This document shows positions 1-64,000 of a stretch of DNA of 64,000 nucleotides, piece after piece. Where the stretch lies: positions 496,001 through 560,000 of the forward strand of contig NZ_AP022620.1 in assembly GCF_010731855.1 (NCBI RefSeq), in the 5' to 3' direction. Numbering within the stretch: position 1 is the stretch's first letter; each line of letters starts with the position of its first letter. A program made the translations under genes and the position numbers. The notes under the pieces are model-generated. The model saw only the letters and a program-made list of their open reading frames with translations, did no database searches and was not told where the DNA came from. Source of the stretch: Mycolicibacterium anyangense. GTDB lineage: Bacteria; Actinomycetota; Actinomycetes; Mycobacteriales; Mycobacteriaceae.

Positions 1-456
1 GGCGGTGGACTGGGCTTCATCTATGCCGCCGACCTGGTGGTGGCTGCCGATGACGCGCGGTTCGTCACGGCTTTTGCCGCCATCGGACTCTCCGGTGACG
101 GCGGGGGTACGTATCACCTGCCGCGGCTGATCGGTCCGCGACGTGCGGCACAGGCGTATCTGCGCAATACGCCGATCAGTGCCCAGGAGGCGCTCGACTG
201 GGGTCTGGTCAACGAGATCGTTCCGGCCAGCGAAGTCCGCGATCGGGCAACGGCTCTGGCTCGCGAGCTTGCCCAGGGACCGACGGTGGCATACGGCACT
301 ATGCGAAATCTCTTGCGGGAGAGTTGGAACAACGATCTGCCGCGGCAGCTCGAGGGCGAGCTCCGCGGAACGAAGACCACCGGGGACACCCGGGATGCAG
401 CCAGCGCCATCGCCGCTTTCGCGGAACGGCACACAGCATCGTTCGAAGGAGCATGA
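1..456 (+). CDS. Enoyl-CoA hydratase/isomerase family protein (5' end outside window)
   Basis: Crotonase-fold enzyme acting on acyl-CoA thioesters in the cytoplasm. The frame is open from base 1, so the N-terminus lies upstream. The visible part begins with the GGGLG oxyanion-hole segment, followed by AADLVVAADDARF and IGLSGDGGGTYHLPRLIG. The second acidic position is Asp in GDGGG, not the PE-type Glu of classical hydratases. That pattern is typical of PaaG-like enoyl-CoA isomerases, so isomerase is as likely as hydratase. The C-terminal helical part (AQEALDWGLVNEIVP onward) is complete. The stop is one base before the start of the acyl-CoA dehydrogenase, implying co-transcription. Substrate unknown. 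Confidence 0.88.
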   Translation, partial: GGGLGFIYAADLVVAADDARFVTAFAAIGLSGDGGGTYHLPRLIGPRRAAQAYLRNTPISAQEALDWGLVNEIVPASEVRDRATALARELAQGPTVAYGTMRNLLRESWNNDLPRQLEGELRGTKTTGDTRDAASAIAAFAERHTASFEGA

Positions 457-457
457 G

Positions 458-1618
458 ATGACCGGACTGATCACCGACAGTGACGAGCACCGCGCCATCC
501 GGGAGAGCGTCGCCGGGATCGCCGAACGCTATGGGGCGCAATACTTCCTGAAGCGGGGCCGGGAAGGCCGGGACATCGAGGAACTGTGGAAGGACCTCGG
601 CGCCTCCGGGCTGCTCGGTGTTCACCTTCCGGAGGAGTACGGCGGGGGCGGTGGCGGGATGGCCGAGGCCGTCGTGGTCGTCGAGGAATTGGCCGCCCAC
701 GGCATGCCACTGCTGATCTGGGTCATCTCCCCGGCGATCTGTGGCTGCATCGTGGCCATGCACGGCTCGGAGGAGATGAAGCGACGCTGGCTGCCCGGCA
801 TCGCCGACGGCAGCCAGAAGATGGCGTTCGGCCTCACCGAGCCGGACGCCGGCTCCAACAGCCATAACGTCAAGACCACGGCGCGCAAGACCGCCAACGG
901 CTGGGTGATCTCGGGCTCGAAGTACTACATCTCGGCGATCGACCAGTGCGATGCCGTCTTGGTGGTGGCTCGTGACGCCGACCACTCGACCCCGGAGAAG
1001 TCCAAGCTCTCCCTGTTCGTCGTGCCGACGGATGCCAAGGGGCTGAGCTTCCAGCAGATCGACACCTCGATCGTGTCCCCGGACCGTCAGTTCACCGTCT
1101 TCCTCGACGAGGTCGAGGTGGGTGAGGACGCGTTGATCGGTCAGGCCGGCAACGGTCTGCGTCAGGTGTTCGACGGTCTGAATCCCGAGCGCATCCTGGT
1201 CGGCGCGCTGTGCGGTGGCATCGGCCGCTACGCCGTCGACAAGGCAGTGGCCTACGCCAAGGAGCGCAAGGTCTGGTCCACACCGATCGGTGCCCATCAG
1301 GGCGTCGCACACCCGGTCGCAGAAAGCCACATCGCCGTGGAGCTCAGCCGGCTGGCCACTGCACTCAGCGCCCAGCAGTTCGATGCCGGCCAGCCCGCCG
1401 GTGAAGCGGCCAACATCGCCAAATTCGCGGCCTCCGACGCCGCCCTGAAGGCGCTCGATCAGGCGATCCAGACCCACGGCGGCAACGGACTGGCCCACGA
1501 GTACGGGCTGTCCGAGCTCTGGTTCGTCACCCGCCTGATGCGCACCGCCCCGGTAAGCCGGGAGATGGTGCTCAACTTCGTCGCGCAGACCTCGCTGGGT
1601 CTGCCGCGTTCCTACTGA
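458..1618 (+). CDS. Acyl-CoA dehydrogenase family protein, divergent C-terminus
   Basis: A 386-residue FAD flavoprotein that would introduce alpha-beta unsaturation into an acyl-CoA. The ATG at 458 was chosen because it follows the upstream stop by one base and AAGGAG lies a few bases before it. A longer open frame upstream overlaps the crotonase gene and is unlikely. Visible family motifs are EEYGGGGGG near residue 60, FGLTEPDAGSNS near residue 125, and QTHGGNGLAHEYG near residue 340. The usual ERxxRD and GT(S/N)EI signature after the Glu-containing segment is replaced by LSELWFVTRLMR and APVSREMVLNF. It may therefore be a specialised dehydrogenase or part of a heteromer. Confidence 0.87.
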   Translation: MTGLITDSDEHRAIRESVAGIAERYGAQYFLKRGREGRDIEELWKDLGASGLLGVHLPEEYGGGGGGMAEAVVVVEELAAHGMPLLIWVISPAICGCIVAMHGSEEMKRRWLPGIADGSQKMAFGLTEPDAGSNSHNVKTTARKTANGWVISGSKYYISAIDQCDAVLVVARDADHSTPEKSKLSLFVVPTDAKGLSFQQIDTSIVSPDRQFTVFLDEVEVGEDALIGQAGNGLRQVFDGLNPERILVGALCGGIGRYAVDKAVAYAKERKVWSTPIGAHQGVAHPVAESHIAVELSRLATALSAQQFDAGQPAGEAANIAKFAASDAALKALDQAIQTHGGNGLAHEYGLSELWFVTRLMRTAPVSREMVLNFVAQTSLGLPRSY

Positions 1619-1641
1619 CCCTGCACCCGAGGAGTACGACA

Positions 1642-2964
1642 ATGACGTCACACGACAACAACTTCGACGCCGTGGTGATCGGTGCCGGAGCCGGCGGTCT
1701 GTTTGCCGCGGCCCGACTGACCAAGCAGGGCTACCGCACCCTGGTCGTCGAACGATTGGACAAGGTTGGCGGCCGCGCCTCGACCGACGATATCGACGGG
1801 TTCAAGGTGAACGTCGGTGCGATCGTCATCGAGGTCGGCGGTATCACCCAGGAGACGTGCGAGGAGGTGGGAGCGCGGTTCGACATCCGGGAGCCCAAAC
1901 CTCCGATCCTGTACCGCATCGGCGGAAAGGACGTCGACGTCACCGGCGGTGGCTGGGGCATGTTGCTCAGCAAGCTCACCCGTCAGGGGGCCAAGCTGGT
2001 CAAGGGAATCGGCGCCGCTCGCAACGATTCCGGGCTCCCCGAAGACGAACTGTCCACCGCCGACTGGGTGTCGAAGTACACCAAGAACGAAGGTGTGCAC
2101 GGGATCTTCCGGAATATGTGCGCATCCGTCTTCGCCGTGGGGTCGCAGGATCTGCCGGCGCGGGTCTTCTTGACCTACTTCACCCGCAAGAGCGCGTTCA
2201 AGCGGTTCGGCTTCCACCCCGAAGGCACGATCGGGATCTGGCGCGCGCTGGCCGACGCGGTGGTGGCCAACGGCGGCGAGATCTGGTTGTCGACGCCCGC
2301 GACCAAGATCCACCGCAATGACGATAACGCGGTAACCGGAATCGAGGCCGTCCGTGACGGTCAGACCGTCCGGATCGAGGCGCCGGTGGTCATCAGCGAC
2401 ATCGGGCCGGCAGGCACCGTCGGGTTGCTGGGCGAGGACGGCGTCCCCGCGGACTACCTGGAGCAGGTCCGCAAGGCGGACCGGCCGACGTCGATGATCT
2501 CGGTCAACTTCGCCAGCCAGGAGCGCCTCATCGACGTGCCGGGCATGCTCAGCTTCGCCAAGTCACGCCGGCTGGCCTACATCGCCAACTTCACCGACGT
2601 GTGCCCCGAAATGGCTCCGCCGGGCTGGAATCTGTACGTGGGTACCTCGGTGCCGGACAACCCCACCGGAGACTTCGACGAGGCGGCCGAGACCGAGCTG
2701 CTGATGCAGGATCTGCGCGACAACATCAGCGACTTCGACCGGCGTGCTCGCATCCTCAACGTCGCCACCACCCGGGACGAGTGGCCCCCGCAGCGTGCCG
2801 TCGCCGGCTACGACCTGACCCACGAGACGCCGGTCGAGGGCCTGTGGAACGTCGGTGACGGGGTCAAGGAGTACGCCAACGGCGGTACCACCGCCTGTGC
2901 CGAAACCGCAAAGCTGGTGGTGGACAAGATCGTTGCCAGCCAGCGCGTGGCGGTGCGGAGCTGA
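1642..2964 (+). CDS. FAD-dependent oxidoreductase, phytoene-desaturase/amine-oxidase type
   Basis: A 440-residue protein with an N-terminal Rossmann FAD site (VVIGAGAGGLFAAARL, residues about 10-25) followed by VVERLDKVGGRAST, the second dinucleotide-binding hallmark of the phytoene desaturase/monoamine oxidase superfamily. The C-terminus carries GLWNVGDGVKEYANGG, the usual flavin-contacting end. It would desaturate or oxidise a hydrophobic substrate. An AGGAG precedes the ATG. It lies 23 bases after the acyl-CoA dehydrogenase, and its stop overlaps the probable start of the next gene, so it belongs to the same transcript. No substrate can be assigned from sequence. Confidence 0.85.
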   Translation: MTSHDNNFDAVVIGAGAGGLFAAARLTKQGYRTLVVERLDKVGGRASTDDIDGFKVNVGAIVIEVGGITQETCEEVGARFDIREPKPPILYRIGGKDVDVTGGGWGMLLSKLTRQGAKLVKGIGAARNDSGLPEDELSTADWVSKYTKNEGVHGIFRNMCASVFAVGSQDLPARVFLTYFTRKSAFKRFGFHPEGTIGIWRALADAVVANGGEIWLSTPATKIHRNDDNAVTGIEAVRDGQTVRIEAPVVISDIGPAGTVGLLGEDGVPADYLEQVRKADRPTSMISVNFASQERLIDVPGMLSFAKSRRLAYIANFTDVCPEMAPPGWNLYVGTSVPDNPTGDFDEAAETELLMQDLRDNISDFDRRARILNVATTRDEWPPQRAVAGYDLTHETPVEGLWNVGDGVKEYANGGTTACAETAKLVVDKIVASQRVAVRS

Positions 2965-3794
2965 CTGCGCTCGCCGAGCGCGTAGCGTCGGCCAAGAGTC
3001 TGCTGTTCGTTCCCGGCGACCGGCCCGATCGATTCGAGAAGGCCGTCCGCAGTGGGGCGGACCTCGTCGTGCTGGACCTCGAAGATGCCGTTGCCCCGGG
3101 CCACAAAGAGACCGCCCGGGCGGCGGTGGCTGAATTTCTCGGTGCCGCGGCAACTCCGGTGGTGGTGCGGATCAACGGAACTGACACGCCCTGGTGTGCC
3201 GACGATCTGGCCGCGGTGTGCGGACACGACTGTGCAGTGATGGTTCCCAAGGCGCACAGCGCAGCGCAGCTCACCGAGGTAGCCGCTGCGCTGGGACCGG
3301 ATACGCCACTGATCGCGCTCATCGAGACGGCCGCGGGTGTGCATGCGTGCGCGTCGGTCTGCAACGTCGACGCAGTGGTCCGAGCCGCCTTTGGCAGCAT
3401 CGACCTGGCCGCCGAACTCGGGGTCGATCCCGACGCCGCCGACGCCCTGCAGCACGCCCGCAGTGCAGTCGTCCTGGGCTCGGCAGTGGCGGGGTGCGCC
3501 GCGCCGCTCGACGGTGTCACCACCGATATCAGCGGTGACACCGCACTGCTCGCCGACGTGGCACATGCGGTGCGGCTGGGGTTCGGCGGGAAGCTGTGCA
3601 TCCATCCCGCGCAGGTGGCGGGCGTCAACGAGGGTTTCGCTCCGTCGGCGGCCGAGGTCCTGTGGGCCGGTCGAGTGCTGGCGGCGGCCGCGGACGGTGA
3701 GGTCTGTGTGGTCGACGGGCGAATGGTGGACAAGCCGGTGGTCGACCGGGCCAGACGCATCGCGAGCAGATCGCCGAATCGAACAGTGGGGTGA
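2961..3794 (+). CDS. CoA ester lyase, HpcH/HpaI aldolase (CitE-like)
   Basis: CitE/MCL-like TIM-barrel lyase that cleaves or forms acyl-CoA carbon-carbon bonds with Mg2+. Diagnostic parts are SLLFVPGDRPDRFEKA near the N-terminus, VLDLEDAVAPGHK, VRINGTDTPW, ALIETAAGV, and GKLCIHPAQV near the C-terminus. The first ATG/GTG/TTG in frame is GTG 3069, but starting there would remove the conserved SLLFVPGDRP strand. I therefore place the start at CTG 2961, which overlaps the preceding TGA as CTGA in the manner of this organism's ATGA junctions. That start is inferred and no good ribosome site is visible. Length from CTG is 277 residues, normal for the family. Confidence 0.78.
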   Translation: MTALAERVASAKSLLFVPGDRPDRFEKAVRSGADLVVLDLEDAVAPGHKETARAAVAEFLGAAATPVVVRINGTDTPWCADDLAAVCGHDCAVMVPKAHSAAQLTEVAAALGPDTPLIALIETAAGVHACASVCNVDAVVRAAFGSIDLAAELGVDPDAADALQHARSAVVLGSAVAGCAAPLDGVTTDISGDTALLADVAHAVRLGFGGKLCIHPAQVAGVNEGFAPSAAEVLWAGRVLAAAADGEVCVVDGRMVDKPVVDRARRIASRSPNRTVG

Positions 3795-3798
3795 AGGA

Positions 3799-4530
3799 AT
3801 GCAGTTGAACATGTCTCGTGGGACCCAGCTTGTCTGTGCGTGGTGTGGTCCGGCCACGGTCATCGTGGCGTTCATCGGCTGGCTGATATCGGGGGTTCTC
3901 CCGTTCCCGCTCGGGTCGTCATCGACCACCGCCGAAGTGGTGAGCTTCTACAGCGGCGGCGCTCGGGTGACCGCCGGGCTGGTGATCGCCGGGCTCGGCG
4001 TGTGCCTGGTCATCCCGCTGATTGCCCTGATCGGCTATCGCATGCTGCGGATGGATCGGAAAAACCCGTTGCTCGCGCTGATCCAGCTCGTCGCCGGCGC
4101 GGGCACCGCGGTGCTGCTGTTGCTTCCCATGTTGCTCATGACCGTCATCACGTTCCGGCCCGATCGCAATCCCGAGATCACCGTCACCCTCAACGACATC
4201 ACCTGGCTGCTCTTCCTCACGCCCATAGTCCCGTTCATCATCCAGAACATCTCCATCGGAGTGGCCATCCTGCGCGATGACAACCGCACCGTGCCGCGCT
4301 GGGTCGGTTACCTGAACTTCTGGATCGCCGCGTCCTTCCTGCCCGATCCGTTGGCCTTCTTCTTCCACAGCGGCCCGTTCTCGTGGCGGGGCATCTTCGT
4401 GTTCTGGTTGGCGCTGACCACCTACGCCATTTTCCTGATCGCGATGGGGCTGGTGCTGCGCAACGCAGCCCTGAAGGACGATGAGCAGGGTAGGGAAGAG
4501 GCCGGGACGGCTGCTGTCCCAACCGCCTAG
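3799..4530 (+). CDS. Six-helix-type integral membrane protein, unknown function
   Basis: A 243-residue hydrophobic protein with about six predicted membrane segments and a charged C-terminal tail (KDDEQGREEAG). GAAGGAATG supports the start at 3799. I do not recognise a named family. The C-terminal half (VAIL, then PRWVGY, GPF and a tryptophan-rich helix) matches in order and spacing the membrane protein at 20831-21577, so the two are paralogues. It lies four bases after the CoA lyase and is the last gene before a 151-base spacer. Context suggests a role with the lipid catabolic enzymes, perhaps membrane transfer or sensing, but nothing in the sequence shows this. Confidence 0.75.
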   Translation: MQLNMSRGTQLVCAWCGPATVIVAFIGWLISGVLPFPLGSSSTTAEVVSFYSGGARVTAGLVIAGLGVCLVIPLIALIGYRMLRMDRKNPLLALIQLVAGAGTAVLLLLPMLLMTVITFRPDRNPEITVTLNDITWLLFLTPIVPFIIQNISIGVAILRDDNRTVPRWVGYLNFWIAASFLPDPLAFFFHSGPFSWRGIFVFWLALTTYAIFLIAMGLVLRNAALKDDEQGREEAGTAAVPTA

Positions 4531-4627
4531 TTTCGACCGGAGATTTCTGCCTAAAAGGCATGGCTGCCAGTGCTTATGCTCCCGAGGGACAGAGGCGCTC
4601 GCCGCAAGATTGACTTATCGGGATGAA

Positions 4628-4647
4628 GGTGTGAGCATAGTTACACC
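4628..4647. promoter_or_regulatory. Inverted repeat GGTGT-N10-ACACC, possible operator
   Basis: A 20-base dyad with perfect five-base arms lies in the spacer before the SCP2 gene. A TTGACT hexamer stands just upstream (4610-4615). Size and placement fit a repressor site over or next to a promoter. The cognate regulator is unknown. Confidence 0.4.
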
Positions 4648-4653
4648 GCAGTT

Positions 4654-4673
4654 TTGAATCTAGAGTAAATTAA
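4654..4673 (+). promoter_or_regulatory. AT-rich element shared with the thiolase and acyl-CoA dehydrogenase genes
   Basis: TTGAATCTAGAGTAAATTAA ends directly against the GGAG ribosome site of the SCP2 gene. It matches the element before the thiolase (14481-14500, reverse strand) at 16 of 20 positions. TAGAGT could be a -10 hexamer, which would give a very short leader. Promoter, operator or both are possible. Confidence 0.45.
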
Positions 4674-4681
4674 GGAGAACG

Positions 4682-5086
4682 ATGGGGTTCGCCAGTTCGG
4701 CCGAGGTCGTGAAGTACATCGGCGGAATCTTCGAGGCAGCGTTCACCGATCCTGAGATCGGTCCGAAACTCGAGGCCACTGGACTCGTTGTCGCCTTCGA
4801 CTTCACCGATCCCGACTCGGTCGTGCTGATCGATATGGGCAACAAGAAGGTGCAGGAGGGACTGGCCGGTGGGCCGGCGCCGTCGGCGACCATGTCGATG
4901 ACCGCCGACCTCGGCAACGCCTACTGGCAGGGCAAGGTCAACCTGCCCTTGGCGATGGCCAAGAAGAAGATCAAGGTGGACGGCAACGTCGCCAGCCTGC
5001 TGAAGATCGCGCCGATGGGTAAGAAGCTCTATCCCACTTATGTCGAGCGACTCAAAGCCGACGGCCGCGACGACCTCCTGGCCTGA
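4682..5086 (+). CDS. SCP2-type sterol-binding domain protein
   Basis: A 134-residue single-domain cytoplasmic protein of the SCP2 sterol carrier family, which binds sterols or fatty acyl-CoA in a hydrophobic tunnel. The sequence shows the domain pattern: [17 protein letters not shown], then an alternating hydrophobic strand ([34 protein letters not shown]) and a C-terminal helix ([19 protein letters not shown]). GGAG sits eight bases before the ATG. It is the first gene after a promoter-bearing spacer and is followed seven bases later by an acyl-CoA synthetase. It probably delivers a bulky lipid to the enzymes of this run. Confidence 0.85.
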
Positions 5087-5093
5087 GCTGATG

Positions 5094-6629
5094 TTCCCCG
5101 GTATCCATGCCCTTTCGGCTCCGGACCGACCGGCCGTCGTGATGGCCGAGTCGGGACGGGTGCTGACCTACGCCGAACTCGAGCGGCGCTCGGCGTCGAT
5201 CGCGCGCGCGCTGTACGACGCCGGCCTGCGAACCGGCGACGTGGTTGCGCTGTTGTCGGACAATTCCCCCGCCGTCTTCGAGGTGTATTGGGCGGCAATC
5301 CGTTCCGGGCTCTACATCACGGCAGTCAACTGGCACCTCAGCGCCGATGAAGCGGCCTACATCGTCAACGATTCTGGCGCACGGGTGTTGTTCGCCTCGG
5401 CTGGCGTCCGCGACTTGGCCGAGGACGTCGCGACACTCACGGCGGCCGTCGGTCATCGATACTGCTTCGGTGGCGAGGTGACCGGCTATCAGTCCTATGA
5501 GGTGCTGATCAACGACTCCTTCGAGCCGCTGCAGGATCAGCCCCGCGGGTCGGAGATGCTGTACTCGTCGGGAACGACCGGCCGCCCCAAGGGCGTCAAG
5601 CCGCACCTGCTCGGCATCCAGGTCGACGAACCCGGCGAGCCCCTGGTCGGCATGCTTGCCCACGCCTTCGGCATCAGCGCCGATGACCGCTACCTGTCGC
5701 CGGCGCCGGTGTATCACGCTGCGCCACTGAAATGGTGCGGGGGAGTGCACAGTCTGGGCGGAACCGTCGTACTGATGGAGAAGTTCGATCCGGTGGGCGT
5801 GCTCACGGCGATCCAGCAGCACCGCATCACGGTGACCCAGATGGTGCCGACCATGTTCATCCGGATGTTGCGGCTGCCCGCCGAGGTGCGCGACTCCTTC
5901 GATACGTCTTCGCTGCGGCTGGCGGTGCATGCTGCCGCACCCTGCCCGCCCGACGTCAAGCAGGCGATGATCGATTGGTGGGGGCCGATTCTCGTCGAGT
6001 ACTACGGGGCCACCGAAGGTCACGGCACCACGGTCGTCACCACCGCAGAGTGGCTGAGCAAGCGGGGATCTGTGGGCCGGGCGGCGCTGGGCATTCTCCA
6101 CGTCTGCGACGACGAGGGGGTTGAACTCCCAGCGGGCGAGGTCGGTACGATCTACTTCGAACGCGACCGGGCACCGTTCGACTACCACAATGATCCTGAG
6201 AAGACCAGGGCGGCAAGGCATCCCGAGCACGACAACTGGTCAACGGTGGGTGATCTGGGGTATGTCGATGCCGACGGCTATCTTTTCCTGACCGACCGCA
6301 AGGCGTTCATGATCATTTCCGGCGGGGTAAACATCTATCCCCAGGAGATCGAGAACGTCTTGGCATTGCATCCGAAGATCACCGACGTCGCGGTTATCGG
6401 GGTGCCCGACCCCGAGATGGGCGAGCAGGTCAAGGCCGTTGTCGAGCTGGCGGCCGACCAGGAGCCCAGCGACGAACTGGCCGCCGAGCTCATCGGTTAC
6501 GTCCGGGAGCGCATCGCGCACTACAAGGCGCCCCGAACCGTGGACTTCATCGATCAACTTCCGCGGCTGGCAACCGGAAAGTTGGCCAAGCGGCTACTGC
6601 TGCAGCGATACGCAGCGTCCACCCGATAG
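5094..6629 (+). CDS. AMP-dependent acyl-CoA synthetase (FadD type)
   Basis: ANL-superfamily ligase that activates a carboxylic acid to an acyl-AMP and then an acyl-CoA. The phosphate-binding loop [11 protein letters not shown] is near residue 157, the adenine motif [10 protein letters not shown] near residue 303, the hinge motif [26 protein letters not shown] near residue 400, and the catalytic Lys in LATGKLAKR near the C-terminus. I use ATG 5094 (511 residues, [17 protein letters not shown]), which begins at the usual place. An in-frame ATG at 5040 would overlap the SCP2 gene by 47 bases. The SCP2 neighbour and the downstream SDR and aldehyde dehydrogenase suggest a large hydrophobic acid as substrate. 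Confidence 0.88.
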
Positions 6630-6656
6630 CGCCCCATGACTGAGCGGAGAACAACG

Positions 6657-7448
6657 ATGACAGACTTCACTGGCAAGCACTACGTGGTCACCGGCGCCGC
6701 GTCCGGTATCGGACATGCGGTTGCCGAGCAGTTGCTGGCGGCAGGCGCCCTGGTGACGAGCCTGGACCGCAACACCCCAACGGCGAAGGTCACCAAGCAC
6801 ATCGAGGTGGACCTGTCGAACCCGCGCAACATCGATGCGGCGCTGGAAGCGTTGGAGGGACCTTACGACGGACTGATGAACGTGGCGGGCATTCCCGGGA
6901 CGGCGCCGGCGGATCTGGTCTTCGCCGTCAACAGCCTGGCGGTGCGGCACCTCAGTGAGGCGTTCTTCGAGCGTCTGGTGCCCGGTGGCACGGTGACCAT
7001 CGTGTCGTCGACGGCCGGCTTCGGCTGGCCGCTGCGCCTGGAGGCGCTGCGCGACGTGCTGGCAACCGACACGTTCGAAGAGGGTGCGGCCTGGTTCAAG
7101 GAGAATCCGCAGCAGGGCAACGCCTACAACTTCTCCAAAGAGTTCAGCACCGTCTACGCCATGTCGATGGGACTGGCCTTCGGGCAGATGGGATTCCGCA
7201 TCAACGCCGTGCTGCCGGGCCCGGTCGAGACGCCGATCCTGGTCGACTTCGAGGAGTCGATGGGCAAGGACACCCTTGATGGTGTCAAGGATCTGCTCGG
7301 CCGGCATGCCCAGCCCGAGGACGTTGCCTCGGTGCTGCTGTTCCTGGCATCCGATGAGTCCGGGTGGGTCAATGGCCAGGCGCTGGCCATCGACGGCGGG
7401 ATCTCCGGGGCGGTGGCTACCGGAGTGGTCGCGGCGCCGGAAATCTGA
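6657..7448 (+). CDS. Short-chain dehydrogenase/reductase, hydroxysteroid/coniferyl-alcohol dehydrogenase-like
   Basis: A 263-residue classical SDR that oxidises an alcohol or reduces a ketone with NAD(P). The cofactor loop VVTGAASGIG is at residues about 8-17, followed by the acidic SLDRN that favours NAD. NVAGIPG replaces NNAG. Ser sits in IVSSTAGF and the active-site pair is Tyr157/Lys161 (YNFSK). A long insertion before the catalytic Tyr (residues about 120-150) and the C-terminal LAIDGGISGA resemble 3-alpha-hydroxysteroid and coniferyl-alcohol dehydrogenases. ATG 6657 is preferred over ATG 6636 because GGAGAA precedes it. Confidence 0.87.
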   Translation: MTDFTGKHYVVTGAASGIGHAVAEQLLAAGALVTSLDRNTPTAKVTKHIEVDLSNPRNIDAALEALEGPYDGLMNVAGIPGTAPADLVFAVNSLAVRHLSEAFFERLVPGGTVTIVSSTAGFGWPLRLEALRDVLATDTFEEGAAWFKENPQQGNAYNFSKEFSTVYAMSMGLAFGQMGFRINAVLPGPVETPILVDFEESMGKDTLDGVKDLLGRHAQPEDVASVLLFLASDESGWVNGQALAIDGGISGAVATGVVAAPEI

Positions 7449-7454
7449 GGGCCG

Positions 7455-8855
7455 ATGACAATCAACGCGCTGACCCCACGGCCGGTGGACGATCGAGCCG
7501 AGGCGGTTCTTCCCGGATTGCGCCAGATGTTTTCGATGGGGCGAACCAAGCCACTGCAGTGGCGGCTCGATCAGCTCAGCGCCATCGAGGCGATGTGCGA
7601 CGAGCAGGAGCCGGCGATCGCCCAGGCATTGGCCGAGGACCTGGGCCGCCCGCCAGTCGAGGCGTGGCTGGGTGATATCGCCTCCACCAAGGGCGAGGCG
7701 GCCTATGCGCGCAAGCATCTGAAGAAGTGGATGCGGCCGAGCCGCCGGCCGTTGCCGATGGCCCAGCTCCCGGGTCGGGGCTGGGTACAGTACGACCCCC
7801 TGGGCGTCGTCTTGGTGATCGGACCGTGGAACTACCCGTTCTATCTGAGCATGGCCCCGCTGGTGGCGGCGGTTGCCGCCGGCAACTGCGCCGTCCTCAA
7901 GCCCTCGGAGCTGGCTCCGGCCACCTCTGCACTCCTGGCGGAGCTGGTGCCCAAATATCTTGATGCACAGGCTGTTCAGGTGGTCGAGGGTGACGCCAAC
8001 ACCACCCAGAGCCTGATCGCCCAGGGGTTCGATCACGTGCTGTTCACCGGTGGAACGGAGATTGGCCGCAAGATCATGGCCGCAGCCGCTCCCACCCTGA
8101 CCCCGGTCACCCTCGAACTGGGCGGCAAGAGCCCGGTGATCGTCACCGCCGACGCGGACCTCGATGTTGCCGCCCGTCGGGTGGCGTGGGTGAAGCTGCT
8201 GAACTCGGGGCAGACCTGCATCGCCCCGGATTACGTCCTGGCTGATCGGGCAGTCGTCGATACCTTCACCGAGAAGGTCGTCGAGTCCATCGCGGCATTC
8301 CGCTCCGAGGAATCCGACAAGGGCCAGCGGATCGTCAACCAGCGACAGTTCGACAGGATCTCGGGACTGATCCAGGCCACCACCGGACGCATCGTCACCG
8401 GCGGCGGTACCGACGTCTCGACGTTGGCAGTCGATCCGACGGTCATCAGGGATCCGTCGCCCACCGACCCGGTGATGGCCGATGAGATCTTCGGTCCGAT
8501 CCTGCCCATCCTGGCTGTCGACTCCACCGATGCGGCAGTGCAATTCGTGAATTCGCGGCCCAAACCGCTGGCGCTCTACGTGTTCACGAACTCACAGCGG
8601 TTGGGACGTGAACTGGTCGACGCGATCCCCTCCGGTGGTGCGGTGATCAACCATGTCGCGATGCACTGTCTGGTTCCCCAGCTGCCATTCGGGGGAGTGG
8701 GGGCCAGCGGAATGGGCCAGTATCACGGCCGCTGGGGGTTCGAGGCGCTGAGCCACCGTCGTGCCGTGCTGGCCAAGACCGCGAAGCCGGATCTGAAGCT
8801 GACGTACCCGCCCTACACCGATCGGGCGATCAAGATCATGCGAAAGGTCTTCTGA
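7455..8855 (+). CDS. NAD(P)-dependent aldehyde dehydrogenase
   Basis: A 466-residue class-3-like aldehyde dehydrogenase oxidising an aldehyde to a carboxylic acid. Visible motifs are PWNYPFYLSMAPLVAAVAAGN, the cofactor segment FTGGTEIGRKIM, the general-base motif LELGGKSPV, and the nucleophile Cys255 in NSGQTC. The C-terminal PFGGVGASGMGQYHG is also conserved. The C-terminal YPPYTDRAIKIMRKVF resembles the class-3 tail. It starts six bases after the SDR and its stop overlaps the ferredoxin ATG (TGATG). An alcohol-to-aldehyde-to-acid sequence by P450, SDR and this enzyme is plausible. Confidence 0.92.
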   Translation: MTINALTPRPVDDRAEAVLPGLRQMFSMGRTKPLQWRLDQLSAIEAMCDEQEPAIAQALAEDLGRPPVEAWLGDIASTKGEAAYARKHLKKWMRPSRRPLPMAQLPGRGWVQYDPLGVVLVIGPWNYPFYLSMAPLVAAVAAGNCAVLKPSELAPATSALLAELVPKYLDAQAVQVVEGDANTTQSLIAQGFDHVLFTGGTEIGRKIMAAAAPTLTPVTLELGGKSPVIVTADADLDVAARRVAWVKLLNSGQTCIAPDYVLADRAVVDTFTEKVVESIAAFRSEESDKGQRIVNQRQFDRISGLIQATTGRIVTGGGTDVSTLAVDPTVIRDPSPTDPVMADEIFGPILPILAVDSTDAAVQFVNSRPKPLALYVFTNSQRLGRELVDAIPSGGAVINHVAMHCLVPQLPFGGVGASGMGQYHGRWGFEALSHRRAVLAKTAKPDLKLTYPPYTDRAIKIMRKVF

Positions 8856-9052
8856 TGAAGATCCGCGTCGACACCACCAAGTGCTCGGGCATCGGGATGT
8901 GCGAAATGCTGGCGCCCGACCTCTTCGAGATCGGCGAGGACGGCCAGTCGCACGTGCTGGCCACCGCGGATGACCATGCCGGTGCCGACCCGAGCCTGGC
9001 CGCCGAAGCCGCATCCAACTGTCCCACCGGCGCGATCACCATCGAAGACTGA
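8855..9052 (+). CDS. Small 3Fe-4S type ferredoxin (P450 partner)
   Basis: A 65-residue ferredoxin passing electrons to a cytochrome P450. The cluster pattern is C-x5-C (CSGIGMC, residues 10-16) with a distant Cys-Pro (NCPTG), as in mycobacterial single-cluster ferredoxins of the CxxXxxC-n-CP type. The variable residue is Ile here; His is common at that place. Its start overlaps the aldehyde dehydrogenase stop, and the 7Fe-ferredoxin reductase follows after 22 bases, so a complete redox chain for the P450 at 10733 is encoded next to it. Confidence 0.92.
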   Translation: MKIRVDTTKCSGIGMCEMLAPDLFEIGEDGQSHVLATADDHAGADPSLAAEAASNCPTGAITIED

Positions 9053-9074
9053 ACCGCCGGCCCGCTAGAGAGGC

Positions 9075-10670
9075 ATGCCCATGGCCTTCGTCATCACCCA
9101 GAACTGTTGCACCGACGCCAGTTGCGTCCCGGTGTGTCCCGTCGACTGCATCCGGCCCGTTCCCGGTCCGGACGGGACGGCCGCACCCATGCTCTATATC
9201 GATCCCACGACATGTGTGGACTGCGGGGCATGTGAGGCGGTCTGCCCGGTAGGCGCGATCTATCACGAGGACGACGTTCCGCAGTCGCAGGCGCGATTCA
9301 CCACGATCAACGCCGACTACTTCGCCGCCGAACCGCTGGTGGTCCGGCCGAACCCGGCGAAGTGGGAACCCGCTGTACTGGGGCGTGACACGCTGCGGGT
9401 GGCAGTCGTCGGTGCCGGTCCGGCCGCGTGCTACGCCGTTGCAGACCTGGCGCTGACCGCTGGCGTGGAAGTCGATGTGTTCGACCGTCTTCCGACACCG
9501 TTCGGGTTGGTGCGCTTCGGTGTCGCCCCCGACCACCAGCGGACCAAAGACGTGGTCGATGTGTTCGAGACCGCGCTGGCCAGTCCCAACGTCCGGTGCT
9601 TCTTCAACGTGACGGTCGGACGTGACGTCACCCACGAACAGTTGATGGCCACCCACGATGCGGTGATCTACGCCGTGGGCGCCTCCCGTACCCGCGATCT
9701 GGGCATCCCCGGCGAACAGTTGCCCGGCAACATGGGCGCTGCCGACTTCGTGAGCTGGTACAACGGTCATCCCGACCTTGCCGGGCTGGAGGTGGACCTC
9801 AGTGGTTCGCGCGTGGTGATCGTCGGCAACGGCAACGTGGCACTCGATGCGGCCCGGATGCTGGTTCTGGATGCCGACCAACTGGCCGCCACTGACATCG
9901 CCGATCACGCGCTGCAGCAGCTGGCCGGTAGCGGTGTGCGTGAGGTGGTCATCCTGGGCCGGCGAGGTGCCGCCGACGGTGCGTTCTCGGTCGGCGAACT
10001 GCTGGCGCTCGGTGGCATCCCCGGTGTGGATGTCGTCGTGGAGGGCGAGCTGGGCGAGCGGCCCGATGATCACGAGCGCGCGCTGAAGTTCGACATCGTC
10101 AGCGAATATGCCGGGCGCGCAACGAATCCGGACAACCGGCGCATCGTGCTGCGGTTCGGGACACGTCCCGTGCGGGTGCTGGGAGTCGATCGTGTGGAGG
10201 GCGTCGAGGTCGCCGATGGGAGCGGTAGCCACCCCATCGAGACATCGTTGGTGTTGCGCTCGATCGGTTACCGCGGCACCCCGATCGACGGCCTGCCGTT
10301 CGACGAAGAAGCCGGGCTGGTCCCCAATGACGGCGGTCGCGTGGTCGATGCCGGTGCTGTGGTGCCGGGCGTCTACGTGATCGGCTGGATCAAGCGGGGA
10401 CCCAAGGGCGTCATCGGCACGAACAGGTTGTGCGCCAGGGAGACTGTCGCCAACCTGCTCGCCGACGTCCGCAACGGAGCCCTGCCCGAACCGGAGCAGC
10501 CGGCCCGCCTGGATGCCGAGGCTCTGAGCGAAAGCGGGGTGGCCGTCGTCGATCTGGCCGGCTGGCATCTGATCGACGGTCTCGAGCGGCGACTGGGGGC
10601 GCAGGCATCACGCCCGCGGGTCAAGATCGTCGACCGCGATGCCCTACTGGCGGCCGCCAGCGTCCCCTGA
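9075..10670 (+). CDS. 7Fe ferredoxin fused to ferredoxin-NADP reductase (FprB-like)
   Basis: A 531-residue two-domain flavoprotein. Residues about 1-80 are a seven-iron ferredoxin with two Cys clusters (CCTDASCVPVCPVDCIRP and CVDCGACEAVCPVGAI). Residues about 105-530 are an adrenodoxin-reductase-type domain with an FAD loop (VAVVGAGPAACYAVADL), PFGLVRFGVAPDHQ, an NADP loop (VVIVGNGNVALDAARML) and GWIKRGPKGVIGTN. The architecture is that of M. tuberculosis FprB (Rv0886). GAGAGG precedes ATG 9075; ATG 9081 is an equal alternative. It would move electrons from NADPH to the adjacent ferredoxin and P450. Confidence 0.92.
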   Translation: MPMAFVITQNCCTDASCVPVCPVDCIRPVPGPDGTAAPMLYIDPTTCVDCGACEAVCPVGAIYHEDDVPQSQARFTTINADYFAAEPLVVRPNPAKWEPAVLGRDTLRVAVVGAGPAACYAVADLALTAGVEVDVFDRLPTPFGLVRFGVAPDHQRTKDVVDVFETALASPNVRCFFNVTVGRDVTHEQLMATHDAVIYAVGASRTRDLGIPGEQLPGNMGAADFVSWYNGHPDLAGLEVDLSGSRVVIVGNGNVALDAARMLVLDADQLAATDIADHALQQLAGSGVREVVILGRRGAADGAFSVGELLALGGIPGVDVVVEGELGERPDDHERALKFDIVSEYAGRATNPDNRRIVLRFGTRPVRVLGVDRVEGVEVADGSGSHPIETSLVLRSIGYRGTPIDGLPFDEEAGLVPNDGGRVVDAGAVVPGVYVIGWIKRGPKGVIGTNRLCARETVANLLADVRNGALPEPEQPARLDAEALSESGVAVVDLAGWHLIDGLERRLGAQASRPRVKIVDRDALLAAASVP

Positions 10671-10732
10671 CAACCCCCGAAAACCCCCGAACCCCACTAC
10701 AACCGATCGCGAAAGCCCGTGGAGGCAGCAGT

Positions 10733-12010
10733 ATGAGTACCCAACTCGGCACCGCTTCGTCGACCAGCACCGAGCGCCCACCTTTCGACCCGGTGAGCAT
10801 CTCGTCGCTCGACTTCTGGGCGCAGAGCTTCGACGAGCGCGAGAAGGCGTTCAAGATCCTGCGCAACGAACGCCCGGTGAGCTGGCACCGTCCGATCGAG
10901 GGCTCGATGATGGAGCCGGAGATCGACGGCGTCTGGGTGGTCACCCGACACGAGGACGTCGCCTACGTCAGCAAGAACCCCGAGCTCTTCTGCTCGGGTC
11001 AGGGCATCACCTTCGAGGCGGTACCCGAGGAGATGCTCGACGCCACGCAATCCTTCCTCGGCATGGACGGCGCGGCGCATTCCAGCCTGCGCCGGCTGGT
11101 CAGTTCCGTCTTCACCCCGCGCCAGGTCGCCAAGATCAAGGACCAGATCGACCACCAGGCGAAGTCGATCGTCGACGATCTCCTCGAGACCAAGGACGGC
11201 GATTTCGTCCAGCAGGTCTCCAAGCGGCTGCCGATGTGGACCATCTACGACATGCTCGGGCTGCCCGAGGAGCAACGCGACCACGCGGCGCAGCTTGCCG
11301 AGGGCATGGTCTCGTGGGCCGACCCCGACGTCGCGGCCGGGCGTGAGCCCGGCGAGGTCCTCACCGACTCCCTGGTCGGCCTGCTCGATATCGGCATGGG
11401 TCTGGCCCAGGCGAGGCGGGAGAAGCCCGAGAACGACCTGATGACCTCGCTGGTGCAGGCCGAAGTCGACGGCCGCAGGCTCACCGACGACGAACTCGGC
11501 CCCTACTTCGTCCTGCTCTCGGTCGCCGGAAACGACACCACCAAGACCACGACCACGTTCTCCACGATCGCGCTGGATCGCTTTCCCGAGCAGAAGGCGT
11601 TGCTGCAGAAGGACTTCGACGGGCACATCAAGCTGGCGATCGAGGAGTTCGTCCGGTGGACCACGCCGGTCATGACCTTCCGTCGCACCGCGACCCAAGA
11701 CACCGAACTGCATGGCCAGCACATCCGGCAGGGGGACTGGGTGACCATGGTGTACTCCTCAGCCAACCGCGACGAGCGAGTCTTCGCCGACCCCTACACC
11801 TTCGACATCACCCGCTCGCCGAACCCGCACCTCAGCTTCGGGGGTGGCGGCCCACACTTCTGCATGGGCGCGTTCATGGGCAAGATGCAGCTGGAGTCGA
11901 TCTTCCGCGAGCTGATCACCCGTGCGCCGAACCTGCGGGTGGGTGAACCCGAGTATTTGACCGGCAATTTCATCACCGCGGTCAAGCACCTGCCCTACAC
12001 CCTGGATTAG
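10733..12010 (+). CDS. Cytochrome P450
   Basis: A 425-residue soluble bacterial P450 that inserts oxygen into a substrate C-H bond. The I-helix oxygen-activation motif is AGNDTTK (near residue 264), the K-helix has EEFVR, and the haem loop is FGGGGPHFCMG with the thiolate Cys377. GGAGG lies before ATG 10733; an upstream extension overlapping the reductase has no support. It is the last gene of the run and is followed by a strong terminator. Family number and substrate cannot be fixed by eye. Association with an SCP2 protein and hydroxysteroid-like SDR fits a steroid or isoprenoid, as an inference only. Confidence 0.95.
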   Translation: MSTQLGTASSTSTERPPFDPVSISSLDFWAQSFDEREKAFKILRNERPVSWHRPIEGSMMEPEIDGVWVVTRHEDVAYVSKNPELFCSGQGITFEAVPEEMLDATQSFLGMDGAAHSSLRRLVSSVFTPRQVAKIKDQIDHQAKSIVDDLLETKDGDFVQQVSKRLPMWTIYDMLGLPEEQRDHAAQLAEGMVSWADPDVAAGREPGEVLTDSLVGLLDIGMGLAQARREKPENDLMTSLVQAEVDGRRLTDDELGPYFVLLSVAGNDTTKTTTTFSTIALDRFPEQKALLQKDFDGHIKLAIEEFVRWTTPVMTFRRTATQDTELHGQHIRQGDWVTMVYSSANRDERVFADPYTFDITRSPNPHLSFGGGGPHFCMGAFMGKMQLESIFRELITRAPNLRVGEPEYLTGNFITAVKHLPYTLD

Positions 12011-12024
12011 CGAACTCCGCATCG

Positions 12025-12077
12025 GGACGAACGACCGCGGCCGGATACATCACGTCGGCCGCGGTCGTTCGTCCTTT
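12025..12077 (+). terminator. Strong intrinsic terminator after the P450
   Basis: A perfect 19-base inverted repeat (12025-12043 with 12056-12074) with a 12-base loop is followed by TTT. It stands 14 bases after the P450 stop and ends the plus-strand catabolic run where a minus-strand run converges. Confidence 0.88.
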
Positions 12078-12108
12078 GTGTCGGCACGTTGCCGCAACAA
12101 CGGCAAAC

Positions 12109-12150
12109 AGCGAGGCCGTCGACGCTGGTGTCAGCGCCGACGGCCTCGCT
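12109..12150 (-). terminator. Second hairpin, terminator for the converging minus-strand genes
   Basis: Arms 12109-12121 and 12138-12150 are perfectly complementary. The intervening bases form an inner CGCTG-GTGT-CAGCG hairpin, giving an extended stem. It lies 18 bases beyond the stop of the acyl-CoA dehydrogenase on the minus strand. The following minus-strand bases are only moderately T-rich (GTTTGCCGTTGTT). Confidence 0.65.
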
Positions 12151-12167
12151 TGTCCGAGCCGCGGTGA

Positions 12168-13319
12168 TCAGCCTGCCGCGATCTCGCGTCCGATGATCTC
12201 CTTCATGATCTCCGTCGTGCCGCCGTAGATCGTTTGGATGCGGGTGTCGAGATAGGCTCGCGCCACCGGGTATTCGAGCATGTAGCCGTAGCCGCCGTGC
12301 AGCTGCAGGCAACGGTCGATGACACGTTTCTGCAGTTCGCTGACGTACCACTTACCCTTGGCTGCGTCGACCGGGCTCAGCTCGCCGGCGTTGTAGGCCA
12401 GTACGCTCTTGTCGGTGTACGCCTCAGCGACGTCGATCTCGGTGGACATGTCAGCCAATTCGAACCGGATGTGCTGCTTGTCGGTCAGCGGTGCGCCGAA
12501 AGCCTGCCGGCTCTGGCAGTACTCCACGGTCATTTGGTAGATGGCACGGGTGGTGGCCATCGCCTTGGCGGTGACCCCGAGCCGCTCGCGGGGGAGGTGA
12601 CTCATCAAGTACTGCAGGCCTTTTCCGGCCTCGCCCAGCAGATTCGCCGCGGGCACGACCGCGTCGCGGAAGTACAGCTCCGAGGTGTCCTGAGCGGGCA
12701 GGCCGATCTTGTCGAGTTTGCGGCCGCGCTCGAAACCGGGGGTATCCCGCTCGACGACGAACAAGCTCAGCGAGCTCGATCCACCTTCGGGATTGGTCCG
12801 GGCGGCGACCACCAGCACATCGGACATGATCCCGCTGGAGATGAATGTCTTCTGCCCGTTGAGGATCCAGTTGTCGCCCTCTTGGCGGGCGGTGGTGCGG
12901 ATGCCGCGCAGATCCGACCCGGCACCGGGTTCGGTCATGGCCAGCGCACCGATCAGCTCACCTGCGGCGAATCCCGGCAGCCAGCGCGCCTTCTGTTCGT
13001 CGTTGGTCAGGTCGATCAGGTAGTGCAGCACCAGATCGTCCTGCAGGCTCACCGTCAGGCCGAAGGACAGCGCATTGATCCGCGCGACCTCTTCACAGAC
13101 GATCATCCGGTACCGGTAGTCGTTCTCTCCGGCACCGCCGTACTCCTCGGGGATCTGCAGGGCATAGATCCCGGACTTCGCCGCTCTACCGAACACTGAG
13201 CGGTCGATCCACCGTTCGTTGTCCCAGTCGTGTTGGTGGGGAGCGACTTCGCGAGCCAGGAACTCCCGGACTGTCTCGCGGTATGCCTCGTGGTCGGCGT
13301 CGTAAAGTGATCTCTTCAT
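12168..13319 (-). CDS. Acyl-CoA dehydrogenase
   Basis: A 383-residue FAD-dependent acyl-CoA dehydrogenase of beta-oxidation. Motifs in order are PEEYGGAGE, LAMTEPGAGSDLRG, and LQLHGGYGYMLEYPVAR, where the Glu is at the catalytic position of the short/medium-chain group, then IYGGTTEIMKEIIGREI at the end. ATG 13319 was chosen over an upstream in-frame ATG at 13370, which would overlap the thiolase. It starts four bases after the thiolase stop, so the two form an operon in which this enzyme generates an enoyl-CoA and the thiolase cleaves a later product. Confidence 0.93.
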   Translation of the reverse strand: MKRSLYDADHEAYRETVREFLAREVAPHQHDWDNERWIDRSVFGRAAKSGIYALQIPEEYGGAGENDYRYRMIVCEEVARINALSFGLTVSLQDDLVLHYLIDLTNDEQKARWLPGFAAGELIGALAMTEPGAGSDLRGIRTTARQEGDNWILNGQKTFISSGIMSDVLVVAARTNPEGGSSSLSLFVVERDTPGFERGRKLDKIGLPAQDTSELYFRDAVVPAANLLGEAGKGLQYLMSHLPRERLGVTAKAMATTRAIYQMTVEYCQSRQAFGAPLTDKQHIRFELADMSTEIDVAEAYTDKSVLAYNAGELSPVDAAKGKWYVSELQKRVIDRCLQLHGGYGYMLEYPVARAYLDTRIQTIYGGTTEIMKEIIGREIAAG

Positions 13320-13323
13320 GGGC

Positions 13324-14475
13324 TCAGAGCCGTTCGATGATCGTGACGTTGGCCTGACCGCCACCTTCACACATGGTCTGCAGGCCGTAGCGGCCGCCGG
13401 TGCGCTCGAGTTCGTGCAGCATGGTGGTCATCAAGCGGGCGCCGGTGCATCCGATCGGATGGCCCAGGGCGATGGCGCCGCCGTTGGGGTTGACCTTGGC
13501 CGGATCGGCTCCGATGTCGGCCAGCCAGGCGAGCACGACGGGCGCGAACGCCTCGTTGATCTCGACGGTGTCGATGTCGTCGATCGACATCCCGGCGCGC
13601 TTGAGTGCGTGCTCGGTGGCCGGGATCGGGGCGGTCAGCATCATCACCGGATCGGCTCCCCGCACGGACATGTGGTGGATGCGGGCCCGGGGGGTGAGGC
13701 CGAATCGATCGACGGCCGCTTTCGATGCCACCAGCAGTGCGGCGGCGCCGTCGGAGATCTGGCTGGCCACCGCGGCTGTCAGCACACCACCCTCGACCAG
13801 GGTGGGCAGGGTCGCCATCTTCTCCAGCGAGGTGTCGGCGCGGGGGCCCTCGTCGACGCTGATGCCCTTGAACTCGGTGATCTCGCGGGTGAACCGTCCC
13901 TCGGCGATCGCCTCCAGTGCGCGGCGATGGCTCTCCAGTGCGAAGCGTTCGTTGTCCTCGCGGCTGAGCTTCCACTTCTCGGCGATCATCTCCGAGCCGC
14001 GGAACTGTGAGATCTCCTGGTCGCCGTAGCGTGCCTGCCAGCCTTCACAGTCCGTCCACGGGTCGGACGACCCGAAGGGCTCACCGGCGTTGAACGCGCA
14101 CAGGATCGGGTACTGGCTCATCTTCTGCACGCCGCCCGCGATGATCAGATCCGACGTTCCGCTCATCACGGCCTGGGCGGCGAAATGTACGGCCTGCTGC
14201 GCCGAACCGCACTGACGGTCGATCGTGACGCCGGGGACGGACTCCGGCAGGCCGGCGGCCAGGGCGGAGGTGCGCGCGATATCGCCCGCCTGCGAGCCGA
14301 TGTTGTCCAGGCAGCCCAGGATCACATCGTCGATGGCGGCCGGATCGATGTCGTTTCGTCCGACGATTGTCTTGATGACGTGCGCGGCCATATCGGCGGG
14401 ATGGGCGTCGGCGAAACCGCCCTTGCGCCTGCCTACCGCGGTTCGAGTTGCATCAACGATGAAAGCCTCAGTCAT
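13324..14475 (-). CDS. Acetyl-CoA acetyltransferase (thiolase)
   Basis: A 383-residue degradative-type thiolase cleaving beta-ketoacyl-CoA with CoA. The acyl-accepting nucleophile is Cys89 in DRQCGSAQQA. The substrate-binding His is in GGAIALGHPIGCTGA, and the second catalytic Cys is in CEGGGQANV at the C-terminus. It is the first gene of a two-gene operon with the acyl-CoA dehydrogenase. An AT-rich element (14481-14500) ends five bases before its ATG, so the leader must be very short if TATGTT is the -10. Which fadA subtype it is cannot be decided here. Confidence 0.94.
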   Translation of the reverse strand: MTEAFIVDATRTAVGRRKGGFADAHPADMAAHVIKTIVGRNDIDPAAIDDVILGCLDNIGSQAGDIARTSALAAGLPESVPGVTIDRQCGSAQQAVHFAAQAVMSGTSDLIIAGGVQKMSQYPILCAFNAGEPFGSSDPWTDCEGWQARYGDQEISQFRGSEMIAEKWKLSREDNERFALESHRRALEAIAEGRFTREITEFKGISVDEGPRADTSLEKMATLPTLVEGGVLTAAVASQISDGAAALLVASKAAVDRFGLTPRARIHHMSVRGADPVMMLTAPIPATEHALKRAGMSIDDIDTVEINEAFAPVVLAWLADIGADPAKVNPNGGAIALGHPIGCTGARLMTTMLHELERTGGRYGLQTMCEGGGQANVTIIERL

Positions 14476-14480
14476 GCGGA

Positions 14481-14500
14481 TTAATTTAACATAGAATCAA
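14481..14500 (-). promoter_or_regulatory. AT-rich element before the thiolase
   Basis: On the minus strand it reads TTGATTCTATGTTAAATTAA, five bases before the ATG. It agrees with the SCP2 element at 16 of 20 positions and with the acyl-CoA dehydrogenase element at 15900-15919 at 15 of 20. Outer bases form a weak dyad (TTrATT/AATyAA). It contains a TATGTT hexamer of the TANNNT -10 type. Confidence 0.45.
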
Positions 14501-14612
14501 AAACAGGAAAAGGCTTGAGGTCAGACCTGGCGAAGCGGCCGTAGAGCATTCGGCGCGCCACCCCGATGGGGGTGACGCGCCGGGCTTCGGAGCCTCGTGG
14601 GATCACATGCCG

Positions 14613-14728
14613 CCCACGTCTGATGTCGGCATCAGATGCCTCCAGCGTCGGATGTCGGCATCAAATGCCTCCCACGTCTGATGTCGGCATCAGATGCCTC
14701 CCACGTCTGATGTCGGCATCAAATGCCT
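14613..14728. repeat. Four tandem copies of a 29-base unit overlapping a gene 3' end
   Basis: Units are 14613-14641, 14642-14670, 14671-14699 and 14700-14728. Copies 1 and 3 are identical; copies 2 and 4 carry CAAATG for CAGATG, and copy 2 has three further changes. Each unit holds GGCAT-CAR-ATGCC, a small perfect hairpin, and a near-palindromic GATGTCGGCATC. The last copy includes the TGA (14719-14721) of the minus-strand acyl-CoA dehydrogenase, so the array looks like serial duplication of that gene's tail. No spacers separate the units. Confidence 0.92.
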
Positions 14729-15879
14729 CCGCGGGCCACCAGCTGCGCAGCGATGACGTTGCGCTGGATCTCGTTGGTGCCCTCGCCGACGATCATCAGC
14801 GGTGCGTCGCGGAAGTAGCGTTCGACGTCGTACTCCGTCGAGTAGCCGTAGCCGCCGTGGATGCGCACGGCGTTCAGGGCGATCTCCATGGCGACCTCGG
14901 AGGCGAACAGCTTGGCCATGCCGGCCTCCATATCGGCGCGTTCGCCACTGTCATACCGCTGCGCGGCGTGCAGGGTGAGCTGGCGGGCCGCCGTCAGCTT
15001 GGTTGCCATGTCGGCCAGGTAGTGGCCGATGGCCTGGTGTTTCCAGATCGGCTGCCCGAAGCTCTCGCGGTCCTGGGCGTAGGCTAGGGCGTCTTCGAGT
15101 GCGGCGGTGGCTACGCCGAGAGCCCGCGAGGCGACCTGGATACGGCCGGTCTCAAGGCCTTTCATCATCTGCCCGAATCCCTTGCCGGGCACGCCGCCGA
15201 GGATCGCCGATGTGGGGATGCGGTAGTCGTCGAAGGACAGCTCACAACTCTCTACCCCCTTATAGCCGAGCTTGGGAAGGTCGCGGGATACCGTCAGCCC
15301 CGGGCCGTGTTCGACCAGCACCACCGAAATGCCGCTGTGCTTCGGAGTGGCCTTGGGGTCGGTCTTGCAGAGCAGGGCGATGAGCCCGGAGCGCCTGGCG
15401 TTGGAGATCCACGTCTTGGACCCGTTGATGACCAGCTCGTCGGTGCCATCGACGGGTAGCGCCGTCGTGATCATGTTCTGCAGATCCGAACCGCCACCCG
15501 GTTCGGTCAGCGCCATCGTGGCGCGCAGATCGCCGGTCGCCATCGCCGGCAGGTACGTGGTGCGTTGTTCTTCGGTGCCGAACAGCGAGATCAGCTTGGC
15601 CACGACGGTGTGGCCGCCCATCGCGCCGGCCAGGCTCATCCAGCCGCGGGCCAGCTCCTGGGTGACGAGCACGTAGCAGGCCGTCGAGACGGGTGACCCG
15701 CCGTACTCCTCGGGCACGGCCAGTCCGTAGATACCGATCCGCTTCATCTGTTCGATCCACGCCTCCGGATAGGTGTTGGCGTGCTCGACGTCTCGAATGG
15801 TCGGCTTGACGTCCCGGTCGATGAATGACCGGACGGTCTCGACGAGCAGGTTCTCTTCCTCGGTCAGCAGATTCGGCAT
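14719..15879 (-). CDS. Acyl-CoA dehydrogenase
   Basis: A 386-residue FAD enzyme of acyl-CoA oxidation. Motifs are VPEEYGGSPVS, MALTEPGGGSDLQN near residue 125, and VRIHGGYGYSTEYDVERYFRDAPLMIVGEGTNEIQR near the C-terminus. The last contains the catalytic Glu (STEYDVER), RD and GTNEI, so it is a complete family member. The stop codon sits inside the last unit of a 29-base tandem repeat. The upstream region (15880-15925) is AT-rich and carries the shared element. About 240 bases, mostly the repeat array, separate it from the thiolase downstream on the same strand. Confidence 0.93.
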   Translation of the reverse strand: MPNLLTEEENLLVETVRSFIDRDVKPTIRDVEHANTYPEAWIEQMKRIGIYGLAVPEEYGGSPVSTACYVLVTQELARGWMSLAGAMGGHTVVAKLISLFGTEEQRTTYLPAMATGDLRATMALTEPGGGSDLQNMITTALPVDGTDELVINGSKTWISNARRSGLIALLCKTDPKATPKHSGISVVLVEHGPGLTVSRDLPKLGYKGVESCELSFDDYRIPTSAILGGVPGKGFGQMMKGLETGRIQVASRALGVATAALEDALAYAQDRESFGQPIWKHQAIGHYLADMATKLTAARQLTLHAAQRYDSGERADMEAGMAKLFASEVAMEIALNAVRIHGGYGYSTEYDVERYFRDAPLMIVGEGTNEIQRNVIAAQLVARGGI

Positions 15880-15899
15880 GACGGCACCATACCGCTGTT

Positions 15900-15919
15900 T
15901 TTATTTCATGTTAAATAAT
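15900..15919. promoter_or_regulatory. AT-rich dyad upstream of the acyl-CoA dehydrogenase
   Basis: TTATTTCATGTTAAATAA is an imperfect palindrome (TTATTT-N6-AAATAA). Read on the plus strand, the 20-base window matches 15 of 20 positions of the thiolase element. It lies 20 bases upstream of the minus-strand start at 15879. Confidence 0.45.
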
Positions 15920-15973
15920 GTGCCGTCGCCCAGGCGGTGCGAGGAGTCCTCCGGCGCGCCCGTGACCACACCC

Positions 15974-16570
15974 TCACGCTGGGGTGAGGGCTGCGCGCGC
16001 CTGATCGCGTGCCCGTTCCAGTGTTTCGGCAATGTCGGCGCCGGCCATGCCGACAACCCATGCAAAGGCGTGGCCGATGCCGGTCGCCATCAGATCGGCG
16101 GCGATGTCGGACGGAGTCCTGGTGTCGACGATGGACCCGTCCGCCTGTCCCGCGCTGGCGGCGGCGGCCAGATCTGTACGCAGGGTCTGCAACTGGCTGG
16201 TGATGCGAGGGCGAATCACCTCGGCGTCGTGGACGGCTTCGAAGCTGATCACGAACATCGCGCGCAGGGTGTCCGGGTCATCGCGCGCGAATGAAATCAG
16301 CGCGTCCAGCGGGCTGAGCAGAGCGTCGAGCGCAGTGGGGCCCGGGTCGGTTCGTACGGCAATCCGCTCTTGGTAGTACTTGGCGAGGACATAGTCCAAG
16401 AGTGCCTCTTTGGTGCCAAAGCGTTCGGCGAGCATCGCCCGGCTGTAGCCGGCACGGATGCCGATGTCTTTTGCTGTGGTCCGGCTGAATCCCTGCTCGG
16501 CGATCAGTTCGATGGCGGCAGCGGCCAGTCGACGCGAGGATTCCGCGACTCGTTCCCGTTGTGTCCGCAT
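15974..16570 (-). CDS. TetR/AcrR family transcriptional regulator
   Basis: A 198-residue repressor-type protein. The N-terminal helix-turn-helix is visible at residues about 10-55 (AAAIELIAEQGFSRTTAKDIGIRAGYSRAMLAERFGTKEALL). The remainder is a helical ligand-binding and dimerisation domain without recognisable ligand motif. It is in the same orientation as the acyl-CoA dehydrogenase, beginning 691 bases upstream of it, and lies 27 bases after the phosphotransferase-like gene. It is a candidate regulator of the local acyl-CoA genes and of the dyads near them, but no direct evidence links them. Confidence 0.9.
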   Translation of the reverse strand: MRTQRERVAESSRRLAAAAIELIAEQGFSRTTAKDIGIRAGYSRAMLAERFGTKEALLDYVLAKYYQERIAVRTDPGPTALDALLSPLDALISFARDDPDTLRAMFVISFEAVHDAEVIRPRITSQLQTLRTDLAAAASAGQADGSIVDTRTPSDIAADLMATGIGHAFAWVVGMAGADIAETLERARDQARAALTPA

Positions 16571-16597
16571 GACCGCATGGTCTCACGTGTGCCGGGC

Positions 16598-17686
16598 TCA
16601 GCTCAGGCCGGCGAGTGCCGACAGGGCATCGGTATCGGCGATGATGGCCAGCGCACGTTCGTTGAGCGCATGCAGGAGTTCGTGAGCCCTGTCGTTGAGC
16701 TGATCCCAAGACGTCCCTGCGGTCAGGGGCATGGTGAGTTGCACGATGGCGGAGAGCTGGAACTGCCGCCATGCCTGCGTGAACGGGTATGCGATACCGA
16801 GGTCGTTGAGGTCGTCCACGTAGCGCCGGACCAATTCACGCTCCCGGCCGCCGCGTTCCTCGATGGTCATACCCTGGCCGACCAGATATGCGACGTCCCA
16901 GATACCCGCACCAAGCAGGGTCATCTGAAAATCCACGATGGTGGCCGATCCGTCTGCGTCGAAGAACAGGTTGTCCACGCGCAGATCGCCGTTGACCACC
17001 GTCGCCGGTTCGGCGAGCGCTGTGAGCATGGTGGGCAGCATCTCGGACCAGTTCGCGATCAGCTCGGGCACTCCGGCCGGAATGGGTACCCGGGCTTTCG
17101 GGCGGTACGTCTCCCAGCCTGCCGCGATCCCAAGCCCGTAGATCGCCGCGTTGCGGGGAGAGTCGATGGGTTCGAAAGCGGCGAGGTCGGGGCGATCGGT
17201 GGTCCGGTTCCAGGCCCAGCCGTGGAACATCGCCAGCTGGTCGATCATGGCTCGAGCTCGGTCGTAGGGGATTCCGGCAAGGTGGTCGCCATTTTCGAGA
17301 TGCCCGAGATCTTCGATCAATAGCACGAATTCTGTTTCTTCTGAGTTGATTTCGGCGGCATGGACAGCTGGCGTCCGCAACGGACAGCTGGGTGCTACGT
17401 CGGCGTAGAAGGCGATCTCGCGCTTGTAGGCGCCGATGGCCATTGCCAACTGGAGGTAATCGGTGCTCGTTGGCAGCTTCACCACGACAGTCGAGGGTCC
17501 GTTGCCGGACTGGGTGAGATGCAGACGGAACAGGTGAGACAGGAAGCCGACGCCTTCACCGATCGGCTCAGGGCGGACATCGACGACATCGTCGGTGGGG
17601 GAGAGAGCACCCGATTCCCGCAGCTTCGCGGTCAGCCACGGTGCGGTGATGTCGTCAATTGCGCGGGGCCACTGTGCCGTAGACAT
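16598..17686 (-). CDS. APH/EcKinase-fold phosphotransferase-like protein with altered catalytic motif
   Basis: A 362-residue protein of the aminoglycoside-phosphotransferase/CHK-kinase fold. The N-lobe Lys is likely in TVVVKLP (near residue 70). The catalytic loop reads VVNGDLRVDN where the family has HGD-x4-N, so His is replaced by Asn while the base Asp and metal-binding Asn remain. The metal motif is IVDFQ (DFG equivalent). In mycobacteria such proteins often sit beside acyl-CoA dehydrogenases; the substrate is generally unknown. It is divergent from the SnoaL-like gene across a 99-base region with overlapping palindromes. Confidence 0.85.
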   Translation of the reverse strand: MSTAQWPRAIDDITAPWLTAKLRESGALSPTDDVVDVRPEPIGEGVGFLSHLFRLHLTQSGNGPSTVVVKLPTSTDYLQLAMAIGAYKREIAFYADVAPSCPLRTPAVHAAEINSEETEFVLLIEDLGHLENGDHLAGIPYDRARAMIDQLAMFHGWAWNRTTDRPDLAAFEPIDSPRNAAIYGLGIAAGWETYRPKARVPIPAGVPELIANWSEMLPTMLTALAEPATVVNGDLRVDNLFFDADGSATIVDFQMTLLGAGIWDVAYLVGQGMTIEERGGRERELVRRYVDDLNDLGIAYPFTQAWRQFQLSAIVQLTMPLTAGTSWDQLNDRAHELLHALNERALAIIADTDALSALAGLS

Positions 17687-17698
17687 GAGCCGACCGTA

Positions 17699-17722
17699 CT
17701 TGTGTGCTTGCTCACAAGCAAG
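17699..17722. promoter_or_regulatory. Overlapping palindromes in a divergent promoter region
   Basis: CTTGTG-N8-CACAAG (17699-17718) overlaps CTTGC-N6-GCAAG (17707-17722). Next to them is TATGTTTTAT, a possible -10. The site lies between the divergent APH-fold and SnoaL-like genes, 12 bases from the APH ATG, and is a good candidate TetR-type operator controlling both. Confidence 0.55.
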
Positions 17723-17785
17723 TATGTTTTATGAGCCCAGCCACGTACCGGACCCAGCGGTGCCCGATCTCGATGGGATGTCTCA

Positions 17786-18238
17786 GTGGAATCAGTTGGT
17801 GAGTCCGCATCGGGGCGGCCCGAAGATGTTGGCCGGCAGCCGGTGGATCTGGGCAGCCAGACATTACGGACCGTGCAGCGATACAACTACGAACTCTGGA
17901 ACGAGCAGAAGTACGAGATCGCCCACGAAATCATCGGCGCCGAAGTTGTTCGGCACGAACCCGGCGTGCGCCACGTCCTGACCCACGACATGGCCGTCCA
18001 ACGGGTGCGCGATCTGTGGAGCGAAGTCCGGACGGTCACTTTCGATCTGCTGCACACGGTGGTCGACGGAGAGCTGTGCACCATCGTCTACCAAGCCGAT
18101 TTCCGCACGCACGAGGGTGCGGCCGGTTCGATCGCGTCGATCGAAGTCTTCCGAGTGGTGAACGGTCTGATCGTCGAGGTCTGGAACAACAGCCACGACC
18201 AGGGACGCTGGCCCGAGGCAAAGGAGTTCAGTCTGTGA
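17786..18238 (+). CDS. SnoaL-like / NTF2-fold protein
   Basis: A 150-residue protein from GTG 17786. It has the NTF2-like pattern: helix (RTVQRYNYELWNEQKYEIAHEII), then ADFRTHEG and a C-terminal pair of strands (SIASIEVFRVVNGLIVEVWNNSHD). Family members include SnoaL cyclases, ketosteroid isomerases and ligand-binding proteins; the catalytic identity cannot be assigned. The start is uncertain because no clear ribosome site precedes GTG 17786, and starting near residue 20 would also keep the whole domain. Its stop overlaps the next gene's GTG (GTGA), so the two are translationally coupled. Confidence 0.78.
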   Translation: MESVGESASGRPEDVGRQPVDLGSQTLRTVQRYNYELWNEQKYEIAHEIIGAEVVRHEPGVRHVLTHDMAVQRVRDLWSEVRTVTFDLLHTVVDGELCTIVYQADFRTHEGAAGSIASIEVFRVVNGLIVEVWNNSHDQGRWPEAKEFSL

Positions 18239-19290
18239 CCGTTCGCTTTCCGGAGCTGGGCTTCTACACCCTTGGCGGACAACCGGAGTCGCCACGTGAG
18301 CTCATCGACGAGGTCAGGCTGGCCGAGGACATCGGGCTCGGGCAGGTATTCATCTCGGAGCGATTCAACACCAAGGAGGCTTCCACCCTGTCCGGCGCGG
18401 CCGGGGCCGTGTCCACCGACATCGGTATCGCGACGGCGGCGACCAACCACAACACTCGTCATCCGATCGTCACCGCCGCCTACGCCTTGACGATGAGCCG
18501 GCTCACCGAAGGTCGATTCACCCTCGGGATCGGCCGCGGAATCCCGGCCCTGCAGCGCGCATTCGGTATGTCCGAGGTCACCACCGCGCAGATGGAGGAT
18601 TTCGCTCACCTGATGCGTCGGCTCTTCAGTGGGGAAACGATTGTCGGCTACGAAGGCCCTCTGGGTTCCTATCCTGCGCTGAAACTCGGATCGGACTACA
18701 ACGACGAGATCCCGCTCGGCATCGTCGCGTTCGGGCCCAACTCGCTTCGGCTGGCCGGGCGGGCGTTCGATCAGGTGGTGCTGCACACGTTCTTCACCGA
18801 CGAAACCCTCAGTCGTTGTGTCCGGACCGTCAAGCAGGCCGCCGAAGTGGCCGGGCGGGATCCTGAGACGGTCAAAGTCTGGTCCTGCTTCGCCACGATC
18901 GGCGACCACATCCCTGCCGAGCAACGGTTGCGCAAGTCGGTTGGGCGCCTGGCAACCTATCTGCAGGGGTATGGAGATCTTCTGGTGCGCACCAACGACT
19001 GGGATCCGGCCGTGCTCAAGCGCTTCCGGGAAGATTCCGTGGTCCAGAGTTTTCATACCAACGGCATTCAGGTCATCGACAGTCCGACCACCACGGTCGA
19101 ACAGTTGGAACACATTGCCACGCTGCTACCGGACGAATGGCTGGCGCCTTCTGCGAGCGGTTCACCCGAGCGGTGTGCTGCCGCGGTGCGCAACCAGATC
19201 GGCCTCGGTGCCGACGGCGTGATTCTGCACGGTGCCACCCCGGTGGAACTCGCGCCGATCGTCGATGCCTACGCCGCGCACGGGCGGTGA
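18235..19290 (+). CDS. LLM-class flavin/F420-dependent oxidoreductase
   Basis: A 351-residue luciferase-like TIM barrel. Actinobacterial members with this start (ELGFYTLGG near the N-terminus) commonly use coenzyme F420. Recognisable segments are AEDIGLGQVFISERF, IATAATNHNTRHPI, RLTEGRFTLGIGRG, and DGVILHGATPVELAPIV near the end. It would transfer hydride between F420H2 and an unknown organic substrate. The GTG start overlaps the SnoaL-like stop. Convergent with the PPOX-fold gene that ends 12 bases after it. Confidence 0.88.
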   Translation: MTVRFPELGFYTLGGQPESPRELIDEVRLAEDIGLGQVFISERFNTKEASTLSGAAGAVSTDIGIATAATNHNTRHPIVTAAYALTMSRLTEGRFTLGIGRGIPALQRAFGMSEVTTAQMEDFAHLMRRLFSGETIVGYEGPLGSYPALKLGSDYNDEIPLGIVAFGPNSLRLAGRAFDQVVLHTFFTDETLSRCVRTVKQAAEVAGRDPETVKVWSCFATIGDHIPAEQRLRKSVGRLATYLQGYGDLLVRTNDWDPAVLKRFREDSVVQSFHTNGIQVIDSPTTTVEQLEHIATLLPDEWLAPSASGSPERCAAAVRNQIGLGADGVILHGATPVELAPIVDAYAAHGR

Positions 19291-19301
19291 CCGGCTGCCG
19301 G

Positions 19302-19766
19302 TCAGCGCTGCCCAATCTTGCGGAAGTCCCAGCTGACCATCTTTGTCGGGGTGACCTGCAGCCAGGCGTGCCGCCCGTCGGCAACGAAATCCTGTCCCTG
19401 GAAGTACTTCTCGCCGAAGAGCCGCTCCGGCTCGGTGAGAGCGGGGTCTGGTGTGCCAGACCGCGGAACCGCACCGATGACGGCCGTGGTTCCCAGGATC
19501 TCCACCCCGCGGAGTTCGCCGTACAGCTCCCCGTCGTCGACGACGACGGCGATGCGCCCGTTGGTGGTCAGGTCGACCCACCGCTGGCTGTCGACGATCG
19601 AGTACAGCCAGAGCGAGGCACCGTCCCAGGCGAACCAGAGCGGGCTCACATGGGGATGGCCCGCGGCCGTTACGGTGGCCACCCGGCAGGTGCGTTGTTC
19701 GGTGAGGAACCCATCGATCTCGGTGGCTGTCATCGCGATCGATCGGCGTCGGGACTGCTGTTTCAT
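19302..19766 (-). CDS. PPOX/F420 split-barrel family protein
   Basis: A 154-residue flavin-binding split barrel. The pattern FLTEQRTCRVATVTAAGHPHVSPLWFAWDGASLWLYS is the family's first two strands, followed by RIAVVVDDGELYGELRGVEILG and a Trp-rich end (WLQVTPTKMVSWDFRKI). Such proteins bind FMN, F420 or haem, and many mycobacterial members are F420 reductases. GAGGAG lies ahead of the ATG at 19766. It is divergent from the TetR gene at 19935 and convergent with the LLM oxidoreductase, which may share F420 as cofactor. Confidence 0.85.
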   Translation of the reverse strand: MKQQSRRRSIAMTATEIDGFLTEQRTCRVATVTAAGHPHVSPLWFAWDGASLWLYSIVDSQRWVDLTTNGRIAVVVDDGELYGELRGVEILGTTAVIGAVPRSGTPDPALTEPERLFGEKYFQGQDFVADGRHAWLQVTPTKMVSWDFRKIGQR

Positions 19767-19822
19767 GCCGGTACTCCTCGATTGCCGATCAGGTTCGGCG
19801 GGACTGCCCAGCGCCGAGAGAG

Positions 19823-19833
19823 TTTATCGTAAA
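19823..19833. promoter_or_regulatory. Short AT-rich dyad TTTA-TCG-TAAA
   Basis: Lies in the 168-base divergent region between the PPOX and TetR genes. Its right part and the following TTA resemble half of the AT-rich element seen before the thiolase. Tentative operator or -10 region. Confidence 0.3.
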
Positions 19834-19934
19834 TTAGAAAATCGGAGGTTCGCGACGCCCCCCGGACCGGCATGACCGGGGTCGGTAGTCACGAGCTCGC
19901 CGTCATGGCGGGGCCGCGGCCGTATCATCTGTCC

Positions 19935-20597
19935 ATGGCCAGGCGTAACCCCCGCCCCTCGACAAGGGCGACTGAGGCGTCGTCGGGAGACCGGGAGGCG
20001 GAGTCCAAGTCGGCGTTGACCAGGTCCCGAATCCTGGATGCCGCTGCCCGTGTCCTATCTGACCGGGGCTACGCGGGTCTTCGTCTCACCGATGTTGCGG
20101 CGGTGGCGGAGCTTCAGGCGCCGGCGATCTACTACTACTTCCCGTCCCGGGATGAGCTGATCGAAGAGGTGATGTGGTCGGGGATCGCCGACATGCGTGA
20201 ACATGTCGCCGCGGCACTCGACGAACTCCCTGACGGAACTCCAGCGCTGGAACGGCTTTTGGTTGCGGTGGAAGCCCACCTCCGTCACGAGCTGGAGATT
20301 TCGCACTACACGACGGCGGCGATCCGCAATGCGGGACAGGTCCCCCAAGCGATCCGCAAACGTCAGATCCGGGAAGAGGAGCGCTACGGCGAGATCTGGC
20401 GGCGGCTCATCAACGATGTGGCCCGCGACGGCATGTTGCGTCCCGAGCTCGACTTCTACATCGCCCAGATGCTGGTGCTGGGCGCGCTGAACTGGGCGGT
20501 GGAGTGGTGGAATCCCCGCCGCGGCTCGGTCGATGCCGTGGTCAAGACCGCCCAATCGCTGATCCTGAACGGGCTTGCGGACACCTCGGCTGTCTAG
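19935..20597 (+). CDS. TetR/AcrR family transcriptional regulator
   Basis: A 220-residue regulator. The DNA-binding domain is at residues about 28-75 (RSRILDAAARVLSDRGYAGLRLTDVAAVAELQAPAIYYYFPSRDELIEEV), a canonical helix-turn-helix with the IYYYF recognition-helix end. The C-terminal domain is helical with a WAVEWWNP segment. I chose ATG 19935; an earlier in-frame ATG at 19872 adds a 21-residue leader unlike the family. It is divergent from the PPOX gene and upstream of a membrane protein gene, either of which could be its target. Confidence 0.9.
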   Translation: MARRNPRPSTRATEASSGDREAESKSALTRSRILDAAARVLSDRGYAGLRLTDVAAVAELQAPAIYYYFPSRDELIEEVMWSGIADMREHVAAALDELPDGTPALERLLVAVEAHLRHELEISHYTTAAIRNAGQVPQAIRKRQIREEERYGEIWRRLINDVARDGMLRPELDFYIAQMLVLGALNWAVEWWNPRRGSVDAVVKTAQSLILNGLADTSAV

Positions 20598-20830
20598 TTC
20601 AGGCGGGTTGGCACCTGCCCTCGGTTGAAGCCAGATGAAAAGATGAAGGCACTGCTCGCTCGTTCGTCGCGATAGCTCGCCCTGTGGCACTCGTGATGGG
20701 TGCATCGCCAGGAGATTCGGCGATTCGAGAAGTTTTTAATGGCAATTCGATTATTCTCGAGCGGCGCGGGTGGGACACGCCACACGATGCCCAGCCCGCG
20801 GTCTCTCGTCGGGAATCTCAAGGAGTAACT
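20598..20830. other. Non-coding spacer with an inverted repeat
   Basis: A 233-base gap before the membrane protein gene. The only structure seen is TCGAGAA (20725-20731) paired with TTCTCGA (20754-20760) around a 22-base AT-rich loop containing TTTTTAAT. It may hold the promoter of the following gene. No reading frame in it looks genuine. Confidence 0.4.
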
Positions 20831-21577
20831 ATGACAGCAGCTCTCGGTGCGCCGGTCGAGGACCCCAACGCCGTCCAGGCCCGCGTCGACTTCCGGCTCC
20901 TACGGGCAGGGCTGTATTCGGTGTGTATCTACGCCGGGTTGGGCCTGCTCGGGTTCGCTGTGTTCGCCGGCTTCTGGCCGCCGCCAGGTCAGGACCTCGA
21001 CGCCGCCACCATCGCGGCGTACTTCCGGGAGAATCAAACATCCATCCAGATCGGCATGGTGTTCATGGTCGTCGGAGCTCCGTTCTACTACACCTGGAGC
21101 ATCGTGCTCTCGAAGATCATCAGTCGCATCGAGGGTCCGATGGGGCTGCTGTCGATGACCGAGCTGATCGGCGGTCTGATGACCGGCGTCGTCACCGCCG
21201 TCCCCGCAGTGGTGTGGCAGACAGCGGCATTCCGGGTTGATACCCGCTCGGCCGAGACGATCCAGACGCTGTACGACTTCGGCTGGTTCTTCTTCGACCT
21301 GACCTTCGTGTTTTCGTTCCTGCAGAGTGTGGCGCTCGCCGTTGCGATCCTGATGGACCAGCGTGAGGAGCCGCTCTTCCCTCGCTGGGTCGGCTACGTC
21401 GCCTTGCTGACCGCGGCCGTCTACGTTCCGCTCAGCGTGGTCCCGTTCGTGACAACGGGCCCGTTCGCATGGCACGGGTTACTGAACTTCTGGGCGGTGT
21501 TCGTGATGTTCTTCGTGTTGATCGCGGTGGTGACCCCGTACGCCTTCCGGGCGCTGAGACGGCTCGAGATGCGGTGA
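20831..21577 (+). CDS. Six-helix-type integral membrane protein, paralogue of the 3799 gene
   Basis: A 248-residue membrane protein with about six hydrophobic segments. Its C-terminal half (VAIL, FPRWVGY, TGPFAWHGLLNFW) aligns in order with the protein at 3799-4530 (VAIL, VPRWVGY, SGPFSWRGIFVFW), and the N-terminal halves share the general layout. AGGAG stands six bases before the ATG. No function is known to me. The pair occurs twice here near lipid-catabolic and TetR genes, suggesting a dedicated role with these pathways. Confidence 0.8.
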   Translation: MTAALGAPVEDPNAVQARVDFRLLRAGLYSVCIYAGLGLLGFAVFAGFWPPPGQDLDAATIAAYFRENQTSIQIGMVFMVVGAPFYYTWSIVLSKIISRIEGPMGLLSMTELIGGLMTGVVTAVPAVVWQTAAFRVDTRSAETIQTLYDFGWFFFDLTFVFSFLQSVALAVAILMDQREEPLFPRWVGYVALLTAAVYVPLSVVPFVTTGPFAWHGLLNFWAVFVMFFVLIAVVTPYAFRALRRLEMR

Positions 21578-21673
21578 CCGGTCGCGTGGCCAGCCGGTGA
21601 GGTAGCCAGCCTGACCACCCCGGCGGACCGTATAGTCGACGAGGTTGGCTAACGAGTTCCGTCAGGAGGCGTG

Positions 21674-22522
21674 ATGGCGGGTCGACCACTGCATACGTTC
21701 CAGGTGGTCAGCACCGAGCAGCTGGCCCCGCATATGAGGCGGGTCGTGCTCGGCGGGACGGGATTCGACACGTTCACCCCGGGCCAGTTCACCGACTCCT
21801 ACGTCAAGTTCGCCTTCGTCCGCGACGATATCGACGTCTCGACGCTGCCCCAACCGCTGACCATGGACAGCTTCGCCGAGCTGCCGCCCGAGCATCGGCC
21901 GACGGTGCGCACGTACACGGTGCGCCGCGTCGACGCCGACGCGCGACAGATCACCGTCGATTTCGTGGTGCATGGCGAACACGGTGTCGCCGGACCGTGG
22001 GCGATGTCCGCCGAGCCGGGGGACACCGTGTACCTGATGGGCCCCGGTGGTGCCTATGCGCCGGACCCTGCGGCCGATTGGTACTTGTTCGCCGGTGATG
22101 AAGCGGGCCTGCCGGCCATCAGTGCGGCTTTGGAAGCGTTGCCGCCCAATGCCATCGGCAAGGCGTTCATCGAGGTCGCCGGACCCGAGGATGAGGTCGA
22201 CCTGATCAGGCCGGAAGGCGTCGCGCTCTACTGGATCTACCGTGGCGGTCGAGCCGATCTGGTTCCCGAGGACCGCGCCGGTGACCACGCCCCATTGGTC
22301 GAGGCGGTGACCACCGCGCAGTGGCTGCCCGGCCAGGTCCAGGTCTTCATCCACGGTGAGGCCCAGGCCGTCATGCACAATCTTCGGCCCTATGTCCGCA
22401 AGGAGCGCGGTGTGGACGCCAAGTGGGCGTCCATCTCCGGGTACTGGCGTCGCGGGCGCACCGAGGAGACCTTCCGGCAGTGGAAGCAGGAACTGGCCGC
22501 CGCCGAGGCGGGCGAAGCTTAG
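21674..22522 (+). CDS. viuB: Siderophore-interacting FAD/NAD(P)-binding protein
   Basis: A 282-residue ferric-siderophore reductase-type protein (ViuB/SIP family). The FAD-binding arginine motif is RTYTVRRVD near residue 80. The domain opens with RVVLGGTGFDTFTPGQF and ends with GYWRRGRTEETFRQWK, typical of the SIP C-terminal domain. AGGAGG favours ATG 21674 over GTG 21671. In M. tuberculosis viuB (Rv2895c) is next to xerC (Rv2894c); here an mmpS-mmpL pair and a small gene separate them. A half-match to an IdeR box (GGCTAAC) lies upstream but is not convincing. Its TAG overlaps the TAA of the converging mmpL gene. Confidence 0.9.
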   Translation: MAGRPLHTFQVVSTEQLAPHMRRVVLGGTGFDTFTPGQFTDSYVKFAFVRDDIDVSTLPQPLTMDSFAELPPEHRPTVRTYTVRRVDADARQITVDFVVHGEHGVAGPWAMSAEPGDTVYLMGPGGAYAPDPAADWYLFAGDEAGLPAISAALEALPPNAIGKAFIEVAGPEDEVDLIRPEGVALYWIYRGGRADLVPEDRAGDHAPLVEAVTTAQWLPGQVQVFIHGEAQAVMHNLRPYVRKERGVDAKWASISGYWRRGRTEETFRQWKQELAAAEAGEA

Positions 22523-25503
22523 CGGGAGGCCGGCGCCGGCACCTCGGTGTCCGCACCATCACCGGCAGCAGTGCTCTGCTGCTGCGAGGGAACCGCCGGC
22601 ATCCGCTCGCTGTAGGCCGGACGTTGCCGAACCTTCAGGGGCCACCAGAACCACGGGCCGAGGATCGCTGCGATCGACGGTGTCATCAGCGATCGCACGA
22701 TCAGCGTGTCGAGGAGCAGGCCGATGCCGATGGTCATGCCGCCCTGGCCGACGTTGAGCAGGTCACCGGAAATCATCGAGCCCATGGTGAATGCGAAGAC
22801 CAGACCCGCTGCGGTCACCACGGTGCCGGTGCTGCCCATCGATCGGATGATGCCGGTGTTGATGCCGGCGCCGATCTCCTCCTTGAACCGGGATACCAGC
22901 AGAAGGTTGTAGTCGCTGCCGACGGCCATCAGGATGATGACGGCAAAGGCCAGCACGATCCAGTTCAATTCGATGCCGATGATTCGCTCGAAGATGAAGA
23001 CCGACAACCCGAACGCCGCACCGAGTGAGATCACGACGGTCCCGACGATCACCATCGACGCCACCAGCGCGCGGGTGATGACCAGCATGACGATGAAGAT
23101 CAGCGTCAGCGCGGCGAAGGCCGCGATCATGGTGTCGTACTTCGCCCCGGACTGGACGTCGCGGTAGGTGGCCGCGGTGCCGGTGAGGTAGATGTCCGCC
23201 CCGGACAGCGCGGTGCCCTTGACCGCCTCGTGCGCGGCGCTCAGCTCGTCGTCGACCACCGAGATGCCTTGCTCGGAAGCCGGATTGACGTCGTGGGTGA
23301 TGATCAGCCGGGCCGCCTTGCCGTCTGGCGACAGGAACAGCGTGAGTCCCTTCTGGAAGTCGGGATTGGCGAACACCTCGGGTGGCAGGTAGAAGTAGTC
23401 GTCGCTCTTGGAGGCGTCGAACGCCTCACCCATCGCGGTCGCGGTATCGGTCATCTGCTGCATCTGGTTGATCAGCCCGTCGACACTGCTGTGGATGGTC
23501 TGCAGTGTGTTCTGCATGGCGGTGGCGGTGGCGATGATCGGGCCGAACCGCTGCACCATCTGGGGTCCCAGCGTGTCGATGTCGCCCATGCCGTTGACCA
23601 TCTTGTCCATGCCGTCGACCATCGCGGTCATGTCGGTCTGCAACGAGGCCATGTTGTCGCTGAACGTGTTGACGCCGTCCATGGCGTCGAACGCCGACCG
23701 CACGCCAAAACACGCTGGGATGTTGAAGCAGTTCGGATCCCAGTAGAAATAGTTCCGGAACGGTCGCACTTGATCATCGAAATCGGCAATGTGATCGCGC
23801 ATCTGGTCGAGTGTGGCCTTCATGGTGTTCATGTCGGCGACGCTGCGGTGCGCGGAGTCCACCATGCCGTTGGCCGATCCGACCGTGGCGTGCATGGCAT
23901 CGGAGGCCTTGACCATGAGTGTCTGCATCTGCTGCATCGAGGCGATCATCGCGCTCAGGTCATCGGACATCGTGCTGATGTCGCCCACCCGTTGCTTGAG
24001 GAATTGCAGGTTCTGCGTGATCGGCACCGAGGACATGCTGATCTGGTAAGGGATGGAGCTGTGGGCGATGGGGGAGCCCAGCGGCCGGGTGATGCTCTGC
24101 ACCATGGCAATTCCCTTGATCCGGAACAACGCCTTGGCGATCCGGTCGAGCACGATCATGTCGGTGGGGTTGCGCATGTCGTGGTCGGACTCGATGGCCA
24201 TGATGTCGGGGTTGAGCCGCGCGGTGCTGAAATGCTTCTCGGCGGCGGTGTATCCGACGTTGGCCGGAACGTCGGCTGGGATGTAGCGCCGATCGTCGTA
24301 GCTGGTCTGGTATCCGATCATGGCCAGCAGGCCCAGCAACACCACGCTGGTCGCCGCGGCCAGGATCGGCTTGGGCCACCGGACAGTCGCGGTGCCGACC
24401 TTGCGCCAGCCGCGCGTCTTCAGCATCCGTTTCGGGTCGAGCAGGCCATACCGGCTGGCCACGACGAGGATGGCGGGGGCGACGGTCAGCGCGGCGGCGA
24501 CCACGATGATCAGCGCCATCGCCGAGGGGTAGGCCAGTGAGCTGAAATAGGACAGCCGGGTCAGGCGCAACGTCAGCATCGCGCCGGCGATGGTGAGCCC
24601 CGAGCCCAGGATGACATGGCCCACACCGTGAAAAGCACTGTAGTAAGCCGATTCCGGATCCTCGCCGTTCTGCCGGGCTTCGTGGTAGCGGCCGATCAGG
24701 AAGATCGCATAGTCGGTACCGGCCGCGATCGCCAGGGCGGTCATCAGGGGCACCGAGAACGTCGAGAAGTCCATCACGCCGAGATGGCCGACCACCGCGA
24801 CGGTGCCGCGGGCGGCACCCATCTCGATGCCCACGATGGCCAGGATCAGCAGGACGGTGCTGACCGATCGATACACCAGGGCCAGCATGATGGTGATGAC
24901 GATCATCGTCACCACGGTCATCTTGATCATGCCGCGGTCACTGGCTTCCAGTGAATCGGTGGTCAGCGGGGCGGGACCGGTGACGTAGGCCTTCAGCCCT
25001 GGCGGCGCCGGGGTGTCGGTGATGATCTTTCGCACCGCATCCACGGAGTGGTTGCCCTCGGTACTGCCTTGGTCGCCGGCCAGGTTTAACTGGACGTAGG
25101 CGGCCTTGCCGTCGCTGCTCTGCACCCCGGCGGCGGTGATCATGTCGCCCCAGAAGTCGTGGACATGCTCGACGTGCTTGGGGTCGGCCGTGAACTTCTC
25201 GATCAGCGTTTGGTAATAGCGGTGGGCGGTGTCGCCGAGGGGTTGATCGCCGACCAGCACGACCATCGCGATGCTGTCGGAGGTGGATTCGCCGAATTTC
25301 TGGCCCATCCGCTTGGCGGCGATCACCGCCGGAGCGTCTTGCGGGGACATCGACACGGCGTTGGCCATGCCGACCTTTTCCACCTGGGGGACAAGCAGAT
25401 TCACTGCCGCGGTGAAGGCCACCCAGGCCAGGATGATGGGGACGGCCAGCGACCGGATGGTGCGGGGGAACCCGGTCCGGGTGTCGTCGCCGGGCGCGCT
25501 CAC
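22519..25503 (-). CDS. MmpL-family RND transporter
   Basis: A 994-residue inner-membrane transporter of the MmpL group, which exports lipids and siderophores using proton motive force. It has one N-terminal membrane helix, a periplasmic domain, five helices (about 185-370), a second large periplasmic segment (about 410-770) rich in Met/Gln and heptad-like (MQQMQTLMVKASDAM, MVDGMDKMVNGMGDI), and five more helices. The proton-relay regions GTDYAIFLIGRYHEAR and GSDYNLLLVSRFKEE are present. The helical insertion resembles MmpL4/MmpL5-type proteins. Its ATG overlaps the mmpS stop. Confidence 0.95.
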   Translation of the reverse strand: MSAPGDDTRTGFPRTIRSLAVPIILAWVAFTAAVNLLVPQVEKVGMANAVSMSPQDAPAVIAAKRMGQKFGESTSDSIAMVVLVGDQPLGDTAHRYYQTLIEKFTADPKHVEHVHDFWGDMITAAGVQSSDGKAAYVQLNLAGDQGSTEGNHSVDAVRKIITDTPAPPGLKAYVTGPAPLTTDSLEASDRGMIKMTVVTMIVITIMLALVYRSVSTVLLILAIVGIEMGAARGTVAVVGHLGVMDFSTFSVPLMTALAIAAGTDYAIFLIGRYHEARQNGEDPESAYYSAFHGVGHVILGSGLTIAGAMLTLRLTRLSYFSSLAYPSAMALIIVVAAALTVAPAILVVASRYGLLDPKRMLKTRGWRKVGTATVRWPKPILAAATSVVLLGLLAMIGYQTSYDDRRYIPADVPANVGYTAAEKHFSTARLNPDIMAIESDHDMRNPTDMIVLDRIAKALFRIKGIAMVQSITRPLGSPIAHSSIPYQISMSSVPITQNLQFLKQRVGDISTMSDDLSAMIASMQQMQTLMVKASDAMHATVGSANGMVDSAHRSVADMNTMKATLDQMRDHIADFDDQVRPFRNYFYWDPNCFNIPACFGVRSAFDAMDGVNTFSDNMASLQTDMTAMVDGMDKMVNGMGDIDTLGPQMVQRFGPIIATATAMQNTLQTIHSSVDGLINQMQQMTDTATAMGEAFDASKSDDYFYLPPEVFANPDFQKGLTLFLSPDGKAARLIITHDVNPASEQGISVVDDELSAAHEAVKGTALSGADIYLTGTAATYRDVQSGAKYDTMIAAFAALTLIFIVMLVITRALVASMVIVGTVVISLGAAFGLSVFIFERIIGIELNWIVLAFAVIILMAVGSDYNLLLVSRFKEEIGAGINTGIIRSMGSTGTVVTAAGLVFAFTMGSMISGDLLNVGQGGMTIGIGLLLDTLIVRSLMTPSIAAILGPWFWWPLKVRQRPAYSERMPAVPSQQQSTAAGDGADTEVPAPASR

Positions 25504-25931
25504 GCGGCCTTGTCCAGACAGAAGGCTTGCGCGTCACGGCCGTCGGCGTAGTCCTCGGCGACCAGCTTGTCGTTGACCAGGATGCGGCAGCCCAGTGCAT
25601 CGGTGTCACCCTGCGCGACGATATTGGCGAGCACCCCGGGGTCGGTGGTGCTGACGGTGACCGACCAGGGTAGCGCTGTGAAGCCCGACTCGATGGTCCT
25701 GCCGTTGACATCCAGGTAGCTCACGCGACCGGAAGCCTCGGCAGGACCGACGACTTCGTAGGTCACCCGCTTGGTGTTGATCGGCTTGATGGGGTCGGCC
25801 GGCATCGGGGCGGCGATGTAGGGCCGGTCGGAATCGAAGAACGTCCGCAACCGGCCGACGACGGCGACCGCCGCCACCAGGGCGATGACGATCACCGCCA
25901 CCACCCAGAACCGCTTCATCAAGCCGAGCAT
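25500..25931 (-). CDS. MmpS-family membrane accessory protein
   Basis: A 143-residue protein with one N-terminal membrane helix (FWVVAVIVIALVAAVAVV) and a small extracytoplasmic beta domain. The hallmark is KRVTYEVVGPAEASGRVSYLDVNG, with ALPWSVTVSTTDPG and two Cys (GCRILVNDK, AFCLDKAA). MmpS proteins pair with MmpL4/5-type pumps for siderophore or lipid export. Its TGA overlaps the mmpL ATG on the minus strand. ATG 25919 is an alternative start. The promoter region, shared with a divergent Cys-rich gene, carries a CsoR-like palindrome, so the pump may respond to metal or sulfur stress. Confidence 0.93.
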   Translation of the reverse strand: MLGLMKRFWVVAVIVIALVAAVAVVGRLRTFFDSDRPYIAAPMPADPIKPINTKRVTYEVVGPAEASGRVSYLDVNGRTIESGFTALPWSVTVSTTDPGVLANIVAQGDTDALGCRILVNDKLVAEDYADGRDAQAFCLDKAA

Positions 25932-25988
25932 CGACGCATCTCCTCGTCCGAAATCTCAGGCCGGCGCAGTAGCACTCGGCACTCCAGA

Positions 25989-26006
25989 TATACCATAGGG
26001 GGTATA
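25989..26006. promoter_or_regulatory. CsoR/CstR-like palindrome TATACC-N6-GGTATA
   Basis: Perfect six-base arms with a GGGGG run in the spacer give the form expected of CsoR/FrmR-family operators (ATACC..GGGGTAT). It lies 57 bases upstream of mmpS and 132 bases upstream of the small Cys-rich gene, in their shared divergent region. No CsoR gene is in the window. Confidence 0.6.
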
Positions 26007-26138
26007 GTGTCAGTGCACGATGTAAACCCTGAAAGCAGAAGGGGCGAAGCGCAATCGCGGGGATTCAACCGCCGAGGAGCTGGAGACGTTGTTCTCGAGT
26101 CGGGCCTGAGCCCCGCTCACCCTTGAGAGGAGTCATCT

Positions 26139-26306
26139 ATGTGTCGAGCGGTGAACTGCCGGGTCTGTGGCAAGACCACCTGGTCCGGCTGCGGCATGCA
26201 CGTCGACGCCGTCCGCCGCAGCGTGTCCGCCGGGCAGTGGTGCTCGGGCCATGCCGCACCGGAGATCGTGCCGTCGCGGTGGAACCTGTTCAAGCGCAGG
26301 AAGTAA
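26139..26306 (+). CDS. Small Cys-rich putative metal-binding protein (55 residues)
   Basis: A 55-residue protein with CxxC at 7-10, CGMH at 18-21 and CSGH at 35-38, plus Cys2: a CxxC/CxxH/CxxH pattern that could bind zinc or copper. The GKTTWSGCG core is, to my recollection, shared by small actinobacterial proteins of unknown function. GAGAGGAG lies seven bases before the ATG, a strong ribosome site. The C-terminus is basic (NLFKRRK). It is transcribed away from mmpS-mmpL across a CsoR-like palindrome, so regulation by copper or sulfane sulfur is plausible but unproven. Confidence 0.8.
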   Translation: MCRAVNCRVCGKTTWSGCGMHVDAVRRSVSAGQWCSGHAAPEIVPSRWNLFKRRK

Positions 26307-26373
26307 GTAACAGCACGGACACGGCTCCGCGTCGGTCGGCGATGACGCCCTGAATCGGTGCGACGGTAGGGGC

Positions 26374-27294
26374 GTGCACGAGCAGGACCACTATTCCGCG
26401 ATTCTCGACGAGTACGCCGAGTACCTCGCGCTGGAGCGGGGCCGGTCCGAGCACACCCGGCGCGCCTACCTTGCCGACCTCCGTGCACTGTTCAGCTTCG
26501 TCGATGAGCGCGCCCCCGGGGCGGGTCTGAGTGCTCTGACCCTGCCGGTATTGCGCTCCTGGCTGGCCGCACAAGCCGGCACCGGTGCGGCCCGGACCAC
26601 GCTGGCGCGTCGCACGTCGGCGGTCAAGACCTTCACCGCCTGGGCCACCCGGCGCGGACTGCTCGACACCGATCCCGCCGCACGTCTGCAACTGCCGAAG
26701 GCGCGCCGCACCCTGCCCGCGGTCCTGCGCCAGGATCAGGCGCTGGCCGCGATGGCCGCCGCCGATCTCGGCGCCGAACAGGGTGATCCGCTGGCCCTTC
26801 GGGACCGCCTGATCGTCGAACTGCTCTACGCCACCGGCATCCGGGTAAGTGAACTGTGCGGCCTGGACGTCGACGACGTCGATACCGGGCGGCAGTTGCT
26901 GCGGGTGCTCGGCAAAGGCAATAAGCAGCGTACCGTCCCGTTCGGCAAGCCCGCGCTGACGGCGCTGAACGCCTGGCTCACCGAGGGCCGCCCGGCACTG
27001 GTCAACGCCCAGTCCGGCGCAGCATTGCTGCTCGGGCCGCGTGGCAAGCGGCTGGACCCACGCCAGGCCCGCACCGTCGTGCACCAGACCGTCGGAGCGG
27101 TCGACGGCGCACCCGACATCGGGCCGCACGGGCTGCGCCACAGTGCCGCTACCCACCTTCTCGAAGGCGGCGCCGACCTGCGCATCGTGCAGGAACTACT
27201 CGGCCACTCGACTCTGGCGACCACTCAGCTCTACACCCACGTCACCGTCGCGCGACTGCGGGCGGTGCACGACCAGGCCCATCCGCGAGCCTGA
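26374..27294 (+). CDS. xerC: Tyrosine recombinase XerC
   Basis: A 306-residue site-specific recombinase resolving chromosome dimers at dif with XerD. The N-terminal SAM-like domain is residues about 5-95. The catalytic set is complete: Arg in ATGIRVSEL, Lys in [41 protein letters not shown] with the nucleophilic Tyr. The GTG start matches the conserved beginning [23 protein letters not shown]. Position upstream of rpsB is as in other mycobacteria, so this is housekeeping and not a phage integrase. Confidence 0.96.
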
Positions 27295-27298
27295 AAAG

Positions 27299-28729
27299 TC
27301 AAGTACCGCAGAAGGTTTGGAAGCATCGCCCGAACTCTTCGGGCGCCGGCTCGGCGTAGCGTTCCAATCCCGGCCGTTCGTCATACGGGGCGCTGATCGC
27401 GCCGAGTAGCCGGTGGAACGGTGCCATGTCGCCGGTGGCCGCGGCGGTCAGGGCCTCCTCGACCAGATGATTGCGCGGAATGTAGACGGGGTTGACCCTG
27501 CGCATCACAGCGGTGTCGGGACCCAGGTTGCGCCAGCGGTCAGCCCACTGCGCGACGGCGGGCTCGACGTCGCCGCGTGCCAGCCGGCCGAAGAACGAGG
27601 TGTAGTCGATGCGCTCGCTCGCGAGCAGGCTCATCAGGTCGTCGATGAGCTGCCCGGCGGCGGCGTCGTCCACCTCCTCGCCCAGTCCGAGTTTGCGGCG
27701 CATCCCCGCCGACCATGCCGCGGTGTAGCGCTGCGGGAAGGTCTGCACCGCTTCGGTCGCCAGCGCGATCGCCCGGTCGTGATCCTCGGCGATCAGCGGC
27801 AGCAGCGCCTCGGCGAACCGCGCGAGGTTCCAGGCGGCGATCGGCGGCTGGTTGCCGTAGGAGTAGCGGCCCCAGGAGTCGATGGAGCTGAACACCGTCT
27901 GCGGGTCGAAGGCATCCATGAACGCGCACGGCCCGTAGTCGATCGTCTCGCCCGAGATCGTCATGTTGTCGGTGTTCATCACGCCGTGCACGAATCCGAC
28001 CAGCATCCACTGCGTGATCAGCTTCGCCTGGGCGGCCACCACGGCGTCGAGCAGCGCCAGATAGGGATTGTCCGTCCGGGCGGCGGCGGGGTAGTGCCGG
28101 TCGATCGCGTGGTCGGCGAGGCGGCGCAGCAGCGCGAGGTCACCGGCGGCGCTGACGTATTGGAAGCTGCCGACGCGCAGATGGCTGGCGGCGACGCGGG
28201 CCAGAACGGCGCCGTCCAGCAGGGTCTCGCGTCGCACCCGGTTACCGGTGGCGACGACGGACAACGAACGGGTGGTCGGAATGCCCAGCGCATACATCGC
28301 TTCGCTGACGAGGTACTCGCGCAGCATTGGCCCGACGGCCGCCAGACCGTCGCCGCCGCGGGCGAACGGGGTGCGTCCCGAGCCCTTCAGGTGCAGATCG
28401 CGGAGCCGGCCCTGGCCATCAGTCAGTTCGCCGAGAAGCAGGGCGCGGCCGTCGCCCAGGCGGGGCACCCAACCGCCGAACTGGTGACCGGCATACCCCT
28501 GCGCGACCGGCTGCGCGCCGGCCGGCACCTGTGTCCCGACCAGCAGACCGATCCCGTCAGGACTGCGCAACCACTCGGGATCGAGCCGCACGTCGGCGGC
28601 CAGCGATTCGTTGAGGACGAGCAGCCGCGGGTCGGGAGCGGCCGCGGCCTGCCACTGCACGGCGAGTTCGGGCAGCTCGGCGGCGAATCGATGGCCGAGG
28701 ACGACGGTCGGGTCCGGCGCAATGCTCAT
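27299..28729 (-). CDS. selO: Protein adenylyltransferase SelO (YdiU/UPF0061)
   Basis: A 476-residue pseudokinase-fold enzyme that transfers AMP to proteins and is linked to redox stress. Conserved segments are [59 protein letters not shown], and [27 protein letters not shown] with metal-binding Asn and Asp. The C-terminus ends CFQTFCGT; the near-terminal Cys replaces the selenocysteine of eukaryotic SelO. ATG 28729 is the natural start; a longer frame upstream runs through the M23 peptidase gene antisense to its reading frame and is not real. Convergent with xerC, stops four bases apart. Confidence 0.93.
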
Positions 28730-28835
28730 CGCGAACCACGGTACGCACACCCCATCGACGTGGGTACCCGCGAGGGTGCGCTTGCGCTTCGCGACCGACG
28801 GCGTGTTGCATACCGACGCGCACGCCCGCCGGGGG

Positions 28836-29327
28836 TTAGCCGGCGACGGGTTTGAGCCGGATCGGGGTGCTCGCCACCAGGCCGATCGGGTCGACGTAGT
28901 CGGCGCGGGACGCCGCACCCCACATGGCGCCCCAGTGCAGGCACGCCGCGACCGGACAGCCGCTGTGGCCGGCCAAAAGCAGGCCCAGCACCGTGCCCTC
29001 GTCGACGCGCTGCCCGGGGCGAACCGCGGCGTCGACGGGCTCATAACTGGTGCGCAGCCCGCCGTCGTGGGCCAGTGACACCACCGGCCGGCCGGCCAGG
29101 TCACCGGCGAAGACCACCGTCGCCGGTCCCGCGGCATACACCGGTTGACCAGGCGTTCCCGCCAGGTCCACGCCGCGGTGCCCGGGCTGCCAGTTCGGCG
29201 AGGGTGCGTCGAATGCCCGGGTCACCGCCGGTGGCGGGCGCAGCGGCCAGGCCAGCCGTCCGCCGTCGGCGCCGGCCGGGGCCGCGCACCCCAGCAGAGC
29301 CGCGATGACGGCGATAAGGATGCGCAT
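28836..29327 (-). CDS. Secreted M23-family peptidoglycan endopeptidase-like protein
   Basis: A 163-residue exported protein with a signal peptide ([20 protein letters not shown]). The LytM domain shows [36 protein letters not shown] and ends with [11 protein letters not shown]. The metal-ligand motifs are HxGxD-like and HWG. The location, divergent from rpsB, is that of M. tuberculosis Rv2891. It probably cuts peptide cross-bridges in the cell wall or is a degenerate LytM activator of other hydrolases. The ATG at 29327 sits within the region that also holds the rpsB promoter. Confidence 0.9.
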
Positions 29328-29502
29328 CGCCCCAGTTCAGCCGACTGAGTCGGGGCGCGGTAGGCCGGTTGGCGGCGCCTGTGCACGCACTCGGCGCTGT
29401 GGACAAAGCACCCCTTCGCGTCGGGTAAGCTTTGTCCTGCAACTCGCGCGAGCGGGTTGACTTCGCGCGTCTGCGGCTCGAACCCATTGGTTCGTCACCT
29501 GT

Positions 29503-29539
29503 ATGCCGGGCGGTCCCGTCCTCGAGACGGGTCCGGCAT
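29503..29539 (+). promoter_or_regulatory. Hairpin in the rpsB leader
   Basis: ATGCCGG (29503-29509) and CCCGTC (29515-29520) pair with GACGGG (29526-29531) and CCGGCAT (29533-29539) around a five-base loop. One strand has a five-base bulge opposite a single base. It is 68 bases before the rpsB ATG. Ribosomal protein S2 is often autoregulated through its leader, so this is a candidate site. Confidence 0.5.
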
Positions 29540-29557
29540 CGAAGCGGGCGCCAGGGT

Positions 29558-29575
29558 CCGGCTCACCCGAGCCGG
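29558..29575 (+). promoter_or_regulatory. Second hairpin in the rpsB leader
   Basis: CCGGCTC-ACCC-GAGCCGG is a perfect seven-base stem with a four-base loop, 31 bases before the rpsB start. No T-run follows, so it is not a classical terminator. It may form part of a regulatory leader with the preceding hairpin. Confidence 0.5.
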
Positions 29576-29606
29576 ATGACAACCGACACAAAGGTAAGGC
29601 ACAACC

Positions 29607-30440
29607 ATGGCCGTAGTGACCATGAAGCAGCTGCTCGATAGCGGCGCACACTTCGGGCACCAGACCCGTCGCTGGAACCCCAAGATGAAGCGGTTCATCT
29701 TCACCGACCGCAACGGCATCTACATCATCGACCTGCAGCAGACGCTGACCTACATCGATCAGGCGTACGAATTCGTCAAGGAGACCGTCGCCCACGGCGG
29801 TTCGATCATGTTCGTCGGCACCAAGAAGCAGGCCCAGGAGTCCATCGCCGAAGAGGCGACCCGCGTCGGCATGCCCTACGTGAACCAGCGCTGGCTCGGC
29901 GGCATGCTCACCAACTTCTCCACCGTTCACAAGCGTCTGCAGCGGCTCAAGGAACTCGAGTCCATGGAGCAGACCGGTGGCTTCGAGGGCCGCACCAAGA
30001 AGGAAATCTTGATGCTGACCCGCGAGAAGAACAAGCTCGAGCGCAGCCTCGGCGGTATCCGGGACATGCAGAAGGTGCCGTCGGCGATCTGGGTCGTCGA
30101 CACCAACAAGGAGCACCTGGCCGTCAGCGAGGCCATCAAGCTCGGCATCCCGGTCATCGCGATCCTGGACACCAACTGCGACCCCGACCAGGTCAACTAC
30201 CCGATCCCGGGCAACGACGACGCGATCCGCTCGGCCGCTCTGCTGACCAAGGTGATCGCGTCCGCCGTCGCCGAGGGCCTGCAGGCCCGCTCCGGCGCGG
30301 GCGCCAAGGCTGAGGCCGGTTCGTCGGCCGCCGAGCCGCTGGCCGAGTGGGAGCAGGAACTGCTCGCCGGCGCCACCGCATCGGCACCCGCCGAGGGCGG
30401 CCCCGTCGCCACCGAATCCGCCACTGAAGAAATCTCGTAA
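29607..30440 (+). CDS. rpsB: 30S ribosomal protein S2
   Basis: A 277-residue ribosomal protein of the small-subunit platform. It opens [27 protein letters not shown], and carries [26 protein letters not shown] and [17 protein letters not shown]. The tail after residue 230 is Ala/Glu-rich, as in actinobacteria. AAGG precedes the ATG at a normal distance. tsf follows after 12 bases, the universal rpsB-tsf operon. The 279-base leader region contains two hairpins. Confidence 0.98.
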
Positions 30441-30452
30441 GGAAAGGCACTG

Positions 30453-31268
30453 ATGGCTAACTTCTCCGCTGCCGACGTCAAGCGGCTTCGGGAGCTCACC
30501 GGCGCGGGCATGCTCGACTGCAAGAACGCCCTGGCCGCGAGCGACGGCGATTTCGACAAGGCCGTCGAGGCGTTGCGCATCAAGGGTGCCAAGGATGTCG
30601 GCAAGCGCGCCGAGCGCGCCACCGCCGAGGGCCTTGTCGCCGCCAAGGGCGGCGCCCTGATCGAGCTCAACTCCGAGACCGACTTCGTCGCCAAGAACGC
30701 CGAATTCCAGAACCTGGCCGACCAGATCGTCGACGCCGCGCTGGCTTCCAAGGCCGCCGATGTCGACGCCCTCAAGGCGGCCAGCGTCGGTGACAAGACT
30801 GTCGAGCAGGCCATCGCCGAGCTCTCGGCCAAGATCGGCGAGAAGCTGGAGCTGCGCCGGGTGCAGTACTTCGACGGCAACGTCGAGGCCTACCTGCACA
30901 AGCGTGCTGCCGACCTGCCGCCGGCCGTCGGCGTCCTGGTCGAGTTCACTGGCGAGGACAAGGATGCCGCGCACGCGGCCGCCCTGCAGATCGCCGCGCT
31001 GAAGGCCAAGTACCTCACCCGTGAGGACGTCCCCGCCGACCTGGTGGAGACCGAGCGTCGCGTCGCCGAGGAGACCGCCAAGGCCGAGGGCAAGCCCGAG
31101 CAGGCGCTGCCCAAGATCGTCGAAGGTCGGCTCACCGGCTTCTACAAGGACGTCGTGCTGCTGGACCAGCCGTCGGTGTCCGACAACAAGAAGACGGTCA
31201 AGGCCCTTCTGGACGAGGCCGGTGTCTCGATCACCCGCTTCGTTCGCTTCGAGGTCGGCCAGCAGTAA
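30453..31268 (+). CDS. tsf: Elongation factor Ts
   Basis: A 271-residue guanine-nucleotide exchange factor for EF-Tu. The N-terminal UBA-like motif [19 protein letters not shown] and the core motif [16 protein letters not shown] are both present, followed by two dimerisation subdomains and the C-terminal [21 protein letters not shown] lies before the ATG. A strong symmetric terminator follows 33 bases after the stop, ending the rpsB-tsf transcript. Confidence 0.98.
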
Positions 31269-31300
31269 AGGCTTGAGCGGCACACCAATCCGCTCACTGG

Positions 31301-31344
31301 AAAACCCCGCGCCACATCCGGTGATCCCGGAGGCGCGGGGTTTT
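31301..31344. terminator. Bidirectional intrinsic terminator after tsf
   Basis: AAAACCCCGCGCC (31301-31313) pairs perfectly with GGCGCGGGGTTTT (31332-31344). The A-run and T-run flank the stem symmetrically, so it can terminate both tsf on the plus strand and the converging SDR gene on the minus strand. Confidence 0.92.
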
Positions 31345-31359
31345 GCCATTGAGCGGCTG

Positions 31360-32073
31360 CTACCAGGTGAAGGCGCGGGGCGGGCCGGCGAGCGCCGCTT
31401 TCGCCTCGGCGCCGAGCGGATCCAGGATCTCGATATCGCCGGCTTCGAGCGCGTCGAGCGCCAGCCGAACGAGGTCTGGTGGGTCGATCACCGCACCGTC
31501 GGGGAAGGTGATCCCCGCCTGCTGGGCGAAGTCGAACAGCGTCTGGGTGCCGATCAGTCCGGGGACGAGGGCGGCCACGAGGGTGCCTTGCCCGGCGAGC
31601 TCGATACGAACCCCGTTGGTCAGTCCCCATTCAGCGGATTTCGCGGCGGCGTACGCGGTATTACCGTCCACGGTCAGCCATGCCGCTGCGGAGAGAACGT
31701 TGAGGATCGCGCCACCGCCATTACGGGCCAGGATGGGGGCGAACGCCCGGATCATGGCGAGAGTGCCGTAGTAGTTCGTCTCCATCGTCGACCGGATCGC
31801 GGCCATGTCACCGGTCACGAGATTGCCGCCATGGGTGTCTGCGGCGTTGTTGACCACGATGTCGACGTCGTGGGCGATATCTGCGACCGCCTCGACCGAC
31901 GACTGGTCGGTGATGTCGAGGCGGACGACCTCGGCGCCGGGTATCTCGACGAGTTCGGGGCGTCGGGCGGCGGCATAGACCTTCGCCCCTCGCCGCAGCA
32001 ATTCGGCGGCAAAGTGGTGGCCCAATCCACGGTTGGCGCCGGTCACCAATGCGGTAGCACCGTTGAGCTGCAT
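31360..32073 (-). CDS. Short-chain dehydrogenase/reductase
   Basis: A 237-residue classical SDR. The cofactor loop is ALVTGANRGLGHHFA with AARR after the second strand, favouring NADP. NNAAD is the structural motif, Ser lies in NVLSAAAW, and the active pair is YAAAK. The specificity is unknown. It is divergent from a TetR gene across a 120-base region with two TGACCG-N2-CGGTCA boxes, so the pair forms a self-contained regulator/target unit. This unit lies between tsf and amiC, which are adjacent in M. tuberculosis as I recall. Confidence 0.9.
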   Translation of the reverse strand: MQLNGATALVTGANRGLGHHFAAELLRRGAKVYAAARRPELVEIPGAEVVRLDITDQSSVEAVADIAHDVDIVVNNAADTHGGNLVTGDMAAIRSTMETNYYGTLAMIRAFAPILARNGGGAILNVLSAAAWLTVDGNTAYAAAKSAEWGLTNGVRIELAGQGTLVAALVPGLIGTQTLFDFAQQAGITFPDGAVIDPPDLVRLALDALEAGDIEILDPLGAEAKAALAGPPRAFTW

Positions 32074-32118
32074 GTGATCTCCGATTCGCGCATCCAGGCC
32101 GGGCGCCCGGGGGATAAC

Positions 32119-32134
32119 ATGACCGATCGGTCAT
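32119..32134. promoter_or_regulatory. TetR operator 1, ATGACCGATCGGTCAT
   Basis: A perfect 16-base palindrome in the SDR/TetR divergent region. Centre-to-centre it is 42 bases, four helical turns, from the second box, which suits cooperative binding by two dimers. Confidence 0.8.
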
Positions 32135-32161
32135 GTCTCGGGATGGACCGTAACAACAATA

Positions 32162-32175
32162 TGACCGACCGGTCA
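32162..32175. promoter_or_regulatory. TetR operator 2, TGACCGACCGGTCA
   Basis: Arms TGACCG and CGGTCA are identical to operator 1; only the central two bases differ. It is 18 bases from the GTG chosen as the TetR start, so autorepression is likely. Confidence 0.78.
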
Positions 32176-32193
32176 ACTTGGTACTCTGCCCCG

Positions 32194-32796
32194 GTGACTC
32201 CTCCTGCTCGGCCGCTCCGGGCCGATGCCGCCCGCAACCGCGAATCGCTGCTCGCTGCGGCCGAGGACGAATTCGCCGAGCGGGGCCTCGCGGCCTCCAT
32301 CGCCGATATCGCCCGCCGCGCGGGCGTGGCGAAGGGCACCGTGTTCCGCCATTTCGCCACGAAAGAGGAACTCATCGCAGCCATCGTCAGTGGCCATATC
32401 GCCGCCCTGGTGACCGCTGCCAAACGGCTCACGCAGGCACCGGATCCGGGTGCTGCCCTACTCGAGTTCCTGACGGTGGCCGCGGACCGGCGCCGTCAGC
32501 ACGACCTGACGTTTCTGCAGGTGGTCAGTGACGGAGACCCGCGAGTCGTGGAGGCCACGCGAGCGCTGCACGCGAGCATCGAGACGCTGGTCGAGCGAGC
32601 CCGCGACGCGGGCGCCATCCGTTCCGACATCACCGGTGCCGACGTCTTCCTGCTGATGTGCGCACCCGTCCACGTCGCGGAGAACCTGTCGGATCCTGGC
32701 CCTGATCTCTGGCGCCGGTACCTCGCCATCATCTTCGACGGGCTGCGGCCGGAGGGGGCAAGTCCGCTTCCGCAACCGGCGCCCACCCTGACCTGA
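32194..32796 (+). CDS. TetR/AcrR family regulator with twin upstream operators
   Basis: A 200-residue repressor. Helix-turn-helix at residues about 15-60 (NRESLLAAAEDEFAERGLAASIADIARRAGVAKGTVFRHFATKEELIAAI). The C-terminal domain resembles the group of mycobacterial regulators that control a neighbouring SDR. I take GTG 32194. In-frame ATGs at 32119 and 32161 also exist but both lie inside the operator palindromes, which argues against them. The two boxes upstream suggest that it represses itself and the divergent SDR until a ligand is bound. Confidence 0.88.
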   Translation: MTPPARPLRADAARNRESLLAAAEDEFAERGLAASIADIARRAGVAKGTVFRHFATKEELIAAIVSGHIAALVTAAKRLTQAPDPGAALLEFLTVAADRRRQHDLTFLQVVSDGDPRVVEATRALHASIETLVERARDAGAIRSDITGADVFLLMCAPVHVAENLSDPGPDLWRRYLAIIFDGLRPEGASPLPQPAPTLT

Positions 32797-32851
32797 CCGC
32801 CCGGGCGGCAGCGTCGCCGCTATTGGACACGTGCCTGCTAGCGTCGGTTCG

Positions 32852-34270
32852 ATGACCCGACACGTGCATGCCTTTCGCGACGATGCGCTCGGCGACCTCG
32901 ACGCCGTCGCCCTCGTCGACGCCATCCGCACCGGCAAGGTCTCCCGTGCCGAACTCGTCGATGCGGCCATCTCCCGAACCCAGACGGTCAATCCCGTCCT
33001 CAACGGCCTGGCGCACGAGACCTTCGAGCGGGCCCGTGCGCAGGCTGCGGCACCCGGGAGCGGCTACTTCGACGGCGTGCCCACCTTCATCAAGGACAAC
33101 GTCGACGTCGAGGGCATGCCTACCATGCAGGGCACCGACGCCTGGGAGCCGCGGCCGCAGCCCGGTCACGGCGACTTCGCCCGCTTCTTTCTCGCCTCGG
33201 GCCTGATTCCGTTGGGCAAGACCCAATTGTCGGAGTTCGGCTTCAGCGCCTCCGCCGAGCACCCCAGGCTCGGAGCGGTCCGCAACCCCTGGGACACCGA
33301 CTACACCGCGGGGGCCTCGTCGTCGGGGTCGGGTGCCTTCGTCGCGGCCGGCGTGGTGCCGATCGCCCACGCCAACGACGGCGGCGGATCCATCCGGATC
33401 CCGGCCGCCTGCAACGGACTGGTCGGTCTCAAGCCGTCCCGCGGCCGGCTGCCGTTGGACAAGATGTCGCGGCAAATGCCGGTGCGCATCGTCAACGACG
33501 GTGTGCTGACCCGCTCGGTGCGTGACACCGCGGCGTTTTACCGTGAGGCAGAACGTATTTGGCGTGATCGTCGGCTGTTGCCTATCGGCGCGGTCACCGG
33601 TCCCGGTACCCAGCGGCTGCGCGTCGCAGTGGTGACGCAGTCCGTCAACCGGCAGAGCAGCCCGAGTATCCGGGCGCGGACCCTGCAGACCGCCGAGCTT
33701 GTCGAACGCCTCGGCCACCACGTCGATCTCCTCGACCACAACCCGATCCCGCGCTATTTCGTCGACGACTTCCTGTTGTATTGGTCGCTGTTGGCGATGA
33801 CGCTGGTGCGAACCGGGCAGCGCACGTTCGGCCCGAGCTTCGACCGCAGCCGGCTGGACAATCTCACCCTGGGCCTGGACCGCCACGCCAGCCGCAATCT
33901 GCACCGGATGCCGATCGCGATCACCCGGCTGGGCAGGCTGCGGCGAGTGACCGCCCGGTTCTACCAGAATTACGACGTCCTGCTGACGCCCACGCTGGCC
34001 GACGAGACGCCCCAGATCGGACACCTGGATCCGACCGCCGACTACGAGCAGATCATCGACCGGCTCGTCGACTGGGTGGCCTTCACCCCATTGCAGAATG
34101 CCACCGGTGAGCCGGCCATCTCGCTGCCCCTGGCGCGGTCGGAATCCGGCATGCCCGTCGGGATGATGTTCGGCGCCCCGATCGGTCACGAACGCCGACT
34201 TCTGGAATTGGCCTACGAACTCGAGGCGGCCCAGCCGTTTCCGAGAATTCAAGCCGGCACGGCACTCTAA
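32852..34270 (+). CDS. amiC: Amidase AmiC (amidase-signature family)
   Basis: A 472-residue hydrolase of aliphatic or aromatic amides with a Ser-cisSer-Lys triad. The Lys is in TFIKDNVDVEGMPT (near residue 82), the cis-Ser in AGASSSGSGAFVAAG and the nucleophile Ser in DGGGSIRIPAACNGLVGLKPSRGR. The C-terminal part contains DVLLTPTLADETP and NATGEPAISLPLA. ATG 32852 is taken over GTG 32831. In M. tuberculosis amiC (Rv2888c) directly follows tsf, supporting the name. An ABC transporter operon begins 65 bases downstream. Confidence 0.92.
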   Translation: MTRHVHAFRDDALGDLDAVALVDAIRTGKVSRAELVDAAISRTQTVNPVLNGLAHETFERARAQAAAPGSGYFDGVPTFIKDNVDVEGMPTMQGTDAWEPRPQPGHGDFARFFLASGLIPLGKTQLSEFGFSASAEHPRLGAVRNPWDTDYTAGASSSGSGAFVAAGVVPIAHANDGGGSIRIPAACNGLVGLKPSRGRLPLDKMSRQMPVRIVNDGVLTRSVRDTAAFYREAERIWRDRRLLPIGAVTGPGTQRLRVAVVTQSVNRQSSPSIRARTLQTAELVERLGHHVDLLDHNPIPRYFVDDFLLYWSLLAMTLVRTGQRTFGPSFDRSRLDNLTLGLDRHASRNLHRMPIAITRLGRLRRVTARFYQNYDVLLTPTLADETPQIGHLDPTADYEQIIDRLVDWVAFTPLQNATGEPAISLPLARSESGMPVGMMFGAPIGHERRLLELAYELEAAQPFPRIQAGTAL

Positions 34271-34335
34271 TCAGATACAGCGCCGTAACGACCAAGGGTG
34301 CCCGTTAACCAGACAGACACCGGCCGCTGCGGTGG

Positions 34336-35535
34336 GTGAAACAACCCGGGCTCACGCTCTTCGGTGTGGAGTCCACTGTGTCACCCACGATTTCGCGACC
34401 ATCGGCGCTCGCCACTACTTCCGGGAACAACACCTTCGTGTGTCTTCTCCGGTTCGCCCTGGCGAATATCCGCCGCAGGCCCGAGCGGTTCGTGCTGTCG
34501 GTCCTTGGGATCGCCCTCGCGATCACCTGCGTCACCATCGTGCGCACCATATCGTCGAGTTTCGCTCTCACAGGCGAAGATTCGGTCACCGATGTGCTCG
34601 GCGGCGCCCAGCTGTGGGCGGTACCCGCGGCTGGTGTGCACTACACCAGCGACGTCCGCGCGCTGGTCGCCGACGGTCCCGCGCCGCAGTTGAGTCTGCC
34701 TGAGGGGTGGCGCGGGATTCGGACGCTGTCCGGTGTCGCCGACGTCAACGGAACTCCGGTCTCGGTTCGCGGCAGCGACGAAATCGCCTCGGGGAAAGCC
34801 GTTTCCGGATCGAAGCTGGCCGCGTACCTCGGTCTGCAAAACGGTGGCCGGATCACGCTGGGCGGCCAGAGCCTGGAGGTCGACGTCGCCGGTGCAGGTG
34901 AGTCACTGGCGGTGTCGACGGATCTGGCCCACTCCCTGGTGGGTGACAACGGCTGGTGGACGATCTTCGCACCGGCCGGTCAGGAGAAGAACCGCGATCT
35001 GGGGCCCACGCTCGGCGGTATCGTCGGGCTGCCGTCGACGTCCGATCCGTCGGTGAAGCCACATGTCAACGGCGGCGGCCTGATCTATGACACCGTGGGT
35101 GGTTCGGGACCGCTGACCTTCGAGCAGAAGTTCTCCGCGCTGTTCTCCGGGAAAGTCACCGGATCGACGCTCGGTCTGATCTCGATCATCGGCCTCGGTC
35201 TGGGTTTTGTGATCGCGGTGTCCTCCTTCCTGGCCGCAGTCCAGGAACGGCGCCGCGAATTCGGCATCATGTCGAGCATCGGCCTGGCCGACGAGGTGCT
35301 GTACTTCTTCCTGGTGGAATCGGCGGTGGTCTTCGTCGCGTCCTATGTGATCGGGGTGCTCGCCGCCGGAGTCGCTGTGGCACTGGTGATTCCGGGCATC
35401 GCGACGCCTATCGCGTGGTTGCAGGCGGCGGGTATGGTCGCCGGCTTCGTCCCCGCGATGGCCATCGTCGGCGCGCTGATACCCGTGCACCGGTTGCTGC
35501 AGCAGCGCCCGGTCAACTTGTTGGGAGACCGGTGA
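34336..35535 (+). CDS. ABC transporter permease, FtsX/MacB type
   Basis: A membrane permease of up to 399 residues. One N-terminal helix (RFVLSVLGIALAITCVTIV) is followed by a large extracytoplasmic domain (about 75-265) and three C-terminal helices, with RRREFGIMSSIGLADEVLYFFLVES as the FtsX coupling-helix region. Such proteins are mechanotransmitters or lipoprotein/peptide exporters. The start is uncertain: GTG 34336 opens the longest frame, but GTG 34378 would give a shorter, more usual N-terminus. Its stop overlaps the second permease's ATG (TGATG). Confidence 0.85.
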   Translation: MKQPGLTLFGVESTVSPTISRPSALATTSGNNTFVCLLRFALANIRRRPERFVLSVLGIALAITCVTIVRTISSSFALTGEDSVTDVLGGAQLWAVPAAGVHYTSDVRALVADGPAPQLSLPEGWRGIRTLSGVADVNGTPVSVRGSDEIASGKAVSGSKLAAYLGLQNGGRITLGGQSLEVDVAGAGESLAVSTDLAHSLVGDNGWWTIFAPAGQEKNRDLGPTLGGIVGLPSTSDPSVKPHVNGGGLIYDTVGGSGPLTFEQKFSALFSGKVTGSTLGLISIIGLGLGFVIAVSSFLAAVQERRREFGIMSSIGLADEVLYFFLVESAVVFVASYVIGVLAAGVAVALVIPGIATPIAWLQAAGMVAGFVPAMAIVGALIPVHRLLQQRPVNLLGDR

Positions 35536-36098
35536 TGATCGCCAAAGGCCTGTCCTACGGTTGGCTCGCCGCGCGACGGCGGGTCGGGGAGATGATCCTG
35601 CCGATCGTCACCACGGCCACCGGCGCTTTCCTGGTCGTCATCGTGTTCGGAATGTCGGCCGGAATCCGTGAGCAGTCAGCATCGTTGGGGCATGCCGCCG
35701 AGATCGGCAGGGCGGTGATCCTGATCGCGGTGACCGTCCTACTGGTCGGCGTCGTGGAGGTGGCGGTGGCGACCACCCGGACGGTGGCCCACCGCACCAA
35801 GGAACTCGGTGTGCTCGGCGCGACCGGGGTGCCTCGCGGACCCGTGGTGGCCGCGCTGCTGGTCGAACCCGTGGTGGCGGCGACCCTCGGCGCACTCGTC
35901 GGCGTGCTCCTGGCCGTCATCGCCTCGATCGTGCTGGGCGCGTTGGGATTCGTGCCCACCGGAGTGTCCATGGCGGGGCTGTCCGCCGGTGTGCTCATCG
36001 CCGTCGCGGTCAGTATCGTCGTCGCGCTGGCCACCAGCATCCTGCCCACCTGGAACGCAGCGTCGCGTCCGCCCATCCGTTCGCTGACCGGAGGTTAA
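35535..36098 (+). CDS. Short FtsX-type permease lacking the extracytoplasmic domain
   Basis: A 187-residue permease with four helices: one at the N-terminus (ILPIVTTATGAFLVVIVFGM) and three at the C-terminus. RTKELGVLGATGVPRGPVVAALLVEP is the coupling region. The periplasmic MacB-type domain between helices 1 and 2 is reduced to a few residues, unlike its partner. The two permeases would form an asymmetric heterodimer with one exposed domain. It overlaps the first permease by one base and precedes the ATPase by two bases. Confidence 0.85.
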   Translation: MIAKGLSYGWLAARRRVGEMILPIVTTATGAFLVVIVFGMSAGIREQSASLGHAAEIGRAVILIAVTVLLVGVVEVAVATTRTVAHRTKELGVLGATGVPRGPVVAALLVEPVVAATLGALVGVLLAVIASIVLGALGFVPTGVSMAGLSAGVLIAVAVSIVVALATSILPTWNAASRPPIRSLTGG

Positions 36099-36100
36099 CC

Positions 36101-36850
36101 GTGACCGCAGTCGAAGACGCCACACCCGAGACCGGTGCGGCGCCGGGCGCGCAACCCGTGATCGAAGTCAGTGATGTCTGGAAGCTGCACAAGCTCGGCG
36201 ACGAAGTGGTCAAGGCCCTCGTTGCCGTCGAGCTGACGGTCATGCCGGGGGAGTTCGTCTGCCTGATGGGGCCCAGCGGAAGCGGAAAGTCCACCCTGCT
36301 CAACATCATCGGCGGCCTGGACCGGCCCACCAAGGGGACGGTGCGGATCGACGGACGCGATACCGGCACCCTCACCGAAAGTCAGTTCGCGGCATTGCGC
36401 CACGACACCCTCGGTTTCATCTTCCAGAGCTACAACCTGATCCCGTTCCTGTCGGCGGTCGAGAACGTCGAACTGCCGCTGATGTTCGAGCCCTACGACC
36501 GCAAGGCATTACGTCAGCGCGCCCTCGAACTGCTGGACCTGGTCGGCCTGAGTCACCGGGTGCACCACCAGCCGACCAAGATGTCCGGCGGCGAGCAGCA
36601 GCGCACCGCGATCGCCCGCTCCCTGATCAGCAATCCGACCCTGGTGCTGGCTGATGAGCCCACCGCCAATCTCGACCACCGGACCGGGGAGACGGTGGTC
36701 CGCATGCTGCGTGACCTGTGTTCGACGCTGGGCGTCACCGTGGTCGCCAGCACCCACGATCCCACGGTGGCCGACGAAGCGAGCCGTGTCGTCCGGATGA
36801 AAGACGGACAGATCATCAACGCCCAACCGCCATCGGGAGAAACCGCATGA
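36101..36850 (+). CDS. ABC transporter ATP-binding protein (LolD/MacB-like)
   Basis: A 249-residue ATPase. Walker A is GPSGSGKST near residue 59, the Q-loop FIFQSYNLIPFLSAVENVELPL, the signature MSGGEQQRTAIARSL, Walker B LVLADEPTANLD and the H-loop ASTHD. The FQSYNLIP.LSA pattern is characteristic of the LolD/MacB/FtsE subgroup that works with FtsX-type permeases. GTG start two bases after the permease stop. Its TGA overlaps the ATG of the APC permease, so the exporter and the importer are translationally coupled. Confidence 0.95.
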   Translation: MTAVEDATPETGAAPGAQPVIEVSDVWKLHKLGDEVVKALVAVELTVMPGEFVCLMGPSGSGKSTLLNIIGGLDRPTKGTVRIDGRDTGTLTESQFAALRHDTLGFIFQSYNLIPFLSAVENVELPLMFEPYDRKALRQRALELLDLVGLSHRVHHQPTKMSGGEQQRTAIARSLISNPTLVLADEPTANLDHRTGETVVRMLRDLCSTLGVTVVASTHDPTVADEASRVVRMKDGQIINAQPPSGETA

Positions 36851-38358
36851 CACAAGAACTCGAGGCTTCGCCGGCGAGCCAGCGCGACAAGCTGCTGACC
36901 ACCGAGCTCGTTCCCGAGCAGGTGCTGCCGAAGGTGATGACCACCTTCGGCCTCACCGCCACCTATGTTTTCATCATCTGCTGGATCACCGGCTCGTCGA
37001 TCATGGCGGCCGGCGGCTGGACCGCGATCCCGATGTGGATCTTGGGCATCCTGACCTTCCTGGTCCCCGCCGGCATGGCCGTCGCCGAACTGGGCAACCT
37101 ATGGCCTGGTGAGGGCGGTGTCTACATCTGGGCCACCAGGACCATGGGTGAGACCTGGGGTTTCATCGGCGGCTACCTGTCCTGGATCCCGGTGGTGCTC
37201 AACTCCGCCTCGTCGCCGGCCATCATCCTGCAGTTCCTGCTGCTGGCGTTCCATGCTGAACTGGGCCTGACGCTGAGCATCATCCTGCAGGTGGCGCTGC
37301 TGTGGGCGGTCATCGGCCTTGCGCTGGCGAAACTTTCGGCCAACCAGCGCATCATGAACACCGTCTTCGTCGTGTACTGGGTGCTGACCGCGGTCATCTT
37401 CATCTCGGGTGTGATCTACGCGGTACGCAACGGCTCGGCGCAGCCCTTCACCGCGCACGCCGCCCTGGTGCCGGACTTCGCGGGTGCAGGCTTCCTGTAC
37501 GGCACCGTGCTGCTGTACCTGGTCGGTGTGGAGACGCCCTACAACATGGGCGCGGAGTTCCTCTCGGTGCGCAAGAGCGGGCCGAAGATGGTGGTCTACG
37601 GCTCGATCGCGTTGATCCTGATCTACCTGCTGACCACCCTGGGCACCGTGATGGTGTTGCCGGCCGACCAGGTCGATCCCGTCACCGGCGTCATCGGCAT
37701 GCTGGGCACCGCCGCACCCAAGGGGGTCATGGAGGTAGCGGGCGTGGTGCTGGCCTGCATCGTGTTCGTGGCGCTGATGAGCTACCAGGTCACCTACTCG
37801 CGGCTCATCTTCGTCTCGGGCCTGGAGCGGCACCTGCCGCGAATCTTCACCCACCTCAACCCGCGCACCCGCAACCCTGTCACGGCCGTGCTCATCCAGG
37901 GTGTGCTGTCGTCGTTGCTCATCGTCGGCCTGTACTCGCAGAGCAGCATGGCCAACGTCACGGTGTTCCTGCAGGGCGGGCTGTCCATCGCCTGGCTGAT
38001 CTCGGGCTTCTTCTTCCTGTTCCCGGTCATCCTGGCCCGTAAGAAGTACGCCGACCGGTACGCCGAGGAGAAGTTCTGGCGTATCCCGGGCGGCATGGTG
38101 GGCGTGTGGATCACCGTGGTGGTCGGCACGATCGGCACGATGGGCGGCATCTACTACTCGTTCGCCAAGTCGTGGATCAAGGATGTGCCGGACACCACCT
38201 GGATGGTATGGACCGGCAGCCTTGCGGTGGGCATGTTCGCCCTCGGCGGGATCGTGTACGTCTTCGGCCGCCGCGCCGCACGCAAGGTGACCCAGGAAGA
38301 CGCCCTGGCGCACCTGGCGGTACTCGACCTCACCCAGGCCGAAACCAAGGAGGGCTGA
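36847..38358 (+). CDS. APC-superfamily amino acid/amine permease
   Basis: A 503-residue transporter with about twelve membrane segments. FGLTATYVFIICWITGSSIMAAGGW is the first helix pair with the small-residue break used for substrate binding, followed by ELGNLWPGEGGVYIWATRTMGETWGF, a common APC motif. It begins at ATG 36847, overlapping the ATPase stop. The amine oxidase follows four bases after its stop. It most likely brings in an amine or amino acid that the oxidase then deaminates. Exact substrate unknown. Confidence 0.92.
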   Translation: MTQELEASPASQRDKLLTTELVPEQVLPKVMTTFGLTATYVFIICWITGSSIMAAGGWTAIPMWILGILTFLVPAGMAVAELGNLWPGEGGVYIWATRTMGETWGFIGGYLSWIPVVLNSASSPAIILQFLLLAFHAELGLTLSIILQVALLWAVIGLALAKLSANQRIMNTVFVVYWVLTAVIFISGVIYAVRNGSAQPFTAHAALVPDFAGAGFLYGTVLLYLVGVETPYNMGAEFLSVRKSGPKMVVYGSIALILIYLLTTLGTVMVLPADQVDPVTGVIGMLGTAAPKGVMEVAGVVLACIVFVALMSYQVTYSRLIFVSGLERHLPRIFTHLNPRTRNPVTAVLIQGVLSSLLIVGLYSQSSMANVTVFLQGGLSIAWLISGFFFLFPVILARKKYADRYAEEKFWRIPGGMVGVWITVVVGTIGTMGGIYYSFAKSWIKDVPDTTWMVWTGSLAVGMFALGGIVYVFGRRAARKVTQEDALAHLAVLDLTQAETKEG

Positions 38359-38362
38359 TCCG

Positions 38363-40339
38363 ATGACGATGGACAGTATTCTGCTCAACGGATCGGGAAC
38401 CGCCGACGCCGTGCGCTATCCGCTCGACCCGCTCTCGGGCGCCGAGATCGAGGCAGCGGCCACGATCGTCAAGGAGTCCGAGTTCGTCAGTGACACAGTC
38501 AAATTCGTGATGATCCAGCTCGCTGAACCGGACAAGACGGCAACGCTGACATTTGCCGACGCGGCCGACGTACCGCGACGTGCCTTCATCACGATGTATG
38601 ACCCGGCGGCCAAGATGGTCTATGAGGCAGTGGTCGACATCGGCGCCCGCACGGTCGATTCGTGGACCCCGATCCCGGGCCGCTTCCCGTCCTATCTCGT
38701 CGAGCACATGACCGGTGTCGAGGAGGTGGTGCGAGCCGATCCGCAGTGGCAGGAGGCCATGCGCAAGCGCGGCGTCACCGACTTCGATCTCGCGATGATC
38801 GATCCCTGGCCGGCCGGTTACTACGGCGCGCAGGATCATTACGAGAACTCGCCGTTGATCTGCCGGCCGCTGACCTTCATGCGGGCCGCCCCGTCCGAAC
38901 ACGGCTATGCGCGCCCGGTCGAGGGCTTGATCGTCACCTTCGACCTGGACGCGATGGCGGTACTCGAAATCGAGGATCACGGTGTGGTGCCGTTGCCCCC
39001 CAAGGCCGGCAACTACACGGCGCGGTACATGTTCGACGAGGACAACCGGCCGGCGTTCACGCAGTTCCGCGATGACGTCAAGACCATCGAGATCACCCAG
39101 CCTGACGGGCCGAGCTTCACCGTCGACGGCTGGAAGGTGCAGTGGCAGAAGTGGTCGCTGCGGGTGGGCTTCAATCCCCGCGAGGGCCTGACGCTGCACG
39201 AGGTCACCTACACCGATCGCGGCACGGTGCGGCCGGTGATGTACCGCGCGGCACTCTCGGAGATGGTGGTGCCCTACGGGGACACCTCACCGACGCACTG
39301 GAACAAGAACGTGTTCGACATGGGCGAGGTCGGGATGGGCTTCTCGGCCAACCCGCTGACCCTCGGGTGTGACTGTCTGGGGGAGATCTTCTATTTCGAC
39401 GGCACGGTGCACGATTCCGACGGCAATGCCGTGGTGATCCCGAACGCGATCTGTATGCACGAGGAGGACTACGGGATCTCCTGGAAGCACACCGATTTCC
39501 GCACCGGCGAGGTCGAGGTGCGCCGTTCCCGGCGGCTGGTGATCTCGATGATCTGTACCGTCGGCAACTACGAGTACGGGTTCTTCTGGTACCTCTACAA
39601 CGACGCCTCCATCGAGATGGAGGTCAAGCTGTCCGGGGTGCTGACCACCGGGTCCATCCCCGAGGGCGAGTTGCCCCGTTGGGGCAAGCTGGTGGCGCCG
39701 GGAATCTACGGCCCGAATCACCAGCACTTCTTCAACTTCCGGCTCGACATGACCGTCGACGGGCCGAACAACAGTGTCTACGAGGTCGATTCGATCCCGG
39801 AACCCGATCCCGGGCTCAACCCGCACCACAACGCCTGGATCGCCAAGGACACCTTGGTGGCCTCGGAGGCCCACGGCGCCCGGGACTGGAACTGGTCCAC
39901 CGGCAGGTACTGGAAGGTGGTCAACCCGTCGAAGGTGAACGAGCTGGGCAGCCCGGTGGGCTACAAGCTGATGCCACGCGACCCTGTGCCGGTGATGGTG
40001 CAGGAGGGCTCCTACATCTACGACCGGGCCCGCTTCGTCCAGCACAACCTGTGGGTCACCAAGTACGACCCGGCGGAAAAGTTCGCGGCGGGGGACTACA
40101 TGTACCAGTCCGCCGACGCCCAGGGGCTGCCGGAGTACATCGCCGACGACGCACCGCTGGAGAACACCGACATCGTGCTCTGGTACACCGTCGGTGCACA
40201 TCACATCGTGTGCCCGGAGGACTGGCCGGTGATGCCATGCCACTACACCGGATTCAAGATGAAGCCGGTGGGCTTCTTCGACGGCAACCCGGCATTGGAC
40301 CTGCCCCCGTCACCGCCCAAGGCGTGCCATAGCCACTGA
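38363..40339 (+). CDS. Copper-containing primary-amine oxidase
   Basis: A 658-residue quinoprotein that oxidises primary amines to aldehydes, ammonia and hydrogen peroxide. The topaquinone precursor is Tyr403 in GNYEYG (N-Y-E motif). Copper ligands are His453 and His455 (NHQHFFNFRLDM) and a late His in HHIVCPEDWPVMPCHYTGFKM. Family markers GEIFYFDG, NAICMHEEDYGISWKHTD and the C-terminal FFDGNPALDLPP are present. No signal peptide is seen, so it is cytoplasmic. ATG 38369 is an alternative start. It is the last gene of the exporter-permease-oxidase operon. Confidence 0.95.
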   Translation: MTMDSILLNGSGTADAVRYPLDPLSGAEIEAAATIVKESEFVSDTVKFVMIQLAEPDKTATLTFADAADVPRRAFITMYDPAAKMVYEAVVDIGARTVDSWTPIPGRFPSYLVEHMTGVEEVVRADPQWQEAMRKRGVTDFDLAMIDPWPAGYYGAQDHYENSPLICRPLTFMRAAPSEHGYARPVEGLIVTFDLDAMAVLEIEDHGVVPLPPKAGNYTARYMFDEDNRPAFTQFRDDVKTIEITQPDGPSFTVDGWKVQWQKWSLRVGFNPREGLTLHEVTYTDRGTVRPVMYRAALSEMVVPYGDTSPTHWNKNVFDMGEVGMGFSANPLTLGCDCLGEIFYFDGTVHDSDGNAVVIPNAICMHEEDYGISWKHTDFRTGEVEVRRSRRLVISMICTVGNYEYGFFWYLYNDASIEMEVKLSGVLTTGSIPEGELPRWGKLVAPGIYGPNHQHFFNFRLDMTVDGPNNSVYEVDSIPEPDPGLNPHHNAWIAKDTLVASEAHGARDWNWSTGRYWKVVNPSKVNELGSPVGYKLMPRDPVPVMVQEGSYIYDRARFVQHNLWVTKYDPAEKFAAGDYMYQSADAQGLPEYIADDAPLENTDIVLWYTVGAHHIVCPEDWPVMPCHYTGFKMKPVGFFDGNPALDLPPSPPKACHSH

Positions 40340-40394
40340 GCACAGATCACCGACGGCGCGTCCCGGTGCACATGTGTGACGTACGCTGGCGCGC

Positions 40395-40748
40395 ATGGAG
40401 CTACTACGCAACGTAGTCGTCTTGCTGCACATCGCCGGGTTCGCCGTGACGTTCGGTTCGTGGGTCGCCGAGGCGGCGGCCCGGCGCTTCCGGGTCACCC
40501 CGGTGATGGACTATGGGCTGCTGCTCTCGCTGCTCACCGGCTTGGTGCTGGCCGCGCCGTGGCCGGCGGGCATCGTGCACAACTATCCGAAAATTGGCAT
40601 CAAGCTCGCGATCCTGATCGTGATCGGTGGACTCCTCGGCATGGGCGCGGCCCGGCAGCGGCGCACCGGTGAACCGGTACCGCGCCCGATCTTCCTCTCG
40701 GTGGGTGCACTCTCGTTCGCGGCAGCCGCCGTCGCCGTGCTCTGGTGA
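40395..40748 (+). CDS. Small four-helix membrane protein
   Basis: A 117-residue protein with about four membrane segments: LLRNVVVLLHIAGFAVTFGSWVAEAAARRF, then MDYGLLLSLLTGLVLAAPW, a third after PKIGIKLAILIVIGGLLGMG, and a C-terminal helix. A His in the first helix and the HNYPKIGIKLAI segment resemble DUF2269/CopD-like four-helix proteins, some of which bind haem or metals. Such a role is only suggested. It stands alone, 56 bases after the amine oxidase, and about 130 bases before pyrH. Confidence 0.72.
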   Translation: MELLRNVVVLLHIAGFAVTFGSWVAEAAARRFRVTPVMDYGLLLSLLTGLVLAAPWPAGIVHNYPKIGIKLAILIVIGGLLGMGAARQRRTGEPVPRPIFLSVGALSFAAAAVAVLW

Positions 40749-40875
40749 GGGCCGGTCACAGCCCCGTGACCCGGCCATTCGCCCAGTTCGGCGATGAGGC
40801 AGGATGGAAGTGCCGTCTCGGGCGTCGCCGGGATGGCACTCTCATGCCAGGAGCCCGACGAATCCGAGGAGTCTG

Positions 40876-41643
40876 ATGGGGGAGCCGGCCAGCACCAACG
40901 GCGTCGAGCCGTCGGCGAACGAGTCCCGTCCGCTGCGCCCGAAGTATGCGCGCGTGCTGCTCAAACTCGGCGGCGAGATGTTCGGCGGCGGGGCCGTCGG
41001 CCTCGACCCCGATGTGGTCGCCCAGGTGGCCCGCCAGATCGCCGAGGTCGTGCGCAGTGGTGTGCAGGTCGCCGTGGTCATCGGTGGCGGCAACTTCTTC
41101 CGCGGTGCGCAGCTGCAACAGCGCGGTATGGAGCGCACCCGCTCGGACTACATGGGCATGCTCGGCACCGTGATGAACAGCCTTGCGCTGCAGGATTTCC
41201 TGGAGAAGGAGGGCATCGTCACCCGGGTGCAGACCGCGATCACCATGGGTCAGGTCGCCGAGCCTTACCTGCCGCTGCGTGCGGTACGGCACCTGGAGAA
41301 GGGCCGGGTGGTGATCTTCGGCGCCGGTATGGGCCTGCCGTACTTCTCCACCGACACCACCGCCGCCCAGCGTGCCCTGGAGATCGGTGCCGACGTGGTG
41401 CTGATGGCCAAGGCGGTCGACGGCGTGTTCACCGACGACCCGCGGGAGAACCCCGACGCGCAACTGCTCACCGAGATCAGCCATCGCGAGGTCATCGACC
41501 GCGAACTGCGGGTCGCGGACGCCACGGCGTTCAGCCTGTGCATGGACAACGGAATGCCAATCCTGGTCTTCAACCTGCTGACCGACGGGAATATCGCCCG
41601 GGCCGTCGCAGGTGAGAAGATCGGGACGCTGGTCACGACCTAG
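40876..41643 (+). CDS. pyrH: Uridylate kinase
   Basis: A 255-residue bacterial UMP kinase forming UDP in pyrimidine synthesis. [17 protein letters not shown] and [15 protein letters not shown] are the phosphate-binding segments, and [18 protein letters not shown] is the amino-acid-kinase fold ATP site. GAGGAG supports ATG 40876; the longer frame from 40804 has no family match. The N-terminal 20 residues are a low-complexity extension seen in actinobacteria. frr starts 12 bases after its stop, as in most bacteria. Confidence 0.97.
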
Positions 41644-41655
41644 AGGGACACCGCA

Positions 41656-42213
41656 ATGATTGAAGAGGCGCTGTTCGACGCCGAAGAGAAGATGGAGAAG
41701 GCCGTCGCCGTCGCGCGCGACGATCTGGCCTCCATCCGTACCGGCCGGGCCAACCCCGGCATGTTCTCCCGCATCGTCATCGACTACTACGGATCGCCGA
41801 CACCGATCACGCAGGTCTCGAGCATCAACGTCCCCGAGGCCCGGATGGTAGTCATCAAGCCCTACGAGTCCAACCAGTTGCGCGCCATCGAGGAGGCGAT
41901 CCGCAACTCCGACCTCGGGGTCAATCCGACCAACGACGGCAACATCATCCGCGTCTCCATCCCGCAGCTGACCGAAGAGCGCCGCCGCGACCTGGTCAAG
42001 CAGGCCAAGTCCAAGGGCGAGGACGCCAAGGTCTCGGTGCGCAACGTCCGCCGCAAGGCGATGGAGGAACTGGCCCGGATCAAGAAGGACGGCGAGGCCG
42101 GCGAGGACGAGGTGGGCCGCGCCGAGAAGGATCTGGACAAGACCACCCACACCTACGTCACCCAGATCGACGAGCTGGTCAAGCACAAGGAAGGCGAACT
42201 GCTGGAGGTCTGA
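41656..42213 (+). CDS. frr: Ribosome recycling factor
   Basis: A 185-residue two-domain factor that splits post-termination ribosomes with EF-G. It opens with [35 protein letters not shown], contains [21 protein letters not shown] and [32 protein letters not shown]. The helical bundle and hinge are complete. It follows pyrH by 12 bases and precedes cdsA by 23 bases in the standard gene order. Confidence 0.98.
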
Positions 42214-42236
42214 GGACCGCTCAGCATTCACCGACC

Positions 42237-43106
42237 GTGGCAGACACCGACTCCGGTACCGCCGGCTCCGACGTGCCGGAGAAGAAGACGTCCCGTGCCG
42301 GACGCGACCTGCCGGCCGCCATCGCGGTCGGGGTGGTGCTCGGCGCGATGGCCATCGGCAGCCTGCTGTTCGCGCCGACGTGGTGGTTCCCGCTGCTGGC
42401 CTGCGCGATCGCCATCGCCACCCATGAGGTGATCCGGCGCCTTCGTGAACACGGCTACACGCTGCCGACCATCCCGCTGCTGGTGGGCGGCCAGGCGATG
42501 ATCTGGCTGGCCTGGCCCTGGGGGGTGGCGGGCACGCTCGGTGCCTATGGCGGCACGATCGTGCTCGCCATGGTGTGGCGGCTGGTGGGGCAGGGGTTGC
42601 GCGAGCAGCCGGTCAACTACCTGCGCGATATCGCGGCCACCGTGCTGCTGGCCACCTGGGTGCCGTTGTTCGCCAGCTTCACCGCGCTGCTGATCCGGCA
42701 GGACAACGGCGGTGTACGGGTTTTCACGGTGATCGCGACCGTGGTCTTCGCCGATATCGGCGGGTATGCCGCCGGGGTGCTGTTCGGCAAGCATCTGCTG
42801 GCTCCGGCGATCAGCCCGAAGAAGTCCTGGGAGGGGCTGGGGGGTTCGCTGCTGTTCGGCATCGCCGCTGCGGTGTGTTCGGTCACCTTCCTGATGCACA
42901 AGCCGGCCTGGGTGGGCGTTCCGCTGGGGTTGATGCTGGTGATCACCGGCGTGCTCGGTGACCTGGTCGAGTCGCAGGTCAAGCGGGATCTGGGCATCAA
43001 GGACATGGGCACGCTGCTACCCGGCCACGGCGGGATCATGGACCGGATCGACGCGATGCTGCCGTCAGCGGTCGTGGGCTGGATCGTGCTGACGCTGCTG
43101 GCGTGA
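42237..43106 (+). CDS. cdsA: Phosphatidate cytidylyltransferase
   Basis: A 289-residue integral membrane enzyme making CDP-diacylglycerol from phosphatidic acid and CTP. The signature is near the C-terminus: [38 protein letters not shown], with the metal-binding Asp residues. About eight hydrophobic segments follow a charged N-terminal stretch ([10 protein letters not shown]). The start is GTG. It supplies the precursor of phosphatidylinositol and cardiolipin, and hence of mycobacterial PIMs. Confidence 0.96.
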
Positions 43107-43131
43107 GCGCGCTGCGGCGATACTGGATGAG

Positions 43132-44223
43132 ATGAAACAAGAGCTGGTCTTCGAGGCCCCGCGTCGCGCACTGCCGCCGCGGCATTTCGCCGACCTCGAT
43201 GCGCAGGCTCGAGTGGCGGCGGTGACCGAGTTGGGTCTGCCCGCTTTCCGCGCCAAGCAACTGGCCCAGCAGTACTACGGCAGGCTACTGGCCGACCCCC
43301 AGCAGATGACCGACCTGCCCGCCGCGGTGCGCGACACCGTCGGCGACGCCCTGTTCCCCACCTTGCTGACCCCTGCCCGCCAGATCGAGTGCGACGCCGG
43401 CGAGACCCGAAAGACGTTGTGGCGCGCCCACGACGGGACGACGTTCGAGTCGGTGCTCATGCGCTACCCGAATCGCAACACCGTCTGCATCTCCTCGCAG
43501 GCCGGCTGCGGGATGGCCTGCCCGTTCTGCGCGACCGGTCAGGGCGGGCTGACCCGCAACCTGTCGGCCGCCGAGATCCTGGAGCAGGTGCGGGCCGCCG
43601 CGGTGAGCTCACGCGACGAGTTCGGTGAGCGGTTGTCGAACGTCGTGTTCATGGGGATGGGGGAGCCGCTGGCGAACTATGCCCGGGTGGTGGCCACGGT
43701 GCGGCGCATCACGGCCGCGCCGCCGGAGGGGTTCGGGATCTCGGCCCGGTCGGTGACCGTGTCGACGGTCGGGCTGGCACCGGCGATCCGCAAGCTGGCC
43801 GACGAACACCTCGGCGTCACGCTGGCGTTGTCGCTGCACACCCCCGACGACGAGCTGCGTGACACCCTGGTGCCGGTGAACGACCGGTGGAAGGTCAGCG
43901 AGGCGCTGGACGCCGCGCGCTACTACGCCGACGTGACGGGCCGGCGGGTGTCCATCGAGTACGCCCTGATCCGTGACGTCAACGACCAGCCGTGGCGGGC
44001 CGACCTGCTCGGTAAGAAGCTGCACCGCGCCCTCGGGCCGCTGGCCCACGTCAACCTCATTCCGCTCAACCCCACGCCAGGCAGCCAGTGGGATGCCAGT
44101 CCCAAGCCGGTGGAGCGGGAGTTCGTGCGCCGGGTGCGCGCCCAGGGAGTGTCGTGCACGGTCCGCGACACCCGCGGCCGCGAGATCGCGGCGGCCTGCG
44201 GTCAGCTTGCCGCCGAAGGCTAG
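43132..44223 (+). CDS. rlmN: Dual-specificity 23S rRNA/tRNA methyltransferase RlmN
   Basis: A 363-residue radical-SAM enzyme methylating C2 of A2503 in 23S rRNA and A37 in some tRNAs. The cluster motif is [11 protein letters not shown] (CxxxCxxC) near residue 125. [22 protein letters not shown] and [11 protein letters not shown] are the SAM-binding regions, and the methylene-carrying Cys is in [11 protein letters not shown] near residue 340. The order cdsA-rlmN is that of M. tuberculosis. Convergent with the DUF2631 gene. Confidence 0.97.
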
Positions 44224-44314
44224 GTACCGCTCTCTTCTCGCCGAAACCGACGTCTCGCAGCGGTTGTGCGAGTAGATCGCGCCAGATCGTCGATCTCGGC
44301 GCAGTGCGGCGCGC

Positions 44315-44569
44315 TTAGCGCAGCCAGCCGCGGCGGCGGCCCCACCAGTCGCGGATGAGCACCCCGGCGACCAGGATGGCGAAGCCGATCAGGAACCAGT
44401 CCTCGACGTGGCCGACGTGGTTGCCGCGAAGCATGAGCAGCAGGAAGCCGATGGCGAAGATGCCGAAGGTGTACCAGGCGCGGTAGTCGATCTTGCTCCA
44501 ACCCCAGGCGGCCGAGGGCACGTCGGCGGGGTCGACGTCGTTGTAGCGCTCCACCTCGGTGCTGGGCAT
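44315..44569 (-). CDS. DUF2631-like small membrane protein
   Basis: An 84-residue protein with a conserved soluble front (STEVERYNDVDPADVPSAAWGWSKID) and two hydrophobic helices (AWYTFGIFAIGFLLLML, WFLIGFAILVAGVLI) ending in basic RRRGWLR. CAGGAG precedes the ATG at 44569; an in-frame ATG at 44608 lacks a site. I recognise the pattern as the actinobacterial DUF2631 family, found near rlmN in M. tuberculosis (Rv2876). Function unknown. Confidence 0.8.
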   Translation of the reverse strand: MPSTEVERYNDVDPADVPSAAWGWSKIDYRAWYTFGIFAIGFLLLMLRGNHVGHVEDWFLIGFAILVAGVLIRDWWGRRRGWLR

Positions 44570-44633
44570 TGCGGCTCCTGTCGGACTCAGATCGGCAACT
44601 GCCGTCATTCTGGCACACCCACCCCCGGCCGGC

Positions 44634-45998
44634 TCAGCCGATCCGCCCGTAACGCGCCAGCGCCTCGACCCGTTCGGTGGCGTGGTCGACGATCGGTTCG
44701 GGGTAGGCCGCGGGCCGCCCGCCCTTGAGTTTGTGGACGTCGGTGACCAACACGTCGGGCCCCGCCAGCTCGGGGACCCAGCGGCGCACGTAGTCACCGC
44801 CCGGGTCGAACTTCTCGCCCTGCGCGGTCGGGTTGAACACCCGGAAATACGGGGCGGCGTCGGTGCCGGACCCCGCGCACCACTGCCAGCCGTGCTGGTT
44901 GTTGGCGACATCCCCGTCGACGAGCTGGTCGAGGAACCACCGTGCGCCCCACTGCCAGGGCAGGTGCAGGTCCTTGACCAGGAAGGAGGCGACGATCATG
45001 CGCACCCGGTTGTGCATGAACCCGGTCTCGAGCAGCTGGCGCATCCCGGCATCCACGATCGGATACCCGGTGCGGCCCTGCGTCCAGGCGTCGAAGGCCG
45101 TCTTCGCCGCGGCGTCGGTGTCGACCTCGATGGCGTCGTAGTTGCGGTTCCAATTGCGCCAGGCGCTCTCGGGCCACTCGGCCAGCACGGCGGCGTAGAA
45201 GTCGCGAAACGCCAGCTCGCGCAGGTAGGCCGCGGCACCGGTGGTTCGCACGTCGAGGTCGGCGGCCATGGTGCGGGGATGAATGGTCCCGAACTTCAGG
45301 TGCGCCGACATCCGGCTGGTGCCCGGTTTGTCGGGGCGGTTGCGGTCCTCGGCGTAGTCGGCCAGCCCGGTATCCACGAACTCGTCCCAGTGGCGCCGCG
45401 CGGCGGCCTCGCCGGCCTCGACATCCATCGTCGCGCCCGGGTCGGGGGCTTCGACCCGGTCGACGCCGGCGAGCGTGTCCGGGTCGATCCAGGCGCCGGC
45501 CTGCGCTGACTGGGCCGGCCCACGCCAGCCGACCTCGCGCCACCGGGCCAGGAAGGGGGTGAACACCTTGTAGGCACTGCCGTCGTCCTTGGTCACCCGG
45601 CCCGGTGAGACCAGGTAAGGGGACCCGGTGGCCTGCACTGTCCGGCCGTCGCCGGCCAACGCCTCGGCGACCGTCCGGTCGCGGCGCGTGCCGAACGGGC
45701 TGAAATCGGCGGAGATGTGGACGGTGTCGGCCTCGATCTGGGCGGCCAGCGCCGGGATCTGGGTCTCGGGCCGGCCCCGGACGATCAGCAACCGGCCGTC
45801 GAGCGTGTCCGCCAGTGCACGCAGCGAGTCGCCCAGGAACTGCAGGCGGCGGGGCCCTGAGGACTGTTCGAGCCGCGGATCGAGGACGAAGACGCCGAGT
45901 ACCTCGGCGCTGTCGGCGGCGGCTTCCAGCAGTGGCGGCAGGTCGTGCACGCGAAGATCGCGGCGAAACCACAGCAGTGTGGACGACATGTCATCCAT
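44634..45998 (-). CDS. phr: Deoxyribodipyrimidine photolyase
   Basis: A 454-residue FAD enzyme repairing UV-induced cyclobutane dimers with light. The N-terminal alpha/beta antenna domain starts STLLWFRRDLRVHD. The C-terminal helical FAD domain has FGTIHPR, LRELAFRDFYAAVLAEWP, TGYPIVDAGMRQLLETGFMHNRVRMIVASFLVKDL, NNQHGWQWCAGSGTDAAPYFRVFNP and the terminal PEPIVDH. All electron-transfer Trp regions look intact. AAGG before ATG 45998 favours it over ATG 45989. Divergent from the deacetylase by 54 bases. Confidence 0.95.
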   Translation of the reverse strand: MDDMSSTLLWFRRDLRVHDLPPLLEAAADSAEVLGVFVLDPRLEQSSGPRRLQFLGDSLRALADTLDGRLLIVRGRPETQIPALAAQIEADTVHISADFSPFGTRRDRTVAEALAGDGRTVQATGSPYLVSPGRVTKDDGSAYKVFTPFLARWREVGWRGPAQSAQAGAWIDPDTLAGVDRVEAPDPGATMDVEAGEAAARRHWDEFVDTGLADYAEDRNRPDKPGTSRMSAHLKFGTIHPRTMAADLDVRTTGAAAYLRELAFRDFYAAVLAEWPESAWRNWNRNYDAIEVDTDAAAKTAFDAWTQGRTGYPIVDAGMRQLLETGFMHNRVRMIVASFLVKDLHLPWQWGARWFLDQLVDGDVANNQHGWQWCAGSGTDAAPYFRVFNPTAQGEKFDPGGDYVRRWVPELAGPDVLVTDVHKLKGGRPAAYPEPIVDHATERVEALARYGRIG

Positions 45999-46052
45999 GC
46001 TGCCTTGTCTTTCCGCCCGGTGCCGGTCGGGGTTGCCTGCCAGAATGCAGCC

Positions 46053-46982
46053 ATGAACCCCGTCGACGGTGCGGCCGGATACCCGCGTGACATGGTCGGC
46101 TACGGCCCGCACCCGCCGGATCCGCAGTGGCCCGGGCAGGCCCACATCGCGTTGCAGTTCGTCCTCAATTACGAGGAAGGTGCGGAGAACAACGTCCTGC
46201 ACGGCGATCCCGCATCGGAGACGTTCCTCTCGGAAATGATTGGCGCCCAGGCATTCCCGAATCGGCATATGAGCATGGAGTCGCTCTACGAGTACGGTTC
46301 ACGTGCTGGGCTGTGGCGCCTGCTGCGGGTCTTCGACCGGCGCGACCTGCCGCTGACCGTGTTCGGCGTGGCGATGGCGCTGGCCCGAAACCCCGAGGCG
46401 GTGGCGGCGTTCACGGCGCGCGGAGACGAGATCGCCTGCCACGGCCTGCGCTGGATCAGTTACCAGCTGGTCGACGCCGCCACCGAACGTGAGCACATGG
46501 CCCGGGCCGTGGACCTCATCGCCGAGCTCACCGGAGCGCCGCCGCTGGGCTGGTACACCGGGCGGGATTCTCCGCAGACCCGCAGCCTGGTGGTCGAGCA
46601 CGGCGGCTTCCTCTACGACTCCGATTCCTATGCCGACGATCTGCCGTACTGGACGACGGTGGACGGTACCGACCACCTGGTGGTGCCCTACACGCTGGAC
46701 ACCAATGACATGCGGTTCGCCAGTGCCGGTGGTTTTCCTTCTGGCGAGCAATTTTTCGCGCACCTGCGCGACGCTTTCGATGTGCTCTACGCCGAGGGCG
46801 TGGCCGGCTCGCCCAAGATGCTCTCGATCGGACTGCACTGCCGGCTGGCCGGGCGGCCCGCCCGCACCGCTGCCCTGGAGCGGTTCCTGGACCATGTGCA
46901 ATCGCACGACAAGGTGTGGATCACCCGCCGGGTGGACATTGCGCGGCACTGGATCGAGCGTTTTCCCGTTCCCTTCGCATAG
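46053..46982 (+). CDS. Polysaccharide-deacetylase-fold hydrolase, PuuE allantoinase-like
   Basis: A 309-residue NodB-fold protein. FVLNYEEGAENNVLHGD replaces the TFDDG motif of chitin deacetylases and is typical of the PuuE (metal-independent allantoinase/cyclic imidase) branch. RHMSMESLYEYGSRAG, EIACHGLRWISY and GWYTGRDSPQTR follow the PuuE layout, with GLHCRLAGRPAR at the end. Chemistry is probably amide or imide hydrolysis of a small cyclic compound. It lies just left of the polysaccharide locus, so a role in sugar deacetylation should not be excluded, but the motifs favour PuuE. Confidence 0.85.
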   Translation: MNPVDGAAGYPRDMVGYGPHPPDPQWPGQAHIALQFVLNYEEGAENNVLHGDPASETFLSEMIGAQAFPNRHMSMESLYEYGSRAGLWRLLRVFDRRDLPLTVFGVAMALARNPEAVAAFTARGDEIACHGLRWISYQLVDAATEREHMARAVDLIAELTGAPPLGWYTGRDSPQTRSLVVEHGGFLYDSDSYADDLPYWTTVDGTDHLVVPYTLDTNDMRFASAGGFPSGEQFFAHLRDAFDVLYAEGVAGSPKMLSIGLHCRLAGRPARTAALERFLDHVQSHDKVWITRRVDIARHWIERFPVPFA

Positions 46983-47264
46983 CGGACCGCATCTTCGCGT
47001 CGCGGCCAGCGCTGTGATAACCGGCACAAATTAACTATCTCGTCTGTAAATTCGGTAATGACATTTTGCTGCTAGAGCAACATTTTCGGCGGCAACAAAA
47101 TCTCTACCGGTGCCTGTTACACGAATTACTGAAATGTGAACAACCAGACACGACGGCCGTCTGGGGTTGTGGGTCCAGCCCGGTCAAGTTTGAATATTCA
47201 CACGGGTCGGGAAACCTAACCGCGCCAACGAAGTCCACGGTGCCATTGGCACAGGGCTTGCGTA
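46983..47264. other. AT-rich 282-base leader of the polysaccharide locus
   Basis: This gap is visibly richer in A and T than its neighbours (for example CAAATTAACTATC, TTTGAATATTCACAC). It contains one strong dyad (47140-47170) and no credible gene. It is the natural place for the main promoter of the polysaccharide operon and could be a site for an AT-binding silencer such as Lsr2. Confidence 0.6.
47140..47170. promoter_or_regulatory. Dyad in the polysaccharide leader
   Basis: ACAACCAGAC pairs with GTCTGG-GG-TTGT: a six-base perfect inner stem and a four-base outer stem separated by a two-base bulge, around a nine-base loop. It may be an attenuator hairpin or a repressor site. No T-run follows. 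Confidence 0.45.
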
Positions 47265-48431
47265 GTGGGGGCGGCCGACTTTGGGAGGGACGACATCGGT
47301 TCGTACCCCGTGGCGATCGCCCACGACTATCTGACGCAACGCGGCGGCGCCGAGAAGGTTGTTCTAGCAATTAGCCGAGCTTTCCCAGAAGCTCCCATTT
47401 ATACGTTGCTATACGAGCCGGAAGGTACGTATCCGGAGTTCGCCGACCGCGACATCCGGGTCTCCCCGCTCAACCGGGTGGGACCGCTGCGGCGGCACCA
47501 TCGTGCTGCGTTGCCGGTACTCCCGTTCGCCGCGCAGGCGATGACGGTCGACGCGGATCTGGTGATCACCAGCTCCAGCGGCTGGGCGCATGGCTTTCGC
47601 ACCACGGGGGAGAAGCTCGTCTACTGCTACTCCCCGGCGCGGTGGCTCTACGCCAGCGACATGTATCTGGGCGAGGGGGCCGGAGTGATGAAGCGGGCCG
47701 TCCTGGCCGCCCTCGGCCCCTACCTCAAGCGGTGGGACAAGCGCGCGGCGCTGTCCTGCCAGCGTTACGTCGCGATCTCGTCGGTCACCCAGACCCGCAT
47801 CCGCGACGCGTACGGCATCGACGCTCCGGTGCTCCCCGCGCCGGTCGCAATGACCGGCGCCGAGCGGGCGACAACGATCGACGACGTGACGGATTGGCTG
47901 GCGCGTTCCGGTGCGCAACGGCCCGACGGCGCCTTCTACCTGTGCGTCTCGCGTCTGCTGCCTTACAAGAACGTCGATCAGGTGGTACGTGCGTTCGCCG
48001 ACCTGGATCGGCGGCTGATCGTCGTGGGCCGTGGTCCCGAGGCCGAGCGTATTCGCGCCCTCGCTCCCGCCAATGTCCTCATGCTCGAAGGCCTTTCGGA
48101 CAGCGAGATGGTGTGGCTGTATCAGAACTGTCGTGCGGTGGTGGCGGCCAGCTACGAGGACTACGGGCTGACCCCGATCGAGGCCGGGGTCTGGGGCCGG
48201 CCGAGCATCGTGTTGCGCTGGGGAGGCTTCGTCGACACCGTGATCGACGGTGGCACCGGGGTGTTCTTCGATCGACCGGAGGCGTCCGAGATCGCTCGCG
48301 CCGTCCGACTGCTGGAGTCCTCGCGATTCGACGAGGGCGAGATCCGCGGCGCAATGGAGCGCTTCAGCGAAGCCCGATTCATCGACGGGCTGCGTTCCGA
48401 AATACAAGCGACCATAGGGGTAGCGGCATGA
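47265..48431 (+). CDS. GT4-type glycosyltransferase (WbaZ-like)
   Basis: A retaining GT-B glycosyltransferase of up to 388 residues. The N-terminal domain has AIAHDYLTQRGGAEKVVLAISRAFPEAPIYTLLY. The donor domain has YLCVSRLLPYKNVDQVVRAFADLDRRLIVVGRGPE and ASYEDYGLTPIEAGVWGRPSI, the family's E-x7-E region. The opening resembles WbaZ/mannosyltransferases that use GDP-mannose. GTG 47265 is the first start, but GTG 47310 (just before AIAHDY) is close to the family start and cannot be excluded. Its TGA overlaps the next ATG. Confidence 0.88.
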   Translation: MGAADFGRDDIGSYPVAIAHDYLTQRGGAEKVVLAISRAFPEAPIYTLLYEPEGTYPEFADRDIRVSPLNRVGPLRRHHRAALPVLPFAAQAMTVDADLVITSSSGWAHGFRTTGEKLVYCYSPARWLYASDMYLGEGAGVMKRAVLAALGPYLKRWDKRAALSCQRYVAISSVTQTRIRDAYGIDAPVLPAPVAMTGAERATTIDDVTDWLARSGAQRPDGAFYLCVSRLLPYKNVDQVVRAFADLDRRLIVVGRGPEAERIRALAPANVLMLEGLSDSEMVWLYQNCRAVVAASYEDYGLTPIEAGVWGRPSIVLRWGGFVDTVIDGGTGVFFDRPEASEIARAVRLLESSRFDEGEIRGAMERFSEARFIDGLRSEIQATIGVAA

Positions 48432-49453
48432 GACTCATTCCAGGAATCGACGAGCCGAAGAAGTCGGCGCTGATCACCGGCGTCACCGGACAGGACGGGC
48501 TGTACCTCTCGGAATTGCTGCTGTCCAAGGGGTACACCGTCTACGGGCTGATCCGGGGCCAGAACAATCCCAAAGAGGTGATGCTGCGCGAGACGGTCCC
48601 CGGTGTGCAGATCGTCACCGGCGACCTGCTCGACATGTCGAGTTTGATGCGCGCGTTGACGATTGCCGAGCCCGACGAGGTGTACAACCTGGGAGCGGTC
48701 TCGTTCGTGGCGTACTCCTGGCGCAACGCTCGGTTGACCACCGATGTCACCGGTGGCGGGGTCCTCAACATGCTCGAGGCCATTCGGCTCTACCAGGACA
48801 TCGCCGGTCGCAAGGTCCGGTTCTACCAGGCCTCCAGTTCCGAGATGTTCGGGAAGGTCCAGCAGGTGCCGCAGACCGAATCGACGCTGTTGTGGCCGCG
48901 GTCGCCCTACGGCGTGGCCAAGGTGTACGGCCACTACATGACCGTCAACTACCGTGAGTCCTACGATATGCACGCCAGCTCGGGAATCCTGTTCAACCAC
49001 GAGTCCCCAAGGCGCGGAGTCGAATTCGTCACCCGCAAGGTCTCGCGAGCGGTGGCGCGGATTGCGCTGGGCGGTCAGTCGCATGTCACCCTCGGCAATC
49101 TCGACGCTCGCCGGGACTGGGGTTTTGCCGGCGACTATGTCGAGGCGATGTACCGCATGCTGCAGCAGGACGTCGCCGATGACTACGTGATCTGCACCGG
49201 CCGTACCCATTCCATCCGCGAGATGCTGGACATCGCGTTCGCCACGGTGGGGATCGAGGACTGGGAACCCTATGTCCAGTTGGACAAGTCGCTGATCCGG
49301 CCAGCCGAGGTGGACCTGCTGGTGGGCGATGCCACCAAGGCGCAGCGGGTGCTCGGCTGGCAGCCGAGCGTGGGCTTCCGCGAGCTCATCGAGATGATGG
49401 TGTACAGCGATCTCGACAGCGAGTCGCGTGCCATGCGCGCGGCCGCGCTGTAG
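48428..49453 (+). CDS. gmd: GDP-mannose 4,6-dehydratase
   Basis: A 341-residue extended SDR converting GDP-mannose to GDP-4-keto-6-deoxymannose, the precursor of fucose, rhamnose and related 6-deoxy sugars. The cofactor site is ALITGVTGQDGLYLSELLL, the dehydratase motif ASSSEMFGKVQQVPQTE (Ser and Glu of the catalytic set), the Tyr/Lys pair YGVAK, and the family marker FNHESPRRGVEFVTRK. ATG 48428 overlaps the preceding stop. The second family member follows nine bases after it. Confidence 0.93.
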   Translation: MRLIPGIDEPKKSALITGVTGQDGLYLSELLLSKGYTVYGLIRGQNNPKEVMLRETVPGVQIVTGDLLDMSSLMRALTIAEPDEVYNLGAVSFVAYSWRNARLTTDVTGGGVLNMLEAIRLYQDIAGRKVRFYQASSSEMFGKVQQVPQTESTLLWPRSPYGVAKVYGHYMTVNYRESYDMHASSGILFNHESPRRGVEFVTRKVSRAVARIALGGQSHVTLGNLDARRDWGFAGDYVEAMYRMLQQDVADDYVICTGRTHSIREMLDIAFATVGIEDWEPYVQLDKSLIRPAEVDLLVGDATKAQRVLGWQPSVGFRELIEMMVYSDLDSESRAMRAAAL

Positions 49454-49462
49454 CCGGCACCG

Positions 49463-50473
49463 ATGGCTTACCCACCACCATCGGCAGGCACCGCTCTGAT
49501 CACCGGTGTCACCGGGCAGGACGGCCAGTACCTGGCCCCGTTGTTGCATGCCTTCGGCTTCACCGTGCATGGGACGGTGCGGCCTGGCTCACCGCCGGGA
49601 CGGACCCCGCCAGGGGTGCCGGTCGTCGAACACCGGGTGGACCTGGAGAACCGGCACGCCGTGCTGCGGCTCATCGAAAGCATTGACCCGCAGTACGTCT
49701 TCCATCTGGCCGGGGTGACCTCGGTGGCCGCGTCGTGGTCCGATCCGGTGTCGACACTGAACTTCAACGCCAGCTCCACGACCGCGTTGCTGGACGCCTG
49801 CCTGCGGGTTCAGGACGAGCAGGGTAGTCCGATCGTTGTGGTCAACGCCTCCAGCGCGGAGATCTTCTCCGGGGCGGCCTCATCACCGCAGTCCGAAGCC
49901 ACCCCGATCGAGCCCACCTCGCCCTACGGTGCGTCGAAGGCGCTGGGCCACATGATGTGTGTGATCTATCGTTCGCGTGGGCTGGCGGCCTCCAACGCCA
50001 TCCTCTACAACCACGAATCACCGCTTCGCCCGACACATTTCGTGACGCGGAAGATCACTGCAGCGGTCGCGCGGATCGCCCGTGGCCTGCAGGACTCACT
50101 CACGCTTGGTGACCTGCAGACCCGCAGGGACTGGGGGTGGGCGCCGGACTATGTCGATGCGCTGTACCGGATCGCCCTGCAAGGGGTGGGGGACGACTTC
50201 GTGATCGCGACCGGAATCTCGCACTCGATCGGCGACTTCGTGGCGGCTGCCTTCGCCGAAGTCGGAATCGACGACTGGCACTCGTTCGTGCAGACCGATG
50301 CCACCCTGCGCCGGCCGACCGATCCGGTGGAGATGGTGGGCGATTCCCTCTACGCCCGGCGCGTCCTGGGCTGGCAACCGTCGGTGGATTTCACCGACAT
50401 GGTGGCCGCGATGGTGCGCCACGACCTCGACGAGATCGCAATGCCGCAACATGCCGTAGGAGGAGACCTATGA
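49463..50473 (+). CDS. Second GDP-mannose dehydratase-family SDR (dehydratase or 4-reductase)
   Basis: A 336-residue homologue of the preceding protein. ALITGVTGQDGQYLAPLL, the ASSAEIF region with Glu, YGASK and YNHESPLRPTHFVTRK are all retained, and RRDWGWAPDYVDALYRI matches its neighbour's RRDWGFAGDYVEAMYRM. Having two such genes in tandem suggests that this copy has become the partner reductase (RMD/GDP-6-deoxy-talose type) or a paralogue for another sugar; sequence alone does not decide. TGA overlaps the acetyltransferase ATG. Confidence 0.85.
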   Translation: MAYPPPSAGTALITGVTGQDGQYLAPLLHAFGFTVHGTVRPGSPPGRTPPGVPVVEHRVDLENRHAVLRLIESIDPQYVFHLAGVTSVAASWSDPVSTLNFNASSTTALLDACLRVQDEQGSPIVVVNASSAEIFSGAASSPQSEATPIEPTSPYGASKALGHMMCVIYRSRGLAASNAILYNHESPLRPTHFVTRKITAAVARIARGLQDSLTLGDLQTRRDWGWAPDYVDALYRIALQGVGDDFVIATGISHSIGDFVAAAFAEVGIDDWHSFVQTDATLRRPTDPVEMVGDSLYARRVLGWQPSVDFTDMVAAMVRHDLDEIAMPQHAVGGDL

Positions 50474-51090
50474 CCAGCGAACCCCTGCTGACCGACGACG
50501 GCTTACCGCCCTCGCTGGAGCCGGTGAAACCACCGCCGATGCAGGACATCTCGTTTCTCCGCAAGCTGTACAACCGCGTCGGGCTGCTGGGCTTCAACCT
50601 GTTCTTCACCTACTTCCCGTCGCATCATGTGCGGCAGGCCTATCTGCGATTGTTCGGCGCCAAGATCGGCAAGGACTCGTCGATCTTCCGCGGCACCACC
50701 ATCCTGGATATCGGGAACCTGACGATCGGGGAGGCCTGCTCGATCGGCTTCCGCTGCATGCTCGACGCCCGCGGCGGAATCACGATCGGCGACAACGTGG
50801 TTCTGGCCTCTGACGTCCACATCATCGGCGGCTATCACGACCACAACGACCCGTCGTTCGCCCCGATCCTTCAGCCATGCGTCATCGAGGACTATGTCTG
50901 GGTCGCCAGCAGATCCACGATCCTGTCGGGGGTGACGCTCGGCCGCGGCGCCGTGGTCGGTGGCTGCTCGATGGTGCGTGGTGACGTGGGTGCGCTGCAG
51001 GTGGTGGCCGGAGTACCGGCCAAGGTACTCAGCACCCGTAACCCGGACGCGTTGCGATACCGTCCCAAGTACCGGCCGCTGTTCTACTAG
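50470..51090 (+). CDS. Hexapeptide-repeat acyltransferase (WcaF/Maa-like)
   Basis: A 206-residue left-handed beta-helix acetyltransferase. Hexad repeats run from about residue 65 (FGAKIGKDSSIFRGTTILDIGNLTIGEACSIGFRCMLDARGGITIGDNVVLASDVHIIGG) to VIEDYVWVASRSTILSGVTLGRGAVVGGCSMV and AGVPAKVLSTR. The His in GGYHDHNDPSF is at the catalytic place. It would O-acetylate a sugar of the repeating unit. AGGAG precedes ATG 50470, which overlaps the upstream stop. Confidence 0.92.
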   Translation: MTSEPLLTDDGLPPSLEPVKPPPMQDISFLRKLYNRVGLLGFNLFFTYFPSHHVRQAYLRLFGAKIGKDSSIFRGTTILDIGNLTIGEACSIGFRCMLDARGGITIGDNVVLASDVHIIGGYHDHNDPSFAPILQPCVIEDYVWVASRSTILSGVTLGRGAVVGGCSMVRGDVGALQVVAGVPAKVLSTRNPDALRYRPKYRPLFY

Positions 51091-52206
51091 ATGGGCGGCT
51101 CACTGGCCGGCGCCCGGCTCATCTACCTCGGCCCGCGGGACGGGGCCGGCGGGGTCGGGGATTATGCCCAGCAGTTCCTCGACGCCGTGCGCCCGCTCTT
51201 CGGCGCCGTCGTCGAATACCGGCACGGCGGCCCCGGCGAGGACGGCGTGGCCGACCTGCGGCGGCACCGCCGGGCCGTCGGCACGCTGATCGACGAACCG
51301 TATCCCGGACCCACCCTGGTGCATGCCGAACTCAGTGGCGGTGCGGTGACGCCGTTCTGGGCCATCGCCGGGCGTCGGGATGTGGCCCTGAGCGCTACGG
51401 TGCACGACCCGCCGAACCTGATCTGGTGGCCGTGGCGCACCCGCTTCATGGCCAACCATCGACTGGTCAACCACGGGGTGCATGTACCGCTGCAGGCCGT
51501 CTCGCGCCGCGTCGAGCGATCGGTGGCCGCCGGATTGCAGCTGTTCTCGCTGACCGACAGCGGGGCCCGGTCGCTGGCGTCGGCGTATCCGCGGGCCCGG
51601 GTGGCCAGGGTGCCGCATATCGCGCCGGTGCGCCGTGCGGTGACGCCGGCCCCGCAGCGTCCCCTCGCCGTGGGGTTCTTCGGATTGGTCTATCGCGGAA
51701 AGGGTTTCGAGCTGATCGGCCGGATCCGTGAACTCCTCAGCGATGATGTTGCGATCCGGGTGGCCGGCCGCGGAACCGAACAGCTGCCATCCGTTCCCGG
51801 CATCGACATCGTCGGCGGTGTCGAAGGCGCCGACGAGGATGCCTTCTTCGAGTCGGTCCGTGCCGTCGTCGTGCCCTACGGCCGGCGCACCTTCTACGGC
51901 CCCGCGTACCCGTCCTCCGCGGTGGTGACCCACGCGATCGGCTACGGCACACCGGTGATCTGCAGTGACCACGGGGCACTGGTGGACCTCGACCAACGGC
52001 ACGGTGCCGTCGTGGTGCGGGTACCGAGTACCGACAGCACCGGTGGCGTCGAGCAGTTCTGCTGGGCCATCGACTATCTGGTCAAGGATTCCGAGCGGCT
52101 GCATCAACTCGGGGCCAACGCCATCCTGGAACGGGACAGGCGCTCGCCGCAGCGGGTCGCGCAGGCCTACGCCGAGCACTGGTCCCGGATGGTGGGCACC
52201 CGGTGA
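51091..52206 (+). CDS. GT4-like glycosyltransferase
   Basis: A 371-residue GT-B protein starting immediately after the acetyltransferase stop with no intervening base. The front has LIYLGPRDGAGGVGDYAQQFLDAV, an acceptor-domain glycine-rich loop. The donor domain has AVGFFGLVYRGKGFELIGRIRELL and GPAYPSSAVVTHAIGYGTPVICSD in the position of the nucleotide-sugar motif. Identity to well-known members is not obvious by eye. It likely adds one sugar of the repeat unit on the cytoplasmic face. TGA overlaps the flippase GTG. Confidence 0.82.
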   Translation: MGGSLAGARLIYLGPRDGAGGVGDYAQQFLDAVRPLFGAVVEYRHGGPGEDGVADLRRHRRAVGTLIDEPYPGPTLVHAELSGGAVTPFWAIAGRRDVALSATVHDPPNLIWWPWRTRFMANHRLVNHGVHVPLQAVSRRVERSVAAGLQLFSLTDSGARSLASAYPRARVARVPHIAPVRRAVTPAPQRPLAVGFFGLVYRGKGFELIGRIRELLSDDVAIRVAGRGTEQLPSVPGIDIVGGVEGADEDAFFESVRAVVVPYGRRTFYGPAYPSSAVVTHAIGYGTPVICSDHGALVDLDQRHGAVVVRVPSTDSTGGVEQFCWAIDYLVKDSERLHQLGANAILERDRRSPQRVAQAYAEHWSRMVGTR

Positions 52207-53360
52207 GCGAGGTGTCGTCACCGGCGCCGCCGACAGTGAGCCGGATCGGCAAGACGGTGCTCGCAGCCGTGTGGATGTACGGCGGGCGCGGCGTGGGCCT
52301 GCTGTGGACACTGGCGGTGATCAAGCGGCTGGGGATCGCCGACTATGGCCTGTACGCCATGGGTTTCGCCCTGGCAGCGATCATCTGCGCGCCGCTGGAC
52401 AACCCGTTCAACGTGCGGGCCCTGCGGGAATCCGAGGAGCGATTCCTGCGTGAACGCACCACCCGGGTCGGGCTGGGCCTGCTGCTGATGGCCGCGGGTA
52501 TTGCCGTCGTCGACGTGCACTACATCGCCTGGTTCGGTCTGGTGGTCGGTGGCGGCGAACTGGTGTTCAACGCCTACAAGAGCCGGGACCTGCGCGACGG
52601 GCATCCGGACCGGGTGATGCGACGCGACACCGTCCGGCAGATCAGCAGCATCGCACTCGCCAGCGCCTACCTCTTCGCCGCTGCAGCACCGACGTTGCTG
52701 ACCGCGAGCCTGCTGTACTGCGTGCCCTATGCCGTCATCGCCGCGCTGGCGGTGCTCACGGTCCGTGGTCACCGGCCGGAACTGCCGGGGCCGCCCAGGC
52801 TGGTCGCGGCACTGGTCATGGAGCACCTGGGCAACGCCCTCTATATCCAGGGTGACGTGCTGCTGCTCGGGTTTCTCACCGACTCCCGGGTGGCGGGTCT
52901 GTATTCGGTGGCATCAGTGATGGCCTGGGCGGTGGCGGCGCTGGGCCAGTCCTACGTCGCGACCTACCACGAACCGCTGCGGGAGTCCGGCGGTGACCTG
53001 GCGAGCGGACCGCCGCGAAAGTCCATCGTCACCGTCTCGGTGGTGGCGATGCTGCTGATCCTGCTGGTCGGCATCGGCCTGGTGGTGTCACCCGCGCCGC
53101 GCGAGCTGGGCGTTGCCATGGTCCTGATGTCGGTGTTCTGCTGCATGCGCACCGCCAACTACATCTACACCGCGGTGCTCTACATGCAACACCGGGATCT
53201 GTTGCGGGCCTGGGCCGCAGTGGGTTTGGTGCCGGTGAAACTGGCGTGTGTGGCAGGGCTGGCACCACTGGGCGCCGTCGGTGCGGCGGTGGCTTCGGTG
53301 CTGACCGACGCGGTCCTGTTGGCGCTCTACCTGAAGATCCTGTACCGAAGGGGTGGTTGA
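52203..53360 (+). CDS. Wzx-like polysaccharide flippase (MOP superfamily)
   Basis: A 385-residue membrane protein with roughly ten to twelve hydrophobic helices and no large soluble domain. The first helices (VLAAVWMYGGRGVGLLWTLAVIKRLGIADYGLYAMGFALAAIICAPLD) have the LG-DYG-Y pattern of Wzx/RfbX transporters, and EHLGNALYIQGDVLLLGFLTDSRVAGLYSVAS is the matching mid-protein repeat. It would flip the lipid-linked repeating unit across the membrane. GTG start overlapping the previous stop. Confidence 0.85.
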   Translation: MSEVSSPAPPTVSRIGKTVLAAVWMYGGRGVGLLWTLAVIKRLGIADYGLYAMGFALAAIICAPLDNPFNVRALRESEERFLRERTTRVGLGLLLMAAGIAVVDVHYIAWFGLVVGGGELVFNAYKSRDLRDGHPDRVMRRDTVRQISSIALASAYLFAAAAPTLLTASLLYCVPYAVIAALAVLTVRGHRPELPGPPRLVAALVMEHLGNALYIQGDVLLLGFLTDSRVAGLYSVASVMAWAVAALGQSYVATYHEPLRESGGDLASGPPRKSIVTVSVVAMLLILLVGIGLVVSPAPRELGVAMVLMSVFCCMRTANYIYTAVLYMQHRDLLRAWAAVGLVPVKLACVAGLAPLGAVGAAVASVLTDAVLLALYLKILYRRGG

Positions 53361-54535
53361 TGACGAGGGTGACCTTCCTGCTGTCGAAGGACCCCGAGAC
53401 CGAGCACGGCGGCGATCTCACGCTGTCACGTCTGGTGATGTCCCTGGTGGCCGAGTCCTGGTACGTCGACGGCATCTGCCTGTCCGGTCGGGCCGGCGCG
53501 GCGGCGTCGACACCGATGCCCGCCGGTGTGCCGTTGGTCAGGGTGGCCAAGCCGCCGGTGCGACGGACCGGCCTGGCCGTCGAGGCGCTACGCTCCCGGC
53601 GCAGTCTGGTGCACGTGCGGTTCGACACCCCTGCACTGGTGTCGGCTGTCGAGGACTGCGACGCCGACGTGTTCTTCGCGGAGCACAGCTACATGGCCGA
53701 GTCGTTCCTGCGCTCAGCGCATTTCGGCGATCGCGGCCTGGTGGTCAACACTGTCAACTCCGAGTCTGAGGTGTGGCAGGCGACCAGGGGGCGGCTGGGC
53801 CGAGTAGAAGCTCCCCGGTTGGTCCGAGACGAGCTTCGGGTGGCCCGCGCCGCCGATGCCGTCGGCACCTACGATGCCCAGGAAGCCGAGATGTATCAGC
53901 GTGCCGGAGTGTCCGGTGCGCGCTGGGTCGAGCTCACGCTGCCGCCCGCCGCACAGCTCGATCTCGGGGCCACCGGCCCGCGGCTGGCGTTCATCGGCAC
54001 CCGGGACTGGCCGCCGAATCAGGAGGCGTTTCTCGAGGCGCTCCGGTTGTGGCCGCGAATCGCCGACGGGATCCCCGGCGCCGAACTGGTGATCATCGGA
54101 GCCCGCAAGCCCGGTGCCGTCGACCCGCCCTACCCCCCGGGCGTTCGGGACGTCGGATTCGTCGACGACCTACCGGGACTCCTCGCGACGTGTCGGGCGC
54201 TGATCGCCCCGGTGAAGACCGGCGGCGGGGTCCGGGTGAAGATTCTCGACGCGGCGCGGGCCGGCCTGCCGATCGTCGGTAGTTCGGCGGCCGTCGGATC
54301 GTTGAAAGACCATCTGCGACTACCGGTCTACGACACCGACGGGGCGTTCGTGCAAGCTTGTCGGCGGTATCTCCTCGATCGCGGCGCCGCGGAGTCCGAC
54401 GGCGCTGCCCTCTACGAGGTCAACGCGGCGCACTGGCAGGACCGCCGACCGCACCAGGCCGTGGCTGACCTGGTGACCTTGGCCGGGCAGGCTAGGACAG
54501 GGTCACCACCGCGCCGGCCGCAGGTGTCCAGGTGA
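53360..54535 (+). CDS. GT4-like glycosyltransferase
   Basis: A 391-residue GT-B glycosyltransferase. RLAFIGTRDWPPNQEAFLEALRLWPRIADGIPGAELVIIGARKP is the start of the donor domain, and VRDVGFVDDLPGLLATCRALIAPVKTGGGVRVKILDAARAGLPIVGS is the nucleotide-sugar site with the Glu position replaced in the K-I-L-D helix, as in some GT4 subgroups. Its TGA-coupled start follows Wzx. The last 44 bases overlap the converging glycoside hydrolase gene, so the two transcripts run into each other. Confidence 0.85.
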   Translation: MTRVTFLLSKDPETEHGGDLTLSRLVMSLVAESWYVDGICLSGRAGAAASTPMPAGVPLVRVAKPPVRRTGLAVEALRSRRSLVHVRFDTPALVSAVEDCDADVFFAEHSYMAESFLRSAHFGDRGLVVNTVNSESEVWQATRGRLGRVEAPRLVRDELRVARAADAVGTYDAQEAEMYQRAGVSGARWVELTLPPAAQLDLGATGPRLAFIGTRDWPPNQEAFLEALRLWPRIADGIPGAELVIIGARKPGAVDPPYPPGVRDVGFVDDLPGLLATCRALIAPVKTGGGVRVKILDAARAGLPIVGSSAAVGSLKDHLRLPVYDTDGAFVQACRRYLLDRGAAESDGAALYEVNAAHWQDRRPHQAVADLVTLAGQARTGSPPRRPQVSR

Positions 54536-56027
54536 TCCGGCCGTGCTGGAAGTCGACCGCCACGCCGCCGGTGGACAGCGGCACTTCGTCGGTGGTGGCC
54601 AGACCCAGTGCCGAGGTCCACGCCGCCGCGATCCCACTGCCGATCGCGTGAGCGCCGGTGGCCGCGGAGTAGAAGATCCGCACCCCGGTGTCGAAATCCT
54701 GGTAGCCGTTGGCGAAGGGACCCGTCGGTGCCACCCCCAGCGGTCTGGCCTTGAGGGCGACCGGGTTGGGGGAGGACAGATATCCTGCCGCGGTCGTCTC
54801 GAACACCGTGGCATTGGTGCGCACTTGCGCCCAGATGGTCGGCGTCGCCTTGTACACCGGACTCAGCACGGTGCCGTAGGCGGTGTTGGTGACCGTGCTG
54901 AAGCGCTGGAACTCAGCAGTTTTCGGGATGCCGTTCGCGATCTGCCACTGCAGCACCTGCTGGGCGATCTTCGGTGTCCAGTCCGACCGGAAGACACCGA
55001 AAGTATCCTCCGGGTCGGAGCTGCCGGTGGCCTTGTCGCGAGTGGTGTAGACCAGGAGCGGGCCGGTGTAGGGCATTTCCTGCCATTTGGTCACGATGTC
55101 GTTGATCATCGAGCTCTGGGTGTTCTCGTCCACCGTCGCCGTAGGTTCGCCGTACTCGGTTGCCCAGATCTTCTTGGCCGAGTCACCGTTGGTCACCATC
55201 ACCGTGCGCATGTCCATCAGCTGCTGCACAGGCGAATTGGCGATGTCCACACCGGAGGAGAACGGGAGGCTGTATTGGTACGGATGGAATGACACTGCAT
55301 CGAAGTAGCTCTTGGCGCCCGCGGCGTACATCTGGGTGAGGAAGGACGCCGGATCGGTGGTGGTGGCCGAGGTGATGTCAGCCCCGAGGGCGCCCGCGAC
55401 CACCTGCAGCGACGAGGACACCGACTTGATCGCGGGATAGGCCGCCTTGAGCAGAGCGGTGTAACCGGCCGGATCGGGTCCGGGCGAATAGAACAGCGAC
55501 GAGTTGGGCTCGTTCCAGATTTCGTAGGCCGAGATCTTGCCCGAGTAGCGGGTGGCGGCAGCTTTGGCGAAGGAGCCGAAGTCCGAGGGTGAGGACGGCT
55601 TGCCGATCATCGGTGCGGTTCCGGCAGCCCTGGCCCAGTCGGGGGTGAAGGCGATGATGCCCAGGACCGACATCGACCGTGCCACAGCGGCATTGATCAC
55701 GGTGTCCACCTGTGTCCAGTTCAACGTCCCCTTCGTCTGCTCGACGATGGACCACGGGATGACGGTGCGCACAGTCCTGGCGCCGGTGGCTACCATCAGG
55801 TCCAGGGTGTGGCCGATGTCGGTGGCGGTCATGGACAGGAACTCGCCGGGCTGGGAGAACCCGATTGTGGTGGGAGCCGGGTTGATCACCGCTGCCTCGG
55901 CGACGGCGTCGTGGCGGTCGGTTCTGCTCGGCCACAGCACCAGCGCGGTGCCGACGGCTGCGGCGATGAGCACCGCAGTGGCCAGTGTGCCGAACCGGCT
56001 GATGCGCAGGCCCCTGATCGGTGTCAT
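54492..56027 (-). CDS. Exported clan-A glycoside hydrolase with LGFP-like repeats
   Basis: A 511-residue protein with an N-terminal signal or anchor helix (LATAVLIAAAVGTALVLW). A TIM-barrel domain of GH5/GH39 type occupies about 60-370, with acid/base Glu173 in YEIWNEPN and probable nucleophile Glu291 in IWATEYGEP. The C-terminal region (about 395-511) has repeats resembling LGFP cell-wall modules (PNPVALKARPLGVAPTGPFANG, TGAHAIGSGIAAAWTSALGLATTDEVP). It would cut the polymer made by this locus, or a related glycan, at the wall. Its ATG overlaps the wzy stop on the same strand. Confidence 0.82.
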   Translation of the reverse strand: MTPIRGLRISRFGTLATAVLIAAAVGTALVLWPSRTDRHDAVAEAAVINPAPTTIGFSQPGEFLSMTATDIGHTLDLMVATGARTVRTVIPWSIVEQTKGTLNWTQVDTVINAAVARSMSVLGIIAFTPDWARAAGTAPMIGKPSSPSDFGSFAKAAATRYSGKISAYEIWNEPNSSLFYSPGPDPAGYTALLKAAYPAIKSVSSSLQVVAGALGADITSATTTDPASFLTQMYAAGAKSYFDAVSFHPYQYSLPFSSGVDIANSPVQQLMDMRTVMVTNGDSAKKIWATEYGEPTATVDENTQSSMINDIVTKWQEMPYTGPLLVYTTRDKATGSSDPEDTFGVFRSDWTPKIAQQVLQWQIANGIPKTAEFQRFSTVTNTAYGTVLSPVYKATPTIWAQVRTNATVFETTAAGYLSSPNPVALKARPLGVAPTGPFANGYQDFDTGVRIFYSAATGAHAIGSGIAAAWTSALGLATTDEVPLSTGGVAVDFQHGRITWTPAAGAVVTLS

Positions 56028-57427
56028 CGGACTCCCTGAACTAGTGCGTCATCGCGGTAGCCGAGCTGAACCGCAGATTGTTGTTGGTGTGGATCATTTT
56101 TCGCAAGGAACACCAGGAACACCGAGAACATCATCGTCACCGATGGAATCGTGACGACCGGGAAGTCGAGCTGTAGCGCGACCACGGTGAAGCCGATGAA
56201 GATGCCGGCCAGCGCGGCCTGCGGGGTATCGCCGCCACGCAATGTCCGGTAGGCGACCGTCACGGCGATCAGCAGTATCGCGACGAAGATCAGCCCGGTG
56301 ATGATGCCACCGCGGTAGACGGTGAGCAGGGGGGCATTGGCGACGTAGTTCACTTCGAAGCTCTTGCTGGGATCCTTGAATTCCGGCCTGCCCCAGCCCA
56401 GTCCGAACAGCCAGTGACCGTGCATCACGGAGGTGAAGTTGTCCAGTGCATCGGCGCGTGCCGATGATCCGGCGTCGCCGCTGCCGAATGACGAGAACAC
56501 CCGTCGGCGGACCTGGGGGGTGGCTGCGGCTGCGAGGACCGCCACACCCAGCGTGACGAAGATGGTGCGCCGTTGCTTGCTGCTCAGGGTATGGAACAGC
56601 ACAACGATGACGAGGCCGCCAAGAATGCTGAACAACGCTGCGCGACTGAGGGTGAGCGCAACGCACACCACGAAAAGTGTGGCCAATCCCACACGGCGCC
56701 AGCCGCTGAAGACCACGAGAGTGACGGCGAGCGCCACCAGCAGGCCGATTCCCGCGGTGTTCGGATCGATGTAGGTTCCGGCCAGGCGCACGGCATTTCC
56801 GCTGTCGCTGTAGACGAATCGGGTGCTGTTGGACTCCCGGCCGTACCCGACGACGGACAGATAGCTGATCAGACGGCCTTCGGGATCGGCGGCGACGATG
56901 GTGATGGCGAACAGGGCCGCGGCTGCCGAGGCCCCGGCGTAGATGCGGCCGAAACGGCTCAGATCCGCTGGAGAAAGCCGCAATAGTGCGATCACGAGGA
57001 CGGTCGACACCGTCCATTTGCCGAATTCCGCGATATCAGTGGGTGACTCGAAAGTGGCGGCCACCGACACTGCGGAGGCCACCACCAAGACGGCGATGCC
57101 AATTTCCAAGGGCGCCAAGGTGTTGTTGTCGTTGCGATGTAGCAACGAAGCTAAGAGGACGGCGATGCCGAGGCCGAACGTCAGCGGGGCATGGACGCCT
57201 GGGAAGTATCCGAAGGGCAGCGCCGCCAGCGCGCCCGCCAGTAACCAGTACAGCCACAGGGGATGTCGGATGCCGACATAGGTGCCCACCACCGCGCTGC
57301 TGAGGCCGAGCAGGGCCGCAACGGGTAGCGCGCCGCCGACCAGTGCCGCTCCGGACAGCAAACAACAGACGGCGACGATCGCAACGTCCGAAAGTATTGT
57401 CATGAGCGTAATTTTGTTGTGCTGCAC
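56024..57427 (-). CDS. Wzy/O-antigen-ligase-like polymerase
   Basis: A 467-residue polytopic protein with about twelve hydrophobic helices and one larger extracytoplasmic loop (about 320-370). FVVCVALTLSRAALFSILGG is the Wzy_C/WaaL hallmark (SRAA after a helix), and HGHWLFGLGWGRPEF holds the conserved GxG-type loop. It would polymerise lipid-linked repeat units or ligate the chain. It is transcribed divergently from the Wzz-CpsD gene and translationally coupled to the glycoside hydrolase, so polymerase and hydrolase are made together. Confidence 0.85.
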   Translation of the reverse strand: MQHNKITLMTILSDVAIVAVCCLLSGAALVGGALPVAALLGLSSAVVGTYVGIRHPLWLYWLLAGALAALPFGYFPGVHAPLTFGLGIAVLLASLLHRNDNNTLAPLEIGIAVLVVASAVSVAATFESPTDIAEFGKWTVSTVLVIALLRLSPADLSRFGRIYAGASAAAALFAITIVAADPEGRLISYLSVVGYGRESNSTRFVYSDSGNAVRLAGTYIDPNTAGIGLLVALAVTLVVFSGWRRVGLATLFVVCVALTLSRAALFSILGGLVIVVLFHTLSSKQRRTIFVTLGVAVLAAAATPQVRRRVFSSFGSGDAGSSARADALDNFTSVMHGHWLFGLGWGRPEFKDPSKSFEVNYVANAPLLTVYRGGIITGLIFVAILLIAVTVAYRTLRGGDTPQAALAGIFIGFTVVALQLDFPVVTIPSVTMMFSVFLVFLAKNDPHQQQSAVQLGYRDDALVQGVR

Positions 57428-57553
57428 GGGAATATGCTCGCATCTCTACCGGGTGATGCAACAGAGCGAGCACACTCGTGTTGTGCCGGATCGCCGCGGG
57501 GCGGCTAAGGTTATCGGTGGTCGGGAGCCAGGTAAGGGGAATGGAGATCCGGC
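57428..57553. promoter_or_regulatory. Divergent promoter region, wzy / wzz-cpsD
   Basis: A 126-base gap that must carry promoters in both directions. The GGAG at 57542-57546 is the ribosome site for the TTG start of the Wzz-CpsD gene. No clear operator dyad was found. Confidence 0.5.
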
Positions 57554-59032
57554 TTGGGTATTGGCGACTACCTCAGAATCGTCCGCCGCTACTGGTGGGT
57601 CGCTGTGGTCGTCACCCTGATGGGTGGCGGTATCGGATATGCCCTTGCGGCGACCAGTGTTCCGATGTACGAGTCCACCGCTCGGTTGTTCGTGAGCACC
57701 CAGGGTGGTACCTCGGTGGGCGAGGCGTACCAGAACAACCTGTTCTCCCAGGAACGCGTGGTGTCCTACGCCGGGTTGGCGACCAGCGAGCAGGTCGCAG
57801 CGCGCGCAGCCAACCAACTCAAGACCGGTATTTCGACCGACGACCTGCGCTCGCGGATCTCGGCCCACCCGGTGGACAAGACCGTGCTGCTCGACATCGC
57901 GGTGCGCGATCATGACCCGTCGACCGCACAGATGTACGCCAACGCCGTGTCCGACCAACTCGTCGAGGTGATCAGCGAGCTGGAGACCTCACGGCGCGGG
58001 GGCAGCCCGGCGGCCGGAGTGGTGGTGGTCGATGACGCCACCTACCCGCAGCTGCCGATCGGTCCGACGGTTCTGGCCCGGATACTGCTGGGCGTTGCGG
58101 GCGGGCTGGCCGCCGGCCTGGTTCTCACCATCCTGGTGGGTCTGCTCGACACCCGACTGCGGCGCACCGCCGCGGCGCAGGCCACGACCGACTCGCTGGT
58201 GCTGGCGACGCTGCCCGCTGATCCCGGCCGCGCCACCCTTGAGGTCGCCGACCTCGATTCCGGTGGGCCGTATGTCGAGCGATTGGCCGAACTGTGCACC
58301 AACCTGCAGTTCGCGCGGACCGCCGACGGTGGCAGGCCGCATGTACTGGCCGTCACCAGTGCCCAGCGCGGGGAAGGGCGCACCACCGTGGTCATCGATC
58401 TGGCCGCCGCGCTGACCGAAAGTGGGCACCGCGTCGTCGTCGTCGACGCAGACCTGCCCAACCCGGCCTTGGCCAAGCGACTGGGACTGACGGCCGAGCA
58501 GCTCTCGACGGCGCGCAGGCGCGGACTGAGCACGGTGCTGGCCGGCCAGCATGATGTTGCCACGATCCTCATTCCCGACGCGGGCGGGCATGGGTTCAGC
58601 CTCGTTCCCGCCGGACCGGTACCCAAGGGCGGCAGCCGGTGGTGGCCCGCCGGTGACGCCGACGACGCCTTGGCGGTGTTGCGCGACCAGTTCGACTACG
58701 TGTTGATCGACACCCCGCCGTTGGCGCTGAGCACCGAGGGTGCGTTCGTGGCCGGCTCCGGCGACGGTGCGCTCGTGGTGGTGAGATTGGGCCGGACCCG
58801 GCTTCCTGCGCTGCGTCGCGCGATCGCCACACTGCGGGCCACCCACACCGACATCGTCGGTACCGTGGCCACTTTCGAGAGCGGTCATCGCCGCAAGATC
58901 GCCGAGCACCGGCGACACCTGCAGCGCAGCTCGGCGCAGGCACCGTCCACCGACAACGCCGGCACACCGGACGCCGCCGACGTCGCGGCCGAACCTGCCG
59001 CGCTGTCTCGAGTCGGCAACCGGGAGCCGTGA
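57554..59032 (+). CDS. Wzz-CpsD-like polysaccharide co-polymerase with altered Walker A
   Basis: A 492-residue protein. Two helices (about 15-33 and 175-200) bracket a Wzz domain. The cytoplasmic C-terminal domain resembles bacterial tyrosine kinases: Walker A is SAQRGEGRTTV with Arg276 in place of the essential Lys, Walker A' is VVVVDADLPNP and Walker B YVLIDTPPL. No Tyr cluster is present in the C-terminal tail. It therefore may bind nucleotide poorly or not at all and act structurally in chain-length control. TTG is used as start because GGAG precedes it. GTGA overlap to the next gene. Confidence 0.88.
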   Translation: MGIGDYLRIVRRYWWVAVVVTLMGGGIGYALAATSVPMYESTARLFVSTQGGTSVGEAYQNNLFSQERVVSYAGLATSEQVAARAANQLKTGISTDDLRSRISAHPVDKTVLLDIAVRDHDPSTAQMYANAVSDQLVEVISELETSRRGGSPAAGVVVVDDATYPQLPIGPTVLARILLGVAGGLAAGLVLTILVGLLDTRLRRTAAAQATTDSLVLATLPADPGRATLEVADLDSGGPYVERLAELCTNLQFARTADGGRPHVLAVTSAQRGEGRTTVVIDLAAALTESGHRVVVVDADLPNPALAKRLGLTAEQLSTARRRGLSTVLAGQHDVATILIPDAGGHGFSLVPAGPVPKGGSRWWPAGDADDALAVLRDQFDYVLIDTPPLALSTEGAFVAGSGDGALVVVRLGRTRLPALRRAIATLRATHTDIVGTVATFESGHRRKIAEHRRHLQRSSAQAPSTDNAGTPDAADVAAEPAALSRVGNREP

Positions 59033-60273
59033 GCGCCCGCCGGCGGTGGACGGCGGTCCCCGCTCTGATCGCGCTGCTGGTCGGGGGCTGCAGCCCGCCG
59101 CCACCCGCGGCGGAACCGAAGGTCATGCCCGGCACTGAAATCCGTGATCTCTCTCCGTCGTTCGCCGGTGCCCCGGACCTGCCGCCGCCCGACCTCAGCG
59201 ACGACGGTCCGGGTTCGCTGGTCAGTGTGAAGCGATTCGGGCCCAATGCCGATCTCGACGAGGTCGACGCGACGGCGTTCCGGGTGGTCTACCGGTCGAC
59301 GTCGGAGACCGGCGGACCCACCGACGTCTCGGGGTTGGTCGCGATCCCGCCGGGACCGCCACCCAAGGCGGGCTGGCCGGTGGTCTCCTTCGGCCACGGC
59401 ACCTCCGGTGTGCTCAACCGTTGTGCCCCGACCAGTTACGAAAACCTGCTGGGCAACGCGCCCATGATCGCGGCGCTCGTGCAGAACGGCTTCGTGGTGG
59501 CCATGACCGACTACGAGGGCCTGGGCGTGCCCGGCTTCACCCATCCATACCTGGACTCGCGGGTGTTCGGCCGCAACATGATCGACGCCGTGCGGGCGGC
59601 CCGCCGGATCGACCCGCGTGCGGGTGAGCGGTGGGCGGCCTACGGGGTGTCGCTCGGTGGAATGGCCGCCTGGGCCGCGGCCGACCAGGCCGGCGGCTAC
59701 GGGGGCGGACTGACGCTGGTGGGCACTGCCGCACTGGTGCCGGTCGCCGATATGACGGGCCTGGCTGATGCGGCGGCCAACGGTACGCTGACCCGCGAAC
59801 AGATGCCGCTGCTGGCTTTCGCCCTCCAGGGGATGGCCTGGTCCCATCCGGATTTCGACCTCGCCGACTACGTGTCGGGCTATACCAAGGCGCACTGGGA
59901 CGAATTGCTGGACTGCACGCCCGCCGATCCGGGCCGCTACACCGGCGTGGTCAACGGTATGCAGGCCTCGGACTTGCGCCCGGCCACACCGCAGGCCACG
60001 GCCCGGCTGCGGGCGCTGTTGCGGCAGATGGCATTGCCGCAACACCGGGCCACCGGCCCGCTGCTCGTCCAGTTCGGCACCATGGATCCGCTCGTCAACG
60101 ACGACTGGACCAAAGCCGCCATTGGTAGTGCCTGCGCCCAGGGCGATGTGGTGGATTTCGAGGAACGGATCGGTGAGGGGCACGCCGATCTCGACTCGAG
60201 CCGGTCGTTGCCGTGGGTGAAGGCCCGTTTCGACGGCCAGCGTCCCTTCGACGGGTGTGTGGGACAGCGATGA
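59029..60273 (+). CDS. Exported lipoprotein esterase, secretory-lipase family (1 of 3)
   Basis: A 414-residue alpha/beta hydrolase with a lipoprotein signal (ALIALLVGGCS, Cys near residue 22). FGHGTSGVLNRCAP forms the oxyanion region. The nucleophile Ser is in GVSLGGMAAW, with LLVQFGTMDPLVNDDW (Asp) and GEGHADLDSS (His) completing the triad. The family cleaves acyl esters. As part of a polysaccharide operon it may remove or transfer acyl groups on the exported polymer. It overlaps both neighbours by four bases or less. Confidence 0.87.
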   Translation: MSARRRWTAVPALIALLVGGCSPPPPAAEPKVMPGTEIRDLSPSFAGAPDLPPPDLSDDGPGSLVSVKRFGPNADLDEVDATAFRVVYRSTSETGGPTDVSGLVAIPPGPPPKAGWPVVSFGHGTSGVLNRCAPTSYENLLGNAPMIAALVQNGFVVAMTDYEGLGVPGFTHPYLDSRVFGRNMIDAVRAARRIDPRAGERWAAYGVSLGGMAAWAAADQAGGYGGGLTLVGTAALVPVADMTGLADAAANGTLTREQMPLLAFALQGMAWSHPDFDLADYVSGYTKAHWDELLDCTPADPGRYTGVVNGMQASDLRPATPQATARLRALLRQMALPQHRATGPLLVQFGTMDPLVNDDWTKAAIGSACAQGDVVDFEERIGEGHADLDSSRSLPWVKARFDGQRPFDGCVGQR

Positions 60274-60944
60274 TGGAGTCGGTATCCCCGCCGCGGCTGC
60301 GCGACTACGTCACGATCCTGCGTGATTCCTGGTGGGTGATCCTGGCCGCCACCGTTCTGGCCGGAGCCGTCGGCTGGTGGGTGGCACACACCCGGGAGAC
60401 GACCTACACCGCACAGGTGTCGGTGTTCGCTACGGTTCCCGGTGCCGCCGAACCCCGCAGCGCTTTCAGTGGGAGCCGCGACGCGCTCGCGAGGATGGAA
60501 GGCTATGCGGCTCTCGCTGTTTCGCGACAGGTTCTGGCCCGCACGATTGCCGATCGCCATCTGGCCACCACGCCCAGCCAGCTCGCCGAACACGTCCGCG
60601 CCGAGGTGACACCGGGCTCGGTCCTGCTCGCCGTCCGCGTCACCGACACCGATGAGCGGCAGGCGGTCGCGACTGCGGACGCGCTGGGCCGCAGCCTCAT
60701 CGCGGTGGCCGGCGAACTGGAATGGTCCGGACAGGGGCCCACCGGTGCCCTGATCCCGGTCGGTGGCGCCGCGGCCACCCAGGTGCGGGCCGATGCCGGG
60801 CGTTACGTCGCACTCGGTGCCGCCCTGGGTTCTGTGCTGAGTTCGGTGCTGGTGCTGGCCAGGGGGATTCGCAGCGCGACGGTGCTGACGGTGGGACAAC
60901 TCGACCACGTGGTCATCGATGCGATCGGAGACGGTAGGAGATGA
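60270..60944 (+). CDS. Second Wzz-like chain-length protein
   Basis: A 224-residue protein with a helix near each end (WWVILAATVLAGAVGWWVA and VALGAALGSVLSSVLVLARG) and an extracytoplasmic coiled region between. This is the Wzz layout without a kinase domain; PRLRDYVTILRDSWWVI is the usual entry. It could form mixed oligomers with the larger Wzz-CpsD-like protein. The ATG at 60270 overlaps the esterase stop, and its own TGA overlaps the next esterase ATG. Confidence 0.85.
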   Translation: MMESVSPPRLRDYVTILRDSWWVILAATVLAGAVGWWVAHTRETTYTAQVSVFATVPGAAEPRSAFSGSRDALARMEGYAALAVSRQVLARTIADRHLATTPSQLAEHVRAEVTPGSVLLAVRVTDTDERQAVATADALGRSLIAVAGELEWSGQGPTGALIPVGGAAATQVRADAGRYVALGAALGSVLSSVLVLARGIRSATVLTVGQLDHVVIDAIGDGRR

Positions 60945-62188
60945 ACCAGACGAAATGGTGGCTCATGCCGATCTGGCTGACGGCGATGCTCACCCTGGTG
61001 TCATGTTCAGCACTGCCGCACCCGCCCGCCCCGGCCCACCCCGAGGTCGGTGCCCTCGCGATCCCCGGTGACTTCACCGGTTCCGGGCCCGGGACGCTGA
61101 AGTCCGCCGCGACGCTGCCGACCATCGACCGCCGCATCACCGCGGTATCGGCGACCGCCGCCCGCATCACCTACACCTCGGAATCGGGTATCGACGGCAG
61201 CAGCCAACTCGTGTCGGGCACGGTCTTCGTCCCGCGCGGGACACCACCGCAGGGCGGCTGGCCCGTGGTGGCTTTCGGACACGGATCGACCGGCGTCCAA
61301 CACGATTGCGCGCCGTCGCTGTCTCCGACGCTGTTGGGCACCTCGGAGGTGGTGGTGCCGCTGGTGAAAGCCGGCTACGTGGTGACGGTGACGGACTTCC
61401 AGGGCCTTGGCCTCGACGGCACCTACCACCCCTATCTCGATGCCGGAACCGAGGGGCGCAACCTCATCGACTCCGTACGTGCGGCGCGAAAACTGGTGCC
61501 CGGCACCTCGACTCGCTGGGTGGCCTTCGGCGGCTCGCAGGGCGGCCAGGCCGCCTGGGCGGCCAACGAGCTGGCCGCCGGTTACGGCAGCGGGCTGGAC
61601 CTGCTCGGTTCGGTCAGCCTGGTCCCGGCCACCGATCTGACCGGCCTGGCCGATGCGGCAGCGGCCGGCACGCTGACCGCTGACCAGGGCCCGCTCCTGC
61701 AGTGGATCCTCTACGCGCTGGCCGAGGAGAACCCACAGCTCAATCTCGACGACTACCGCCGCGGCATCGTCGCGCAGAACTGGGCCGTGCTGTCCTCCTG
61801 CTCACCCGACACCGCCGGCCAGCGTGCACAGGTCGCCCAACGCATCACCGCCGACGATCTGCGCCCGGCGACGCCAGCCGCCACCGACGCACTGCGCGGC
61901 TACCTGGCCCGGATGAGTGTGCCGCAACAGCGTTCCAGCGCACCGATGCTCGTTATCTATGGCGGCCGGGACAACCTGATCTCAGCCGCCTGGACCAAGC
62001 AGGCGCTCGACAAGACCTGCGCGATGGGCAGCACCGTCGAGTACTACCTGCAGCCCGACAAGGGCCATGGCGACATCGACGCCGCGGTGGCGTTCGACTG
62101 GATTCATCAGCGATTCGACGGCGACACCCCGCTGAATGCGTGCCCACCACGCGCCACCGACCAGACGCCGGGACAGGCCCGCCAATGA
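60941..62188 (+). CDS. Exported lipoprotein esterase, secretory-lipase family (2 of 3)
   Basis: A 415-residue paralogue of the esterase at 59029. The lipobox is LTLVSCS (Cys near residue 22). Shared blocks in the same order are GSGPGTLKSA, FGHGSTGVQHDCAP, TDFQGLGLDGTYHPYLDAG, GRNLIDSVRAARKL, the nucleophile GGSQGGQAAWA, LVPATDLTGLADAA, and the Asp and His regions MLVIYGGRDNLIS and DKGHGDID. It lies between a Wzz and the acyltransferase, so opposing acylation and deacylation activities are encoded side by side. Confidence 0.88.
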   Translation: MNQTKWWLMPIWLTAMLTLVSCSALPHPPAPAHPEVGALAIPGDFTGSGPGTLKSAATLPTIDRRITAVSATAARITYTSESGIDGSSQLVSGTVFVPRGTPPQGGWPVVAFGHGSTGVQHDCAPSLSPTLLGTSEVVVPLVKAGYVVTVTDFQGLGLDGTYHPYLDAGTEGRNLIDSVRAARKLVPGTSTRWVAFGGSQGGQAAWAANELAAGYGSGLDLLGSVSLVPATDLTGLADAAAAGTLTADQGPLLQWILYALAEENPQLNLDDYRRGIVAQNWAVLSSCSPDTAGQRAQVAQRITADDLRPATPAATDALRGYLARMSVPQQRSSAPMLVIYGGRDNLISAAWTKQALDKTCAMGSTVEYYLQPDKGHGDIDAAVAFDWIHQRFDGDTPLNACPPRATDQTPGQARQ

Positions 62189-63447
62189 CATTGCAGGACA
62201 AGCCCATCAGTGCCGAGGCCCCGGGCACCGCGCCGGCCGGTAAGCCGGCCCGGACCCGCATCGTCGGTCTGGACGGGCCACGCGGTCTGGCCTGCGCGGC
62301 GGTGCTGGTGCTGCACGTCAACGCCCACTATTCACCGAAGGTGATGGACAGCTTCAAACTGCAACTGCTGGGCCAGGCACTGGTGTTCTTCTTCGCCCTG
62401 AGCGGATTTCTGCTCTACCTGCCGTTCGTCCGTGCGATTCTCGCCGACCCCGGTACGGTCCGGCCACCCGACACCAGGGTCTTCGCGGTACACCGGGTCC
62501 TGCGGGTGTTCCCGGCCTACCTGACCATCTTCCTGATCAGCAGCCTGGTGTTCGGGGCGGTCTATCTGGAGAACGTGGCCATCCAGCCACCGGGGACCGA
62601 TGCCGGCACCGGGCGGATGACAGCTCCTGGCGCCATCGTCGCCAACCTCACCCTGCTGCAAAGCTATCTGCCGCAGTACTTTCAAACCGGCCTCAACCCG
62701 TCCTGGTCACTGTCGCTGGAGTTGGTGTTCTACCTGTCGCTGCCGATCTTCGGGGCCCTCGCGCTGGCACTGCGCCGTCGCACCGGGCTGGCGCCGATCG
62801 GTATCGCGCTGCTGGCCCCGCTGACCCTGGTCGTCATCGGCGCGGTGGGCAAGGCGCTGGCGCCGGCGGTGCAGCGGGAGGTCGGCGTCTTCGACCCCAA
62901 TCTCGCCGAGTGGGGGCCGAACTGGCTTGCGGTCTACAACCGCAGCTTCGTCTCGCTTGCCGACAACTTCGCCTTCGGGATGGTCGCCGCGGTGCTGTTC
63001 GCCGCGATCGCCTCGGGGCTGCTCACCGGCCACGTCGTGCGCCGGCTGCGGTGGTATTGCGCACCGCTGCTGGCGGTATCGGCGGCGGCCAGCCTGGCGC
63101 TGATCGCGGTGCACTCCCACGTCTCGAGCACCGCGGTGGCACTGCTGTCCGGGCTGGTGATCCTGTTCATCGTCGCGCCGCTGGCCCGCGGCGAACAATC
63201 CCGATTCGCCGGCGGCCTGGATTGGGCCCCGGTGCGCTATGTCGGGGAGATCTCGTTGTCGGTGTACCTGTGGCACTTTCCGGTATTGCTGGTGCTCGGA
63301 AGGTGGGGTCTGATGGCCGGTGACACCCTGGCCGGCATGCTCCGCAATGTGGCTCTGGTGCTCACTGTCAGCCTCGCGCTGGCCGCACTGACCCACCGGT
63401 TCGTCGAGAAACCGGCGATGGCCCTGGCGAAGCGATACCGTCGATGA
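62185..63447 (+). CDS. Acyltransferase-3 family membrane protein (OafA-like)
   Basis: A 420-residue integral membrane O-acyltransferase with about ten helices. The first helix carries VGLDGPRGLACAAVLVLHVN with the family His, followed by FFALSGFLLYLPF and NPSWSLSLELVFYLSLPI with the conserved Trp/Ser/Glu region. It would acylate a sugar of the polymer on the outer side. ATG 62185 overlaps the preceding esterase stop, and its TGA overlaps the third esterase ATG. Confidence 0.9.
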   Translation: MTLQDKPISAEAPGTAPAGKPARTRIVGLDGPRGLACAAVLVLHVNAHYSPKVMDSFKLQLLGQALVFFFALSGFLLYLPFVRAILADPGTVRPPDTRVFAVHRVLRVFPAYLTIFLISSLVFGAVYLENVAIQPPGTDAGTGRMTAPGAIVANLTLLQSYLPQYFQTGLNPSWSLSLELVFYLSLPIFGALALALRRRTGLAPIGIALLAPLTLVVIGAVGKALAPAVQREVGVFDPNLAEWGPNWLAVYNRSFVSLADNFAFGMVAAVLFAAIASGLLTGHVVRRLRWYCAPLLAVSAAASLALIAVHSHVSSTAVALLSGLVILFIVAPLARGEQSRFAGGLDWAPVRYVGEISLSVYLWHFPVLLVLGRWGLMAGDTLAGMLRNVALVLTVSLALAALTHRFVEKPAMALAKRYRR

Positions 63448-64000
63448 GGATCAGATCCGTGGCGGTGGTCCTGGCTGCCGTGGCCGCCACCCTCGTGCTG
63501 ACGGCGGCCGGCGTGGTGGCCTACCGCGCCGGCGCGAGCTGGCTGCGCGGCGGTGCCGGCGGTGCTCCGGCCGCGGTGAGTTCGGCCACGCTCGGCGGGT
63601 CCGGGCCCGGAACCTTGGTCAGTGCCATGACGATGCCGAATCTCACCGGCACACTGGCGTCCCTCGGGGTGCGCTCGGCCCGGGTGGTGTACCACTCGAC
63701 GGAGGGCGACACCGGGGATCCGACGATCGTGTCGGGGACGGTCTTCGTTCCGAAAGGAACTGCGCCGCAGGGTGGATGGCCGGTGATCGCGTTCGGCCAC
63801 GGCACCACCGGAATCCAGCAGCCCTGCGCCCCGTCGTTGTCGGACAACCTGCTGGGGCAGGCCCCGGTGGTGGCGGGATTCATCAAGCTCGGGTTCGCGG
63901 TCGCGTTCGCCGACTACCAAGGCCTCGGTGCGGCGGGTAACCATCCGTACCTGGATGCCAGGACGGCGGGACGCAACATCATCGACGCCGTGCGGGCGCT
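63444..64000 (+). CDS. Exported esterase, secretory-lipase family (3 of 3; 3' end outside window)
   Basis: The first 185 or so residues of a third paralogue. The signal or anchor helix (AVVLAAVAATLVLTAAGVVAYRAG) has no lipobox Cys, so it is either cleaved or membrane-anchored, unlike its two lipoprotein relatives. GGSGPGTLVSA, FGHGTTGIQQPCAPSLSDNLLG, DYQGLGAAGNHPYLDA and GRNIIDAVRA match them block by block. The frame is open at the last base; the nucleophile region lies beyond the window. Confidence 0.85.
   Translation, partial: MRIRSVAVVLAAVAATLVLTAAGVVAYRAGASWLRGGAGGAPAAVSSATLGGSGPGTLVSAMTMPNLTGTLASLGVRSARVVYHSTEGDTGDPTIVSGTVFVPKGTAPQGGWPVIAFGHGTTGIQQPCAPSLSDNLLGQAPVVAGFIKLGFAVAFADYQGLGAAGNHPYLDARTAGRNIIDAVRA

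Follow-up and report, generated by a model that had tools for sequence, protein, structure and literature searches.

A probable Wzx/Wzy-dependent exopolysaccharide locus in Mycolicibacterium anyangense

We examined a 19-kb gene cluster of Mycolicibacterium anyangense that sits between puuE and an mpt70-like gene. With a probability of about 85%, it represents a complete locus for Wzx/Wzy-dependent exopolysaccharide synthesis that was acquired as a single unit. The Wzx/Wzy route is well known elsewhere in bacteria and little described for mycobacteria. The cluster spans positions 47265-66317, numbered from the start of the window (the whole stretch of 64,000 nucleotides that was analysed), and reaches 2.3 kb beyond the window end.

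Gene content of the cluster

The cluster contains three glycosyltransferases, two enzymes of the GDP-mannose-dehydratase family, an acetyltransferase, a MOP-type flippase, and a Wzy_C protein. Its other products are two co-polymerases, one Wzc-like and one Wzz-like, a glycosidase of the PslG type that carries LGFP repeats, a WbaP-type initiator, a membrane acyltransferase, and three esterases. The genes, assigned by sequence matches, are as follows.

47265..48431, +, gt1, GT4-family glycosyltransferase (PF00534, 78 bits, and PF13439; over Pfam cut-off)
48428..49453, +, gmd1, probable GDP-mannose 4,6-dehydratase (TIGR01472, 391 bits, below the equivalog cut-off of 415)
49463..50473, +, gmd2, GMD-family paralogue, second dehydratase or 4-keto reductase (PF16363, 282 bits)
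50470..51090, +, act, WcaF-like hexapeptide O-acetyltransferase (PF00132; NF007797 WcaF family, 102 bits, cut-off 192)
51091..52206, +, gt2, glycosyltransferase with a weak GT4-type match (PF13692, 25.7 bits, below the cut-off of 27)
52203..53360, +, wzx, MOP-type flippase (profile comparison, PF01943 in aligned members, structure model)
53360..54535, +, gt3, GT4-family glycosyltransferase (PF13692, 48.8 bits, over cut-off)
54492..56027, -, gh, PslG/GH39-like glycosidase with C-terminal LGFP repeats (LGFP 50 bits; GH39 24.9 bits, cut-off 26)
56024..57427, -, wzy, Wzy_C-family polymerase (PF04932, 36 bits, cut-off 31.7)
57554..59032, +, wzc-like co-polymerase with P-loop domain (PF02706 and PF13614, i.e. 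Wzz and AAA_31)
59029..60273, +, lip1, secreted esterase, probable lipoprotein (VGGC; PF03583 (LIP), 69 bits; GVSLG)
60270..60944, +, wzz2, small co-polymerase without kinase domain (PF02706, 22.9 bits, below the cut-off of 25.5)
60941..62188, +, lip2, secreted esterase, probable lipoprotein (LVSC; PF03583 (LIP), 64 bits; nearest PDB esterase 3h2g)
62185..63447, +, at3, membrane acyltransferase (PF01757, Acyl_transf_3, 92 bits)
63444..window-equivalent 64667, +, lip3, membrane-anchored esterase of the lip1/lip2 kind (full gene L005:1444-2667; lip1/lip2 similarity, GGSQG)
window-equivalent 64851-66317, +, pgt, WbaP-type initiating phosphoglycosyltransferase (L005:2851-4317; PF02397, 225 bits)

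Each listed gene is an intact ORF at its position. The inventory given by an earlier sequence-only reading, from glycosyltransferases to esterases, was borne out by these ORFs and their Pfam family matches, the flippase and the third esterase having other support. That reading had nearly all genes linked by 4-base overlaps; they were found at 9 of 13 same-strand junctions, counted with starts at 48428 (gmd1) and 50470 (act) taken from upstream bases. Its statement that no initiating phosphoglycosyltransferase is present holds within the window only. As it had proposed, the sequence to the right of 64000 was searched for a WbaP/WecA-type enzyme, and the WbaP-type initiator pgt begins 0.85 kb past the window. 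In a scan using a longer start (L005:2779), Pgt scored 405 bits with TIGR03025, over the cut-off, and its nearest PDB entries are WbaP 30us, 9s7s, and 8t53. Together with the PF02397 match, these point to a polyprenyl-phosphate sugar-1-phosphate transferase. Initiator, glycosyltransferases, MOP flippase, Wzy_C protein, and two co-polymerases, the full set of Wzx/Wzy hallmarks, lie in one conserved cluster, which supports reading it as a Wzx/Wzy-type locus.

Both gmd1 and gmd2 products match GDP_Man_Dehyd in Pfam. Gmd1 (50% to E. coli Gmd; closest solved structure, GMD 1rpn) retains the active-site motifs SSSE (SxE) and YxxxK of GDP-mannose 4,6-dehydratases. Gmd2 (38% to E. coli Gmd) was rejected as a typical RMD (GDP-6-deoxy-D-mannose reductase), being nearer to GMD 1rpn (225 bits) than to RMD 2pk3 (93 bits).

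PslG is an exopolysaccharide hydrolase. The gh product matched 5jvk and PslG 4zn2 in the PDB, and its LGFP part matched PS1 6swz. All 22 aligned members have the motif WNEP, and the 21 of them that were displayed also have another Glu (W.TE[YF]G). The 185 residues of Lip3 inside the window, whose end the gene crosses at 64000, gave no Pfam match. Three transcripts are predicted for the cluster, one from gt1 to gt3, one with wzy and gh, and one from wzc to lip3 that may extend to pgt. Putative promoter regions contained short imperfect inverted repeats only.

Flippase, polymerase and co-polymerases

The M. anyangense Wzx protein by itself gave no Pfam match. PF01943 was matched at E≤0.1 in 23 of 42 aligned Wzx members (best 6e-5), and the Wzx alignment compared with 15 MOP flippases by hhalign gave Prob 94.2 and E 1.1e-7 over 356 columns, versus Prob 0.2 for an unrelated control. 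The predicted structure (pLDDT 90.8) is all-helical with about 12 long helices. These sequence and model data indicate a MOP-superfamily flippase. Wzy_C was matched at E≤0.1 in 39/39 aligned Wzy members, consistent with a Wzy polymerase, although sequence cannot tell polymerase from ligase. Neither protein falls in an unrelated family. Several other searches lent no support. With the Wzx and Wzy alignments as profiles, PDB sequences yielded no match for either, and hhalign of the Wzx profile with the single sequences of E. coli WzxE and WzxC, an insensitive comparison, found none. Single-sequence comparisons with E. coli WcaD and with the polymerase candidate of a second locus in this genome (see below) were equally insensitive and uninformative. 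PHROGs gave no useful match. When Wzx was compared by structure with viral proteins, nothing reached E ≤ 0.001; an MFS transporter came closest, at 0.042.

The Wzy_C family (PF04932) also covers ligases and O-oligosaccharyltransferases. Since this family, named 'O-Antigen ligase', includes ligases and the locus has one Wzy_C gene only, its protein might be a ligase or O-oligosaccharyltransferase and the product a short-chain glycolipid or glycoprotein. We consider this improbable because, among 39 named loci, each 17 kb or longer, in M. anyangense relatives, a Wzc-like co-polymerase occurs in 36, wzz2 in 20, and the PslG-type hydrolase gh in 21.

A Wzc-like co-polymerase controls chain length in polymerisation. 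The Wzz domain scored over the cut-off in the M. anyangense Wzc-like protein and just under it in Wzz2, which has two TM segments. The Walker A motif of the Wzc-like protein reads GEGRTT, with Arg in place of the Lys of BY-type tyrosine kinases. Arg was present in 37/37 Wzc-like co-polymerases examined, i.e. the M. anyangense protein and those of 36 loci with a match coverage of 80% or more, whereas Lys is present in E. coli Wzc and in the Wzc of the second locus. A C-terminal tyrosine-rich motif is a feature of the BY-type tyrosine kinases Wzc/CapB (PMC3795738). The Wzc-like protein has no such cluster, with 0 Tyr in its last 60 residues, and 34 of 36 homologues have 0-1. The other two (L070 with 3, L087 with 2) are shorter, perhaps cut by the locus end. 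For comparison, E. coli Wzc has 7 Tyr in this region and the second-locus Wzc only 1. The conserved Walker-A Arg and the missing tyrosine cluster suggest that the Wzc-like co-polymerase lost the usual kinase switch. The Arg was rejected as a mark private to this Wzc-like family. Twenty other mycobacterial homologues, hand-picked and non-random (one per genome without this wzx, mostly upper-scoring), had Lys in 13, Arg in 4, and Thr in 3.

Distribution, insertion site and selection

The cluster core is also found in Rhodococcus, Williamsia, and further Mycobacterium species, where it occupies different sites. The laboratory strain Mycolicibacterium neoaurum ATCC 25795 carries it as locus L059. 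Each place in these loci was assigned to its best query, because gmd1/gmd2, lip1-3, and wzc/wzz2 are paralogues. All seven core genes (gt1, act, gt2, wzx, gt3, wzy, and wzc) were found in 35 of the 39 loci, gt1 alone in 36. The gene order gt1-gt2-wzx-gt3-wzy(-)-wzc of M. anyangense is kept in 24/39, and another 8 have wzc-wzy shifted left. In the stretch examined, the core is incomplete in four loci: L049, L053, and L057 without gt1, gt2, gt3, and wzc, and L076 without wzy. These gaps, and the presence of wzz2 and gh in only 20 and 21 of the 39 loci, count against the proposed reading.

A wzx homologue is present in 15/148 Mycobacterium genomes, M. anyangense included. In 13 of these 15, the distance from wzx to a PF02397 gene is 6-22 kb; in the other two, the contigs that carry wzx are 7.6 and 13 kb long. 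The sequence-only reading held that mycobacterial surface glycans are not usually described as Wzx/Wzy-dependent, and no literature on such a mycobacterial locus was noticed among the open-licence PMC papers listed. By gene content, the machinery is not rare: PF02397 initiators of any kind occur in 112/148 Mycobacterium genomes, PF02706 in 91/148, and both in 90/148.

The insertion site between puuE and the mpt70-like gene is empty in two relatives, where the matches to these genes end 78 bp (G009) and 64 bp (G002) apart. Repeats or a mobile-element scar at the flanks were rejected, as the flanks share no word of 9 or more bases, direct or inverted. A plasmid origin was also rejected, Wzx being unmatched in 72,556 plasmid records. 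An acyl-CoA-ligase/acyltransferase fusion gene and transporter-like genes to the right of the cluster are also present at the G009 empty site and therefore lie outside the insertion.

These right-hand genes bear on a rival explanation, in which the cluster belongs to the mycobacterial glycolipid loci already described (lipooligosaccharide or glycopeptidolipid) and has acquired its unusual appearance from additional genes. GMD-family genes and acyltransferases are known from such loci. Being outside the insertion, the fusion and transporter-like genes argue against this explanation, as does the lack of polyketide synthase, FadD, Pap, or MmpL families among the listed matches (the best 25 for some proteins; NCBIfam only for Pgt and full-length Lip3). 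One NRPS-type match, TIGR02353 to Act, scored 24 bits versus a cut-off of 423 and ran through the hexapeptide part. We regard a glycolipid locus as very improbable.

The cluster is under purifying selection. Compared with Mycobacterium sp. M26, dN/dS was 0.04-0.23 (dS 0.47-0.78) in 14/14 genes tested; the remaining two of the 16 cluster genes fall beyond the M26 locus. These values and the intact ORFs make it least probable of all that the cluster is an intact yet silent or strain-specific remnant with no present function, which its patchy distribution in the genus might otherwise suggest.

Proposed pathway and related systems

From the gene content, order, conservation, motifs, insertion, and purifying selection observed, we infer each biochemical step, the sugars, and the product location. 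Pgt would load hexose-1-phosphate onto a polyprenyl carrier, and Gt1-Gt3 would extend the unit with at least one sugar derived from GDP-mannose via Gmd1/Gmd2 (a 6-deoxyhexose). The unit may be acetylated by Act and then flipped by Wzx. Wzy would polymerise it to a length set by the Wzc-like protein and Wzz2, a step in which the tyrosine-kinase cycle probably plays no part. At3 and the surface esterases may trim or transfer acyl groups, and the LGFP-anchored PslG-like hydrolase may trim or release chains at the mycomembrane. The product would thus be acylated and contain 6-deoxyhexose.

The outer-membrane exporter Wza, a feature of Gram-negative members, was not found: PF02563 is absent from the whole M. 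anyangense genome, and it was matched in 4/14 control genomes, E. coli included. Gram-positive Wzx/Wzy members are not known to have Wza either, so its absence is compatible with membership. The cluster raises the question of how a Wzy polymer crosses the mycolate outer membrane without a known exporter for such a polymer. Tentatively, the pathway might be adapted to the mycomembrane: a co-polymerase without kinase switch would set length and, with no Wza-like channel, the LGFP-anchored hydrolase and lipoprotein esterases/transacylases would acylate the polymer and either retain it within the mycolate layer or help it across.

Finding the genetic pathways of matrix polysaccharides is an open research task according to a review of the mycobacterial biofilm matrix (PMC6364259). 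An intact 19-kb set of Wzx/Wzy genes therefore offers a concrete, testable genetic pathway for a mycobacterial exopolysaccharide; together with the families of its initiator and co-polymerase, which are widespread in the genus, it is a definite candidate in non-tuberculous mycobacteria.

The E. coli colanic acid locus (WcaJ, WzxC, WcaD, Wzc, gmd, fcl, wcaF) is a Wzx/Wzy system that shares with the cluster an initiator, flippase, polymerase, co-polymerase, GMD, and WcaF-like acetyltransferase. Unlike it, the M. anyangense cluster lacks wza, wzb, and fcl, and has the Walker-A Arg, the LGFP-PslG hydrolase, and three esterases. A GH39-like hydrolase matching PslG inside an exopolysaccharide cluster resembles the Pseudomonas Psl locus, to which PslG belongs; M. 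anyangense gh adds C-terminal LGFP repeats of the corynebacterial PS1 kind. Actinoplanes missouriensis is spore-forming and has no mycomembrane. Its wps and imp clusters (PMC13390465) are Wzx/Wzy loci of an actinomycete, for some of which deletion mutants exist, and unlike the M. anyangense cluster they serve the sporangium. The Rhodococcus equi island REQ40580-780, described in PMC2947987 as horizontally acquired and thought to produce extracellular polysaccharide, resembles the cluster by this description and by lying in a mycolic-acid bacterium.

The second Wzx/Wzy-type locus of the M. anyangense genome, at 5.131-5.153 Mb (G000:C1), has a PGT (55% identical), GMD, and Wzc in common with the cluster. 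It differs in its canonical GEGKST Walker A, an enzyme resembling E. coli Fcl (55%), a Wzb-like phosphatase, and a UDP-glucose-dehydrogenase family gene.

Layout and identity of the cluster

Sixteen intact genes were found in 19 kb (window-equivalent 47265-66317) between two chromosomal neighbors:

G000:C1:496001-560000: the window, within the 5.70-Mb single-contig M. anyangense genome (G000)
Left neighbor of the cluster: puuE (allantoinase; TIGR03212, 522 bits)
Right neighbor of the cluster: mpt70-like fasciclin gene, named from sequence and synteny

Gene identities were assigned from Pfam and NCBIfam matches. The gene layout likely gives three transcripts, predicted as gt1-gmd1-gmd2-act-gt2-wzx-gt3 (+), wzy-gh (-), and wzc-lip1-wzz2-lip2-at3-lip3 (+), the last followed by a 183 bp gap and pgt (+). 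The sequence-only reading had nearly all genes linked by 4-base overlaps. If gmd1 is taken to start at 48428 and act at 50470, exactly four bases overlap at 9 of 13 same-strand junctions, and the remaining four are +9, 0, -1, and +183.

That reading had also reported no initiating phosphoglycosyltransferase. This holds inside the window, but pgt (64851-66317, +) lies to its right. It matches PF02397 with 225 bits and EPS_sugtrans with 405 bits, which exceeds the cut-off, and its nearest solved structures are of WbaP. The Wzx protein alone has no Pfam match; PF01943 is matched by 23 of 42 aligned Wzx members at E ≤ 0.1 (best 6e-5). We compared the Wzx profile with a profile of 15 MOP flippases, composed of 12 PF01943 proteins from relatives and E. 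coli WzxE, RfbX, and WzxC. The probability was 94.2 (E 1.1e-7, 356 columns aligned), compared to 0.2 for an unrelated polytopic Wzy profile used as control. The AlphaFold2 model of Wzx is all helical with about 12 long helices (mean pLDDT 90.8, pTM 0.87), and a structural search among viral proteins gave no significant match. All 39 polymerase members in the alignment match Wzy_C at E ≤ 0.1. The initiator, the flippase profile match, the Wzy_C matches and the co-polymerases support the sequence-only reading of a Wzx/Wzy exopolysaccharide locus, both as observation and as interpretation.

Co-polymerase, glycosidase and esterases

In the Walker A motif of the Wzc-like protein, Arg replaces Lys in all 37 family members examined. 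In contrast, E. coli Wzc and the Wzc of a second Wzx/Wzy-type locus of M. anyangense (locus 2) keep the Lys. The C-terminus of the cluster's protein has no tyrosine cluster; in locus-2 Wzc, this region likewise holds a single tyrosine. We examined 20 other mycobacterial Wzc homologues, picked non-randomly (one per genome lacking this wzx, mostly upper-scoring), and found Lys in 13, Arg in 4, and Thr in 3 at this position. Thus, degenerate P-loops arose or spread beyond the cluster's Wzc family. Four or five tyrosines are present in the last 60 residues of 9 of the 13 Lys-type proteins and 0-2 in the other 4, and the seven Arg and Thr types have one or two. Degenerate P-loops therefore accompany few C-terminal tyrosines in these homologues. 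The Thr form of the motif, GEGTTT, occurs in Wzc-like proteins of three mycobacterial genomes (L142, L143, L144). No phosphatase was found among the cluster's genes. From these features, we infer that the cluster's Wzc-like protein may have lost its kinase switch.

The gh product combines a PslG-like domain with LGFP repeats resembling those of corynebacterial PS1; its family has WNEP in 22 of 22 aligned members and a second candidate glutamate in the 21 displayed of these 22. Lipobox-like signals are present on two of the three LIP-family esterases, whose serine motif is not conserved in every homologue picked. A Wza-type exporter domain (PF02563) is absent from the M. anyangense genome.

Spread and probable mobility

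Wzx is present in 15 of 148 Mycobacterium genomes, M. anyangense included, with 49-60% identity in the other 14, and in 32 of 251 genomes (8 of 31 genera) of the wider family. A scan of named records returned 44 loci. Of these, 43 are convincing and belong to Mycobacterium/Mycolicibacterium (including sp. M26, neoaurum, bacteremicum, frederiksbergense, yunnanensis, hodleri, canariasense, llatzerense, and elephantis), Williamsia, and Rhodococcus/Rhodococcoides. One locus, L090 from Bacteroidetes, was excluded because its match is 32% across 83 residues. M. tuberculosis-complex records are absent from these 44, a list that is not a full absence test.

The complete seven-gene core (gt1, act, gt2, wzx, gt3, wzy, wzc) is present in 35 of the 39 loci with a length of 17 kb or more. 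The order gt1-gt2-wzx-gt3-wzy(-)-wzc is as in the window in 24, and wzc and wzy are inverted to the left of gt1 in 8 more. Because most examined stretches stop about 10 kb right of wzx, accessory counts (each place assigned to its best query only) are lower bounds:

gmd1: at least 17 of 39; gmd2: at least 17; both: at least 15
gh: at least 21; wzz2: at least 20
lip1: at least 23; lip2: at least 29; lip3: at least 17
at3: at least 15

In 13 of the 15 Mycobacterium genomes, wzx has a PF02397 initiator at a distance of 6.4-21.3 kb; the contigs that carry wzx in the other two (G070, G111) measure 7.6 and 13 kb. All 14 genes compared with M26 are under purifying selection (dN/dS 0.04-0.23).

The cluster appears to move as a unit. 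Of the 39 loci, that of M26 alone shares the left-flank chromosomal site with M. anyangense. The puuE and mpt70-like matches end 78 bp apart in one relative (G009), with the same flanks on either side and no cluster between, and 64 bp apart in another (G002). Less directly, the rlmN regions of G004, G006, and G012 contain neither puuE nor the cluster, and that of G011 contains rlmN alone, its cluster being at 5.65 Mb. In the Wzx tree, single clades of mycobacterial (p-AU 0.00014) and Williamsia sequences (p-AU 0.006) were rejected, the groups being set by genus but put to the test once the tree was known. Either intergeneric exchange or ancient duplication with later losses would produce this pattern. 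No end-marking repeats were found at the cluster ends, and cluster GC (0.674) is close to that of the flanks (0.662 and 0.685).

To the right, a fused acyl-CoA-ligase/acyltransferase lies beside an apparent ABC transporter of the iron type, made up of a binding protein, a permease and an ATPase:

L005:5912-8371 and 8364-12067 (right flank; window-equivalent 67912-74067), minus strand: acyl-CoA-ligase fusion and transporter-like genes, the transporter named from sequence

These genes sit between mpt70/mpt83-like genes and dxr, in the same place in G009, and were not found in the G004 and G002 stretches examined.

Other polysaccharide genes and the literature

No paper describing a mycobacterial Wzx/Wzy locus was recognized among the top matches listed from the open-licence literature, subscription journals being mostly outside this scope. 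A review on mycobacterial biofilm matrix states that the genetic pathways of matrix polysaccharides await identification (PMC6364259), and a Rhodococcus EPS review does not mention Wzx, Wzy, or flippase (PMC12786566). Wzx/Wzy loci with mutants are described in Actinoplanes (PMC13390465), as is an R. equi island thought to produce extracellular polysaccharide (PMC2947987) in that species. What surprises is how complete the cluster is, that it seems to have moved between mycolic-acid bacteria, that its co-polymerase apparently lacks a kinase switch, and that no Wza-type exporter is encoded.

Mycobacterial surface glycans had been said not to be usually described as Wzx/Wzy-dependent. Among the 148 Mycobacterium genomes, PF02397 is present in 112, PF02706 (Wzz-type) in 91, and both in 90; the supposed lack of this machinery is therefore one of description, not of gene content. 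The M. anyangense genome has four PF02397, two Wzy_C, and three Wzz matches, one of each of the latter two below cut-off.

Locus 2 (G000:C1:5.131-5.153 Mb; L096, L097), outside the window, is a different Wzx/Wzy-type locus. It encodes a phosphoglycosyltransferase, a Wzb-like phosphatase, a UDP-glucose-dehydrogenase family protein, GMD, an Fcl-like enzyme (GDP-L-fucose type), and a Wzc with canonical Walker A. In the protein scan, neither its flippase candidate nor its polymerase candidate matched a Pfam family at 0.001; searching the genome gave the polymerase candidate 29 bits against Wzy_C. Two further PF02397 genes lie at G000:C1:4942302 (L098) and 5508061 (L099). No polysaccharide cluster was evident in the 20 kb around them, as judged by eye from ORFs of at least 170 aa compared with the cluster's own proteins only. 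In four Mycobacterium genomes (G001, G006, G007, G010) a PF01943 flippase directly adjoins an initiator, a hint that a separate locus may be widespread in mycobacteria.
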